Assembly (NCBI GenBank): GCA_903813345.2
Contig: CAIIXF020000001.1
Location: 9,585,598 to 9,649,597, forward strand
Direction of reading: 5' to 3'
Source of the DNA: Owenia fusiformis
Lineage: Eukaryota > Annelida > Polychaeta > Sabellida > Oweniidae
Length of the DNA: 64,000 bases
Shown: positions 1 through 64,000 of the stretch, in pieces
Position numbering within the stretch: the stretch's first letter is position 1
How the letters are laid out: every line of letters begins with the position of its first letter
Translations under genes and position numbers: made by a program
The notes under the pieces: model-generated
What the model was told of the DNA's origin: nothing
Database searches by the model: none
What the model saw: the letters and a program-made list of their open reading frames with translations, nothing else

Positions 1-289
1 CATACACACTAACAAATGAGAACGTGATACGGAAGTACGCAATTGTCAATAACTGCATCCATTGAACGAACAAGTAAAACGTTATAGATTAATATAATGA
101 TTACTGAATCAACAGTACTGTGTATCGAATATATTAACTTAGCAGAAGTTTCATTCACCAATCTCGCGTAATAAACTTACTGAATCAATCCAGGATTCAT
201 ATACTAACTAACTATATTGGTAATCCAGCGTAGTTTTACATTTAGAGTCGATTCTCGCAACCAATCAAATCAAGGCTTTCTGTATCACG
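1..289. other. non-coding, nothing recognised
   Basis: AT-rich sequence with no credible ORF, splice-site pair or repeat that I can see. Confidence 0.5.
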
Positions 290-525
290 TTTTCACCTGC
301 GGTATATGTCATATTCACCTGCGGTGTATGGCATATTCCGCAAGTGAGTATGTCATATTCCGCAGGTGCGTATCGGATATTCACTGAAATCAATGTATCG
401 CATATTCACTGCGGAATATCGCATACTCACCTGCGGAATATGCCATATACCGCAGGTGAGTATGGCATATTCACCTGTGTCACAAATACCGCGCAACCAT
501 GAATGTATGCCATATACCGCGTAAA
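290..525. repeat. cluster of short palindromic repeats
   Basis: About eight copies of a short motif of the type CACCTGCGGTATATG and its reverse complement alternate head to head, separated by ATATGCC or ATATCGC spacers. The whole stretch can fold into nested hairpins. The copies differ by a few bases. Short minus-strand ORFs across it are by-products of the repeat. No flanking transposon ends were recognised. Confidence 0.6.
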
Positions 526-1464
526 ACAGACGTGCACACTTTGTGCGATGTTATTGACGACACAAGCGGATCCATTGGTAGATATGGCTCTTATCCTGAA
601 AGATAAACATGCCACGGTGATAAAACTTGCTAAACTCAAAGACCAACTTTACTGAAGCCGAAAAAGATTTTTCAAGCTCTATATGTTTCATTTTCAAAAA
701 CGATCCATGTTCATTCTGAAGTATAGCTTGTAATATCTCTTATGTAAATATATGAAATATTAAATATTCATTAAATATTCCATACATACCAAAGCAATTT
801 ACCAAACCTTTACCCAGCAGTCTATCGAATGTTCTTTTTATTTTATCGAATATAATAATCTATACATTTTATATTCACTAATTATAAATAATAGTTTCAC
901 TTGTTCTTTGTGTTGGCATTTACATTTGATATTCATACATGTATTTGTGCGATTCAGCGAATCAATTTGTTTTCCTTAACGCACGTATACTTTCGGTATT
1001 TGAATTTATATTCGGTAAGTATCGAATAACATATTCGATAAATTTCGTTATTTCTCGTTACTTTACGAGACTTTCAATCACGTGAGAATGAAAACCATGT
1101 AGAATAGATGTGCGACCATTTTGCAAAACTCGAGGTCACGTGACAAAATATCGAACAACAACGAAAGTTATCGAATATTGCTTTGTTGGATTCGGTAAAT
1201 AGCAAATTAGCTTTCGGTAAAATGCATTAAGTATGTTATAGAAAAATAAATCATTTGATAAGTACAGACAAACTAATATCGACAGGGTTCAAACAGAAAT
1301 TCGATATTGCGGATATAATGTGTTACTCTTAAGGAATACCATAACAATTTACGCAAGAAATATATCATTTAGCAAATAAAATATGTAATTTAATGCACAT
1401 AGTATTTAAGAGATTTAATCTATTTAATGAATAAAGAAGCAAATAAAATGCCAACTGAACATCA
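526..1464. other. AT-rich non-coding stretch
   Basis: No gene seen. It is very AT-rich, with several scattered TATTCGATA-like words that do not form an ordered array. Confidence 0.45.
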
Positions 1465-2450
1465 TTTTAATGATTAATACACTATTTCCCATAGTCAATG
1501 CGTATCAAAAAACGCAACAAACTGTTGTCTCTGAAAATCATAAAGTCAGTGATAATAGCATTGATTTCATTCAATGTGCCATAAAGCCATGTGTCTCCTC
1601 TTACCAATGGCATGTCAATTCTATTGATGTTGAGTTATGGTTGGGCGAATAATCATTCCTTTTGCAAAGGACCAAAATTAACTTTTGACCAAGTTATAAG
1701 CATCGCAAAAGTCAGTGAACTGGGCCAGGTGCTATGGGAAGAAACCATAAAACTAGTGATGACTACATCCTTTTCATTCAATGTACCACAAAGCCACATT
1801 TCTTCTTTTTGCAATCAGCTCGAGCTCAGGACCGAGTTTTAAACATTGCTGCAAAAGTCAGTGCTCGGTGCATTTGTGCTATTGGAAGATGAGAAAGGTG
1901 TGACATAGAAAGTTAAGTGTTTATACTCATGCTCTTGCAACCTTGCATCCCATACCCCTCACTATGGCCACCATTTCTTTGCATACACAAATTGGCTCAT
2001 CTCTCTATGCCATGCATGGCTCAGCCCAAAGTCATCTGTGGATTCAGGTGGAGAACGGCAGCCCATTAGCGATTCTTTCTCGACGTTTATCAGTATCTGG
2101 TGGAGGAATGGTGACCACTCTGCTCCTGAGGTGCTCATGAGCTCCAAAAGAAAAAGTCACATCAAGTCAGGTCAGGAGAACTACCATTAGCATTTAGCCC
2201 TTGCACTGACTTTCGCAATATCTGAAACTTCATCCAAAGTCGATTTTGGCCTACAGTGCAAATGTAATGATTTTTCACCCAACCATGACGTCATGTGAAT
2301 GAATGACATACCATTCCAAAGAGGAGAGACGTGGCTTTATGGTACATAATGAAAGTAATGTAGTCATCACTGGCTTTGTTGTTTCATTTTTCAATGAACT
2401 TTTTTGGAACATTGAAAGATAAAAGAGCGTATTCTTGAGACTAATTAAAC
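1465..2450. repeat. degenerate foldback element (MITE-like)
   Basis: The left part (about 1577-1730) and the right part (about 2200-2350, reverse complemented) match imperfectly over roughly 150 bp. Shared words are CCATAAAGCCA, TCTCCTCTT, ATGGTTGGG and AAAGTCAGTG. Parts of the motif recur again near 1745-1810. This suggests an old inverted-repeat element with internal duplications. The short ORFs here (1470-2147) have no recognisable product. Confidence 0.5.
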
Positions 2451-2701
2451 CTTCCTGGAGTAACGTTTGAATATCCATATACAGTATAAGGAATAATTCA
2501 ATCCAAACATAAAGCAGTATATAATACTTCAACACATGCTCCCCAATACTGAGTTTACACATACTGTCACATTGACGGGACAGCTGTTGTCATTGCAAAT
2601 TAAATACACTGTACCATGTTTGTGAGAACGAAATTATCTTATTAAACAACATTAAATTGTGTTATATGTACATCGCAATTAAAATGATTTAACGTGTTAA
2701 A

Positions 2702-5700
2702 ATGGTAGAATATATAACATCATTAACAATGAATCTTGTTTGGAAAAACTTTAGGATTTGTCTGTTTCTAGGAGTTTTCTTCAGCATAGGTGAGTAAAGA
2801 TTTCTATTCCAGGGTGTTCAAAAAAACGCTACCCAAAGAAATCGCTATATCTTGAAAAATACTGGTTCAATTATGTTCATATTTTCAGGAAATAAAGAAG
2901 AGACTGTGTATGTATAGCTCTTGTAAATGGTTAGTTGTAAAACATGATGCCTTGGACACCTGCTCAAGAGACAGTTGTGCTAGGAAAATACGAAAAACGC
3001 AGTCAGGGGTGACTGCAACCGGAAAAAAACTAAGTGACTCCCTAACCATAGTGTTTTGGCTAGATTCAAATTTGGCGTAAATCATCTTCATTCACTGTAT
3101 GGTAAATCTATAGAGAGGAATCAAAATCACTTCAGGGACTTTACAGTCATGGTCGAAATGCTTTCAAATCGCAGTCAAACGCCCTGGTTCAGGGAGATTT
3201 AAGAAGGCATTTTGACCATGACTGTAAAGTCCCTGGAGCATTCTGGTATGCCAGAGCCCCTCTTATCTGCCGTTTGCGGAAGGAAAAAGACAAAGGGGGC
3301 GCGGCTATCGCGATGTCCCTGGAGTAATTTTGATGAAACTCCACAAATTCACCACACATGTACAATTGAATGAGGATAATTTGTGCCAAATCTGAAGTGC
3401 CAAGTTATTTGGTTTTATTGCTGTGGCAGTCACCTCTCACTGCGTTTTTATATTTTCCTAGTACAACTGTCATTTGAGCAGGTATCCAAGGCATCATGTT
3501 TTACAACTTACTGACAACAGGCGCTATACGTACACACACAGTCTCTTCTTTCTTTTCCTGAAAAAAGAACAAAATTGAATCAGTATTTTCCAAGATAAAG
3601 TGATTTTCCATTCACGTTTTTCGTATTTTGCTAGTACAAGTGTCTTTTGAGCAAGTGTCCAAGACATCATGTTTTACAACTAACTAACAACAGGGGCTAT
3701 ACATACACAGTCTCTTCTTTCTTTCCTGAAAATATGAACATAATTGGATTAGTATTTTCCAAGATATAGCGATTTCTTTGGGTTGCGTTTTTTTGAACAC
3801 CTTGTATATTGTAAATCATTGCCCTGGGCGAAGCCAGTTATGAGGCAAGCGAGGCAATTGCCTCACCAAAAATGTATGTATTCATTCAGACGTTATTTCA
3901 ACCAAAACTGTGGAAGTGAAGTCCAAATACACTAATAGCTCAATTTTACACACCTTTTTGTCCATCATGTTACAGTGAAAACGTGTCCCTGTAGTGTGAT
4001 CTTGGGTGGCATGGCAGTCACAAGTAGAAATCTTACAAAATTTGAAAGCCATGTTATTTGTCCAAGTTGCAGGATCGGAACTGATTTTTAAATTAAATAA
4101 TCAAATCAAATATGACTTATATGAGCAGATTCGTAAAAACGTGTGTAACAAAGACTGTGTAGAGTAAGTTTAGAGTAAGTTTCGAAACCCTGTTAACAAT
4201 TCTACAATAGTTATTGCTCTAATCATTCCATGCCTACTTTTAAGACTTTCCAATAGTTGAAGGAGTGAATTGGTGCTACCATTGTATCTACACAGCCGAA
4301 GCCAACGTGCCGAACCTTGATCCAACCTGCATCTACAAACCACAGAGAGTTGCATATAGCAAATACCCGTGCAATGTCAAATACTGCACGACATACAAGA
4401 GGACAAATATCGGTAGGTACATAGCCAACCGCAATTACCCGTGCAATGTGAAATACTGCACGACATACAAGAGGACAAATATCGGTAGGTACATAGCCAA
4501 CCGCAATTACCCGTGCAATGTCAAATACTGCACGACATACAAGAGGAAAAATATCGGTAGGTACATAGCCAACCGCAATAATCCGTGCAATGTCAAATAA
4601 TGTTCTACATACAAGAGGACAAACATCGGTAGGTACATAACCAACCGCAATTACCCGTGCAATGTCAAATACTGCACGACATACAAGAGGACAAATATCG
4701 GTAGGTACATAGCCAACCGCAATTACCCGTGCAATGTCAAATAATGCACGACATACAAGAGGACAAATATCGGTAGGTACATAGCCAACCGCAATTACCC
4801 GTGCAATGTCAAATACTGCACGACATACAAGAGGACAAATATCGGTAGGTACATAGCCAACCGCAATTACCCGTGCAATGTCAAATACTGCACGACATAC
4901 AAGAGGACAAATATCGGTAGGTACATAGCCAATCGCAATTACTCGTGCAATGTCAAATTCTGCACGACATACAAGAGGACAAATATCGGTATGTACATAG
5001 CCAACCGCAATTACCCGTGCAATGTCAAATAATGTTCTACATACAAGAGGACAAATATCGGTAGGTACATAGCCAACCGCAAAAATGAACATACAGTAGC
5101 CAACAGCAAGTACCCAAACAATGTCAAATAATACAGTACATACAAGAAGACAAATATTGGTAGGTGCAAAGCCAACAGCAAATACCCAAGCATTGTCTGC
5201 ACAATGTGTCTCAAAAAAATGTTACACTTACAAAAAGTTCAATATCTTTCATAATTTTGACTTTTCCCCTTAAATATACTTTGGATACCATCAGATTCAA
5301 AATCTGTCCTTGATTGGCTCTACGGGACAGCTTTTAGTGTTCCATGGTAAAATCTGACTTGCGCCAACATCTAAGTGATTGGATGGACCAAATGACAAAA
5401 GAGGAATAGTTTCTTTAACATTTAACTTTCTTTTGAGTAGAAGCTTGACCTTTAACTGAGTCATTCTGTAATTTTCCTATTTGTCTTACATATGATCATT
5501 GGGTCTATCCACTTAAACATGTGGTCTCCTCAACATGTTCTCCAAAGCAAATCTGAGGTACCCTTGCCCATGCGCACATGCAATATCACACTGATCCCAT
5601 CAATTATTTCTGCAGAAGTTCATTTAGGTCAGTTTGTGATGCTGTAATTAAAGCGCTTTCAGAGGCCCTTCAAAAAATCAAGGGTGTAAAGTAGGATGAC

Positions 5701-7002
5701 GTCTCTGGGGGCCAATCCATGGGGTAATTCAATGCTATCTTTTGATTTCCAAAGAGTTCTACCAAACATTCTGCCATAGACCTTTGCACCATCCTATTGC
5801 CATCATACGTAACAAAATTGAACACTCTGACAATGAAATCTTGTATTTCTATCCAGGAAAGAAACAACTGGATCATTGATTAATCAAGATATCACTGTCC
5901 ACATCATTTACACAAAAAAAGAATTGTCCAACCACTGAAAAGTTGGCGCAAATCAGATTTCACGTGCGTCTTTAAAATCTGTCCTGTGTAGCCAATCATA
6001 GACGGATTTTGAATCTGATGATGTGGATTTATTCGAGAAAGACTTGTCTTTTGGTATCTAAGCATATTTTAGGGGAAAAGTCAAAATCATGAAATATATT
6101 GAACTTTTTGTAAGTGTAACGTTTTTGAGACACACTGTAGTGTGCTACATTACACGGGGACAAACATAGGTAGATACATATAGACCCAAACACTCTTTAT
6201 CGTGACAATGTTGCGATCGTGGTACAAGAGGACAACTATCGGTAGGTACATACTGACGTAATGTCAATTATTTTCTAAAATGTTCAGCTGTTCACATTCT
6301 AATTAGGATACATTAGAGTTAACGTATATGCTAACCTGCACTAAGTACTATACTATATTATATATGTCTTCCAGATAATAGATTATCGTTTTTGCTATTC
6401 AGTCTTCGATTTATAAAATCTACAAAATTTGTGTTTTAGAAACTGGGGAACTAGCTTCTTTTTCTCGTCAGTGTGAGGAGCACTCTAGAGGGAACGCCTG
6501 CAGCAGAGATGGCGAATACGAGGCATGCTTCACGGCGTGTACTGAGGACGGTTGCAACACCGGTGATGGACTCCCAGAAGATTTTGACTTCACCACGGAT
6601 CCCCCAAAGGCTAAGGGTAAAGGTAAAGGAAGACGACTTAAACCTGGCATGAAAAGAAGATTTCAGCCTAAAGTTCGTCTCAATAAGAAGGGCCATTGCG
6701 ATACAGAACGTTGTCGTTTCTCTGATAGGAACTTGTCTACCAAAAACCCTGGGAACGCAACACTTAACTCAAAGACGCAATTCGTAAAACTCGGAAAATC
6801 AGGGAAGAAAAAGATGACGAATGCAAATACGGATGAGAATGAAACTATGGACAAACCAAGCAAAGACGACACATCCTATATAAGGAGACGAAACAATAAT
6901 ATAAAAGGGGAAACTTCGAGGAGAAATTCTGCATCTCAAATTAAAATGAGTTTTCCAATAATTGTTACATTTTCTTTGTATATTTTCTTTTCTCGTCTAT
7001 AA
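2702..7002 (+). CDS. Ly6/three-finger-domain GPI-anchored protein (3 exons)
   Basis: Coding exons are 2702-2789, 4257-4412 and 6440-7002. Both introns are GT-AG and phase 1, giving 268 residues. Residues 10-29 are a hydrophobic signal peptide. Residues 35-121 hold ten cysteines (36, 39, 54, 68, 73, 93, 102, 111, 115, 120) opening with WCYHC and closing with C-x3-C-x4-CN, the classic Ly6/uPAR spacing, similar to quiver/crooked-type invertebrate proteins. A basic, low-complexity stalk (about 122-250) follows, then a hydrophobic C-terminal tail ending FSLYIFFSRL, as expected for GPI attachment. It is probably a cell-surface or secretory-pathway protein; a specific partner cannot be named. Exon 2 ends at the first of about eleven tandem copies of its own splice donor, so longer splice forms are possible. 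An upstream 5' UTR exon is not excluded. Confidence 0.8.
2810..3804. mobile_element. MITE with long terminal inverted repeats, in Ly6 intron 1
   Basis: The ends read CAGGGTGTTCAAAAAAACGC on the left and, reverse complemented, CAAGGTGTTCAAAAAAACGC on the right. Imperfect inverted repeats continue for at least 180 bp. A TA follows the right end (3805-3806), which would fit a Tc1/mariner-type duplication, but the left TA is not preserved. The right arm is partly duplicated (3410-3560 and 3590-3700). A second hairpin lies inside (3133-3238, arms starting CAGGGACTTTACAGTCATGG). It has no coding capacity. Confidence 0.7.
3805..4256 (+). other. remainder of Ly6 intron 1
   Basis: Non-coding. A short palindrome, GAGGCAATTGCCTC, lies near 3860. 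The intron ends with the acceptor TTTCCAATAG just before 4257. Confidence 0.5.
4341..5200 (+). repeat. 72-bp minisatellite built from the Ly6 exon-2/intron-2 junction
   Basis: About eleven tandem units of 72 bp, the first of which includes the end of Ly6 exon 2. Each unit holds the last codons of the exon, the donor CGGTAGGT (exon end at 4412, then 4484, 4556 and onward) and the start of the intron. The + frame stays open through the first three units and stops at 4598-4600. The long antisense ORF across it (289 codons, 4223-5092) follows only because 72 is a multiple of three. The last units are diverged, and the array is split by the MITE at 5202-6137. Confidence 0.85.
5202..6137. mobile_element. 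MITE with ~160-bp inverted repeats inserted in the Ly6 minisatellite
   Basis: The ends are CAATGTGTCTCAAAAA on the left and, reverse complemented, CAGTGTGTCTCAAAAACG on the right. Inverted similarity continues inward through TTACACTTACAAAAAGTTCA and beyond, about 160 bp. TA follows the right end and CA precedes the left end, so a TA target duplication with one mutation is possible. Minisatellite remnants lie on both sides, so the element landed inside the array. It has no transposase ORF and would need a mariner-type enzyme in trans. Confidence 0.75.
6150..6265 (+). repeat. diverged tail of the Ly6 minisatellite
   Basis: Two degenerate units remain after the MITE, including ATCGGTAGGTACATA near 6238-6252. 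They show that the array once continued across the insertion point. Confidence 0.6.
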
Positions 7003-7050
7003 TTGTTATTATGATCAATTTTAGTGCTGTAATATTTAATCAAAAGTAGT

Positions 7051-7056
7051 AATAAA
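7051..7056 (+). promoter_or_regulatory. polyadenylation signal of the Ly6 gene
   Basis: AATAAA, 49 bp after the stop codon, followed by a T-rich stretch (CATTTTGTCTCCG). Likely the end of the Ly6 transcript. Confidence 0.6.
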
Positions 7057-7242
7057 TTTTAAAACGTCATTTTGTCTCCGTAATTTAGAACTTAAAAAGG
7101 TAGATCATCAAACAAAAGGCAAAATCTCTCTAATTTTTACTGAACTATGTATGAACCTAAGGATGTACTACATAAAGCAGTAACTTCCCCAATAAGTGTG
7201 TGTTTACGATAAAGTAACGTACAAAAAAAAACTTAAACAAAA

Positions 7243-8680
7243 GCAGTGTTCACAACAGAGTAACTAACACGACCAGTGTTTACAACAGAGTAACTAACAC
7301 GACCAGTGTTTACAACAGAGTAACTAACACGACCAGTGTTTACAACAGAGTAACTAACATGACCAGTGTTTACAACAGAGTAACTAACACGACCAGTGTT
7401 TACAACAGAGTAACTAACATGACCAGTGTACAGAATAGAGTAACTAACACGACCAGTGTTTACAACAGAGTAACTAACATGACCAGTGTTTACAACAGAG
7501 TAACTAACATGACCAGTGTTCACAACAGAGTAACTAACACGATCAGTGTTTACAACAGAGTAACTAACACGACCAGTGTACAGAATAGAGTAACTAACAC
7601 GACCAGTGTTTACAACAGAGTGACTAACATGACCAGTGTTTACAACAGAGTAACTAACATGACCAGTGTTCACAACAGAGTAACTAACACGATCAGTGTT
7701 TACAACAGAGTAACTAACTCGACCAGTGTACACACCAGAGTAACTAACATGACCAGTGTTTACAACAGAGTAACTAACATGACCAGTGTTCACAACAGAG
7801 TAACTAACACGATCAGTGTTTACAACAGAGTAACTAACACGACCAGTGTACAGAATATGGTAACTAACACGACCAGTGTTTACAACAGAGTGACTAACAT
7901 GACCAGTGTTTACAACAGAGTAACTAACATGACCAGTGTTCACAACAGAGTAACTAACACGATCAGTGTTTACAACAGAGTAACTAACACGACCAGTGTA
8001 CAGAATAGAGTAACTAACACGATCAGTGTTTACAACAGAGTAACTAACATGACCAGTGTTTACAACAGAGTAACTAACATGACCAGTGTTCACAACAGAG
8101 TAACTAACACGATCAGTGTTTACAACAGAGTAACTAACACGACCAGTGTACAGAATAGAGTAACTAACACGACCAGTGTTTACAACAGAGTGACTAACAT
8201 GACCAGTGTTTACAACAGAGTAACTAACATGACCAGTGTTCACAACAGAGTAACTAACACGATCAGTGTTTACAACAGAGTAACTAACACGACCAGTGTT
8301 TACAACAGAGTAACTAACACGACCAGTGTTTACAACAGAGTAACTAACACGACCAGTGTACAGAATAGAGTAACTAACACGACCAGTGTTTACAACAGAG
8401 TAACTAACACGACCAGTGTTTACAACAGAGTAACTAACACGACCAGTGTTTACAACAGAGTAATTAACACGACCAGTGTACAGAATAGAGTAACTAACAC
8501 GATCAGTGTTTACAACAGAGTAACTAACATGACCAGTGTACAGAATAGAGTAACTAACACGACCAGTGTTTACAACAGAGTGACTAACATGACCAGTGTT
8601 CACAACAGAGTAACTAACACGATCAGTGTTTACAACAGAGTAACTAACACGACCAGTGTACACAAAAGAGTAACTAACAC
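7243..8680. repeat. 30-bp satellite array with higher-order structure
   Basis: Forty-eight units of 30 bp in perfect register, with no indel over 1.4 kb. Each has the form TAACTAACAC then GACCAGTGTT then TACAACAGAG. Variants (CAGAATAGAG, CACAACAGAG, GATCAGTG, ACATGACC) recur in a fixed order, often every 150 bp (five units), so blocks of units were copied together. Both strands are open because 30 is a multiple of three; these 451- and 486-codon ORFs are not taken as genes (no start context, no neighbouring exon). Confidence 0.9.
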
Positions 8681-8714
8681 GGCACAATATCAACGAACCA
8701 TGAGTTTTTATTAG

Positions 8715-9355
8715 TACTCAGTTCTCTGCAGTCAACTCCTGAATGAGCAGTTCGTTTGGGAGAAACATTGACTTTGTTCCAAAGTCGCCAATTACTAATT
8801 GAAGTTATTTTGCAAAACCCTCTACCACTTGTCCGGAAATACATTACTTCCGACCTGTAGAATAGATATCAGTCACATCTACTACAACCTGGCACTTGTG
8901 TCAAGTTGATTCTAGGTGTGCTCTGTGAAGAAATGAGATTACGACCCGAAATGTTGAAATCGAACATGACATTGTCGGTTGTTACACATCCTTTTACGTC
9001 AGACACAATTGCATGTTATGAACTTATACTCAATTAAATAACGTTGAAGTTCAAAAATGTTAACGTCAAATGAAAATTTATAATCATTGATTTTAAATTA
9101 TTTTGATTATACTTTGAGGATGACTAATTACTACAAACACTCATGTGAACTGATAATAATACTAATTCAAAGTGTGCTAAAGTGTCTCTATTTTGGTACT
9201 CGAGTGGGCCCTACATATGAGATACCCAGTGAAATAATCATATCGGATTATTAAAAGACCATGGTTAGATCCAAATCTGAAAATAAAACGTTGCTTCAAT
9301 AACTGAGACAGTCAATTGCTTTTAAAAAAAGAAAAAAGGATTTACTTCTTCAAAC
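8715..9355. other. non-coding stretch before the innexin locus
   Basis: No gene or clear repeat. The last part may include the promoter and 5' UTR of the first innexin exon, but no TATA or Inr element is convincing. Confidence 0.45.
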
Positions 9356-9500
9356 ATGCAGAGTTTCATCGGAGTAGCTGGGGCGGTTAAAGCGCTCGAG
9401 GGTAACAGGGACGATGATACCATAGACAGACTTAACCATCGTTACACCTTTATGGTCATCGCCATTCTAGTAATCGTAGTGACAACTCAACAGTACGTTG
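9356..9500 (+). CDS. innexin alternative first exon 1
   Basis: Begins MQSFIGVAGAVKALEG, then the acidic segment RDDDTID, the family motif RLNHRYT and the TM1 stretch ending TTQQYVG. The donor is GTAAGT. It encodes the cytoplasmic N-terminal helix, which in innexins folds into the pore mouth, and the first membrane segment. It is the most diverged copy of the FIGA type and lies first in the array. ATG is the only start that gives the 145-nt length shared by all nine copies. Joined to 34175, it would make a full innexin. Confidence 0.8.
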
Positions 9501-11821
9501 GTAAGTTGGATTTTGTGAATGTAATCTATAGAACATTACATAATGACTGATTTGGGCCTGGAGGTCAATTTATAACTTCTTTGAAAATCAAAATATTATT
9601 TTCCTACAAATACACAGTAACATATATATTTCCAATCCGTTAGAGTAAGTCTGTGTATTCAAATGAAGAAAACAATTTTCACAGTATAATTAATCTATGG
9701 TTGATTTGATTCTTAATTCAAATTTAAGAATACAAAATTTATTCGAATTCAATGCAGACATCGTGATATGGATCTTCAACTTTCGATTCGATTACTTTTT
9801 TGAGGAAAAATAGATGGCAAATAAAGCAAACTAGCTGATACGATATGAACAAAATGTGATCGTATTCGTGTTTCATTTATTTCATTCATTATTTATTCAT
9901 TGCGGTCTGCATTTTCTTATAAGGTATCATTTAGGATGTGGATTAAAAATCAGTTAATGGTTCAGAAACAAAACATTTACAGAGAATATTTGAATGACTA
10001 AGTATGAAAGCATATCTAGATTAAAAAGGTTTTATTATCAAAAAATAGAATTGCATTTTTGGACCACCTTGTACACCTTTCTTGACCGAACTGGCAACTT
10101 AAATCGTTGCTATTTGTTGATTTGATGAGTATCAAAATGTATATTTTTTATATCAAACGGTATTTATATATTTATATCTGATATACTTTCACCTTTCAGA
10201 AAATATAAAAATGTTGATGTTCATCTCGTTTAATCTGGTCATTTGCCAGAGATGTCGTGATGTATTCTGCCTTTGGGCTTGTCTTCCTCGATTTGCTCTC
10301 GAGCGTCTTTAATTGCGTGCTTAACCTTTAAGTTGATTTCATTGACATAATACTCAGTCTTAACTTTCACAAAGTATACATACTTTCCAGCCCAATTTTA
10401 AAAGGACAATATGTCAATACCAGCTTGTAAGTTATTGCAAATACAGTAGTTACAAAAAATGTAACAATTAGTTACAGAAACCAAACGCCCGTTACGATGG
10501 CTACATTATGCTTCCCCTATTGGTAGTGACTTAAAAATACCGTATGGTGATTCATTTTCCTGCGCAGTTCATTGACCTTCCTACGTATTCTTCCTTCGCC
10601 CAATTATAGTATAGTATAACTGAATTGTATAAAAACAATAATAGTTTGTGTTGAATAATAATTTGGTGTTGACTTTCATACTCTGTAAGATTATGGTTAG
10701 AGTAACACATCGTGTTTTTAAATTGCTTCGTTACACTATTTTGACAAAAAAGCTTCAACACAGGCACAAATCATTATGGATCTTTTTGTCAAAATGCTTT
10801 CAAACGAATCAATTTAATCCTGCTGAGTAATGCCTCAGTCGCATTTGACCTACAAAAACCGTACGACGGCCGTAGCTTCTCAAAATCAGAAAAGGCTTAT
10901 CAGAAAAGATTACAGTACATAAGAGTATAATAAATCTTTTTTTTAAATCTGACAGTTCATGATGACGTTTGTTTCCTTTAGACCAAGCCTAAATAAATAA
11001 AAAATATGATATCATTTTTCAGGAAGCGTTCTTTATTGAATAGTTAAATGTGAGGTATGCTTATTTTATGGTGCGTGGTTGTACATTTAAAATATTGAAA
11101 CTGTATGTAAAATATGTACTAATATATTATTTAAGTTGAATTAATCGAGTTCTGCGTTGAATGTCTTTCAGGCATCTTTCAAAGGAGTTTATAAAACGCT
11201 TGGGTGACCAATATATGTATTCACATGTGTAATTTGAGTAAAAAACAAGTTCCCAAAAAATAAACTCGCCACTGGACAAAATGGTTGAACGATGATGTAT
11301 TACTTTCTTAATGACTAAGGCTAAAATACCAAGTTTTTGTACCACGGGGTATATCGATACAAAGCCAAACATGCCAAAATAAAAATGCAAATGGTGCAAT
11401 GGACATGGGAAGTATACAATTTTCATTCAACACTCAAAAGGAAGTGGGCGAAATAATATCATCTTTTGATAATAAAAATTTGAAGTGTGCAATTTTATGA
11501 TTTTTCATTTACGAGAAAAATATGAGACTAAAGAAGTTGAGGTAGTAATATTTGAATAAATTAGGTCAGCAAATGCTTATTTGGATAGATAAGTCCTGAA
11601 TATACAACCTTTAAATAAGGTAGGAAGAAGTACATGTAAAGTTTAAAACACTTTAGGGTATTTGAGCAAAATAGGATTCATATATCAATACATCCACAAT
11701 TAAAAACAAATTGATATCACACAAAAGTATCAAACAATTAAGATCAAAAAGACAGAAAGGAAAGTACCATTCATAAAGGAAACTACTCATTAAGAACTAA
11801 TCAAAATACAGTCGTGCCAAC
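9501..11821 (+). other. spacer between innexin first exons 1 and 2
   Basis: AT-rich, 2.3 kb. No further innexin exon or other gene seen; short ORFs at 10552-10830 and 11127-11426 have no recognisable similarity. It would act as intron for transcripts starting at exon 1 and as promoter region for exon 2. Confidence 0.45.
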
Positions 11822-11966
11822 ATGGATAAATTCTTTGATGCAGTTTCTGCAGTTGCTAAGATATCTCCGCGTCAAGACGAGGATGGGTGTGATAGGTTGA
11901 ACCACCGTTATACTCTGGCCCTCTTAGCAATATTCGCACTTCTATGTACAACCACACAATATGTCG
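11822..11966 (+). CDS. innexin alternative first exon 2
   Basis: Begins MDKFFDAVSAVAKISP, then RQDEDGCDRLNHRYT and a TM1 ending CTTTQYVG; donor GTACGT. It groups with exons 3 and 4 (FFDAV, KISP, CTTTQYVG), so the three are a local tandem expansion. It has an extra cysteine at residue 23, just before the DRLNHRYT motif, where exons 3 and 4 have G and S. Confidence 0.82.
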
Positions 11967-12544
11967 GTACGTATGTTCATGAACATCTACATTTCTCAAT
12001 AGTTACTTTAGTAGCTATTTCATTTTGATTTACAATGTTTCAGTTGTCGGTGCAAATACACGTGTATGGTAACTGATTTGTTCTGATGCATGGCTTTCGT
12101 ATCGAGCTAAAAGATGACTGCTCTTGGTTAGGGAAAGGCTTATTCTGGAGTTGTCGTTATCGTTTCATACGATTCAGAATGACTGTTGGCACATTTCTCA
12201 ATATTTCGATTCGCTTTTTTCTCATCTATACTGAATTAGAAACAACCCTTTAATCTAACCTTACCCAATCAAACTGGATGGAACTACATAATCAGGATTG
12301 CAGTCATAGATTCCTTTGTTTCCATATTTAGCTGGCAACTATTTCATATTCAAACTTTAATTTATCTCTAAAGCTTGTGAGACACAGAGGTTTTGGATCC
12401 CACAATAATGAAATTTCATTACAGTTATTTGTTGGGGTCAGGATAAAATCTGTTATATTGGTTGCCCTAGTCAGAGCGTAGTGATTCATACTCTAGCCTC
12501 TAGATCTCAGGGTAGACTGATAGTATTCCTTTTAATCCCATTCA
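11967..12544 (+). other. spacer after innexin first exon 2
   Basis: Non-coding, no recognisable element. Confidence 0.4.
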
Positions 12545-12939
12545 TTAATTTAGGGGATTTCCACATTCATTATCATACCTTGTTGAGAAACGGCAGTAAA
12601 ACAATATAAAACGCTTATATACATGTATATAGTCATAAACATTGGCCATCAAAGACTGCATACTCAAACATAAAAATGTGAAGGGCCATAACTTTTTTAG
12701 TAAAGGGTCGCGCCTGACGCTGACACCCAAGGATTAGCTGGTCTTTGCAAGTCCCAAGATCATTTTATATTCTTAAGAAAGCGCGTGTAGGAAGACGTGA
12801 TTACTTCTAGTTGAACGCCTTAGGTGGAACCAAATTTGAGTTGAGCCATCATTAAAATTGGACAAACAAACAGAATTAAGCTTTATAGATATTGTTTGAA
12901 TATTTAAAAAGGATATAACTGAGAACTGGCAATTCAATC
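12545..12939 (+). promoter_or_regulatory. duplicated 5' flank of innexin first exon 3 (candidate promoter)
   Basis: This flank is clearly similar to 13383-13742 in front of exon 4. Shared words include ACATTGGCCATC, CACCCAAGGATTAG, TGGTCTTTG, GATTACTTCTAG and GAGAACTGGCAATTCAATC next to the ATG. The copied block (12545-13225 and 13383-14042) includes flank, exon and start of the intron. A promoter in this flank is inference; no TATA box is convincing. Confidence 0.4.
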
Positions 12940-13084
12940 ATGGAAAAGTTTTTTGATGCCGTTGGTGCTGTAGCCAAAATCTCTCCAAGCAAAGATGAGG
13001 ACGGTGGGGATAGATTGAACCACAGATACACGATTGCTCTTTTAGCGATATTTACTTTCATTTGTACAACCACACAATATGTTG
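12940..13084 (+). CDS. innexin alternative first exon 3
   Basis: Begins MEKFFDAVGAVAKISP, then SKDEDGGDRLNHRYT and a TM1 ending CTTTQYVG; donor GTACGT. It differs from exon 4 at only two residues (E2/D2 and G23/S23), the closest pair in the array, and shares flanking sequence with it, so it is a recent duplicate. Confidence 0.84.
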
Positions 13085-13382
13085 GTACGTATACTCCCAA
13101 TCCTCTCCAATTTCATTTTGTAACATTCTAACAGGAGCATTTTGTTTTTCATCATAACTTCGCTTTTGCATTTACTTGTTTCACTTAAAAATTCACTTAA
13201 AAACAGCGACAAGGAACTCGTGGTTGTTCGTCTTGAAATCATTTTTTAATTCATTTACAAAAATCAACTATGAAATATAACGAATCAGAGTGCTTGTTTT
13301 CAGTGCAATATAACTAAACCATGGACAACCAAATGTATTTGCTGTATCTTAGCGTAATAATTTTAGTTCACGTTCATTAATC

Positions 13383-13742
13383 TATAGGGCATTTCCACAT
13401 TAGCCTTACCTTGTTAGAAAGGGGTAGTAAAACAATGTAAAACTTGTACATAGCCATGAACATTGGCCATCGAAGATTGCATACTCAAATATAAAAAGGG
13501 TGAAGGGGCCATAAATTATCCAATAGTGCTTAACGTTGTTACTAAATGGTCGCGTTTGACGGTCACACCCAAGGATTAGATGGTCTTTGGAGATCATTTT
13601 ATTCTCATCAAAGCTCGCGTGGGAAGACGAGATTACTTCTAGATGAACGTCGCTGGTGTAACCAAATTTAATTTGAGCCATTATAAAAACTGCACATACA
13701 AATTTAAAAACGTTATTTTAAACGAGAACTGGCAATTCAATC
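13383..13742 (+). promoter_or_regulatory. duplicated 5' flank of innexin first exon 4 (candidate promoter)
   Basis: Counterpart of 12545-12939. The best conserved part is about 13550-13650 (CACCCAAGGATTAG to GATTACTTCTAG), 100-200 bp before the start codon, where a promoter might lie. Confidence 0.4.
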
Positions 13743-13887
13743 ATGGATAAGTTTTTTGATGCCGTTGGTGCTGTAGCCAAAATCTCTCCAAGCAAAGATG
13801 AGGACGGTTCGGATAGGTTGAATCACAGATACACGATTGCTCTTTTAGCGATATTTACTTTCATTTGTACAACCACACAATATGTTG
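13743..13887 (+). CDS. innexin alternative first exon 4
   Basis: Begins MDKFFDAVGAVAKISP, then SKDEDGSDRLNHRYT and the same TM1 as exon 3; donor GTACGT. It is easy to overlook because read-through meets a stop soon after the donor, leaving a very short ORF. Length, phase and motif are identical to the other copies, so I count it as a functional exon. Confidence 0.82.
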
Positions 13888-14044
13888 GTACGTATACTAA
13901 ATTACAATCCTCTAAAACATAGTTGTAACATCCTAACAAGAGCATTTGGATCTTCATCATAATGAAACTCATTTTGTATGCATTTAGTTGCTCCACTTAG
14001 AAATGCATTTAGAAATAGCGACAATGAACTCGTAGTTGTCAATA

Positions 14045-14330
14045 TGCAACTTCTTCAAATTCTTATAACTTCCAATAACTTAATAAGTACGTATATACTG
14101 TTTAGACTGACTTCAAACGTTTACTGTCAACATATATAAAAAATATCATCAGTTCCAACAAATTTCTGCCAATATCTGTTACCCTGGCAAGATATTGAAT
14201 GTCGAAAAAGGTAAAAAAGGTATTTTTCAACTTGCTTCAAATTCATCAATTTCCTTTTCAAAATCATCTTCAAGCTTTCAGAAGTTAAAATCTTACTTTA
14301 GATTTGAAACAATTGTTACACTGTTGGTCA
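14045..14330. repeat. dispersed repeat shared with 52690-52925
   Basis: Matches the reverse complement of a stretch in a TAF2 intron. Shared words, with small differences, include the complement of AAACAGTACTTGTTTAGTTA, TTTCTGCCAATATCT, TTTTTCAACTTGCTTCAAAT and AAAATCATCT. Two copies on opposite strands, 38 kb apart, point to a mobile or formerly mobile family of about 250 bp. Confidence 0.55.
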
Positions 14331-16370
14331 CAGGTGGTGACGTTTTATCATATTAATGCCTCGTTTTGTCATAAAGCATCTGTAACACAAGATTCCGAAC
14401 CTGATGGCTGGTATAAAAAATAAACACAATTCAAACATTCCAATATAAAAATATCAAGGGGAAACAAAATTTTCTCCGCTGACAATGCCTCTTTAACGAT
14501 GGCCTTGTTAAATGACAACCTTGTCAGCCAGGACTAAATTCTATGTGTTCCAGACCTTGACTTTTGGACGTTAAATTTTAATCGACGTTAGGGTTGTGGG
14601 TTTGCCCTTTTTTACAAATATCTGATAATAAATGATTTATGGATTAAGGTCAATTGTAAATCATCAGGCCTCGAAATTATACATTGTTGTATACTGGCGC
14701 CATGAAGAATATTTAATAGTGTCAATGTACGATAATATAAGAAACGTGAAATTTAAAGTCATACTTGAAATATAACGCATCGAAAAAGAATCATAATTTT
14801 TACGTTATCACTGTTTGGCCATTTTAATTGACCGGTGCCATAAACCTGCCATCCACCCCGATGTGAAATTCCCACTCTACTCCTACCATTTGAATTCCGC
14901 GCAAATCAGCATAAGTCAGCACTTCTTCCTCTTACCATCACCATTAGGGTGTCAACCATTGAATGAGAGAGCGAAATTCGTCTTGGATTTTCATGTTAGA
15001 AAACGGAAAGAAATCAAAGATCGTGTATCACGTGTAATTAAAATTAACCAGATTTATAGCTCCATTATAAGAATATATTTGGATATCAACTAACGGTATG
15101 GATTAAGAGACCATCGTCACTTTAAATGTACATCTCAGCATTTCGAATCCAATTACATAGGCAAATGACATCAATTAAAATTTAATTCTTGAAATATAAC
15201 TTACTAGTAATCAACATTTAAATGATATGAAACTAAACTCTGATTAATACTATAATAAGTCTGTGCACACACGATTGACTCGGATCCCCACTCAGATATG
15301 AATATGATGGCACAATGATCGAAAACGCTCCGATATTTTGATTTCTATGCCATGCCCAATGTAAATTCTACCCGTTACCCATTTAGATTGTATTTTGGAG
15401 ATCAGACTGTGCCCCCTTAACAATTAATCTCAAAACGACTTTCGCTTGATCTTTTGAAGTTGAATTTTTATTGCCAACCAATTATGTGTGTTTTTATATT
15501 ACAAGGTTCATTGTTTGTCTATCTCCAAACATAATATTTTGCACGTTCATCACGTTGAATGTCGTTCCGCACTGCATCGAGCATCTTGAACTGTCTGAGG
15601 TATCCTTTCTCCGAAGAAGGACTTCGAGGGCTCGGTGTGGCATCAAGAAATTGAGCTATTTTTCTGAGAGACTATATTTTAATATGATGATTTAAGATGC
15701 TTCTTGGTTTCTGGCTTCAAATGAAATTGCGTAGAGAAAATGTTCATCTTTGATTTTTCAATTTGTAGTTTTGAAAATTAAAATCTTGATAGAAAAGATG
15801 AAGAATGCCCCTTTTCTCTTCATTGGCTATGCATCCGATGATAGATAAAGAGGATATCCACTGGAAGATATCCTCGGGATTCAAAGTATCCGAGTCATTC
15901 TTTTTTTAAGGCATTAGTGTATGATAATGTAGATACGAATCGTATACAGCAATCGTGCATGTTGTTCATGGATTAACTGGTATAGGGTCAATCCTTCATT
16001 TAACTTCGGATGCCTTGTTTTTTGATTGACCTGTATATATGTCAAGTATAAACAAAGAACATGTGGTTAAAGTAGATGCAAATTTACCTTCTCCGTAAAA
16101 ATCAAATTGCACGTTTCTCGAATGTGGTTGAATAGAGTCGCACACACATTAATGGGTAATTTATACCATAAGTAACGCCAGGAAGGCAAAACTGAATCAC
16201 ATTGAGAAATATTTATGTTTGATGCCAAAACAGGGGCCTCAGTCATTTAAAAAATCTTATCGTCGTATAGCTCGAGAAGTTAGGACACCATAAAGTTAAG
16301 ACATATAAAATTGAAACTCTGGCTCCTATCGTAACTGAGTTGGAGTTGGAAGGAAGACAAGATGGGGGGC
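14331..16370 (+). other. spacer before innexin first exon 5
   Basis: Two kb with no gene recognised. The ORF at 14815-15093 (92 codons) has no family features. Confidence 0.4.
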
Positions 16371-16515
16371 ATGGATATGTTTATGGCTGCCGTGAGCAGC
16401 GCTGGAAAACTGCAGTCAAAAAGGGATACCGATGGCGTTGATAGAATAAACTCTGTAGGATCTGTAGCTTTACTTGCTGTGTTTGTGCTTCTCACTAGTA
16501 CATCGTCTTACGTAG
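16371..16515 (+). CDS. innexin alternative first exon 5 (divergent)
   Basis: Begins MDMFMAAVSSAGKLQ, then KRDTDGVDRINSVGSV and a TM1 ending TSTSSYVG; donor GTAAGG. An ATG nine bases upstream (16362) is in frame, but 16371 gives the 145-nt length of all other copies. Where the others read N-H/S-R-Y-T/S, this copy reads NSVGS, losing the near-invariant RY before TM1. The exon is otherwise intact, so this may change gating or be the start of decay. Confidence 0.75.
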
Positions 16516-16564
16516 GTAAGGACGTCTTCATTGGGGAAATCGCCATTGTCATTCTCGACCGTAG

Positions 16565-16812
16565 AACACAGGGGTGGATCTGAAAACTAACAAGGGGTTC
16601 ACATTTCAAGTCAGAAAAAAATTTGGGCCACTAACATCAAAGATTGGGTCCAAATTTTGAAAACTTAAGGCCCATTTTCTTTATAATGTGACCTAAAATA
16701 TAAATAATAAGGCCTGAGGGGCCCACTGATGCCCTAAAAGGCCCATAATTGGGGCCTTACAATTTTGTGGGGCCCAACATTTTTCTGAGCCCATCCACCC
16801 CAGATCCGCTAG
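16565..16812. repeat. possible small MITE with GGGGTGGATCTG-like ends
   Basis: GGGGTGGATCTG near 16571 is answered by its inverted partner CCATCCACCCCAGATCC near 16790. The interior is rich in GGCCC words. No target duplication could be fixed. Confidence 0.35.
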
Positions 16813-18395
16813 CGGAACACTGGTGTAAAATACAGCTAGACTCCGGAGACAAATTCACCTTTCTCCATGTCTTACTTTTTATAAGTCCATGTTAAAAACC
16901 CCGAAGCACAGTGGCTATTAGTAATCATAACCCTCTGACTAAAAGACATAGAGTTATAAATATAAAGAAATAATTGCCAGCGTCTTAATCTTGCCTTAAG
17001 ACTTTTTACCCCTCCCCTCTGTGTTCTTCAAATTCCAAAGGTACGGGGGTACACTCTTGGGGCAAGACTACCTACAAATAAAGGTAGAAGAGGCAGGCTG
17101 AAGAGACGATGACAGCTATTTTGAATGGGCGTTCTTGCTTGACAAAAACCCGATTTGGGTGAGGCTAGATCAGAGAATTGTTTCTTCTTCCTTGAAAGAG
17201 TGAAGATGACGCTCTCTTTTAGAGACGCAGAATCAGGAGGGTAGAGGTTTTTGGGACAGGCTGTCGTTTTAACACTATATATTGTGAAATATATCTGTTA
17301 CAACATTCTAAGTCTGTATTAAAGAACAAGTAACCTGTCATGTTCTGAAGAATATATTGAGCACCTTTGTTTGAAGAACTAAAAACCTACTTCAAGTTTG
17401 AATCACAATATGCATGTCTGTATTGTTTTACCCTAAATAAGGCAAATGTATGATTGATATATTGGACCAAACAAAAACGAGTGTTTTTTTCTTCTGACGA
17501 ATATTTCGAAGTTTCATATGTACAAATCTAAAAGTAGTTGTTTTTATAACAAAATGGTTTAAGTTTGCAATATTTCGATTAATTCTATAATTTTTTTCAG
17601 GAACTAAAATATATACTTAGTTTCAGTTTGTACAAATCAAAGTATAGAAATGGTACAAATTAAAAAATCATTTTCTAAATCTGGTTTGAAATAAGGACAC
17701 TAGATAGATACGTAATAAAATAGATTATGTAAACAACACCTTCAGTTGAAGATAAGTAGTCAGCAAATTCCATTGAAAATTTTAAAATCTGAAAATTAAA
17801 GCTATATTTCAAAAAGGCAAAATGAACAGATGATGGCTCAAAGTATTTATCTTGCATGATCCACTTTTTACATTCACTGATTAGAGCAGTTATGTGTCCG
17901 TTGATGTAACATTTTGTAATAACAATAAACCCCAAAGCTAAAGAGGGATAGGCAGTAATTATAAATGGGCGAAATCAGAATTTATTTGTATGTATTTGAA
18001 AGCATATTCCCGTTTGCCCTTCACCAGCATTCATTTCACTTGACAAACTAATCTTTGAGAAAACACGTACTTTATTCGTTTGGCGTCAGTGAGTTTGTAA
18101 AGGTTTCTATGGATACATTTAGGAATTCTTTACAGATGCGTGGTAGTCAGGTATAATTGCATGTAGTACATTCATTTGCCATTGGGACATGTGAATAAGG
18201 TGATGTCGATCAGATCCACTTGACTAACCCTTGCTTCAATATTGAGATGACCCGTTTTGAACCTGGACTTCCACTTTTTTAACATCACCAGTACGCTTCG
18301 GGAGTAGGCCTTTCGCCAACCTCGACAACGATTCAAACAGGATAGGAGTGTAACACTATAATCGAGACTTTTAAAAAACATAAGCGTGAATCAAG
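16813..18395 (+). other. spacer before innexin first exon 6
   Basis: No gene recognised. The ORF at 17675-17935 (-) shows no family features. Confidence 0.4.
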
Positions 18396-18540
18396 ATGGA
18401 TCAGTTCTTTTCTGCGTTTGGGGCTGCTAGTAAGCTCTCTCCGCAGTACGATGTTGACGGGTGTGATCGGCTCAATTCTCGCTATAGCCTGGGTTTGGTG
18501 GCCATCTTTGCGCTTCTTGTTGGCACCAACCAATATGTCG
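18396..18540 (+). CDS. innexin alternative first exon 6
   Basis: Begins MDQFFSAFGAASKLSP, then QYDVDGCDRLNSRYS and a TM1 ending VGTNQYVG; donor GTGAGT. With exon 7 it forms the FFSAF/NSRYS/VGT subgroup. Read-through of the donor meets a stop within a few codons, so the ORF alone is short. Confidence 0.82.
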
Positions 18541-19048
18541 GTGAGTTAAAAAACTATTAATGAGGCTGAACCTTTAAAAACTGTTGGGTATAATCCATAA
18601 AATTTAATCATATAATTTGTGACGACGAATAAGTGAAGATTGCACATTAATTATCTAGTTTAATTATTCACTGTATGCATAGGTGACTTTGTTAACTCGA
18701 TCAAAATTACTCTTTTGGATACAAATGTAACAAATTATTTATGATTGGTACCAAAACAACTTCGACACATTTGTTTGATATGACGCGTTAAAAATGTGGT
18801 TTATTGTAATGTTACCAGGTATCACAAGAAATAAAATAAAACATGATGTATGAAGTAAATCTCTTTGAAAGTTACTGACGCCAAACGAGTTACAACATCA
18901 CGTTTACCAAGGACTTTTAAAATTTAAAAAACTGGAGTCACATCTCACGTATTGACGCAACCACCTCGGAACTTGCGAAACAAGCTACGATTATTGGAAT
19001 TAAAACTTATTTGTATTGAATATTGAATAACAAGCTCAAAGGGAAATC
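18541..19048 (+). other. spacer between innexin first exons 6 and 7
   Basis: Non-coding, nothing recognised; promoter of exon 7 presumed here. Confidence 0.4.
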
Positions 19049-19193
19049 ATGGAGAAGTTTTTTTCTGCGTTTAGAGCAGTTAATAAACTCGCTCCTCATA
19101 GAGATTGCGATGGGTCAGACCGAATGAATTCTCGTTACAGTGTCGGGTTGCTTGCTGTGTATGCGCTGGTTGTGGGTACAGGCCAGTATGTGG
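19049..19193 (+). CDS. innexin alternative first exon 7
   Basis: Begins MEKFFSAFRAVNKLAP, then HRDCDGSDRMNSRYS and a TM1 ending VGTGQYVG; donor GTAAGA. It is sister to exon 6. R9 in the N-terminal helix and M26 in place of the usual L or I of the R-L-N motif set it apart; a charged residue here could alter pore selectivity, as this helix lines the channel entrance in known innexin structures. Confidence 0.82.
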
Positions 19194-20449
19194 GTAAGAC
19201 TCCTTATAAACAATGTCTTTTGCAACTTTATTTTAATTTCGGGTGTAAGTGGTAGAACTTTTTTAATATGGCCGGTTTGCGCATGCAGTTTACGTTTCGT
19301 GTCAAATGTTTAATAAGCACTTAGCCAGTATTTACTTTTTCTAACCAGACATATCAAAAGTTCTTCTTTTAAGTCTTGAACAATCTAAATTGGTCCCAAT
19401 GACTACACATTGGCCACAACTGCATTGTCATCTAAACATCAGTTTATGTTGTCAATAAGTACATCATGTGACTCACCACAAATTAGTCCTTTTTCTCAGT
19501 AATCTTACATTACAAAAGGCCTGTCTATATAAATGTGCGAGTCGGAATCTTGAAACCACATTTCTTTTCATAAATATAGACTTTTTGATTCCTTAGACTG
19601 TCTGATTATTGACCCGTGAATCTATTGAGCCCAGAGACAGGAATGGGAAACATAGCGTCCTTTGTAGCATGGGTGGGGTCATCCAGTTCGTCTTGAGAAT
19701 GTTTGTGAAATATATGAAACACGAGATGTAAAATCACTGAAATCGTAGGGCATATTTAATGTTAAAACCTTTTCAGATAGGCATCTTTACATTAATAGTT
19801 GTTCATCAATCGTGAAAGGATCTCCATGTCCTGTCTTATCATTTGCTATCACATCATCCGTTACACCATTTTCTAGTTGAGATCAAATGTGTAACTTTAC
19901 AATATAAAAGTGGATTAGATTAAATGTACCCAAACTAATATGAGTCTGGGGTACATTAAAATTATTGTAGAAGTAGCGCTTTTCAGGGTACAATTCCCCA
20001 ATTTCTGGGTACAGCAGTGACACAGTAAGAGATAGACAGTCTGTTTAAAATGTCACGTCAGCCAGTACTTTTTTTACGATGGTAGAATATCACTTTGACA
20101 TTGTGGCCCATTTCTTTGGATCAATAATGATTCTCGGGGCATTTCATTTCGCATTCTGTATATTTTCAACCAAAAGACAAGTAAGTGAGAATCACTTTGA
20201 ATGGTCAGTTTGTGAATCAGTTGCTGATGCCAGTTACATGTGTATTACTCCCCCATAGAAAGATAAGACAATATGAAAGCGTTAGATAGGAGTGATTTCT
20301 TTATTAGATGACATAAGATATATTGTAAATAGATAAGGTTGAAGTTCAAGATTTAAGTGCACTGGTGATAAATTAGAGTAAGGCCTTCAGTCCTTCATGT
20401 TCTCTTGAATTCTGACCACAGTGCATTGGACATTCTTAGAGACAGCACT
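19194..20449 (+). other. spacer between innexin first exons 7 and 8
   Basis: Non-coding. TTCTTAG just before 20440 could be a splice acceptor for a 5' UTR exon, so exon 8 may have an upstream leader. Confidence 0.4.
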
Positions 20450-20594
20450 ATGGAACAGTTTATAGGAGCAGTTGGTTCCATTGGAAAACTTGATGCTAAA
20501 TTCTATGACGACTCCGTTGATAAACTTAACCATAGATACACAGTTGCTGTTTTAGCAGTTTTCGCTCTACTTGTTTCAACATCTAGTTATGTCG
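20450..20594 (+). CDS. innexin alternative first exon 8
   Basis: Begins MEQFIGAVGSIGKLDA, then KFYDDSVDKLNHRYT and a TM1 ending VSTSSYVG; donor GTAAGT. It pairs with exon 9 (FIGA, GKLDAK, identical TM1). The reading frame continues upstream to an ATG at 20405, but the 145-nt length and the family N-terminus favour 20450. Confidence 0.84.
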
Positions 20595-21760
20595 GTAAGT
20601 TAGTACAAGCAGTGACAGGTGCACGTCATCATATATGTTATATATAGATGATTATTTTGAAATATATGTTCTTATCACGTTTTTAGGTATTACTGCAAAA
20701 TGTCTTGGGTCTGATTATTTCACTAAAATAAAATGTAGGACGCGTTTATATGCTTTTTATAGCCGATAAAATGTTATTTATAAATGCAAAGGTATGCAAA
20801 AATTAAGTGTTTGTCTAAAGATTCAAACTTGGGGTTTTTCATACTCGTTATTTATATCCAAGGTACAATCACGAACGTGTCCAATCGCTGACACTGCTAA
20901 CATGTTTCTTTTTTAAAATGAAAACATGACTTAAAGCTGTTATTATATAACATGCGTTCAGTGATAATATCCCTATGGAGATAACGCACGAAAGAGACCA
21001 TTTTGAGCGTAACGTTTTAACTGGTTTAATACCTGGTGTCAAATATCGGAAATAATCTCTATAAAATATGTTATTGGGTACTTCAATACTAAAAAGTAAA
21101 TATTTAATTTGTTTTGGGCTGTGGCTACAAACACGTTTTAAGTACAGGAAAATATTGTTTAAAGGTAAATTACGTATTTCGGTGTTATTGACTTTTGATT
21201 CAAGTTGTCAATCGACGATTCATTGGTTGCGAAATATTTATCACTTATGATATGAAGAAATATCATCCAATCGGAAATAGCAGATACATGAGATAATAGG
21301 TACAAGTAAGCAACACGACGTGCCTTTGTTTATATATTCAAAGAAAAACTTTTTTATTTACCTATCCCATTGAAAAGTGTACTTTTGACTTCCGAGTTTA
21401 CTAGAACATCCTTTTTTACGTTTTACGTTTATAAGATCACGTCGCCCTGATATCATTTCAAAGAAAGATTAGAACAATGACAAGTATACCACAATCCATA
21501 AATGCCACTGACAGTTGAAGATATATTACTTCAGTTATTTTATTATCACCAATACTAGAATAGAAGGTGACCAGTCACCCAGTGATAACAAAGGACGCTA
21601 GATACAACCCTAACGTACTCCAGACAATAGATACCAGACTCGTTTCTACTTTCTGATCAGTTGTAAAACTGATAAGCTTTAGTGTTCAAGTGCAAAGTTA
21701 AAATTATATGATAGGACTGTGGACACATTCATTGTATAGGACTCTCTTAGAGTAAGGACC
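20595..21760 (+). other. spacer between innexin first exons 8 and 9
   Basis: Non-coding, no element recognised. CTCTTAG at about 21744-21750 before exon 9 resembles the site in front of exon 8. Confidence 0.4.
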
Positions 21761-21905
21761 ATGGAACGGTTCATTGGAGCCATTGGCTCAGTTGGAAAAT
21801 TAGACGCCAAACTTCACGATGATGCGGTTGATAGAATCAATCATAGATACACAGTCGCTGTTTTAGCAGTTTTCGCTTTATTAGTCTCAACATCTAGTTA
21901 TGTCG
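21761..21905 (+). CDS. innexin alternative first exon 9
   Basis: Begins MERFIGAIGSVGKLDA, then KLHDDAVDRINHRYT and a TM1 ending VSTSSYVG; donor GTAAGA. This is the copy closest to the shared exons, 12.3 kb upstream of them. It is the most typical innexin N-terminus of the nine and may be the ancestral one; that is inference from its consensus-like sequence only. Confidence 0.84.
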
Positions 21906-24065
21906 GTAAGAAAGGATACATACATATTGTTAATAAATTTCGCGATCGACCAAAGTTCAATTTAGTATATATTGAAATTTAACATAGAAACATTTCTCAC
22001 AAGTTGTCATGAGTTTACTTTAATTGAGCTATAGAAAACACTTTTGAATAAGATTACTTTAGTGTATAATTATGAGACGTCGGCCAGACAAAATTGGGCA
22101 ATGAGCAAAAAATGTTTAAAAGGAAGAATCAATAATAAGTACTTACACGAAATGTAATTTCAATCATAGCAATGACGTTAAATGAAGCTTATAATTATCT
22201 CAGATTCGTTTTTGGGGCTTACATAGGTTTCGTGTTATTTTTCTTCGTTTGTGTGCTTAGATTGACGATCATGTACCTTATGTTGCGTCCTTAGAGGTGT
22301 GTGTGTTTATTTATTTATTTAGATATACACTTTTTTAACAGTGGCACTCTTACATTAAGGTGCATCTAATCGAAAAATATCCACAATGCCATGTTGGTTA
22401 AAAACAGACATTTTATCAAACTAAAATGAGTCTTAAAAAGAATTAAAACATAGGTATGTTGATATTTACTTAAAATCTTATTTAGAAAGCGTTTTTAGAG
22501 TCGAATAAGACACCATATTCGTGTTGTTGACACGATCAATTTATCATTTGAAATTATATCTCATGGACATATATTTATAAGATATAAGATATAACTTTGG
22601 TAGTATGATACCTTTAGGCGTTTTTATGATCTGGCTATCTGTCATTCGATTCGATCCTGTTTTCTTCTTGGGGTGACTTGTTGCAGTTTGTTCAGTAGTT
22701 ATTTTGATATGATTTGTTTACTTTCTGCGATAAAGTTTCATAAAAAAGGATAGATATCCATATTTCTTTTATCTATATTTATGCAAAATAGTTTTTTGAG
22801 GGTGACTTTTACTTGTAATTTTGATATTACTTTTTTCAGTTGGTTTAGTTTGTTGAATAGAAGATGTTCAAGCAAATGATTTAAATAAGAGCTAAAAGTC
22901 AAGTTGAATTCTTGTTTTGGTCTAAATTACTCTCTTGTGGTACAAATCTTTGAAATATCAACTCGTTCGTAAGTGCTAAGCATAGATTGCAGCAACATTA
23001 GTAAAATTCAAAAAATAAAACACCCACAACCTGAATTAACAAAAAACACATTTAAAATGCATATATTTACAATGTCAGATGAATGTGGTTGTATCTTAAC
23101 AGTTAGTTATGAGGATATGGATGTTTCGTCGAAAGTCCTGTGTACATTAATGTTGCCCTTAAGCGGCACGAGTATTTTTTAACTGTCAAGTTTAGCGTCA
23201 TCGTTGTAACTTTACTACATTAACGACCAGACTCCTAGGTCATCGTATACTGTGAATCTGCTATAACGTTCCTAATTCAGTTTAAGTTCATTAATTTCAA
23301 CTTAATGACCTAATTTATTGAGGTTCAAATGTGTGTATAATTAAGCAATACTAATTTACTACTCCAGTTTTATCTTATACTCCTTGGGCCTGAACAGTGC
23401 TGTTAATTGATCGACAGTTAAAAAGTTAAAAGTTATATAACATGTAGCTCTTCTGAATAACAGCAGATCTAAATTGATCCTTGTAGAACGCCATGTAGAA
23501 TTGAATCGTTGTAAATTTAATGAACAATCCAGAATGTTCATTGTTTCTGGAATTCTATGACCACGATTATCAGGTTCAAATTCAATACATACATCGGGAC
23601 AAAAGTTGTGATCTGTAGCCCCAATAAACGACTGGTATTGCAACTGCAGTCTGGTCATTCTATAAGACATACTGTGATAGACTTACATTAAACGCGCCCA
23701 CAACGTCAAATTGATGATGAACGTGACTTTTGAGTTCAAACTGGCTGGTTGTCTGGTATTTCAATAAACAAAAATGCGTGCAGAATAAAATGTGACAGTT
23801 TTGAAATATGGAACAATGGATTGGTCTGGGGATAGTCTTGTAATGTGAAATGGACATTGTTTATTAATGGCTGTGGACAAAGAATGGCGTCCTTTATCGT
23901 GATATATAACTTGTGACCATACTCTGGACTCTGGACGTATCACTTCTCCGTTACTTTAATTTTACTAAAATATTTTAAGTATTGTTACAAATTGCCTTAA
24001 TGGTTTCATGAAATAGCATAATATCAAAACAAATTGCAAAAATCCAAATATAAAATATTTACATT
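21906..24065 (+). other. innexin intron before the transposon
   Basis: AT-rich, no further innexin first exon found. ORFs at 22973-23182 and 23359-23943 have no recognisable product. Confidence 0.45.
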
Positions 24066-24150
24066 CAGTAGAGATGCTGAGCTCGATTGCCGTATAATAC
24101 TTCATTTTAGGCACCATACGGCGATTGCCGTATCATACTTAAATTGTATA
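24066..24150 (+). repeat. left terminal inverted repeat and subterminal motif
   Basis: Perfect 30-bp TIR, then a second copy of the inner motif (CATACGGCGATTGCCGTAT). The GCCGTAT words probably bind the transposase. Confidence 0.8.
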
Positions 24151-25127
24151 AAACCGTTATTTTTCAAAATAAAGCTCGGGCGTAAAGACGTATATCTTGA
24201 GTTTGTTCCATTTTTTAAGGTACGTATGTATATTTGTATGTTTAGATCTTTAACTTGCTATACAATTAGCTAAGCTTGTTTAGCGTGCTTAAAATAGTAA
24301 GTAAATGAATAGCCTTTTGAAAATAAAATACCCAAGTCAAAAGTACACGGATCACTTCTGAAATACTATAAAAATCGAGGAAAATAATATCCAGTAATTT
24401 TTAATCATTCTTTGGAAATATCAAAAATAAGTATGGAAGCTATTTTATTTCTCTATAAGAAAGAAGATTGTTTTAAATGTATTTCCCTCGAGGGAATTAA
24501 AATTCTATCATTGGGAATTCACGCTATAGTCTTATGAACTTTAATGAAGGACTTTACCGTAAATTGACGACGTGATTTGTATGCAGCTGTACGTTAACAT
24601 ATTCCTTATCTTAACTTACCTTGCGTGCGTGGAGCTAGGGGCAACGTGAAGTCCAATGGTCCTTTAGTCTAGTTCAATAAATATTTTTAAAATAAATATG
24701 CCGCCTGGTTCATAAGGGAACCTGGGATAAGATGGCCTTTAGTGATTTAGTAGTCTTGATCCAGTTTTGAAACTATTCTTGCTCCGAGTAAGTCGTGTAG
24801 GTGCCAAGTTGGAAGGTGATTCGAAAGAAGACTCTATTCTATTGTAGACAATGAATTAATGATTAGGTTGTTACAATTGGGAAACAAATGCAACGGGACC
24901 ATTTTCCCCCAGTTTCCCTTATTGCATTTGAGACTTTGTTCGGGGTGGTGTCAATTTAAATGACTACATGGTCTGATTTTTAAACTTTAAATTGCAGTAA
25001 TGAATAAGCTATTACGTAATTGTATATGGAGAACACTAAGGTACTATCTTGCCCCTGGCTCCCCTATTAGTGTGAACTTAATGTTGTCTTTCTAAAAAAA
25101 CTAATTTACTAAGTTTCTTTCTAGACG

Positions 25128-28100
25128 ATGGGGCGGTTCAAGACAAAACAACGTTGTGCATCCCAAAATATTCATGGCGAGAATAATGAACAAATGCACC
25201 AACTGATTGACTCAAAATATATAAAGGCTTCAACCAGAGACCGTCTGTGTGAACTTGCCCAAATAGACTTTTTTAGTTTTCGAAAAAGGCACAAACTAAA
25301 GCCCCTTTCATTTTGTAAATCCTGCATCAAAAACGTTGAATTAGAAAACGGTGGAAACGCACCCGCAAGAAAACAAAACCTATCACATGTTAATCACGAT
25401 CATAGTTACAATTCTGGAGGGAAAAAAGACAATGATATATCTATACAAACAACAAATACTATTCTTGATCTTGGAGATAATCACCAAGACTTGTCGAACC
25501 AAATGGAGACGTTGCCATCGTCATATTTAAAGAACCTAATCTATGCACTGGGGAAAATTATTAAACAGGAAATAAAAACATATTCTAACAACTCAAACAT
25601 TGATTTGGATTTTGAAAAATTACGCCTGAGCAATGCAGATTATTTCACGTCATGCCCAAAACTACTTGCAACATTGCTTTTAAGCATATCTGGTGTTCCA
25701 ATGGACTATACGTTTAAATCAAGCAATGTCCCTGGTCAGTATCCAGATGCATTAGAAACCCTAGAATACACGTTTTAAATCAGCATGATGCTTGTACTTC
25801 AAGTAGTTACTACTTCATGTTTGCTCTACATACGCTTGTTTTACGTTATATAAAGCATATCCCGCAAAACATATGTAACGATTTTTATGTGAATAGAAAA
25901 CGTGAAAAACAACTAAAAACTCGTGCGCGAATTATTTTTAGGTATTTCAAAATGCTTTATCACGCGTCAAATGTCCGCGCAAAATAATTTAACAAGGAAT
26001 GTTTATAATGTTCCATGTTCAGTTTGTGCATTTTAGTGCAACATACTTTTCTAATGACAGTGTTTATAGGCCTACCAGATCTTCCAAAATGGTGAAACGG
26101 AATAAACGAATTCAAATTTTTCTTTCTATTGCAGTTAACCAGATTTCAATAGAGCTTTGAGTTGATATTCGGGTCATTATACGACGTTCATAAAATTCCG
26201 CCATTAATCGCCATCTCCATAATATGACTACACCAGTAATGCAAAAGTGGGTTTAAATCTAGGATGAAGAATCCTAGGTTTGAATCGATGAAAATGAAAA
26301 AGTTTCAAATAATTCCTATCCATTTTCGCACGCTCGGTCTTTACTGCGTTCGACCGACGGGAGCCGAGTGAACGAAGATGATTTCTATCGGCAATTGGAA
26401 AGATACGTAAATGGTTTTCAGTGTATCTTGATACTGACCCTTGTATTTCTCAGATCCAGACCAAGATAGAAACATGGCGTACAAAATGTGCAAAACTGTG
26501 GAGTCCATCCTAAACCTTACCTATTTGAACAGTGTTCTCCCAATCCATTTTAGAGAGTCGGTACTTTTATACAGTTTAACGGGCAGCAAAATTGCACTTA
26601 CCGTTCTTAACAGAACAGGCCCATACGCCTCCTATGATAGAGTAAGAAAATGGCTCACAAATCTTGGGCAAAATACAATAGAGATAGTGGACCAACAAAC
26701 CCAAGGGAATGATACTAGTATACTAATGGCATTCGATAATAACCAGGTACTTAAAAAGACCTGGTCAATTAGCACAAAGAAAAAATTCAACGCTAGTGTA
26801 GTGACCATGATTGTTTCCTTCACGATTGAAAATGAACCCCTACAAAATAAACCAATGTTTTCACCAAATCAATGGAAAAACAAGCCGTTGACTGATGATA
26901 AGATTCAAGAAATAAAAAATCCAGACGAAAATCCAGCCTTTGCTTCAATACAAAACAAATCAATAAAAGGCTTCGTAGAGAAACGATTAAAAAAAATCAT
27001 CAGTGAACAAAAAATTCGAAACGGCAAAATGACAGATTTAATAGATGATACCATAGTTGAAAATAAGTACAATAAAATATTTCACGATCCATGCAACAAA
27101 TGTGGTTTGGAGGCTATCCCAAAGTCAAAACGTGTATGTCCACAATGTAAACAAAAAATTACACGTCAAAATGACTTTAACAACGCAAAGGATAAAAGTG
27201 ATAAAGGCGCTTGTGAAACAAAAAATAACCACACACCAAAAAGAACCAGAGAGAACGATTCAATGAAATGTGAAAAAAGGATGTCCGTAAAAAAATTATG
27301 TACGGGGAAAAGTATTGTTGAGATTGAAAATCCTAGGAAAATTAATACTGTATACGTAAATGATGTTCATGTTTTCCGTCCATATTTCGCGAACCCAAAT
27401 TCATATGAAAACTGTCAAAACGTTCTCATTGACATTGGTACAAAAGCGGGTGTCAAACAATATGGAGGTACTGCTCGCGAGTGGGTTGCTGTATGTTGCG
27501 ACGGGATGCCCTATAGTATGTGCAACAAGTTGCAATCGTGCACATATAGGTGTGGTTACTGTGGTGGTGTTTTTCGGGGGAAATCAAGTGTTAACAGTCA
27601 CACATGTTCTGAAATAGTACAACGTCAAGAATCAGACATGTCCATAGAATTTAAGTGGTTGCTATTAATTCCTGGACCTGGCCATATAGAGATGAACATG
27701 CTAAAATCTTTAGTTTCACTTACCTGGGACATTTTCTGGAAGGAGATTGCCAAAATATTTAATTTTAAAAGCGAACACGCATTATCATATGCTAAGAAAG
27801 TCAGCGATCACCACAAAGGGTGGGAAATGCTGCAGCTAACATATGCTGCAGTCATCGATGAATTGCTGGTAGTCTACGTAAGAACACAACATGACATGGC
27901 CAACTCACAAGAACTTAGTTATAAACATTTCATAGAAATGATAGAAAAGTCGGACGACCCCAACTTTAAATTCATGGGAAATACGGTAGTCCCATTGATG
28001 AATTCCATATTACTCTACAGAGAAGGCGTTCGATCGAGCGATTTCCAAAAAATGTTGGCAGCGAGATCGCTATTTTCAAAACTTTTTGTAGCAAGACACC

Positions 28101-28927
28101 ATCCAATCTATCGGGAACTGGAAGTGAACGATTATATGCTGTATGAAAAAGCTCCCGAACCTATTAAAATGTTTCTCGAGAAATGCAACTCTATTAATAT
28201 TAGCGGGGTTCCAAATTCGAATGAGGGGGCCGATTTTAAATTGGAGGCGATCAATAAGAAAGCACAGTATTTCCAGCCACCGAGGCCAAGCAACGAAAGT
28301 TGGAGCAATGTTTGTGCCAACTTCGACAATTTGGAAAATATACGCAATACTGTTTTCAGAGAAAGTGGAACAATCGACCCTGCAAAGCAGCGAGTAGAAT
28401 CTCATGCATCAGAGTCTGAAGATGATATAAATGAAGTACGATCATTATTTAGGGAACAGGCATACTTATTCCCATCTGATGAGAAAAAACACACCGATGT
28501 AACATGTTCTATCGAGTTAGATAAAGAGCTTATACATTTCAATGAAAAGGCTAAAAAGATGAGACAAAACTTTGTTCAAAATGTAGTTGATCACAACACT
28601 AATGAGGTTAAAAATGTGAACTTTAAAGAGGAACCGATTTTTGTAACCACTACAGAAAGGTCGGAGTACTTTGCATTAGAAAAACGATCAATCAAATCAT
28701 TAACTTACCTCATCCAACAGCAAATTAACGAACTGTCAAGTGACGATGAGGATGAACTTATTCTAAGCTTTGCTACACAGTTACAGGATATAGTGTCATC
28801 GAATAAAAACGCAAAAGAATCAAAGACAATATTGATATCATTGTACAAAGATATAGAGGATTATAAACTCGTGAAAGCGGTAGCTAACGATTTTATACTG
28901 GAACAAGAAGTCAAAGATGAAGTGTAA
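25128..28927 (+). CDS. transposon protein A, candidate transposase (DUF6589-like)
   Basis: Exons 25128-25734 and 26454-28927, joined by a phase-1 GT-AG intron (GTCAGT...TTTCTCAG), give 1026 residues; the acceptor-like TTTCTTTCTAG just before the ATG suggests a further 5' UTR intron. Residues 1-200 are basic and contain FCKSC. Later features are FDNN (D297), a zinc knuckle CNKCG...CPQC (416-434), CCDGMPY (D552), a second Cys/His cluster (569-587) and GHIEM (E615). Family members as I remember them from fungi and invertebrates share FDN, DG and H-x-E-M blocks, then the REGVR and GADF blocks also seen here. D297, D552 and E615 could be an RNase-H-type DDE triad (inference). No closer functional name is safe. 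Confidence 0.7.
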
Positions 28928-29105
28928 CATTTACTAATATTTCAGTAATATAATACCTGAGCGTGCATACATGTACTGACATTTACAGGAAATATATGAC
29001 AATGACTTTTACAATAACAACATGACATAGAGGCAATTCTATGTGTTTGTAAACAATGATATAATAGTTTTAAACGATTATACGAAATATGTATGTATAC
29101 ATATG

Positions 29106-29111
29106 AATAAA
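29106..29111 (+). promoter_or_regulatory. polyadenylation signal for transposon gene A
   Basis: AATAAA about 180 bp after the stop of the + strand gene, before the end of the convergent gene. Confidence 0.4.
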
Positions 29112-29435
29112 TATACCAAGTTAAATGACAGTTCATACGTAGCCTATACGCAGGATACGACATAACATGTATTAAAACAATGTGTATAAGAGAAAAAACA
29201 ACGCTTTGTTATATATAAAAATCTGTGTTAAAACAATTTGAATTGAGACCAAAGTCATTAATCCATGAATACTTTTCAGTAAAAATACTCAATATTAAAA
29301 TTAATCAAAAGAGCTCATTAAATTGAATAAATAAACAATTAAAAATATATGTATTGAATTGCACTGAATATTGATAAAGTAATAAATTATAGCCTGTACA
29401 GTAACATAAATTCAGTGTATAGGCGTAACTATGAG

Positions 29436-31053
29436 TTAAAGTTGTGTAATGTCATTCAAGTTAATAGTCGAAAAAATGTTCCTATCCATCGTCGCTGCTA
29501 CAGGTTGTGCTGGTGGTAGTGTCTCAACTGCCAGGCCTGCTTCTTTTAAGCTGGCATATGTCTCTGCTTCCATCAACACGGCGGCGGACTGGCGAGGCAC
29601 CTCTGGCGACATGATTGATTCCTGATCCTCTTTCTTTTCCTGGATGAAAAGGTATATATACAGATATATATGATCATGAATACTAGTATTTTAATAGTTA
29701 TGCGAACTGCCATGCAGCATACAGGAATAATACAATCGCTTTGGTTTTTTTAATGATCAACATGCAGACATGGTTCATGGTTAAATAACTGCAATCAAAA
29801 ACAAACATGGGTAAAAACAAAATATTGTTTATTCTTATTTTTCAATTTATTATATCAGATCTAATACTCTTAATTATTATCCATATCAAATTTGATACCT
29901 GCTCTTGAACGATAGCTTTCTTCGTCTTCTCACTAAGTATGTGGGTAGCTGCCCCCTTGTTGTTGTATCTCCGTTCATCCCCCCCTACTTCTGGATGTAT
30001 CCCCTCCTCCTGGTATTTCACAAATGTGTCTTCGTCTTGAGAATACACAAAGGCATTCCCCGCCTCATCAACGTACCTCAGAAATATCGAGCCTCTGGTC
30101 TTAGTGCACAACTGGTCTGCTCGTTTGATCAGTCCAGTGAGCCTATCTTTCTTCGCCTGGGCCCGTTTCCTAGGCTCGGGCTCATATTCATGAGAAATTG
30201 GCCCCCTGTGGTGTTTCCAGTTTTTATTTCTAAATCAAAAGAATTAAATTAAAAGTATGAATGTCGGATACATAGAAGTAGGAATAACCGAAACCTTCGG
30301 TGAAGCGATATGGGGAAGTCCCGTCTGAAAAGCGTAATTGATAATCGTCCCCGGATCATACGCATTTCAACAGAAATTCTACTTTTAATTCAGTTGCAAT
30401 TTACGAATTAGAATATCTTAGATCTTGAATCGGATAATAAAACACAAAGTTTACTTTGCATTTGTAAGTGGATGTTTCATCAATGTGTATAATAACGGCG
30501 AAGTGACAGAAAGTCAAGGGAGGACGGTCATTTTAAATCCCTGTTTTAAATGCAAGGGCAAATCAGTTTAATATATTGGCATGTTAGAGGTCATCTTGCC
30601 CTGTGACAAGTTAGTGTCAGACTGTCAGCTGTTCAATATACATATAGTGTAAGCGGTCAAGGGATCATTGATCATCTATGTACATGTAGATATTGAGTTG
30701 AATATCTGAATATTAATTCGAATAAGATCGTATCGTATTTTATATTTGAATTATGCAATGTGCTTTCCGGTTTGAGCATGCAGCCATGCACATGGAAAAT
30801 TTTACGGTAAACTTAGCTTGGACAATGCAATTGTCTATAAATCTATCAGTTATTTAATTAATTTCCTTCGTCAGTTACAATTTTAGATGTCAGGAATTTG
30901 AAACACTAAAACTAGCACTAAGCACGAATTTTGGAATGAATCTGATGAATACGCGTGGCAAAATATCAGGCACATACATCGAATGTAGTATTTTTCAAAG
31001 TACAGTACTTACGCTTGTGGTCCAGTTGAAGGTCTCTTCTTTGTTTGTGACAT
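29436..31053 (-). CDS. transposon protein B, MADS-box-like small protein
   Basis: Three exons on the minus strand: 31053-31013, 30229-29899 and 29639-29436, with GT-AG introns in phases 2 and 0, giving 191 residues. Residues 34-80 are basic, then read LTGLIKRADQL followed by a beta-like stretch ending NAFVYS. This matches the order of the MADS DNA-binding fold (T-G-I/L-x-K-K/R-A-x-E/Q-L, then strands). The C-terminal third is acidic and rich in P, A and E. It probably binds DNA, perhaps the element's ends, or regulates expression. The MADS link is my pattern match and not a search result. It converges on protein A with about 500 bp between stop codons. Confidence 0.65.
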
Positions 31054-31109
31054 TTTAATAATATTGTCTGCTCTCTTTGGGCGATAAAAGGTAAAGGAAG
31101 TAGTATGTA

Positions 31110-31246
31110 TACAATTGAAGCATTATACGGCAACTGCCGTATGGTACTTAGGATGGAATATCATGAAATTGAAACACTATACGGCAACTGCCGTGTGGTA
31201 CGTCAAATGAAATACCATACGGCAATCGAGCTCAGCATCTCTACTG
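31110..31246 (-). repeat. right terminal inverted repeat with subterminal palindromes
   Basis: Perfect 30-bp TIR (31217-31246) preceded by two copies of a palindrome of the type ATACGGCAACTGCCGTAT (about 31134 and 31182). Spacing between copies is about 45-50 bp. The right end has more copies than the left, as in many transposons with unequal ends. The promoter of gene B must overlap this region, since its ATG is at 31053. Confidence 0.75.
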
Positions 31247-31251
31247 ACATT

Positions 31252-32519
31252 ACGAACTCTAGTTTCAATTGTACTCATAAAAATATGAATCTGGCTTGTT
31301 TTACACTCATGTATATGTATATTTGTACCTTACTTCAAGTGGCTAACCAATGACACTTCTCGTGACCTTACTTTATCTATTATACTTTATCATTTTATTG
31401 TTACTTAGTCCTTTATTTTATTAATTAAGACAGTTCTTTGATACCAATATCGAAGCATCTGAGTATACCCTCTCAACGGATCGAACGCTCTCTGAAAATC
31501 ATTGTAGCAACCCTATCGCGTTTACTTTGATGGCCACAAAAGTATCAGTTGTATTAATGTCAAATATTAGTTATAAATAGATAACTTGAAATTACTTTTG
31601 TCGGAGAAGACAAACCGTGTAAGACCAAAGATATCTTATCGGAGGATTAGAATATTTTGAACACCTTCGTATCGAAATCTCGATTTCAACATACCTTAGT
31701 CATTTCACTAGAAGTGGTACCGTCATAGCGCACTTGAAATCCATGGGAAACTCAATATCGCAATATCAAAGATGAATGATTGGTATTGAATTTACGTTAT
31801 CTAATATGATAAACAATCAACTACTCTCAGCTTCATGGGAAAGCAACTTCAATCAAAATTGAATTTTATCTCGTCAATTCTGTAAATACGTTGCTCTTAT
31901 CTTTGGAACAAAATTTATACCCTTCTCCCAAAGTCACACCTTTAAATATATAGGGCCAGGACACGTTTGCGTAAGCTATAAAGCTACACATGGTAAATAT
32001 AAGGGACATTGTAGATTTTATTTCATCACATTCGAAACAATATATTTTTGAACCTTGAACTCCAATATTTGCACTCGAACAATTAAAAAAAATAATCAGC
32101 TCGTCAACGGTGATAAAGATCGTAATTCTAAAATTGCAAATTGACAACTTGAGAAAAATAAGTTGTTTCATAATAGCCATAAAGTCAAAATATTTCAGAG
32201 TTAATTGATTTTTATGTCATCAATGATCATAATTCCAGTTATTTATTTGCATACGTGGTTGAGATACGCTGGCTGTGGTTCATTTTGAAGGGTTCACAAT
32301 TCATAAGTGTGTTGTAAACTATGTGGAGTGTGATACGATACACCCAGACATATCTACGTTGATCCGTGAGTTAACCAAGATACAACTTTTTGATATGTCT
32401 GTACATGACGTCGCATTTTTAGGCCACTAAGATCCAACAATCCATTTATAACTCTAATGTCTTGACAATGTTCCAAATGTCGCAGTAGCGCTTGTCAAGA
32501 ATTAACGTAAAATATTAAA
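31252..32519. other. innexin intron after the transposon
   Basis: No gene or strong repeat. The 104-codon ORF at 31866-32180 (-) shows no family features. Confidence 0.4.
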
Positions 32520-33070
32520 AAGCAATTCAAACATGACCGTGCTCTATTCGAATTTCTCAACCAATCAGAATGCAGCATAGCCAATATAGAACGTTCTCTA
32601 ATTCTCCATAGATGCACGACCATGCTCTATTCAATCTGCAATTTGCATTGTTTTGTGTGACGTCACATCTCAGCTGCACATCTGGGGCTCTGTCCGGGGA
32701 TAGCTGTTCTTTTTTACTCCCTCCGTAACTACTGTAACTATTTAACTACTGTTTGCATACACCGTATAAAATCTAAAACGGGGAGTAAAATAGAACAGCC
32801 CAAACAAATTCTAAAATTTTTCCGGCCGACTTCAGAATCTTGACAGCATGCGTATTCTTCCTTCATGCCCGTTCCACAGACACGGCTTTTACTAATTTTT
32901 ATGTTTGAATCGGAATAAATAATGATAGGCCATTCAATATGGTGAAATTCAGCACTCGTTGGACAGAATGTTAGTACAAATGCACTCACCTTCGGTTCGT
33001 GCTTTGTACAACATTCTGTCCAACTCGTGCTGAATTTCACCATATTGAATGGCCTATCATTATTTATTCC
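32520..33070. mobile_element. foldback repeat, copy 1
   Basis: Starts with TTCAAACATGACCGTGCTCT and ends in a near-perfect hairpin at 32912-33070 whose arms of about 75 bp begin GGAATAAATAATGATAGGCC. The same two parts recur at 33517-34006. It is a non-autonomous foldback or MITE family without coding capacity. Confidence 0.7.
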
Positions 33071-33516
33071 TTAAGTTAAAGCAAATATCGATTTAAGATT
33101 TATCCGCATCCATTTCAAATAAAGAATGATGAGATTGGCCCTGGTATGTTTGTAGTTAGATTTGGATCACGCCTTTGATCAAACAAGAAGTCACTGATCC
33201 CTGCTGCAACTTCATCCATAAACAAACCCTACGTTGCTATAGGTGATAATATTTCAAATGAGAGCATGCACTAAGTTACCAGGTTATTCAAATAGTGAAG
33301 CTTGGTGACTGGACCCTCATTGATGCCTCAAAACCTCAAACGTCATTGACAAAAGTTCATCATGACTTTTGTGGTGTCCTTGCGCTTTGTTTGGAACACG
33401 ATGTTGATGTCAATTGTGAGATTGTATGCAATCAGTTTCAGTGGTGATTTTCATTACAATTGGTTCCAGTTCATGATTGCTGCCTTCTCCAATATTATAT
33501 GGAGTGTCTATTATTT
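33071..33516. other. spacer between foldback copies
   Basis: Non-coding. The 133-codon ORF starting at 33362 runs into the repeat and is not taken as a gene. Confidence 0.4.
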
Positions 33517-34006
33517 ATTCAAACATGACCGTGCTCTAATTGAATTTCTCAACCAATCAGAATGCAGCATAGCCAATATAGAACGTTCTCTAATTCTCCA
33601 TAGATGCACGACCGTGCTCTATCCAATCATCCGGGAATCTACGTATTGTATTTGCATTGTGACGTCACACCTGGGAATGGCGAAAATAACAGCGAGCTCG
33701 AGTTTGGTCATCCTCCGAAGCAGGTGTACAGGAGAAGATATTCTGGATTTTGAAGCCCTGTGATCGGAGGATGGAGTTTGGTGTATCTCATGTAGCTCCA
33801 ATCCCCAATTCTCTGAACAATGTTTTCATTTTTTATATGTTTGAATCGGAATAAATAATGATAGGCCATTCAATATGGTGAAATTCAGCACTCGTTGGAC
33901 AGAATGTCAGTACAAATGCACTCACCTTCGGTTCGTGCTTTGTACGACATTCTGTCCAACTCGTGCTGAATTTCACCATATTGAATGGCCTATCATTATT
34001 TATTCC
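33517..34006. mobile_element. foldback repeat, copy 2
   Basis: Nearly identical to copy 1 in the first 110 bp and in the terminal hairpin (33848-34006), with a different middle. Same orientation as copy 1, ending 168 bp before the innexin shared exon. Confidence 0.7.
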
Positions 34007-34174
34007 TTAAATATATACCACTATCCACACGTTCCATATATCAATAGGGAGTTTAAGCTTGCAATGTTTTTCACAACCTAAACGTATAAGGAAAATATTT
34101 AAGCGATGCATTGACGGTCGTTCCTCAACAATTTCATTGACTGCATTTGTAATCACTGTCTCTGTGTGTTCCAG

Positions 34175-34828
34175 GAGATCCTATGACATGCTGGACCCCA
34201 GCTCATTTCACGGGACAGATGGTCCAGTATACGGACGACTATTGCTGGATCAAAAACACGTACTATCACCCGATGCACGAGGTGGTACCGAGGGAGGGTG
34301 AACCTAGAGACTTTGACGTGACCTATTATCAGTGGGTTCCGTTGTTTCTCATGATCCAAGCCTTGTTGTTCTACATTCCCAGTGGTATCTGGCACATCTT
34401 CAACGATAAGACCGGTATCAATATACACAACATCATCGTAGCCTCAAACACAGTAGCCCAAGTTGTTCCTGAGGGTCGGGAGAAAACGATGAAACATTTA
34501 GTCAGACACATAGACGCTTACTTGGAACGCCAAAAAGAACATCGGAAAGGTAGACTAAATGCGGCACGACAATTTATGGCAACAAAGATGTGCTGTGTAT
34601 GCGTCGGCAAACGTGCTGGAAATTTCTTGTTGGTTCTCTACATGTGTTGTAAGGTTCTCTACATAATAAACGTAATTGGACAGTTGTTCATGTTGAACGC
34701 TTTCTTGGGAACGAAGTACCATCTGTATGGGTTTGATGTGCTGAGAGATTTAGCAGCTGGCAATGACTGGACTGCATCACCAGTGTTCCCCAGGATAACA
34801 CTCTGCAGCTTTAAGATGAGAGTCTTAG
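34175..34828 (+). CDS. innexin shared exon 2 (E1 loop, TM2, cytoplasmic loop, TM3, E2 start)
   Basis: The acceptor GTGTGTTCCAG and phase 1 complete the G of YVG from any first exon. In the joined protein (402 aa), extracellular loop 1 has C54 and C72, in DPMTCW and DDYCW. The innexin/pannexin signature YYQWVP is at 99-104 and TM2 at about 103-124. A basic cytoplasmic loop follows, then TM3 at about 199-224 and loop 2 cysteine C259. Donor TTAG/GTAAGA. Innexins form hexameric or octameric gap-junction channels and hemichannels in the plasma membrane. Confidence 0.92.
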
Positions 34829-35054
34829 GTAAGAAAATTTGATACTTTTCTTTCACACGTTCATTCAGACAGTTTTTTGTTTTCACCAATATCTAAGTAC
34901 TTTGCAATCGTTGTATGTAAATAAACATGTGTGTTAATGGTTATGGGTGGTATGTGGACAAAAATCAAAATAAGATATAACGAGATTAAGGATTGAGAAA
35001 TGTGTATTCACATTGAATGGTTATATTCATGGTTATGTTGTTATTGTTATCCAG

Positions 35055-35464
35055 GAAACGTCCAGCGTCATACTTTACAATGTGTGCTTCCGATCAACCT
35101 CTTCAACGAGAAGATCTACGTCTTCATTTGGTTCTGGTACGTCTTTGTCGCAACAGTAACCTGCATCAACTTCCTCTCTTGGCTCACCAGGATCTTCCAT
35201 GGAGCCAGGATGTCCTTCATCAAGAAACATCTCGCCTGGATGGGTAGGCTTAACGAAGAGGATGACCGTCAATTGTTCACTAGATTCGTTGATAATTATC
35301 TCCGCCCTGATGGATTTTTATTGCTGCGTTTGATCGCTAAAAATAGCACAGAGTTCGTAACATCAGAAATCATCGCTGGACTTTGGGATAACTACAAACG
35401 TGTGTATAGTGGAGGGATGAGCCTAACGGGCAATGATAAAGAAGAAAAGGAGAGTGAAGCATGA
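35055..35464 (+). CDS. innexin shared exon 3 (E2 end, TM4, C-terminal tail)
   Basis: Acceptor TTATCCAG, phase 1. It completes loop 2 with C276 in the conserved block RVLGNVQRHTLQCVLPINLF, then TM4 (about 287-310, FIWFWYVFVA) and a cytoplasmic tail of about 90 residues ending in acidic EEKESEA. The four loop cysteines (54, 72, 259, 276) match the two-plus-two innexin pattern. The stop at 35462-35464 gives a normal family length. Confidence 0.92.
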
Positions 35465-37580
35465 CTAGACAAGGAGAAAGACAAAGAGAGTGCCCATCTG
35501 ATGTAAGAACCAGATGTAAACCATTAGGTAGTGAAGCCATTCTGTGTACAAAAACGAGATCAATCACGTTTTGGATCAGATGGCAAAGGCGAGTGTTGAT
35601 ATTCCGATGATATTCACCAAACAAAACAAAAATGGGCCCAGATTTCCTTTTGAACACAGAATGTAGCTCTAGTAATGCATCTAATGCAAAAACATCTGGA
35701 TAAGATAGAGAGTTCCAAATATTCAAATGGTGCTACAGGAGAATGGGACTTTAAATGGACAGTAAGCTTTACATAATTCATTTCAAAATGTTTCATGATG
35801 AGAAATTGTTCACTAATTCTTAAAAATATAATTTTTCCTAGAAATGTGAATCTTGTGAATTGGTTTTGGAATCTTGTGCATGTACAACATCATGACAGTT
35901 ACGTTTGATGTGTAATGTCTACAATTTAAGTCTGCCATTAGTGTTTTGTATTAAGGACTGGATTGTACAACTACTAGCCAACCATCCTTAGTGTAATGTA
36001 GTGACATATATATTGAGCCAACGCCTGCTGTGAAGAGTTTTGTAAAAACTGAAGCTTGTTATTTATAAGTTAACTCAATAAGGGCAGGAGGGCGGGTGTA
36101 TTTAGATCAACTTAAAGATCACATTAACACTGGAGCCAATATTTAATGTAGAAAAACTTAAAATGTCACCAAATGCAAACACATATCAATGTATTTATTG
36201 TATTTTGCTATTTTAAACTTTGTGTCTTTTATATAGCATACAAGACTTGTAAGCATGTAAGTTTTTAATATTTATGGCTCAAAATACTTAACAACAATAC
36301 TGAACTGAAGGACTGCTTCAAATTTGCTCAAGCAGATATGCAACGCCAGAAAACCTGAATGTCTAAAATGGTGCCTTATTAAGCTGAAGGAAATTCAAGT
36401 AAAACGGTTTTCTACTATAAACATAGAGGCAAAGTATAGACATTAGACATATGTATTTTGCCAAAAAAAACATTTGTTCAGAAGAAGATTCTCTATCTCC
36501 TGATCAAGGACAGTTCCACTGCAGTAAAACCACAGGCTCACACACAATTCACCATAGTTACCAATTTATTGTTTGTATTTTAAAATACATAGTCTTACAT
36601 GTAATATGGGAATTGTGCAAAGAGAACTCAAAAGGTCACATTACACTATATAGCAATAATTAGAGCATAACTTCTAGGCATATTAGATAGGACATAATTG
36701 TAAATTACATAATCAAATACCGCAATGAAATGTAATTTAACATATCTGATTTTTATTTCACAACTAAGAGAATGTATTGAAAATGGATCAAAGTCCAATT
36801 TTCTCAGTCTTATTTTGTATTTTATCTTTTCAAGCTGTTGTATGACCTCATTTAAAAGGCCAGTTTCGACGACTAAGATGTACTTTTGTTATATTAAGTA
36901 TACATGCATGCATTATGTTACCCACAAAAGGTGGCCAAACTGCTGAAACAGAATGTAAACTCTAGAGATACCATTTCACAAATTATTATATAGCTGTATA
37001 ACAATTACATATTATTTGAATATTTAACCTGTTAGTGTTTGAACGTTTATCACGTGTGCCTTGCACTGTAATTGTACTGTATTGTTCCGTTGGACTTACA
37101 TAATACTGATAGAAATGAATTGTGTTTTAATTTTTTTCTATGCAGTCTGTATGACGCTGCACTGAACTCTACTATCAGGGGTTTTATATACTGCTGAATC
37201 TTACAATGTTATATTTTATGAAAATCTGTAAATAAGTGAATGGAAAAATATTTGTTATTTAAAATGCAGTCATTCATCAAAACAAATGTTGATTTTTCTA
37301 TGTAAATTTTGGTCATTATTCATGACTTTGTAAATATTTGAAAATATGTATATTTTGCTTTCGGGAAGGAGAATTTATTTATAATACTTATAGATAGATA
37401 AAATAACGTAATATCAATAATCAATATCATTCCAGATTTAAGCCTTCTATATTCCCTTAGGAAATTGTATTTACATTGTAACTACATTCCAGTTAAACAA
37501 TATCTTATTGTATCTACTGTAAACATGTTTGTAAACCTTACAATGATGTTTTTAATAAAGAAGAATTTAAAATTCACAAT
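35465..37580 (+). other. probable long 3' UTR of innexin
   Basis: No gene. The first canonical poly(A) signal downstream is at 37554, so the UTR would be about 2.1 kb. Confidence 0.45.
37554..37559 (+). promoter_or_regulatory. polyadenylation signal, probably of innexin
   Basis: AATAAA followed within 25 bp by the T/G-rich stretch TGTTTTTATTGTTTATATTG, a normal cleavage context. Confidence 0.5.
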
Positions 37581-37689
37581 GTTTTTATTGTTTATATTGT
37601 TAGTATAAATCTAAAGAGTTTTAGGGTTGGTATCTGGTATTAGTGGTTGTGTGTTACAGTTTTATTGCACTCTGGCGAAATACAATGCA

Positions 37690-37846
37690 AGGCATTAACA
37701 AGCAAAATGTCCCAACCTGCCATCTGTTACAGATTCTGAATGCCAAACACCAAACAACAACTGGTGAATACTGAACATCAATTGCCGAACACTATCCACA
37801 AAAAGTTGGAGACTTTAACATTGTCACCACTTTAAATGGTGACATA
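37690..37846 (+). repeat. GTCACCAC dispersed repeat, copy 1
   Basis: A family of about 100-150 bp: GGCATTAACA, (A)TGTC-C-ACC, TGCCATxTGTTACAGAT, CCACAAAAAGTTGGAGACT, then a GTGGTGACA-type end. Its ends (GTCACCAC / GTGGTGAC) are inverted, so it is a probable MITE. Seven copies lie between 37.6 and 63.5 kb, all in the same orientation. Confidence 0.55.
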
Positions 37847-39093
37847 ATTATAATAGAAATTAATGAAATATGCACAAGCAAGGCTAAATATGCACCAGCA
37901 AGGCTAAATGTGCACCAGCAAGGCTTTAGCATTTTTATGTGAATCACTCCACTTTAAAGTACTGTATGCTCATTTTTGATGTTCATGATTTTGAAATAGA
38001 TGAGAGTTTAAAAAAGTAATTCAGTTCATATATCATTTTTGGTGTTCATTTTCGGTGAATTATGACTCACACTTTAACCTAAAGTATTTTATGTTTAGCC
38101 CATCATGCTTCAAGTAGTTTAAACATGCAAAAGTTCATTTTTACAATAAACAACCCTCACTGAGTTTAGAATATTGGTCCTAATTATTCATAAAATGAAA
38201 CATTGCAGATGTATGAAACTCTATGAGGAATGGTTGTAAAATGTTTTTAATTCACAACAAAAATAAAAGGAGTGTAACTATTTCAATGAAATTAAACAAA
38301 TTGTTTATAAAGTTAAAATATAAATCATGACGTCAATATTAGTCAATAATTTTCAAAATTCAAGAGAAAAGTACTTTTAACATGTAATATACCAATACAA
38401 TATACCGTATGTTTTATACTTTATATAATCAATGACGTTTTTATTGAAGTTTATATGACAATACGCGGACATTGACTTTGGCACTTCCTCACGCATTGCT
38501 TTAGAGATAAGCTTGCATGATTTGTAACAACATTCTAGTTTAGGTCAATGGACCTTTTAATTTAATTGATTCTTCAAGAATATTTCAACAAGTTTATTGG
38601 AACATACGCATGATATATTTCGTCATATTACTTTTATGTATTTTTTATTATTGATAATGACAAGGAGTGGTAATTTCCAGTTACAATACAATACAATTTT
38701 CAATATTTTTAATTCAAAATCAATATTCTTGGTAAATAAAATATTTACAAAAACATGAGAGGAACGTTTGTCAACATCATACATGCATATGATTGGGGAG
38801 TAAAATTGGAACATTCCTCCACAAGTGAGTCACACCAATCCAAATTCACTAGGGAACAGAGATAGTGTGCTGCAGGTATAAATCAGTCATCCACTTCATA
38901 TCTCTGATATGACACCATAAAGAGTACAGACTAAGCGCCCTGGCAAAACAAGAAATGAGGCGGATGAAATCCAAGGTGTGTCTGGTGTGTAATTTTAAGT
39001 ACGCAGCATCTTTTTTTTGGAAAAGCAGATAAATATTTGTTCTTTTTACACTAGGGCACTAGTAGTCAGAATGATGGCCCAAAAGTACTTTTT

Positions 39094-39670
39094 AATGTAC
39101 AGTTACGACATATTGATGAATTTGGTACTGTTGGGAAGTTTACAGTGCCTGGATTTGAGATTCACTTCTTAGTAATAATGAAAAGTGGGCCGAATGTGTC
39201 TAAAATGCCTGTTGCGATAGTAACTATGTAAATATGGTGCTAATATGCAAATATTGGTTACTATGGAAACAGCCGTTTTTCATATTTTACCATTTAAATG
39301 TATCTAAATAGATCTTAAGTCAAGGCAAATAATGCAATACACATAAATAATGGTATAACTATATACTTGATATTATATAAATGTATCTTAAAAAAACAAA
39401 ATATTGTCACATTGAAAAGTTATGACATCACAATTAATATGCAAATGAGCTGATTGCATAAATTTTATTATATCTGATTCTAGAATGCACAAGCTTTAAT
39501 AATTTGATATCTTTATCATTACGATCGGAGTAATATTAAGAGTTATCCGCTAACTGCATTTTTGCTTATTGACATCATTTTTTATTTAGAAATGGGCAAT
39601 GGCTAACAAGTGGATTTCGAAAACAGGCATCAATGGTACCAAATTCGTCAATATGTTGTAACTGTACATT
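39094..39670. mobile_element. MITE with ~40-bp inverted repeats
   Basis: The left end AATGTACAGTTACGACATAT continues to GAATTTGGTAC. It is matched, reverse complemented, by AATGTACAGTTACAACATAT and GAATTTGGTAC at the right end. It is 577 bp and has no coding capacity. Confidence 0.6.
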
Positions 39671-41288
39671 ACACTTCATTTACTTACATCCCATTCTGTC
39701 ACTCAACTTGGGTTGTTAGTTAAGCTGTCATGACAACCTAGGAGTACCTGAGACATCAGAGACAATCAACAATTACAATATGATTACATCCTCAAGGCAA
39801 CATGAAGAGAAAGTCTTTGATGGCACTCCATGGTTATCATTTACCATAGTAATCATTTACATAAAGTTTGATAAAGTATGGAATGAGAAACATACTTCAA
39901 ATATCTCAATTCTCGTAATAAATAGATAAATATACATAGGAATGTTATCAGTGTATTTTTCATCAAAAACAGAAAATATTATTTTTTTATATTTTTATAT
40001 TTTACAATGTCTGTACAAAACAGTTTCAAGTTGATGTAAATAGTGTAATGTCATGATTCAGTTCTATGGGCTGATTTGTGAAATACCATATTCATATTTT
40101 TATCTCTAGGAGTACATTGTACTGTCTACTCGAGATTTATAAGTACAACATGTACTATCTAGTACTCTACATGCCAACACACTCAAATCCAGAGAACATT
40201 TCAGAGTCACCTGCTGTCCTACAATGGTAGCTTTAACATTGCCATGTGTGTCTATATATTAACATTGGCAATTTGATGCGATGTATACATTTAGAGATTG
40301 GTTGAAATAAAATTGAACTATAAAAAATATTTTTAGTAATAATCTATGTTAATTAGTTTCAAATATTGCCCTTTGTGCACTCTGACAATCGGGACTTAAA
40401 AAAGAGTGGTTAATTATTAACCGATTGACCTTATGACCAGCACTTGCGATTGCTTTAATGTACACAGCCTCTTAACATTTCACATTCCATTTATTCAGAA
40501 AGTATAACAAAGAATAGTGGGTGTAAAGTGTTGAAAGCTATCATTTCAAAAATCATATCAATTAGACTAAATGTTTTCCAGAGCATTTTCATGAAAAAAG
40601 TCAGAGCTTTCAGAAAACAGATATGACATGGAATGTTGAGCAAAAAGTATAATTGCAAAAGTGTTACTCATCACTGATCTTTGTTGCACTTTTAATATAA
40701 AATTGCATTTAATACAAAACAGCATTGGGACATGTCTACATAATACATCTACTGACATATGTAAAAACATATAAATTCATTTCCCTATATGTCTCTGGTA
40801 AAATTCTATTAAACAATTTGTGAAAATATAAATTCCAAAACAGATCAATATCAGCCATGTCCAAAGTTTAATTAATTTGGAGTTTGGGGTAAATATTGAT
40901 CAATATATTATTTCTTGACATGGGGGGTATGTACTCGGTAGACAATGTCGTTTGGCAAACATTGATGCATTACCTTAAATAACTGAAAAATTTGCTATCC
41001 AACTGGGAAAATTCAACAAATCAAATGCATTGTGTAGCAAAGTAGTTAGATATGAACACACTTCATCATACTGAGTGTGATCTCTCTGTTCATCTTTTTA
41101 AACTTATATAAACCTTTTAGCCTGCATGCCTGTGGTGTTAAAGTCATCAGTATGACTCTTGCCAACACCTGCTATTGCGTAGTATAACAGGATCACAGTT
41201 TCTAGCTTTTAACTTGCGGTCACTCAAAGTAAATTGATCAATCACAAATTGGCACAATTCCCAATATATAAAACACCGTGGCAATGAC

Positions 41289-41448
41289 TAAAATGGCATT
41301 AACAAAAATGACAAAATGAACACTGACCCTGAATGCTGATGGCATAGCGCTGAACACTGTTCACAAAAGTTGGAGACTATAACAATATTTCACCACTTCT
41401 AGTGGTGACAAAACAATATTTCACCACTTCTAGTGGTGACATAAAAAT
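41289..41448 (+). repeat. GTCACCAC dispersed repeat, copy 2
   Basis: Diverged copy with an internal duplication: the segment TATTTCACCACTTCTAGTGG occurs twice in tandem. Confidence 0.45.
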
Positions 41449-41581
41449 TAGTCAATATTACCATGGACATAAGTAGCTCAAGTCCACAGTAATCATCTAA
41501 ACAGATGTCACATAAGGTCATATAAATGAATTTTGCCAGCAAAATAGACAGTATTGTTTAATATATAAATTACACATTAGA

Positions 41582-44500
41582 TTATATGACTTGGAAATCA
41601 GGGGAACTGGGAGGTGACAGTCTCTGGCTTGTACCTACAGGCGTACTTGTCCCAGAACTTATATTCTCTGATTTTTTATCTGTGTCGCTCAGTTTGTGCT
41701 TATCATGTTTATGCTTATGCTTTTTGTGTTTCTTATGCTTGTCTTTCCTTTTCTTTTTCTTATGATGTTTTGAACTAGAGCTATCATGTTTATCAGGGTG
41801 GTGGGAATCTTGGCTGGATTTTTCAGATTTTATTCGCTGCGATTCAGTGAAGCTTGATCTACTGTCATCATCCATAATTATGACCTCTTCTTGGATATCT
41901 GAAATAGGAAGTGGGTCAATAGGTTACGATAATTATATTTCTATTCTCAAACTCAGACTTATACTGTGTACTATATTCATTACACAACAGTTTTATATCA
42001 AATGAGTTTCTGTATAACAGCAGTTCTTGACATTACTTATAAATACCATTTTCATATTCTCTCTTAATGAGTGCAAATTGTGGTTTCCAAATTGAAAGTT
42101 AGAAGGGTGAGATATTGGAGAGATTCCATGCACAGATACAAAAAATTTAGAACAGAATATTGCAGATTATCTTTTAAGTTGTTATCATTAAGGTTTACAT
42201 AATCTACATCTCTTGTATTTCTTTCTCTGCATTCAATAAAATATAATCATCAATCAATATCTTGTATTTAATAATAATCGAAACTAAAGCATTAAGTTTT
42301 CATTTTTTGAGACCATATTCAACGTAAAAATCACATCATGTGCACTCATTGGAACTATGCGCTCATTAGAGAGAAGACTGTATGCATATTACTGTAACAT
42401 CAACCTCTTCAACTGACCACAGGCTGGAATCTAGAGTGGGGAAGATCTTTCCTATATTTGATGTCATTATGGGTGGGTAGGGCTTGTTTATAATAGAATC
42501 AAGACTGTAGAAGATCTTACCTATATTTGATGTCATTTTGGGTGGGTATAGGGCTTGTTTATAATGGAATCTAGACTGTAGAAGATCCTTCCTATATTTG
42601 ATGTCATTATGGGTGGGTGGGGCTTGTTTATAATGGAATCTAGACTGTAGCAGATCTTACCTATATTTGATGTCATTATGGGTAGGTGGGGCTTGTTTAT
42701 AATGGAATCTAGACTGTAGAAGATCTTACCTATATTTGATGTCATTATGGGTGAGTAGGGCTTGTTTATAATGGAATCTACACTGTAGAAGATCTTACCT
42801 AAATTTGATGTCATTATGGGTGGGTAGGGCTTGTTTATAATGGAATCTAGACTGTAGAAGATCTTACCTATATTTGATATCATTATGGGTGGGTAGGGCT
42901 TGTTTAAAATGGAATCTAGACTGTGGAAGATCTTACCTATATTTGATGTCATTATGGGTAGGTGGGGCTTGTTTATAATGGAATCTAGACTGTAGATCTT
43001 ACCGATATTTGATGTTATTATGGGTGGGTAGGGCTTGTTTATAATGGAATCTAGACTGTAGAAGATCTTACCGATATTTGATGTCATTATGGGTGGGTAG
43101 GGCTTGTTTATAATGGAATCTAGACTGTAGAAGATCTTACCTATATTTGATGTCATTACGGGTGGGTAGGGCTTGTTTATAATGGAATCTAGACTGTAGA
43201 AGATCTTACCTATATTTGATGTCATTACGGGTGGGTAGGGCTTGTTTATAATGGAATCTAGACTGTAGAAGATCTTACCTATATTTGATGTCATTATGGG
43301 TGGGTAGGGCTTGTTTAAAATGGAATCTAGACTGTGGAAGATCTTACCTATATTTGATGTCATTATGGGTGGGTAGGGCTCATTTATAATGGAATCTAGA
43401 CTGTAGAAGATCTTACCTATATTTGATGTCATTATGGGAGGAGAGACAAGTGGAAGTCCAGCAGGGATGGGAGGTGATTTCTGCTCAAACATAGGAGGCA
43501 TAATCTCACTCACCTATAAAGCAAAGTTCATCATTAAAATGAAATCATAATTATGATTTGCTCTGAAAGTTGCATGTATGGTATAAGCAAGATGTAAAAC
43601 TATCACCTCAGTAATTTCAGTTGCATCCTGATTCCATTCATAGATTGATATTGTATACCCTGTACACATTTTAACATGTCACAAGATAAAGAATCCCTCG
43701 TTTATTGTTTTGTATTGTAAGGAACCCCAAGAAATTTCTTGTTGATGAACTACTATTTTAACCTTTTGAATCCCAGGCTCTAAAATCAGTTTGAAACAGA
43801 GGATTTTCATATTTCAAGGTTTAAACATGGAAATCTAAAAATGGGAGGTATTCAGATAAGAGAGATCTTCAAATATACAGTTTTTACTATAACTTACCCC
43901 AGCAAACTTCATGTACTCTGAAGCAAATCCAGTAGGGGGAGACTTGAGTGGTGACGAGTCTGGGCTAGAGAGTCTAAGAGGAGCTCTATCCATATTAACA
44001 TCCTACAATAATACATTCTTTATATACAACATTCCGAGCTACATGTACACTGTAAATCAAGAACAATCAAACTTGTAGGTCATATATTTATCACATAAAA
44101 TCAGAACATAAAAGATATGAAGTCAAAATTAAGATATCAGTCTATTTATATCAGTGCAACAATGTAAATGATCTCCAAAAGGCTTTGATTTAAAACTGGT
44201 TGTCATAGTAACTGCTTAATAAAAAATTTTCAATGGATATTGTCTCAAATATTAGTCATTTACAAATCTGTATATCTTCCTCTATAATGTACAAGTCTAC
44301 CAAATTTCATTCTGCTTAACTGAGGGGAGGGGTCGAACTGTATTTTTGGTGAATTTATTTGCATAACTATTCAAAACACTGATTTAGATAGTTAAATGTT
44401 GTACTGTAGAGGGCGACTGAACACAAGACTCTGCAGTTATTTTAGTTCCGATAAGCTTTCCGTATAAAAACAATATGGCGGCTCTAGGTGAGTCAAATGG

Positions 44501-44964
44501 ATCAGTCAATTTTTAAGAAATAAGGGGAGTTTTGTAAGATCCAGTTTATTGAAAGTGTCTTTGAGATAAAGTAATCCATTTATAATGATTCTGAAAACAT
44601 TATTGAGAGAGTATACTTATGCTATATAACAGTTAGAGGTGTTGACACAACGACCTCAAGCCTGTGAACCCTTGAGAATTATTCCGGAATTGGGCCTTTT
44701 ATACTAAACAGTGAGCAACACCTGAAACAAGGGTTCAATTTGCTTAACAATATGCGTCACCCTTTAATGATGTACATCAACACAATATTTTACCTTAAAT
44801 GAGAAAGCACTCATATCATCTTGATGCGATTGAGATTCTCCAGGGGGTGGGGGTCGTTGCACAGGTGAGAGAGGGGAGCTTGCACGTCTCTTAATGCCAC
44901 TTCTAACAGGAGAAGTCTCCCTGTAAGGACTGTATCTTCCACCTAAATCTTCCAGAAGCTCCTC
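41582..44964 (-). CDS. TAF2: TAF2 C-terminal low-complexity tail (last four exons)
   Basis: Exons 44964-44794, 44002-43898, 43513-43417 and 41898-41582. The residues are Ser/Pro-rich ([27 protein letters not shown]), then a Lys/His run ([20 protein letters not shown]) and a short Ser/Thr/Pro end. Vertebrate TAF2 has a similar K/H-rich C-terminus. The exon ending at 43417 is the seed of the 69-bp minisatellite, and the ORF remains open through the array to 42533. Confidence 0.88.
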
Positions 44965-47900
44965 CTGTAAACAATTTAACAAAGCATTGTTTGAACTAGC
45001 AAAACAACAATTCCCCAGAGTGGCAAATCCCACTGAATGAAACATATTTCATGACAGAAAAAAATAGAGTAAGTAAGTAAGTAAGTAAGTAAGTAAGGTA
45101 TTTATTAGAGTCTCACGCTGTACAATTTAAAATACATGTTGATACAATTGATTAAAACAACAGCTCAGCCGGTCCAGCTTATGAGAGACTTAAAGATCGA
45201 ATAGTTCTATGAGTATAAAATAGACATAAGTATGGTCTCAAAATCAAAACCTATTACATGATGTTACACCATATTAGAAATTATTGCTCGTCTAAGAGAG
45301 GTCCTATGGCTCGTAACTTCATATGGCACAGGCCCGTAGCCAGGGGGGGTTCGCAGGGTTCGGACGAACCCCCCCCTGGCCAAAAATTCTTTCAAAATCA
45401 TGCAGTTTTTCACCATTTTGAGCACTTCTCAAGTGATTTTAGCCATATTTGGGCAAAAATTGTCAAATGTGAACCCCCCCCTGGAAATTTTTGAAAACTG
45501 AACCCCCCCTTGGCAAATCCTGGCTACGGGCCTGTGGCATTAGCCTATAAATAATGAAGATGTTATTATTAAGACCAATCATTGTTTTGATCAAGTGTGT
45601 GGGCTATTTTTAGTTGCTGATTGTTGCTTATTTGAAACAAGAGAGTGATTGCAATAGCTCACCATTTGAGCTAAAAAGAGACATCATAAAAGACATCTTC
45701 CTGTAGAAGTTTTACATTTTAGAATCATACTAATATTAATTAAAGGCTAGATATAAACAGAACATACCTCAGATGCCTCCAATAAACTTGCATTCATTTG
45801 AGTTGTTTTCTTCTTCAGATTCAATACCATTACATTCTGTAACAAAATAAAGTAAATGAAATAAATCTGTTAAAAAAACGCATTTCCAATGGAATATATT
45901 TGCGAAAATACAGCCACCAATTCATACCGTTTTATCATCCAGGGATTTTCAGACAATTTATAGTTCATAAAAACATGTTTAAAGTCTTGCTTCAAGACCC
46001 TGACCCCCCTCCCTTTAACCATTTTACAACAGGTAGATGGGGGGTCCTGGGTCTTGAGGCAAGACTAACATGTTTACTTGATTTCTAGAGTTCAACAAAA
46101 AGGATATTGTTACATGTATAGTCATTGCATCACTACAGGCCTATATACTCTATTATTGCCTACTTGAATTTCTTTGGAAATTTGATTTTTTCTGATATAT
46201 TCATTTATACTTGGTCATTTCTCGGTATTTCTTAGCTTTGTGAAGTGGGATGGGCGCTTATTAGAGAGTGGGCGCTAATTACAGAGCACACGGTACTTCA
46301 TACCTCAGGTATAGGGAGACATACAGGTCTATGTCTTCCATACAGTGTGTAGTAAAGGTCAGCTATGTCACATCTCAGTCTCGTGTCAGATGACACCTTA
46401 GCACTGGAAAATAACAACTTTATATTATTTTGATAATACTGATAGTCATTATATTATCACGATTAATATAGTCGAAGTATAGTCTGAATTATTAATCCAT
46501 TTCAAATATATATACATATATCAATTGGTAGATTTTTAAAGTGACTGGCATTATAGAGCTTACTTCATTAGTCCCCATAGTCTGTCAACCAGGTACTCTG
46601 TGTTCAGTTTGTGCTTCTTGTTGCGTGCAAATGGAGGCTTCTCAATCAGAAATCTCACGACACTATGTCTGAAAATGATTAAGTATTTTCCATAATTTTA
46701 ATACAATATACAATTGTAGACCTCTCTTGAGGTCAACTGGCATAACTTTTTTTTTTCAAAAGTAGCGGTCAACAGCACCTAGTATCGGTCAACAGTACAT
46801 ATTGTTGACCACTAATCAACCAATCAGAATTGAGTATTTCAACTGATCAAGGTGCTAACAATAAAACTTGTGGATGTGGTCACTCATGGATACCTCAAGA
46901 CAGTGCACCACTTGGAACTGTTCTCATAAAAGAGGTTCATTTTACATAAGTTATTGAAGGTGTTATAATGACTGGTTTAATATTAGGCATTAACATTAAG
47001 GCATTAACATGCAAAATGTCACCACCTGCCATTTGCAAAACACCGTCCACAAAAAGACACACTATAACAATACATCAACACTTCTGGTGGTGACATAAAA
47101 AGCAAAAAATGTGGTAATAGCAAGGTATAGTTTGAAAAATAATATCAAGAGCTTGGTTCATTTCATTTGGGTTTAAAAAAAATTTCTAAAATCAAATGCA
47201 AAAAATGATATTCAATGTATTTACACATATAAAGTTGTTCTTTGAGTTTCATTTACCACAGCTTGAAACATCATAAGGTAAATGATAGGATGTTACCTTA
47301 TATGGGGATCGGGATCATATTCTACAACATCTAATAGTTCTTGGAGCTCCTTCTCACTTTCCTCAACTGAAACACATCATTAATCAACATCAACATACCA
47401 TGCTTTACTACCTTGCACAATCACATTTCTGATAATTTAGAAAAAGCAAATCAATGTCCACTTTAAAATAGCAAAAGCAAATGTTCCCACTGTCCAAATC
47501 TCATAAAATTATTGCTTTCTAACAAATATAGACCAAACATACAGCGAATTTGGATCAATAGACTAGATGCGAGTAGAAATAATCTTGATTTACGTCATTA
47601 AATATTCAAAATTCAGTCAAAGTGATGTCATATTTGAAATCTACATGTAAAAGTACATCTAAATATATGGTTTCAAAAGTTGTTTATCAACTTTGACATT
47701 TTTTTTTTTAAATGTGACTTCTTGTTCGGGTTGATTCCCCATAGAGCCCATGTTACAAAATCACAAAAAGTGAAATTTTTTTTTTCTTGTATTGGACAGA
47801 TAATATTTTCTTTTACTGGACATATTTTAATTTGCATAACTATTAGATACATAAGGGTTATATGAAAATTGAACCACTAAAACAGATGTAATTTAAGTTA

Positions 47901-50900
47901 AAGGGAACTTTCTCCTATACTCGCCATGCTATCTGACCCGAACGAGCCACCTGGTAATGAAACTGGTAACTACCTACTCGCATCTGCGTTATTCTATCTG
48001 AGCTAATATAAAATATGTTTTGAAAATTAAGCAAATAACATTTACTCACCATGGACATAATCCACAACTGCCTTGAATGCCTCTAAACGAAGTAGTTTGA
48101 AGATTCCTTTGTCTGTGTAGGCCTTGAAGATTGAGATATCACTGGGAAGGTGGCCAAATTTCTGCAACTTCCTCAAAGCCTTCAAACAACTGAAGTAAGA
48201 ATGGTTATACCTTCAAGTTTAAATAAACTACTTTGGCTCATATTAGTCTTACCAAATGTTATCTAAATGTGATACGTGAAACTTTTTTTAAAATTTCAAG
48301 ATGTGGTTTTGAAGGACTTTTGGTTCAAAAATGATGAATTTAGAGTAAATGAGTGATGAAAACATATTTTTAAACTATACACGAGGCCTTTAAGTCTACC
48401 AGTTGTTCTAAATGGTGGGGTAATAATCAAATTCAGCTTAACATTATTTATTGTAATATAATGATTCAATATTCCATTTTACCTGATAGAAACAACAAGA
48501 CCATAGCAAGGCAAGAGTTTCTCCAGATTGAGGCTCCGTACAACTTCTTCTACGATAGCACGAGTTTCACTTCCCAATGAATTAACACTGGGGCCTTGTC
48601 TGAAACATGGAGAAACTATTGAAAACAATGAACAAAATTCTATGCTAAGGGCTGATGTGAAAAAGTCAGTCCACCCATGTGGGGATCGAACCCTAGACTC
48701 CTAGCTTAAATCTGCCTGAGCTACTGGACTGGCTGACTTTTCTTCATCAATATTGCATATTGATAGCATTGTAGGCTTGTAGCCATGCCATACATCAAAA
48801 TTTCTTACTTTTCACACTAAACAATAATTCTATGGAATATTTAATAACAGACAAAATGTTACCGCCTGCCATTTGTTACAGATGCCAAACACCAAGAAAT
48901 GAACTTCAACCACAAAATGTCATCAACAAAAAAGTTGGAGACTATAAAAATATAGGGTGGTAAAATAAAAAACATTATTTCAAGATATACATGATCTGGT
49001 ATGAAGATATTCTTACCCAGGAAGTGCTAACATGGCCACTGCAGGGGTGATAGTATCAGCCAAGGAATCTATCAATGAAGCTTTGTAATAGTTGTCATCA
49101 AACTGAAAGTTAAAACATTACATTGAAAACAAATTGTTCTTTTCATTGGTGCAGATCCACCAGGTTGCTGTCAAAAAGTAATTTAAGGCTCAGTTTGATA
49201 AAATAAACCTGAATAAGGCGCATGAAAGAAACTATTGAAATCCTGATTATAAGATTCATGTAAATGTATCTCCACAACCAATAATGTGTAAACTTCGGCT
49301 TGATTCTCCATATTCATGTAATAATGTATATGTTTTCATGTGATTCATATAAATATGGAAAAAATTAGATTGATGTCTAAGGAACTATACCTTCGTAGAC
49401 AGTGATTGAAAAGCATTGAATGACGTTTGCTCTGAAATAACAATGTTTTTTCAAAGTACAAGGTGAAAAACTTGGCCACAAGCACTTTTTGGATTGGCAC
49501 TCAGCATTTTGTCAATTGAATAAATGGGGCTGTTGGGAGTGGGTTCTGGGGGTTCAAGGGACCCCCCCCCCTTGGTCAAAAATTCTTTCAAAAAAGTGCA
49601 GTTTTCACCATTTTGAGTTTTGAGCACTTTTCTAGTGATATTGGGCAAAAGTGTCAAAAGTGAACCCCCTTGGAATTTTTCGAAAACTCAACCCCCTTGA
49701 CAAAGGTGGCCATGGGCCTTGAATGATACTGAATCAGATATGCCAGGGTTTTGGCATACAGTATTTGCAGTTTGCATGAATGAAATGAAGTGTTGACCTA
49801 CCTTATTTTTGCCATTATCATTATATTTGACAAGGTCAAGAATAAGCCTAACAACCTCAGGTGGGCAGATGTTGTGGACATTCCTCAATGATGCCATAGC
49901 AACAGGTATACTCTATAAACCAAGGTTAAGATTATGACATTGTATTTTTACATTACGAAGTACTGTTCATTAAATGTGTTCAGTTAAAATACGTTTTTAT
50001 TGGATAATAATTTTTTAGTGAAAATTATTAGGAAAACAAAGAAACTCATTTTAAAATAAGAAAAAAAAAAGTAAAAGTATATTTACAATGTACATTAAAG
50101 AGAAAGCTGACTCACCTTTTGTATGTAGTACTGTTGAAAATGGGTGAAGTTATTGAGACGTACAATGTTCTTGTTAGCGTGGGATCCAAACATCTTTTGG
50201 AAGATCTGTATCATAGCAGGTGGCCCAACCCAGTTGATGGACATAGCATTGGCTACCTACAAATGAAAAAACATGTGCATTTCCTAGATGTATAAACTTT
50301 ACTCAGGTAATACATTTACAATTTTGGGAATATTGGTTAGCCATAATATAACCTCTTAGAATGTTGATACCTCCAGATTTTGATCTTGTGCAACTTATAA
50401 ATAAATAAGAAAATATCTATATATAATATTGTGCATGGTACTGTACCTTAGCTAGACATTTAGCTGCAGACTGTCGCACCCTGTAGAAGCATTGCTCATT
50501 CTCAATACAGTCAGTAAGTGCCATGCGTGTTGCAGGGGTAGGGTAGCCTTCTAGTGCATTGATAGCCTGCAAGTAACACAATCAAATAGATTTTTATCGA
50601 ATCCACTTAATAAACTTTGAAATACATGTTCATAATAATTAAATTTAATCAAAAATGAACTAAAAAAAACAAAAACAGGATTGGTGTGTAAAATAGAAAC
50701 TTTTATGGGATTAAGATACCAACTTAGTATATATTCATCTTATTCATGAATAGAAAACTCAAAATGTTACAATTCCAACAGTGGATTAATCTTGAAATGC
50801 CCCAAATCATACATCTACTCATAGTTCTAATAGCAAACATAAAGTCTAACCTCCAGCTGGGCTATAATATCTCTCTCATGTCTTAGCTGGTACTGCCACA

Positions 50901-53900
50901 TAAAGTCAGGCTGTTCCCAGACTACCTTGCGCAAGAGCTCCATATTCCCATCAGGCCTCAGCCAAAGAACTGGCGAATCAGCATCCATGAAACTCAAGTC
51001 AATGTCAACCTCCTCACCAGTCATTAATGGGATTTTCTTCTTCTTTTGTCTATTGAGAAAAATATGAAGTGATTCCAGGTACTATAGTAGTGTTTAAATA
51101 AAATACATGTATGATTGATCTTATGTAATCTTTTGATTTTATTGTAGATGTATCGGACTACAATATGTGTACATTTCTAAATACTGGAAAGATTGATGTT
51201 TCACTGCCAAGTGGCTAACTTGGGTTAGACCCCAGGGGGTTAGATAGTTCTTCCACCATTTAACAAAGCATTAAAATGACAAACATCACCAACATGTAAG
51301 TTATAAGTTGTTTGTTATAGATTGTTATAGACTTTTCGTTTTTTTCAACATGTATTTTATATGATTATGATTTTAGTATTAATCATATTCTTAAGGAGCC
51401 AAGCATCTAATTTCATAATTTGAAAAATTAACATGTAAATTTAATTTTTGTTGTTTATTTATTTATTTCAATTAAGGCAATTAAAGTTCTCCACAGATTG
51501 AAAATTGGTTACCCAAATTAAATATTAATAAAAAGAGTAACTGGAACTTGTGAATATTATGCTTGTTCTTTTTATAGAAATTCTCTGACAAAACAGTCCT
51601 ATAAAATACTGCAAAAACCTCTTTTCACATCAAAACTATCATGGTAAAAACCACTCAAGTAAACTGATATTAGATTGTTAACAATGACTTGAAAGGTCAA
51701 TTTGTCTATAGATAATTTTTAACCAGAGAAAAATGAACACTAAATCTATCAATTTCAGTCAAAATTCTGTTTTTAAATTGTCTTAGAGAGTGACCAGATC
51801 AGCTTGACCTTGGAGCTTTAACATAGGTATTCAATTTCACTTCCAAAAATAGAACTGTCAATCAAAATGTTAAACTGCATTGAAATAGAGTTAGTTATAT
51901 TTAGCACAATTGTTGTGAGATTGCTGATTTGAGTTTTTCTCTGATCCTGAATTGAAGTTTTATTACCAGTCTTCAAACTAATTTACTAATTAACAATTTG
52001 AAATAAAATAATTATTTGATAAATACATAGAGGTCAGTGTGACCTTCTACATGGAGGTCAGTATGACCTATTTGAAACACAATTTTGAAATTAATGTTCT
52101 TAATAAGCACAATGACAAAAATGAAATTCCAGGCCTTTGTAGAATTGAAAATTGAAACAATATTGCAGTGAAATCCATAGTTGATTGAGTAAAGGGTTGA
52201 TTAATTGATTGATGAATAAAATGAATTGGAAAATATGCTTCTTTACTCCTGGAGGCTTGAATATGAATTAAAAATGTTTAATTCCTGAATCAAAATGATT
52301 TAAAGATGAAACGCCTCCATGTGAAGTTAAAATTGCTTTGGTATATATTGTAGTCTAATGCTGTCCAAATGTGATATGTGAAACTTTTTTTTATTTTAAG
52401 GACTTTTATTTTGAATTCATTTGAAATAAAATTTTAAAATTTTGATTGTCATATTCTAGTGATAAGAAATTCTTTCCACCATAACATACATCGTAATCTA
52501 ATTTTCGTATACAAAATTTAGATGACTGGAAAATTAACTCACAGGTGCAGAAAAGAGATTCAGAAAAATAAAAAATAATAGCTTCTATAATTTAAGTTCT
52601 CAATGCAATCAATGATGTAATCGGATTTAAACAAGGCATTAACATAACAGAATGCCACCACCGTTCGAAGGTCATTGAACGTCAAGATCAAATCTCAAAT
52701 CTAAAGTTAGATTTGAACTTCTGAGACCTTGTAGATGATTTTGAAAAAATTAGTCAATTTGAAGCAAGCTGAAAAAAGACCTTTTTGACCTTCAATACCA
52801 TGGTAAAAGATATTGGCAGAAATGTGCTGGAACTCATAACATTTTATATATGTTGACAACAAAAAGGTGAAGTCAGTCTAAACAGTACTTGTTTAGTTAT
52901 TATAAGTTGGAAGAAATTGTTACAGATGCTGAACACCAACTGCTGAATGCCAAACGCCAATAGAGGAAAACCATCCACAAAAAAACTATAACAATATGTC
53001 ACCACTTCTGGTGTAATGTCTACTTATTCTCACCTTCTGCTTTTAGAGTGGCATGTAATTTCAAACTTTGTTTTATTCTCCTCTATTTTGAATGTGTGTT
53101 TGAAGGATCCATCCAGCTCTTGTATGGTCATTGTAAGGGGGCCCTGATAAGAAAAAAACAACACATTTTAACCAACAATTGAAGCTCCATAGATACGTAT
53201 GGAGGTGCATGTCCAATAAACTACCCAAGAAGGCTTCAAAACAACAATGGACCAGTACTGGAAAGAGCAACGCAACCTTCTGTAGGATTTCTTCATTGAA
53301 AATTCCTTTTCAAGCAGAAATTCAATGCCCATAAACCTTTATTCAATAAAATTGCTTTCCTATATCTCTGCATCTGTTCAGAAGATATTAAAACTTAACA
53401 CAGCCAAATAAATCTTTAAACAAAGATGATGATAATGCAGATATGAAGAAAAGGTCCCAATACATAGGATTTCATACAATAGTTTAAGTTTTTAAGGTGA
53501 GGCTAGTGTGAATATTGGACATGTCTACCAGTATACAAGTTAACATGCAAATATTTCCACATTTGATTTACAGCAACCTAATGTCGGCTGTAGCTTCCCA
53601 TATACGGGAGAATATGCAGCATAAAAAATAGGGATAAGAAGAAAAAAAAGTGATCATCTTACAACATATTTCAGATCTCCAGGACTAGAGATGTCCTGCT
53701 TCAGCTCAAGTTCTACAACGTTCCTCTTCCTGTTGAATACAAAATTCCCGCTGAACTTGGGACATCCACTCTGACACCTATTAGCATGTGAAGGAACTAA
53801 GACTTTAATTTACTTTTACACATTGTATTTGTATGCCACTACATCAAATGCAATCCAATTAAATAATAAAAAAAATTCAAACAAATATATGTTTTTTCAA

Positions 53901-56900
53901 TAACACCTGTGAAATGATTTTGAAACTTCACTCTAACTCATAAAAATAACGATTAAGGATGACTAAAAGTACAATTTGAATTTAAAATAAAAATAAATAA
54001 AAAATTGGCCAATATTATTAATATAATATGAAAGGATACACCCATTGATCGATGAAAACTTGCACATCTTTCCCTGTAACAGTGGAGATTCCCCTCAGAA
54101 ACTAAAACATAACAAACAATTACAACATTATATATTATAGCATAAACACACAACTACAACACTATCATACAAGTTGTATAGTATAAACAAACAATTGCAA
54201 CAGTTGAAACTATACAAGGCACAAATAATTGCAATGAACTGTACAACAGACAAACAACTATCTGAATATATATATGAATCAAAATTAGTATTACCTTCCA
54301 ATAATAGGTGTATAATAGGACTACTAAACATGTTGCTGAACAATTTGATTGCTAACAAGAAATGTCAAAAAATGTATAGTTACGGAAGATGTTGAGAGCA
54401 GCATATGTCCCCAAAGGTCATAATTGGTCTTTTGTGTTGATGCATTTGTTGCTAGGGACAACAATTTGTTAAAAACCTGAAAATAAATAGTTTTTATGTA
54501 TCATAAAGTGTTTTGTGAGAAGACAGTATCTTTTGCCTTCTATGAATAAATGAATATTAAGAAGGTGGATCCTGGGTCATGTGGTTGTCTGCGGTCCCAG
54601 ACCTAGGTAGCGCAGATTGGGGTCAGTTGCATTCTAAGCCAACCCATAACAAGCAACAGTTATTTCATGTTATATTTCAATCACTGAATTATAAGTGTTC
54701 TAATTCATTATCATTATTTGATATTGTTATTTGAAATTGTACACATTATTACTATATATTATTATTTGAACTGTACTGTACACATTATTACTATATATTC
54801 ACATTATTGGGGTTGAAGGAGAAAACTGTCGGACCTATGCACGGAAAACATACATACTGACAGATGCACCTAGGCCAACAATATATATGGCCCCCACACT
54901 ATGTGGTGGGGACATAATAACAAAAGGCAAGCACCCCCCTCTATGCCTCAGATTACCTGCTAGCAATGTTCAGTAACCCACGGCTGTGGGAATCACTTCT
55001 AGCCACTAGAACTTGAGCACATCCCTATTACTAAGGATGATCTAGCAATGCTAGAAGCAACCTGGGTTGTCTACATGGCCTTAACCTTGAATACAACCCA
55101 TTGCCTAGATCTAATTGGGCTCAATCAACTAGTCTGAGACACCCAGCCTAGAGGAAGGTGCTTACCAGTGTTTGTTTTCTTGTTTGTGTGTAGTTAAGCA
55201 ATGGCTGGAGACGGTTTAACCAATTACATATAAAACTATATTAAGCTTTTATAGAACACTAACTGCTTTCACGAGCTCTCTCCCAAAGTTTCATTTAAAT
55301 AAGAATTGCTTTTGGTAGCATAATGTCAATTGTCTTAATGAAAAGTCACCCAAATCACAACCTAATAAATCAATTAAACTCTATTTCAAATCATAATATA
55401 TTTTAATTGTCAGCTTTCGATAGCTTTAATTAAAACTATGACATTTATGAATATATTATTCTGATTTTTCTGGTTCTTTTTTGAGAAATGTCACTTCCTT
55501 TTACTGAAGTATACCGTTTCCAACAATCAATTACTGACATCTATAAAGAATATCAACTTGCAGGGCAACATAACCTCACAAGCGTTAACTGCATTCACGA
55601 AACTACAATGTAAACAGAATCCAAAGAAAACCTCATATTCACTATACCAGTAAATCAATATACTTCACTGATAAAAAGCACAAAGGGTAATGTTCGGTAA
55701 TGTTCGTCAAATAAATAGTACCGTGGGTACTGGGCTCACATGATGTTGCTTAAAAGTGAATGATGGCTAAAGTGGAAGAAAATGAAATATTTGAAAATAG
55801 GCGAGCTTTTGAAACAGGAGGAGTCATAGGGGGGTTTTCTATATTGATGTTGAACAAATATAGCTTAAAAACGGGAATCCAATTGACAGAGGTTTTAGAA
55901 CGGGCCAATTGTTGACAGACGGACAGATAGAAAAACAGACAGACAAGTGAGTGATTGCAATGGTTCACCATGTGAGCTAACAAAACAACATAAACCACAA
56001 CAAATTTTACTACAACTTTATCAAACTAGCAATGAACCTCCCATTACTGACATCTATAAAGTGAATGATTTTATAAGAATATTATAGTGCTTCAGTAGAA
56101 ATGATTTTATTCATTATGGTGCTTCAGTAGCTCCTCTCAGTTTAGTTAGTTACACCTATGATAGAAACCAATATTTTGTGTACTTTAGTAAATCATGTTT
56201 AAAGACATGTTAAGCAGATAAGTAGGTCAGTATTACATAATCATGAAATGAATCAGTCTGAAAATACAATTGGTCAGAATGTACTAAAACCTGCTTGAAA
56301 CTGAAAAACATTGCATGCTCTATTCCACACAATTCGGAAGCTTTTGAAATTCGCAGTAACAATGAATAAGCAGCTTGTATATAATCATTGCATAGAAAAC
56401 ACTTCATGTAGTGTTTATCAGATGTATTGAGTTGACCAAAATACTCCTTTGTTTACTACATACTGGACTACATACTTGCACCCTTACATATATGTTACTG
56501 TACATATTGTAGAATTAGCCCATAAGAGCTTTGCAAAATCAACATCTTATACTATCAAAGTAATAGACGGCTTGCCCAACCTTACAGGCAAACTATTATA
56601 GACAAATTTGAAGATAAGACTGATATTGTCACATTGAATTATGATAATAAGTAAATAACATTTTGTAATATTTTGCACGGGTATAACCATGCACAGTAGA
56701 ATAATACACAGGGTTACCCTAAATTGTAGAAACATGAATATGTTTCTAACTTATAATTAATTAATTCATATATCCCAAGGATTTCACCTGTTCCCTTCCT
56801 GACAACCTTGTTTTATTTTTGATTTATACAATAAAATAAACTACTCTATCACTTTTATTTCCATTTATTGACATGAGAACTCAAATGATCAATGGGAAAA

Positions 56901-59900
56901 CAATGCTAAACTTGCACACTGAAATAGGTATTCCAGCAGGCCTAGGAAAATATGGCTAGAAAAAGATAATACACCTAAGGGCTACAGGTGGACAAACTAT
57001 TCCCCCTGAAAAGTTTTTTAAGGGTCAGATCATTAAATTCCTGATTGCATTGAAAAGCTTTGAATGCTAATTTTCAAGAATGGATGTATTACAAAAGAAG
57101 AAAATATGAAGAATTCATATCGTTTATTTCGAGTGATTATTGAGTGTCAAGTTTTGTCTCTAGTGACAGCATGTTACTGAATATCTCATCAAGTGACCTA
57201 AACTACAGCAGCTAAAATAAGCATACCGAAATATTATAATTTAGTATGATTCAGAGAAAGGGATTATACAGAGAGATTAGCAATTTATCTATTATCTTAC
57301 AATTTAGCTCAATTCTTGAATTTGAAGATCTACTGCTATATTGTTTAATATGCATTATAACAGATCGATTTGATGGTAAGAACTAGTATGTGATATAATT
57401 GATTTTACCTTTTTGTCATCATTGCTAAAGAATATAATAATACCATTCCAATTAATGATAACTCACTTATTGTATTACTTCCGCTTGATACACATGCTGG
57501 AAGATATGCTTTTAAAATTAGTAAACCATTACCAAAACTATGGTTACCCTGTAGGTGTGAAAGGCACATTAAAATGAATATCACCCCCTTCAATCTATTT
57601 TTACAGGTTTTTATGATTATTTCACGTTTTGCTATATTTTGCGTAACCAGGATGGTGAATTTTCTTCATTTTTCTTCAAACACTTCGTCTTACCAATATT
57701 CATTATATATGTCAATTTCAAGAAAATCGCGCCGCTACGTTTGAAAATAATCCAAATTATGTCATTTTTCCCATTGAGCTCCATTATAAAAATGGAATTT
57801 TCAAACTTAATATTTTAAAATTCTACGTGGTGAAAAGTTGCATATTGAGTAGGTAGTTAATGTTATGGTGTAAAAAATTCAAAACAAAAAGGAATAAAGA
57901 AAAAATGCCACGGAGAAGTCTGCTTAACATGTCTTTAAGTATACTGTAGTGAACTAAGTTTAGTACTTTAGTGTTGGCTTTGCTGTACATTGGATGATAA
58001 AACTGTTGTGTTCAAACATGCTTCAATATACAACTTTGCTTTATGTTTGAATAAGGTTAACAAAGTGATACACTAGTACATGTATTCAACATTTAGATTA
58101 AGAATAACACACACTGAGAAGCATTCAAACTGTATATGCAAGCAATGCCACTATAGTATAAGTTAGACTAGTTCTCATGTGCATATCTTGTCTACTCTCT
58201 AATACAGCATTAACATTTTACATTGATCCTGAAGTAGATCAACATATTGAAGAACTGGGAACTGGGAAATAAAGGATACCTCATAAGTACAAGTGTTTCA
58301 TGAGAATGGAGATCCTTATAGACCACATTGATCACATAGTTCTCACTGTTGTAGACATGGATAAGACTATCAACTTCTATACAGATGTACTAGGTATGAC
58401 TGTAACAACATTCAAGGGAACAAGAAAGGCACTAGCATTCGGCCAATCAAAAATCAATCTCCATCAAGCCGGGAAAGAATTTGAGCCTAAAGCTAGAAGT
58501 CCTACACCTGGCTCTACTGATCTGTGTTTTATCACAAAAACCCCCATTGATGCTGTGATTGATAGACTGAAAGATCTGGGGATACCCATTGAAGAAGGCC
58601 CTGTAGAGAGGACCGGAGCTCATGGTACAATTCTCTCTGTGTATATAAGAGATCCGGATGGTAATCTGATTGAGCTTTCCAACTATGTATAACAATATCC
58701 AAAACAGATTGAAGAAAACCACAAACTATATAATATATTAAAAGTACCTGTTTGCATGGATTGATTCATAATTGTTACTAGACTATTACATGAATAGGCA
58801 TTCACACAAAGCTAGGAAAAGTGTGTCCGATTCCAGCCAATCCGAACACAGTCTTTCACATAACTGCAGTGCATTATATCACTAATAACCGCATTCAAAA
58901 TCATTTGTTAAACAGTTGTTAAACTTTGCATTCCTGCTGCGCGGTCATGCAAAGATTTGGAAACAATTTATTCAATGGAACGCTTCAGCAAATATAAGTT
59001 CAGGGCTTAAATCCTTAATTCCTTCACTAAGTTCCTTCACTATGTTGATATGCTCATGAAATATGAACTGACTTTTGGACATATGTAGTACGTACGTCAT
59101 GATAACTAAAGAGCAAAAAGTAGTCACATAAATAAATGTAATATGAATACACCATTATTTCCATAAATGTTTCATAAACTAAATAAAAATGTCCCAGTAA
59201 ATAGTTTTTTTGTGCCTGTAAACTAATGGCAATAACCCAGATGACAGTAGGAAGTTAACAATTTCACCACCAGGTGGCTAATTCAGGTCAGATAACATGG
59301 TCGATACAGTAGAAGGTTCCTTTAAAAGATATTTCACTTTTTTTGATTGTATAACATGAGCTATATGGGGCCTTTGAAGTCTTATTTTCAAAGAAAATTC
59401 TTATCAGTTAATCATACTGACATAACCTTTTGTCAGTATTAGAACTTTACAATGGAATTCCAAGGTCTTTTCTGTTAAAACTTGTAGTTATAGAGTGTAA
59501 TATCATATATGAAACATAGTTGTAGTTTCTAAGCAACCATGTTTCAGTAGACGATTACTGCCAGACAATGAACATCATCTCATTTATACAATGACAAATA
59601 TCAGACAGTTTCAAATGCTAAAAACAAAATTGAATTATAATTGCTTGATTTTTGAGATATTGCCTGTATAGTTGGATTGATTCAAAATTGTATTCTTATT
59701 TAAACTTGTAAGGAAAATACAAGGCATATTAACATGCAAAATGCCATTTGTTACAGATGCTGAATGCCAACCGCCAGACTTTGTCACAAAAAATCAAGAG
59801 ACTATAACAATATGTCACCACATGTGCGAAGTGCAGGGTTCTCATCATAAATCCCATTGTTGCATGTAATGCACACTGTATCTTGCAATATCATCATACC

Positions 59901-62900
59901 CATGTATGGTAATTCCTCAGTTTTTTTCCATATATAGTAATTCCTCAGTTTTTCTCCATATATGGTAATTCCTCAGATGTTCTCCATATATGATAATTCT
60001 TCAGTTTTTCTCCATATATGGTAATTCCTCAGTTTTCCTCAACATACTGATGACTATTCGATGTGGTGAGAACATAGGTGTGTATAAAATATACGAGGGT
60101 TGTCCAAAAAAGATAACTCACCTGTGTAAGTAATTCTGGTCCAATTCTAAGCTCCAACATGCGTATAACAAGATGAGCCTTCTTCTCCATCATTTGGGCG
60201 TACCTGGGTGAGATAGTGTGTGGGTGGCGTATCGGGAAATATGTACAATGCTCAAGACTGGAGGATGGGTCCAGCACGATACCACATACATTCTGCTCAT
60301 AGTCAATCACAGACTGCAGCTCCTAAAATGTCATTAAATAGTCACACTTTTTGGACATTGTAAATAAATGATAAATATTATTTCTGTTGCTTTAAATTAA
60401 TGTTAAATAACTTATATAATGCTGCGGTCACTTTTGATCGACATCAACTGTGCGGTGGCTGTAGCTTCCCAAGATCAAAAGAAACATGCAGCATAAAATA
60501 TGAGGATAAGCAGTGAGATTTCAATTTTCTATATCGATTTTGTGAAGCTACGGCAGCATTGCAGCCGCCATAGAGTAAATGTGACCGAGGCTTAAAGAAG
60601 GGCACTTACTTCATAAATGTGGTATCTGTATTCATTGGTTCCAAAGAATCTCTTCACAAACAGAGAGGCAAGGTATAATGATATTCCTTTTGGCAACCAA
60701 GCATCTGACCTGCATCAATAGTTCATAATTTCATAAAAGATGAACTTAGAATCTAAAATAAATTCTCTGAAATTCTCCAAGTTAAGGAACTGAACCCTTG
60801 ATGTACAAATAAACACCACATAAATGTTAGCTATCTTTCCCCAATCATATTGCTACCCATACATCAATGTAATAAATGCTGCTCACCAAGTATCCATGGT
60901 GATGAATGTACCAAAGAATTGCCTGGCGATTGCCTCAGCCATGATGCTACGCGATAGGTAGGTCTGGTCAATGATGCGGGAGGAATGCAACAGATTTGAA
61001 CTGAAAATGATAAAAGCTCTTGATGCATTTGTTCCAAATATGCTTTGACAATAATAAAAGAAAAATCATTGCACATATGTGTTGGAATGAAATAAGCATT
61101 TGATTACTTGTTGTACTTTTGATATTATTGTTGTAGTTTTAAGATCGTTTTTAAACAAGAAATCTGCCTGAGAGACCTAAAAGGGTCTTCATGCAATTAT
61201 GCACCATAATACATTAAACAACAAACACGTCCTGTTTGGCCGAGTAGATGGTTAAGTTTCGAATTTCATGAGTTATAAATCATTATATTCAATAGAAATG
61301 AGAACTTCCTGATCTATAAAACATACCTTAAGAATGTTAGAGTTGCAAAAGATTGTGCATCATCATATGTCTGGTCCACAAATACCTGCTTGTAGCAACT
61401 GTAGGGGTAACGTATGGACATCAACTCCTCATAGAACTCAAATGCCTACAAAATAAATCACTGAACTACCACACTGGCATATATACTCAAATGCCTACAA
61501 AAGAACTCACTGAACTACCACACTGGCATATTTACTCAAATGCCTACAAAAGAACTCACTGAACTACCACACTGGCATATGTACTCAAATGCCTACAAAA
61601 GAACTCACTGAACTACCACACTGGCATATATACTCAAATGCCTACAAAAGAACTCACTGAACTACCACACTGGCATATTTACTCAAATGCCTGCAAAATA
61701 ACTCACTGAACTACCACACTGGCATATTAACTCAAATGCCTACAAAAGAACTCACTGAACTACCACACTGGCATATATACTCAAATGCCTACAAAAGAAC
61801 TCACTGAACTACCACACTGGCATATATACTCAAATGTCTACTAAAGAACTCACTGAACTACCACACTGGCATATATACTCAAATGTCAACTAAAGAACTC
61901 ACTGAACTACCACACTGGCATATTTACTCAAATGTCTACTAAAGAACTCACTGAACTACCACACTGGCATATATACTCAAATGTCTACTAAAGAACTCAC
62001 TGAACTACCACACTGGCATATTTACTCAAATGCCTACAAAAGAACTCACTGAACTACCACACAGGCATATATACTCAAATGCCTACAAAAGAACTCACTG
62101 AACTACCACACTGCCATATATACTCAAATGCCTACAAAATAACTCATTAAACTACCACACATATATACTCAAATGTCACAAATGCAAGAATTTATTGAGC
62201 TATTATATTACCATACATATTCAAATGTCACCAATGCAGGCATTTGAGTATATAAGCCAGTGTAGTAATTTATTGAGCTACTTCACTGGAATATATACTC
62301 AACTGTCACTAATCCAAGAATTTATTGAGCTACTACATTTGCATATATACTCAACTGTCACCAATGCAAGAATTTATTGAGCTACTACATTTGCATATAT
62401 AATCAATTGTTACTAATGCAAGAATTTATTGAGCTACTACATTTGCATATACTCAAATGACACTAATGCAAGAATTTATTGAGCTACCACATTTGCATAT
62501 ATACTCAACTGTCACCAATGCAATAATTTATTGAGCTACTACATTTGCATATATAATCAACTGTCACTAATGCAAGAATTTATTGAGCTACTACATTTGC
62601 ATATATACTCAACTGTCACTAATGCAAGAATTTATTGAGCTACTACATTTGCATATATACTCAACTGTCACCAATGCAATAATTTATTGAGCTACTACAT
62701 TTGCATATATACTCAACTGTCACCAATGCAATAATTTATTGAGCTACTACATTTGCATATATACTCAACTGTCACCAATGCAATAATTTATTGAGCTACT
62801 ACATTTGCATATATACTCAACTGTCACCAATGCAATAATTTATTGAGCTACTACATTTGCATATATACTCAACTGTCACTAATGCAATAATTTATTGAGC

Positions 62901-63826
62901 TACTACATTTGCATATATACTCAACTGTCACCAATGCAATAATTTATTGAGCTACTACATTTGCATATATACTCAACTGTCACCAATGCAATAATTTATT
63001 GAGCTACTACATTTGCATATATACTCAACTGTCACCAATGCAAGAATTTATTAAGCTTCTACGACACGGACACTATATATACATAAATTCAATTACCTTT
63101 CAAAAACTGAAGATGTATCATCATCATTTAAGGTGTATTAACATATATTTAAATGTTCAAAAAAGACACACAGTTTGTAAATACATTGAGAGACAAAATT
63201 CCATACCTCGTGTAGAAATGCTGTGGTGTGCTGCAGTAAGGGTTTCAAGTGAGGCAGACAGAAATGAGTCACTTCATGCATATTTGGGTCAACTAGTACC
63301 TCAAATGGTCTGCAAATATAAGATGACAAGGCATAAACATGCAAAATGTCACCACCTGCCATTTGTTACAGATGCTATGTTACAGACACTGAACACCAAC
63401 CGCTGTCCACAAAAAAGTTGGGAGTCTTGTGGTGGTGATATTAGAAACATAGTATATATCAAGCAATATCATAAGCATTTGAGCAATAGGGCACTACACC
63501 CTGTTCAAAATCAGAAAATGATGCACCGTCCTATTGAAAATCTCTACTTACTTAAAATCTGCAATAGAGCATGATAATATACATCAAGGCCTTATCTACA
63601 CAGCAATTGAACACATTTATCAGTTACTCACCCAACTGCAAATGCAATATTGAAAGCAGAGGTTGGAGTAGACAGGTAGTAATGGTATGTCTTCTTACGC
63701 ATATCTTGTGTATAAACAGTATCTACCAGATCCCCACAAGATACAGCTATCATATCACAGTCAACCGTAAACTCCAATTTCCATGTACAAGGCTCGGCAA
63801 AACTATCGATACATGGGAAACACAAC
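41582..63826 (-). CDS. TAF2: TAF2, TFIID subunit 2 (25 exons, 5' end outside window)
   Basis: Exons: 63826-63632, 63309-63207, 61445-61327, 61000-60887, 60709-60610, 60322-60122, 54476-54384, 54101-54040, 53777-53663, 53143-53034, 51049-50851, 50566-50447, 50256-50116, 49912-49802, 49102-49017, 48599-48483, 48189-48050, 47366-47297, 46668-46564, 46403-46304, 45836-45768, 44964-44794, 44002-43898, 43513-43417, 41898-41582. All junctions are GT-AG with matching phases and no frameshift, giving 1052 residues. Identity rests on many blocks typical of animal TAF2 ([47 protein letters not shown]) and the Lys/His-rich tail. TAF2 is the nuclear TFIID subunit that helps bind core promoter DNA at the initiator. 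Roughly 200 N-terminal residues lie beyond 64000. A GLOD5-like gene sits in the 60122-54476 intron. Confidence 0.95.
42430..43430 (-). repeat. 69-bp minisatellite built from a TAF2 exon/donor junction
   Basis: About 15 tandem units. Each carries the end of the TAF2 exon (PPIMTSNI), the donor ATAG/GTAAGATC and the first intron bases. Thirteen units keep GTAAG on the minus strand; the units near 42451 and 42585 have GGAAG. The unit is 23 codons (one is 22), so the frame is open for 326 codons from 43513 to 42533. The exon end used for the minimal TAF2 is 43417; using the next donor (43348) would add exactly 23 residues. Confidence 0.88.
45068..45098. repeat. (AAGT)n microsatellite
   Basis: About seven AAGT units followed by GGTATTTATTAG, in a TAF2 intron. 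Confidence 0.85.
45329..45534. mobile_element. MITE with CAGGCCCGTAGCCAGG ends
   Basis: Terminal inverted repeats CAGGCCCGTAGCC / GGCTACGGGCCTG with TGGCA on both sides (45324-45328 and 45535-45539), a possible 5-bp or longer target duplication. The interior has C-rich runs. A degraded relative is at 49541-49719. Confidence 0.75.
45768..50566 (-). CDS. TAF2: TAF2 HEAT-like helical region (exons 12-21)
   Basis: Exons 50566-50447 to 45836-45768. Helical repeats typical of the TAF2 C-terminal domain, including [57 protein letters not shown] and [13 protein letters not shown]. Seen in the sequence: every exon joins in frame and no premature stop occurs. In TFIID this part contacts other subunits. 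Confidence 0.9.
46990..47096 (+). repeat. GTCACCAC dispersed repeat, copy 3
   Basis: Short copy: GCAAAATGTCACCACCTGCC to TTCTGGTGGTGACAT, in a TAF2 intron. Confidence 0.55.
48664..48740 (-). repeat. tRNA-like SINE/MITE fragment
   Basis: On the minus strand an A-box-like TAGCTCAGGCAG (to about 48723) is followed by a perfect B box GGTTCGATCC (48692-48683) at tRNA-like spacing. The ends GTCAGCCAGTCCA and TGGACTGAC are inverted. The cloverleaf is not complete, so this is a tRNA-derived repeat head and not a functional tRNA. Confidence 0.4.
48848..48963 (+). repeat. GTCACCAC dispersed repeat, copy 4
   Basis: Diverged copy with TGTTACCGCCTGCC and AAAAAGTTGGAGACTATAA, in a TAF2 intron. Confidence 0.45.
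49541..49719. mobile_element. degraded relative of the 45329 MITE
   Basis: Shares the interior words CAAAAATTCTTTCAAAA, GCAGTTTTCACCATTTTGAG and the flanking C-runs with 45329-45534, but the terminal repeats are eroded (GGCCATGGGCC). Confidence 0.6.
50851..54476 (-). CDS. TAF2: TAF2 middle region (exons 7-11)
   Basis: Exons 54476-54384, 54101-54040, 53777-53663, 53143-53034 and 51049-50851. They cover the end of the helical part ([13 protein letters not shown]), the Ig-like beta domain ([31 protein letters not shown]) and the conserved block [13 protein letters not shown] to [12 protein letters not shown]. The donor at 54040 is placed two bases after TGG so that the next exon continues WVCQSG in frame. 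The junction with 60122 (LLTQ/VFNK) shows no missing exon across the 5.6-kb intron. Confidence 0.9.
52632..53012 (+). repeat. GTCACCAC dispersed repeat, copy 5, split by insertion
   Basis: The left part (GGCATTAACATAACAGAATG, 52640 region) and the right part (TGTTACAGATGCTGAACACC onward, 52918-53012) are separated by the 52690-52925 repeat, so the second family landed inside the first. Confidence 0.5.
52690..52925. repeat. dispersed repeat shared with 14045-14330
   Basis: Reverse-complement relative of the copy in the innexin locus. Insertion inside an older repeat shows that it was mobile. Confidence 0.55.
54477..58299. other. large TAF2 intron, left part
   Basis: No gene recognised. Short AT-rich repeats lie near 54720-54810 (ACACATTATTACTATATATT twice). 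ORFs at 55750-56735 and 57405-57593 show no family features. Confidence 0.45.
58300..58692 (+). CDS. GLOD5: glyoxalase domain-containing protein 5-like (VOC fold)
   Basis: A single-exon ORF of 130 residues. One vicinal-oxygen-chelate (glyoxalase/bleomycin resistance/dioxygenase) domain: [53 protein letters not shown]. Putative metal ligands are H12, H55 and E125. The sequence follows vertebrate GLOD5 and bacterial YaeR-type proteins along its whole length; the substrate is not established. It lies in a TAF2 intron on the opposite strand. It has no intron of its own in the coding part, so it is a retrocopy, an intron-loss form or an old bacterial acquisition; an upstream non-coding exon cannot be excluded. 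The ATG at 58306 (codon 3) is an alternative start. Confidence 0.88.
59728..59822 (+). repeat. GTCACCAC dispersed repeat, copy 6
   Basis: GGCATATTAACATGCAAAAT, TGCCATTTGTTACAGATGCT and ATGTCACCACATG, in the TAF2 intron beside GLOD5. Confidence 0.5.
59905..60040. repeat. ~29-bp minisatellite, five units
   Basis: Five imperfect units of the form TATGGTAATTCCTCAG followed by TTTTTCTCCATA. It lies about 80 bp from the TAF2 donor at 60122 but does not include it. Confidence 0.8.
60122..63826 (-). CDS. TAF2: TAF2 M1-aminopeptidase-like region (exons 1-6 in window)
   Basis: Exons 63826-63632, 63309-63207, 61445-61327, 61000-60887, 60709-60610 and 60322-60122. The fold is that of M1 peptidases ([20 protein letters not shown], then the helix [11 protein letters not shown]). 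The zinc motif HExxH is absent: the corresponding helix reads AEAIA, as expected for TAF2, which has no peptidase activity. The first in-window exon begins in phase 2, so the codon before LCFPCIDS is split with an exon outside the window. Confidence 0.92.
60424..60592. mobile_element. small MITE with CGGTCAC ends
   Basis: CTGCGGTCACTTTTGATC on the left and its inverted partner ATGTGACCGAGGC on the right. The interior GGCTGTAGCTTCCCA and GCAGCATAAAA recur at 53583-53632, which is a second, partial copy. Confidence 0.5.
61441..63055 (-). repeat. two-phase minisatellite (49 bp, then 52 bp) grown from a TAF2 acceptor
   Basis: The left block (61441-62155) has about 14 units of 49 bp. On the minus strand each unit reads TTCTTTTGTAG/GCATTTGAGT, a copy of the real acceptor and first codons of the TAF2 exon at 61445. 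The right block (62160-63055) has about 17 related units of 51-52 bp in which the acceptor is changed. The array fills most of the intron between the exons at 63207 and 61445. Confidence 0.88.
63331..63443 (+). repeat. GTCACCAC dispersed repeat, copy 7
   Basis: The best preserved copy: ATGCAAAATGTCACCACC, TGCCATTTGTTACAGATGCT, CCACAAAAAAGTTGGGAG and GTGGTGGTGA. It lies 20 bp from the TAF2 exon at 63309. Confidence 0.55.
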
Positions 63827-64000
63827 CTGAAAAGAGAATTTACATTATTTATATGGTCCGATCGAACACATATGCAAAAGTGCTAAAGGGTTGAAGAAGA
63901 GGGACTGATTTAATTTTGAGCTCATCTTCCTCATGTTCGTTATCCAATCAGAGTGCCAAATCAATTCGTTATGCATCATTTATATTAAAGTTTTATTAGG

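Follow-up and report, generated by a model that had tools for sequence, protein, structure and literature searches.

Results

Nine first coding exons and a single innexin body

The window analyzed here, a 64,000-nt stretch of the genome of the annelid Owenia fusiformis (contig CAIIXF020000001.1), contains nine homologous first coding exons, E1 to E9, and an innexin body of two exons that lies 12.3 kb downstream of them in the same orientation (Table 1). Each first exon opens with ATG, runs through 48 open codons ending in YV, and carries one extra G (phase 1) before a GT donor; the donor reads GTACGT in three exons, GTAAGT in two, GTAAGA in two, and GTAAGG and GTGAGT in one each. All nine exons named in a preliminary description of the locus were recovered in place (9/9), on the forward strand between positions 9356 and 21905. 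Its statement that they measure exactly 145 nt holds for the coding part, from ATG to donor, but not for whole exons, whose 5' UTR lengths and true starts are unmapped.

Table 1. Features of the innexin locus (positions within the window)
Feature	Position	Strand	Remarks
E1	9356..9500	+	First coding exon (ATG to donor), phase-1 donor
E2	11822..11966	+	First coding exon
Duplicated cassette, E3 copy	12540..13230	+	Counterpart around E4; no body included
E3	12940..13084	+	First coding exon; recent tandem copy is E4, 803 nt away
E4	13743..13887	+	First coding exon; protein identity to E3, 96%
E5	16371..16515	+	First coding exon
E6	18396..18540	+	First coding exon
E7	19049..19193	+	First coding exon
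E8	20450..20594	+	First coding exon
E9	21761..21905	+	First coding exon; protein identity to E8, 83%
Transposon-like element, ~7.2 kb	24065..31247		In the intron between E9 and exon 2; inverted 81-nt arms; outside the gene product
Shared exon 2	34175..34828	+	First extracellular loop, TM2, cytoplasmic loop, TM3, start of second extracellular loop; limits inferred by INX-6 alignment
Shared exon 3	35055..35464	+	Remainder of second loop, TM4, C terminus, stop; limits inferred by INX-6 alignment

The bare layout of ATG, 48 open codons, and GT at +145 occurs 13 times on the forward strand, nine of these being the array, and 6 times on the reverse strand. As counted here, the layout by itself is not rare by chance; the homology among the predicted exons is not explicable by chance. 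Pairwise protein identity ranges from 29 to 96%, and a search with all nine exon proteins found no tenth first exon in the window (best E value elsewhere, 0.24). Compared singly with the Pfam Innexin profile, five of these short exons match at an E value of ≤0.001, none above the curated cutoff, and the other four are unmatched.

Any of the nine first exons can be joined in frame to shared exons 2 and 3, giving 402 residues and a stop in every combination, just as the preliminary description had claimed; shifting the acceptor for E1 from 34175 to 34174 or 34176 loses the frame. The claim of a single downstream exon pair also stood, the search of the window having found one innexin body, at 34177 to 35461, and no second. 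Separate exon 2 copies belonging to each first exon would have refuted the proposal; neither the window nor the rest of that chromosome yielded any. The joined product of E9 and the body, the only combination scanned (the other eight were not included), matches Pfam Innexin (PF00876) over profile positions 1 to 333 of 333 (E value, 7.4e-106). With tandem homologous first coding exons that have their own ATG, equal phase, and one constant 3' set, the locus has the exon layout expected of a variable-first-exon cluster. Splicing of E1 to E9 to 34175 is permitted by frame and donors but is inferred, there being no RNA evidence.

We also considered a tandem array of whole innexin genes, which requires a body after each first exon; one body was found, and this candidate was rejected. 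As a separate observation, the 7.2-kb element sits in an intron that would need to be removed by splicing, a point that we counted against reading the locus as a cluster.

Variable and constant parts of the predicted protein

By alignment to INX-6, and by that alone, the joined product meets the expectations for an innexin: four TM helices, two Cys residues in each extracellular loop (the Cys pairs named in the INX-6 paper), and YYQW at TM2. The same alignment agrees with the earlier assignment of the variable part to the N-terminal helix plus TM1, and the end of the variable exon coincides with a hinge seen in INX-6. INX-6 hemichannels are octameric; such a stoichiometry for the Owenia fusiformis product would rest on analogy alone. 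D21 is invariant in E1 to E9 but is also present in five paralogues elsewhere in the genome and therefore points to constraint across the family rather than to a match with this particular body.

Relatives, selection, and history of the exons

Genome-wide searches with E1, E4, E5, and E9 agreed with one another: among the matches listed, each recovered an identical set of 14 first exons aligned over 46 or more of their 48 residues, nine in the array, four on C5, and one on C10, with E values of 0.2 to 0.9 for the weakest pairs. Only the best candidates were scored and four of the nine exons served as queries; among the matches listed for these four, there was no tenth first exon on the array's chromosome. 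The five paralogous genes (four on C5 and one on C10) resemble the array in having a first exon of 145 nt from ATG to donor that ends at the same protein position. They differ from it in having one first exon per body, and in one of these genes the body is interrupted by a stop. Elsewhere in the genome, a COX1 search yielded no match, and of 15 homeobox matches, 11 lie on a single strand at C1:17.97 to 18.47 Mb, one at C1:56.85 Mb, and three on C2; for Owenia fusiformis, a compact Hox cluster on chromosome 1, with Post1 apart on that chromosome, has been published (PMC9977687).

Under a codon model, E1 to E9 gave an omega of 0.061 (lnL, -1109.1 vs -1203.0 with omega fixed at 1), and all nine and two subclades gave values of 0.061, 0.057, and 0.065. 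By this measure the putative exons are under purifying selection, or coding constraint (omega about 0.06), the size of omega being only rough because most pairs are close to saturated at synonymous sites. The E3/E4 pair alone, with few changes, gave 0.40. The similarity of this pair extends beyond the exon: about 400 nt upstream are 80% identical at aligned sites, the exon 97%, and about 150 nt downstream 78%. Within the exon, 5 of 145 sites differ, compared with about 20% of aligned upstream-flank sites. Judged from these alignments, E3/E4 is the youngest duplication, one that copied upstream sequence, exon, and a short downstream piece without the body. A tree on 48 residues was unresolved; it intersperses the first exons of C5 and C10 with those of the array, support is mostly weak (30 to 79), and monophyly of the nine was not rejected (AU p 0.22). 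It is therefore undecided whether some array lineages are older than the divergence from the C5 genes.

These histories bear on the possibility that up to eight of the first exons are leftovers of whole-gene tandem duplicates that lost their bodies, with a single one in use, probably E9 as the nearest. Whole-gene tandem duplication does occur in the family (three copies on C5 at 10.007 to 10.029 Mb, of which one carries a stop within the body), and the first-exon lineages are old and of unresolved common origin. However, omega is low (about 0.06), frames and donors are intact in 9/9, no body remnant was found between the first exons, and the youngest duplication, bodiless from the outset, has kept 140 of 145 exon sites. 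We regard decay of this kind as quite improbable.

Sequences upstream of the first exons

For eight of the nine exons, every candidate acceptor in the preceding 60 nt scores below zero, compared with 3.2 and 2.95 for the true acceptors of the gene (2.95 at 35055), and for seven of nine this holds over the preceding 100 nt. Within 300 nt the acceptor threshold is passed in two of the nine (E6 and E9), versus 38% of random stretches. The scoring scheme is simple and home-made, and its threshold is passed by 8.7% of random 60-nt stretches. Statistically, the missing acceptors are weak evidence; what gives them weight is that every internal exon would require its own. An in-frame stop lies 9 to 81 nt upstream of all nine exons. 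Because acceptors are missing before most of them, separate starts are implied, and E1 to E9 look like transcript starts, not internal cassettes, as far as genomic DNA can tell. Acceptor-like sites do stand before E8 (28 nt upstream, score 2.85) and E9 (100 nt upstream, score 4.7); a 5' UTR exon is therefore not excluded where such sites occur.

The same region is where mutually exclusive internal exons of the Dscam type would leave their mark. One upstream promoter with a noncoding leader would then serve the whole locus, splicing would pick one of the nine exons, and an acceptor should stand directly before each variable exon. This last requirement is not met. The 5' ends are unmapped, and the E8 and E9 sites, one just below and one above true-acceptor strength, leave such an arrangement some room; set against it are the subzero scores before the other seven and the alignments of E2/E3, E2/E4, E2/E6, and E6/E7, in which similarity begins within 4 nt of the ATG, ends within 8 nt of the donor, and includes no conserved acceptor. 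We consider internal-exon choice unlikely to be correct.

No upstream motif was shared above random among the 200-nt upstream regions with k-mers of 8, 9, and 10 nt and one mismatch allowed. The most regions sharing one k-mer were 6, 5, and 4 of 8, respectively, in the range of 25 random sets; eight regions were used, E4 being left out as a copy of E3. TATAAA occurs between -150 and -30 in two of nine regions, versus 0.12 per random stretch, with no clear enrichment.

That the first exons are trans-spliced or serve genes elsewhere is scarcely credible. No accompanying first exon was identified for four divergent innexin-like bodies on C10, a point also counted against the cluster reading, but these bodies show only weak similarity to the probes (E values, 0.04 to 3e-8) and lie on a different chromosome. 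The five close paralogous bodies are accompanied by one first exon apiece, and a matched body stands downstream of the array in the same orientation.

Discussion

In our assessment, it is highly probable that a single innexin gene occupies this locus, with nine alternative first coding exons clustered in tandem, most likely under promoters of their own, and a constant pair of exons downstream. Exon anatomy, frame, selection, the single body, the one-to-one paralogues, and one cassette duplication (E3/E4) are displayed by the DNA itself; promoter use, splicing, functional difference, and channel formation are inferred only, without RNA evidence. Each promoter would most likely lie in the few hundred bases before its exon. 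A transcript begun at a given first exon would be spliced from that donor to the next usable acceptor, 34175, and first exons farther downstream would be passed over because they are without acceptors. The chosen exon would supply residues 1 to 49 (N-terminal helix, linker, and TM1) of a full innexin, and both docking loops, TM2 to TM4, and the cytoplasmic dome would be constant in all products. Different starts in different cells would then yield channels that differ in pore lining and voltage gating and present one common docking surface. The preliminary description had proposed promoter choice of the UGT1/protocadherin type; selection, upstream stops, and the few acceptors fit that proposal, but own promoters and RNA joining have not been shown.

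In vertebrates, UGT1, GCNT2, and the clustered protocadherins are multiple-variable-first-exon clusters, as described in the available part of PMC1885805. The innexin array resembles them, as far as that text goes, in its tandem first exons of near-equal length and the same frame, in its one constant 3' set, and in growth by tandem duplication of the variable exon (PMC1885805). Unlike them, it belongs to another protein family and animal group, and its variable part is a 49-residue pore piece, whereas that of the vertebrate clusters, in the portion of the source at hand, is a large ectodomain or substrate-binding domain. For UGT1, the same partial source reports an upstream motif that is conserved (PMC1885805), whereas none was found here.

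Among innexins, a close parallel is Drosophila shaking-B, whose variants ShakB-L, -N, and -N+16 differ in their N-terminal parts and share the rest of the protein; of two reciprocal exchanges of the N terminus, one gave rectifying junctions and the other did not (PMC5412853, available sections). Shaking-B has three variants, compared with nine here, and those sections describe no tandem array of equal exons (PMC5412853). Two ShakB isoforms are mentioned in the accessible text of PMC6193117, and splice variants of fly Inx8 and of two Aedes innexins (C-terminal) in that of PMC8580445. Spiralian innexin transcript variants likewise exist in Limax (9x1 to 9x4 and 11x1 to 11x2), with no exon array described in the excerpt available (PMC8049302). 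A literature search confined to open-licence PMC papers found no innexin first-exon array among the papers listed, nor does one appear in the accessible parts of PMC7052179, PMC12654950, PMC6193117, PMC8580445, and PMC5042512.

More tentatively, and with doubt outweighing confidence, the array may serve a combinatorial electrical-synapse code, in which nine exchangeable pore modules (N-terminal helix plus TM1) are set on one docking scaffold, so that cells would always dock and would differ in conductance and rectification, including through mixed hemichannels. Such a code would have been built by duplicating cassettes of promoter plus first exon and, if true, would give gap junctions a diversity system resembling that of the protocadherins. 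The usual measure of innexin diversity is the number of genes. In this case a single gene apparently provides nine pore types that share a docking and regulatory scaffold, and the choice of transcription start could allow the animal to make nine kinds of channel from it. The use of variable first exons, a design best known from vertebrate UGT1, GCNT2, and the protocadherins (PMC1885805, in the part available), would now be found in an annelid ion-channel gene. Pore and gating identity would be separated from docking identity, a natural experiment that can be used to test where in an innexin rectification is set, the question that the ShakB swaps, on the partial account available, left open (PMC5412853).

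Nine putative first exons and a shared body

The preliminary description had placed nine candidate first coding exons (E1 to E9) before a single innexin body, and these were confirmed at the positions in the table, each consisting of an ATG, 48 open codons ending in YV, one G, and a GT donor. As had also been claimed, all nine joins to exons 2 and 3 read in frame to a 402-residue product with a single terminal stop; in the E1 join, moving the acceptor one base in either direction broke the frame. The joined E9 and body protein covered the whole Pfam Innexin profile and matched INX-6, a Caenorhabditis elegans innexin of known structure, at an E value of 4.7e-54, while single exons matched the Pfam model at E ≤ 0.001 in five of nine cases and never passed its cut-off. 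The bare layout of ATG, 48 open codons, and GT is not rare in the window by itself (13 places on the + strand, 9 of them the array, and 6 on the - strand), but the nine exons are homologous, with pairwise protein identities of 29 to 96%. The claim of only one downstream body also held: a window search with the body gave just 34177-35461, all other matches being at E 1.7 or weaker. Queries with all of the nine exon proteins revealed no further first exon in the window, nothing else scoring better than E 0.24.

Features of the window
Feature	Position	Strand	Details
First exons E1 to E9	9356-9500, 11822-11966, 12940-13084, 13743-13887, 16371-16515, 18396-18540, 19049-19193, 20450-20594, 21761-21905	+	
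Shared exon 2	34175-34828	+	
Shared exon 3	35055-35464	+	
Transposon-like element	24065-31247		About 7.2 kb, in E9-exon 2 intron; 81-nt inverted arms (83%)
ORF in element	25128-25778		No Pfam match
ORF in element	26441-28927		DUF6589 match, under its cut-off
Two 203-nt copies, 93% identical	32887-33089 and 33823-34025		Each with 61-nt inverted repeat (97%); second stops about 150 nt before exon 2
Glyoxalase-family ORF	58300-58692	+	
ORFs of short repeated units	4223-5092, 7233-8714, 42533-43513	Open on one or both	Look like tandem repeats, not genes

A codon model gave an omega of 0.061 for all nine exons and, in the two subclades, of 0.057 (E2, E3, E4, E6, E7) and 0.065 (E5, E8, E9); fixing omega at 1 cost 93.9, 50.4, and 24.6 log-likelihood units, respectively. 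Because most exon pairs approach saturation at synonymous sites, these values are rough. At the first, second, and third codon positions, 38, 28, and 47 of 48 columns vary. Similarity within E2/E3, E2/E4, E2/E6, and E6/E7 starts no more than 4 nt from the ATG and stops within 8 nt of the donor, and that within E8/E9 starts 31 nt upstream. The exons have been conserved while their flanks diverged.

Were E1 to E9 mutually exclusive internal exons, nine acceptors would be required. By a simple home-made acceptor score, under which the two acceptors of the window gene score 3.2 and 2.95, eight of the nine have no site above zero within 60 nt upstream; E8 has an acceptor-like site at 28 nt (score, 2.85). 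Within 100 nt only E9 exceeds 2.9 and seven exons remain below zero, and within 300 nt two exons (E6 and E9) exceed 2.9, against threshold-passing rates in random stretches of 8.7% (60 nt), 14.9% (100 nt), and 37.8% (300 nt). For E8 and E9, a leader exon remains possible. An in-frame stop lies 9 to 81 nt upstream of every ATG. With E1 to E9 as first exons, a transcript begun upstream would pass over the later ones, skipped because they lack acceptors, to 34175. Upstream of the first exons we found no common motif and no clear TATA enrichment, so separate promoters are inferred only.

Relatives and origin of the array

The window lies at C1:9585598-9649597 of the 498-Mb assembly, in which the Innexin profile has 34 matches. 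Contig C1 also carries Hox matches, one of them far from the rest, in line with the published description of Owenia fusiformis. Genome searches with four of the nine exons (E1, E4, E5, and E9) each recovered one and the same set of 14 matches that were complete or almost so (at least 46 of 48 residues): nine in the array, four on contig C5, and one on contig C10, the weakest pairs at E 0.2 to 0.9; three of the four queries also gave partial matches to unsplit innexin N-termini. Each of the five paralogous genes has one 145-nt first exon with the same end point, then one body, about 1.0 to 1.1 kb away on C5 and about 6.8 kb away on C10. One first exon per body is thus the state in five of five relatives, and the nine-to-one arrangement is peculiar to the window locus. 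Counting against this simple picture are four tandem, divergent innexin/pannexin-like bodies at C10:9.17-9.18 Mb (C10:9168000-9186500), each open from about the position of the window gene's first intron, for which no first exons were found with the probes used. Dead copies exist in the family: the innexin at C5:10014500-10019500, a probable pseudogene from its sequence, has an in-frame TAG in the body and a first-exon end changed from YV to VV, and is flanked by two tandem copies that have no in-frame stop of this kind. Six innexins on C12 (five) and C263 match the whole length of the profile within a single open frame and lack the first intron.

In three first-exon trees, E3 and E4 group with E2, E6 with E7, and E8 and E9 with E5 (support, 55 to 100). 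The closest relative of an exon tends to be a neighbor in the array, the pattern expected from tandem duplication. First exons from C5 and C10 are interspersed with the nine, mostly at weak support; the deeper order is unresolved, and monophyly of the nine is not rejected. The body tree, which has three intronless innexins as its outgroup, places the window body with the four C5 genes and leaves the C10 gene outside this group (support, 100).

The young pair E3 and E4, spaced 803 nt, is identical at 140 of 145 exon sites and, gaps left out, at 80% of aligned sites over 400 nt upstream and 78% over 150 nt downstream, and is a recent tandem copy. Its omega is 0.40, on five changes. Nonsynonymous changes (3 of 113 sites) are far below the flank-rate expectation (5.7e-8, sites taken as independent); synonymous changes (2 of 31) are likewise a little fewer than expected (0.04), which leaves room for some gene conversion between the two. 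The copied block holds upstream DNA and the exon without the body, so at this step the array grew by cassette, not by whole gene. Recent movement of the transposon-like element is suggested by a match on contig C3, 99% identical, that covers the first 218 of 828 residues.

A predicted variable pore module

The description of the variable part as N-terminal helix plus TM1 agrees with the INX-6 alignment, in which residue 49, encoded by the codon that the intron interrupts, corresponds to Gly53 and D21 to D25. In the INX-6 report, the short N-terminal helix faces the pore, TM1 is the innermost helix, Ile52 and Gly53 are disordered between TM1 and the extracellular loop region E1 (not exon E1), and D25 holds the N-terminal loop to the cytoplasmic dome (PMC5146279). 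Since Gly53 is disordered there, the exon junction is predicted to fall at the TM1/loop hinge; by the same alignment, the variable exon would be a pore module, with both docking loops and the dome on constant exons. Nine positions are invariant across the nine exons, including D21, D24, and N27; D21, kept in the five paralogues too, is a family feature. Seven of the eight most variable positions (3, 12, 15, 17, 18, 20, 23, and 45) precede TM1, and the net charge of residues 1 to 20 ranges from -1 to +2.

The design matches that of vertebrate multiple-variable-first-exon clusters, of which the UGT1, GCNT2, and UGT2A arrangements are called vertebrate-specific in one report (PMC1885805). No innexin first-exon array was found in the literature searched (open-licence papers only). 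The nearest innexin precedent in the literature examined is Drosophila ShakB, for which rectifying junctions are described when the N16 N-terminus was placed on ShakB-L and none from the reciprocal swap (PMC5412853), a failure implying that the body matters too. By analogy, it is a reasonable inference, not a result, that the nine variants may differ in gating or conductance.

Follow-up and report, generated by a model that had tools for sequence, protein, structure and literature searches.

P element and hAT transposons generate 8-bp target duplications, Transib ends are of the CACWATG type, and PIF/Harbinger elements encode a Myb-like second protein and make duplications of 3 bp. According to an excerpt of PMC2836001, mobilisation of PIF/Harbinger needs both the ORF1 protein and the transposase. 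Academ, as described in excerpts of PMC10045372, includes lineages that differ in duplication length and in enzymes, the duplications being 3-4 bp in AcademX and 9-10 bp in AcademH. We analysed a 64,000-nucleotide stretch of the Owenia fusiformis genome (the window), in which positions 24066-31246 hold a transposon of 7181 bp with two genes, A and B. In our main reading, to which we give a probability of roughly 0.7, this is an autonomous cut-and-paste transposon in which protein A would be a DDE transposase and protein B a MADS-box-like factor that acts on palindromes and helps to assemble the ends.

Ends, target duplications and copies of the element

The element is bounded by the following features.

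24061..24065, no strand: left target site duplication ACATT, directly outside the left end
24066..24095, plus strand: perfect terminal inverted repeat of 30 bp at the left end, beginning CAGTAG
31217..31246, minus strand: perfect terminal inverted repeat of 30 bp at the right end, ending CTACTG
31247..31251, no strand: right target site duplication ACATT, directly outside the right end

Similarity between the two ends runs past these 30 bp, over 81 nt at 83%. Allowing at most three mismatches, we find the 30-bp terminus pattern 74 times in the 498-Mb genome and its reversed control not once, which places the ends beyond chance. A genome search with the start of the element had been proposed in the first-pass annotation; using the first 301 bp as query, it returned at least 26 matches at 24 loci, window included. 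Among the matches listed, both ends are present at 17 of these loci and one end only at 7, and exact 5-bp duplications flank 15 of the 17 two-ended copies (again counting the window). The exceptions are L014, with 6 bp, and L020, where 4 of 5 letters agree. The genome also contains a shortened copy that is near-identical to the window copy, which indicates recent movement. The description of a complete, recent element with a 5-bp target duplication, made at first pass, is borne out by these observations. An Rfam scan of the window gave no match, and a scan of viral contigs turned up no relative, 0 of its 49 pattern matches being confirmed.

Gene structures

The two genes are convergent and comprise the following exons.

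25128..25734, plus strand: gene A exon 1, ATG at 25128, alternative donor 25739 (ORF and splice-site analysis)
26454..28927, plus strand: gene A exon 2, holding the whole predicted catalytic core (ORFs, splice sites, structure model)
31013..31053, minus strand: gene B exon 1 (splice sites, public gene model)
29899..30229, minus strand: gene B exon 2, MADS-box-like domain (splice sites, public gene model, profile matches)
29436..29639, minus strand: gene B exon 3, its final 24 residues beyond the public model (ORFs, splice sites, public gene model)

Gene A reads open across its two exons, and the frame is kept by 12 donor-acceptor pairs. Donor 25735 with acceptor 26453, the best-looking acceptor, gives a protein of 1026 aa, the form to which the earlier numbering of D297, D552 and E615 refers. 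Part of the analyses used a 1022-aa variant (25739/26469) that is identical to the 1026-aa form from M26474 on. Gene B has three exons and encodes 191 aa, of which residues 1-167 are identical to P0053, a partial public O. fusiformis gene model of 174 aa. Both structures were recovered in the window, in agreement with the plan of two convergent spliced genes first proposed for this locus.

Predicted fold and catalytic residues of protein A

Protein A is modelled with a helical insertion in an RNase-H core; the RNase-H transposase suggested earlier is probable. Its best structural matches are the P element and Hermes transposases; a Foldseek search against the PDB returned nothing significant. 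The predicted catalytic residues are encoded as follows.

26735..26737, plus strand: codon of D297 (exon-2 D88, FDNNQ; model, family conservation)
27500..27502, plus strand: codon of D552 (exon-2 D343, CDG; model, profile alignment, family conservation)
28244..28246, plus strand: codon of E800 (exon-2 E591, DFKLEAINK; model, structural matches, profile alignment, family conservation)

These residues are conserved in 35/35 family members, the model and the VIA matches agree on D, D, E, and D297, D552 and E800 are most likely the catalytic triad, as predicted from the model. The first-pass annotation had named E615 (HIEMN) as the last acid, a residue invariant in 42/42 family members. We favour E800 because the model, the end-points of the Hermes and P element matches and the alignment with DUF6589 proteins all point to it. 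In the DUF6589 proteins of the same genome, the E615 position is leucine in 7/8 and glutamate in 1/8 (L044), and the E800 position is glutamate in all 7 proteins with a letter there; the eighth, L045, stops before it, and L039 and L040 are near-identical. The prediction keeps an RNase-H core with D297 and D552 as candidate residues; E615 we reject as the last acid, though not beyond doubt. Protein A also has conserved candidate zinc ligands (C416, C419, C431, C434; C569, C572, H585; 1026-aa numbering).

As predicted for protein A, the RNase-H core of P element and hAT (Hermes) enzymes has a long helical insertion ahead of its last acid; the element differs from these groups in its 5-bp duplications and in the lack of a Pfam match of protein A to either family. 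Transib agrees with the window element in duplication length, but its ends differ from CAGTAG and the structural match to Transib/RAG1 is weaker.

Protein B and the subterminal palindromes

Scored directly, window protein B reaches 14 bits against SRF-TF (PF00319), below the curated cut-off of 26. Within the B family, 4/5 members match SRF-TF at E<=1 (best 1.3e-5), and MADS proteins make up 13/14 of the PDB matches of the B profile (best E 0.0044), with the MADS-box factors Mcm1, SRF and MEF2 as top solved-structure matches. Profile comparison thus points to remote homology of protein B to MADS-box proteins, from which it is set apart by its score under the curated cut-off and by being carried on a transposon. 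Structure prediction for B was of too poor a quality for use. Among the papers listed in a literature search, none described a DNA transposon encoding a MADS-like protein.

A palindrome search located three sites.

24117..24132, no strand: left subterminal palindrome TACGGCGATTGCCGTA, starting at element position 52
31180..31195, no strand: subterminal palindrome near the right end, TACGGCAACTGCCGTG, 51 bp in from it
31126..31141, no strand: second palindrome near the right end, TACGGCAACTGCCGTA, 105 bp in from it and upstream of gene B

The 16-bp palindromes are conserved and lie about 51 bp from each element end. The B end has two of them in L009, in L018 and in the window copy; a search for the left end of the L018 element (C310 relative) did not locate it. 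In its inner part, ATTGCCGTAT, the left terminal inverted repeat holds a half-site of the subterminal palindrome. Since this half-site belongs to the terminal repeat itself and protein A has conserved candidate zinc ligands, the palindromes could instead be bound by the zinc clusters of A or be structural, B acting elsewhere, in transcriptional regulation for instance. We consider this a serious though less probable alternative, as a protein that binds as a dimer, like those of the MADS type, would fit the full palindrome and the extra palindrome sits upstream of B.

Homology to DUF6589 proteins and probable relationship to Academ

Against Pfam DUF6589 (PF20231), window protein A scores 25.2 bits, below the cut-off of 27. 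Among aligned family members, 26/42 match DUF6589 at E<=0.01, and the family-wide profile comparison (hhalign) gives E 1.1e-13, with a strong match over the D2-to-E region. By profile, protein A is homologous to DUF6589 proteins, as the resemblance noted at first pass had suggested. As A is probably an RNase-H transposase, this homology makes the DUF6589 orphan proteins probable transposases too, also in line with the earlier proposal. Among the papers searched, none used the name DUF6589.

The DUF6589 proteins of the O. fusiformis genome, which align with protein A over D2, the PG..H motif and D...E..N, are found within giant proteins. Some of these also have a FEN/XPG-like nuclease region, a layout that we take to be like that of AcademX. 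The further claim that such transposases form an undescribed superfamily is made doubtful by this nuclease region; DUF6589 proteins seem to be transposases, and probably ones that belong to Academ, a superfamily already described. This probable link draws on protein architecture. In giant protein L047, 1294 aa (L039) match DUF6589 with E 1.3e-12; a 2395-aa piece scanned whole gave no DUF6589 match, and we suspect that a repetitive part is behind the miss. A PDB search with the nuclease region of the giant proteins gave non-significant matches (E 1.3).

Judged through these own-genome proteins, some of them nuclease-bearing, the window element may share a homologous transposase core with Academ. 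AcademX encodes a nuclease with its transposase and AcademH has a helicase, whereas a Pfam scan of A and B up to E 10 found no nuclease and no helicase domain. The 5-bp duplication (15/17 copies listed) stands against 3-4 bp in AcademX and 9-10 bp in AcademH, as given in excerpts of PMC10045372, and the gene plan differs in its second, MADS-like protein. With the direct DUF6589 score under the cut-off, these differences would suit a superfamily apart from Academ, the DUF6589 likeness reflecting only ancient shared descent of insertion-bearing RNase-H transposases. We find this unlikely in view of the strong profile match and the 26/42 matching members, and because Academ already spans lineages differing in duplication length and enzymes (PMC10045372, in excerpt). 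Our verdict is a new lineage related to Academ, new in its 5-bp duplications, in that no nuclease or helicase was found, in its small MADS-box-like protein B and in its conserved 16-bp palindromes.

Proposed mechanism and significance

The ends, duplications, gene pair, homologies and conserved palindromes can be read from the sequence itself, whereas we infer catalysis, cleavage chemistry, the dimerisation of B and its binding to the palindromes. In the autonomous cut-and-paste reading, the RNase-H core of protein A (D297, D552, E800), split by a long helical insertion, would cut at the CAGT ends and join them to staggered 5-bp target cuts. Its architecture would broadly be that of P element, hAT and Transib enzymes, and its sequence would place it with the DUF6589/Academ-related group. 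Protein B would bind the 16-bp palindromes as a dimer, one at the left end and two at the B end, and may help as an accessory factor to bring the two element ends together. It might also control its own transcription, because both right-end palindromes are found upstream of its start codon, at a distance of 73-142 bp. The two-protein plan recalls PIF/Harbinger as an analogy of working, not of membership, protein A having no Pfam match to the Harbinger transposase. A role of B as a mere passenger, or as a host gene that was captured and does nothing in transposition, is improbable. In its favour, a protein search matches B in Owenia only, and copies that lack the genes are common, those that have them few. 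Against it, three diverged elements have B together with A, at 52-53% identity and with their relative orientation unchanged, and two palindromes mark the B end in three copies. More tentatively, and at somewhat less than even odds, the element may belong to a lineage of animal DNA transposons that is separate from Academ, as its sister, and that would need the MADS-box-like protein which it encodes, acting on paired subterminal palindromes, in order to move. If so, a MADS factor would have been turned into a transposition cofactor.

These results give DUF6589, a family of unknown function in Pfam, a likely function as the catalytic core of a transposase and tie it to Academ-type elements. They also add a lineage that is compact, differs in duplication length and has a MADS-like partner protein, and its intact copy may be used for direct tests.

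Termini and genomic copies

The element is 7181 bp long and ends in perfect 30-bp inverted repeats flanked on both sides by ACATT, as the first-pass annotation had observed. It lies on contig C1 of the 498-Mb genome, in a window that harbors the following features.

4359-5082: long tandem array, 72-bp unit
7244-8681: 30-bp tandem repeat, about 48 copies, both strands open for nearly 500 codons
24066-31246: the element
25128 (+): start of gene A exon 1
34153-35461 (+): exons of an Innexin gene, lying downstream of the element at a distance of about 3 kb (Pfam matches to Innexin at E 3e-56 and 2e-32)
42425-43438: long tandem array, 69-bp unit
58273-58689 (+): open frame with a glyoxalase domain (E 1e-18)
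61436-62182: long tandem array, 49-bp unit
62266-63062: long tandem array, 52-bp unit

The search for further copies and their duplications, suggested by the same annotation, bore it out. The first 301 bases of the element gave at least 26 genomic matches; these 26 correspond to 24 loci including the window, with both ends seen at 17 loci and a single end at seven. Exact 5-bp direct repeats flank 15 of the 17 two-ended loci, the others being L014 (6 bp) and L020 (4 of 5 letters). Allowing up to 3 mismatches, the terminus pattern occurs 74 times genome-wide, versus 0 for the reversed control. Only one other complete copy, L009 on contig C3, has the exact terminus of the window element. This copy (4383 bp) is 98.5-99.2% identical over the common parts, lacks element positions ~3029-5827 and is flanked by AGCTA, a duplication of its own site. 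A 301-bp end fragment in L019 is 99% identical to the window element. The near-identity of L009, which has a duplication of its own, and of the L019 fragment indicates that the element moved recently. The remaining 15 complete copies represent related families; their interiors have diverged, and no A or B matches were found in these copies. Two termini of the related CAGTGGAGACGATGG family, separated by about 8.6 kb, were also observed at C5:21019558-21028121.

Subterminal palindromes

In all 16 complete copies scanned (L020 left out), position 52 counted from the left end is the first base of a 16-bp palindrome, either TACGGCAATTGCCGTA or a close variant with up to 3 mismatches. In 15/16 copies (exception L012) it recurs at 51 bp inward from the right end, and 15/16 (exception L033) have an extra palindrome at a distance of 105-126 bp from one of the ends. 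Three sites with at most 2 mismatches are present in the window versus 0.06 expected. When seven ends from five element groups are compared, mean pairwise identity reaches 0.84 over the terminal 30 bp, 0.55 over positions 31-51, 0.89 over 52-67 and 0.38 over 68-104. The window element, L009 and L018 each have two palindromes at the B end; for the L018 element, the opposite end was not located.

Gene A and its homologs

The frame of gene A, which encodes the predicted transposase, is kept by 12 donor-acceptor pairs. The best-looking acceptor pair, 25735/26453, yields a 1026-aa protein matching the first-pass numbering; a 1022-aa variant, the same protein from M26474 onward, was the query for the copy comparison and the protein search. 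This search revealed 41 homologs, mostly unnamed and one from Capitella teleta, and the profile search returned 42 sequences. Since the family alignment includes fragments, residues were counted only over sequences with a letter at that position. D297 is conserved in 38/38, D552 in 41/41, E615 (the first-pass candidate) in 42/42 and E800 in 40/40, with D297, D552 and E800 jointly present in 35/35. The proposed resemblance to DUF6589 held for the family: the window protein by itself scores 25.2 bits, under the Pfam cut-off of 27, but 26 of the 42 aligned sequences (window and 41 homologs) match at E≤0.01.

An A-homolog with 29% identity and an uninterrupted, apparently intronless 1034-aa frame was observed at C3:4986703-4988874 (+), with no neighboring B match among the 23 listed.

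Gene B

Gene B comprises three exons on the minus strand and encodes 191 residues, of which 1-167 are identical to the public Owenia fusiformis gene model P0053. Several of its 23 genome matches contain internal stops. B and A homologs are found convergent in two diverged, broken elements (C310 and C5:33.20 Mb), and a third B homolog lies at C10:31.434 Mb, 683 bp from a terminus match. Window B scores 14 bits against the MADS-box family SRF-TF, under the cut-off of 26; four of five B members match at E≤1 (best 1.3e-5). Searched against the PDB, the five-member profile retrieved 14 sequences up to E 10, 13 of them MADS proteins; Mcm1 (E 0.0044) and SRF (0.0068) rank highest. The single-sequence model of B has low confidence, though it is helix-strand-strand.

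Probable relationship to Academ elements

Eight DUF6589 matches are listed in this genome, of which five lie within open frames 1952-2641 aa long. L039 is a near-identical copy of L040, and L042 and L043 additionally carry an OTU protease-like domain. The whole 2395-aa L047 piece has no DUF6589 match, but its part L039 does. The A-family profile matches the eight proteins with E 1.1e-13 over 263 columns, versus E 0.62 for the nuclease part as a control. The aligned columns include D552, the PGPGHIEMN histidine and E800, with D297 outside. The E615 position is leucine in 7/8 proteins and E in L044, and the E800 position is E in all seven with a letter there.

L042 (C11:19.95 Mb) and L043 (C1:55.25 Mb) are giant proteins in which OTU and a DUF6589 core are combined with a nuclease region of FEN/XPG-like character. 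This C-terminal region, shared with L047, matches Pfam 5_3_exonuc_N in one of three members (E 7e-4), and its only PDB matches are to Exonuclease 1, non-significant at E 1.3. It contains SKD(T/S)D and SGCD(Y/F) motifs, which we take as FEN/XPG-like; the giant layout is presumably that of AcademX.

According to PMC10045372, AcademX duplications are 3-4 bp and AcademH duplications 9-10 bp, a difference linked to the nuclease of the former and the helicase of the latter. Duplications of the window element are 5 bp, and Pfam detects neither nuclease nor helicase in it. It thus fits neither lineage as described there, though it looks Academ-related.

Proposed mechanism

The duplications and the predicted fold suggest that A cuts and joins the element ends, the stagger being 5 bp. 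B may form a dimer of MADS-like type that holds the palindromes, helping to pair the ends or controlling its own transcription. A could instead be the palindrome binder, because a half-site sits within the terminal repeat. In the literature searched (Repbase and most subscription papers being outside its scope), no title or abstract opening describes the element, and the term DUF6589 is absent from the full texts. The first-pass interpretation is supported in part: the DUF6589 relationship stands, and in place of an undescribed superfamily, the element probably represents a new lineage related to Academ, unusual in its MADS-like partner gene.
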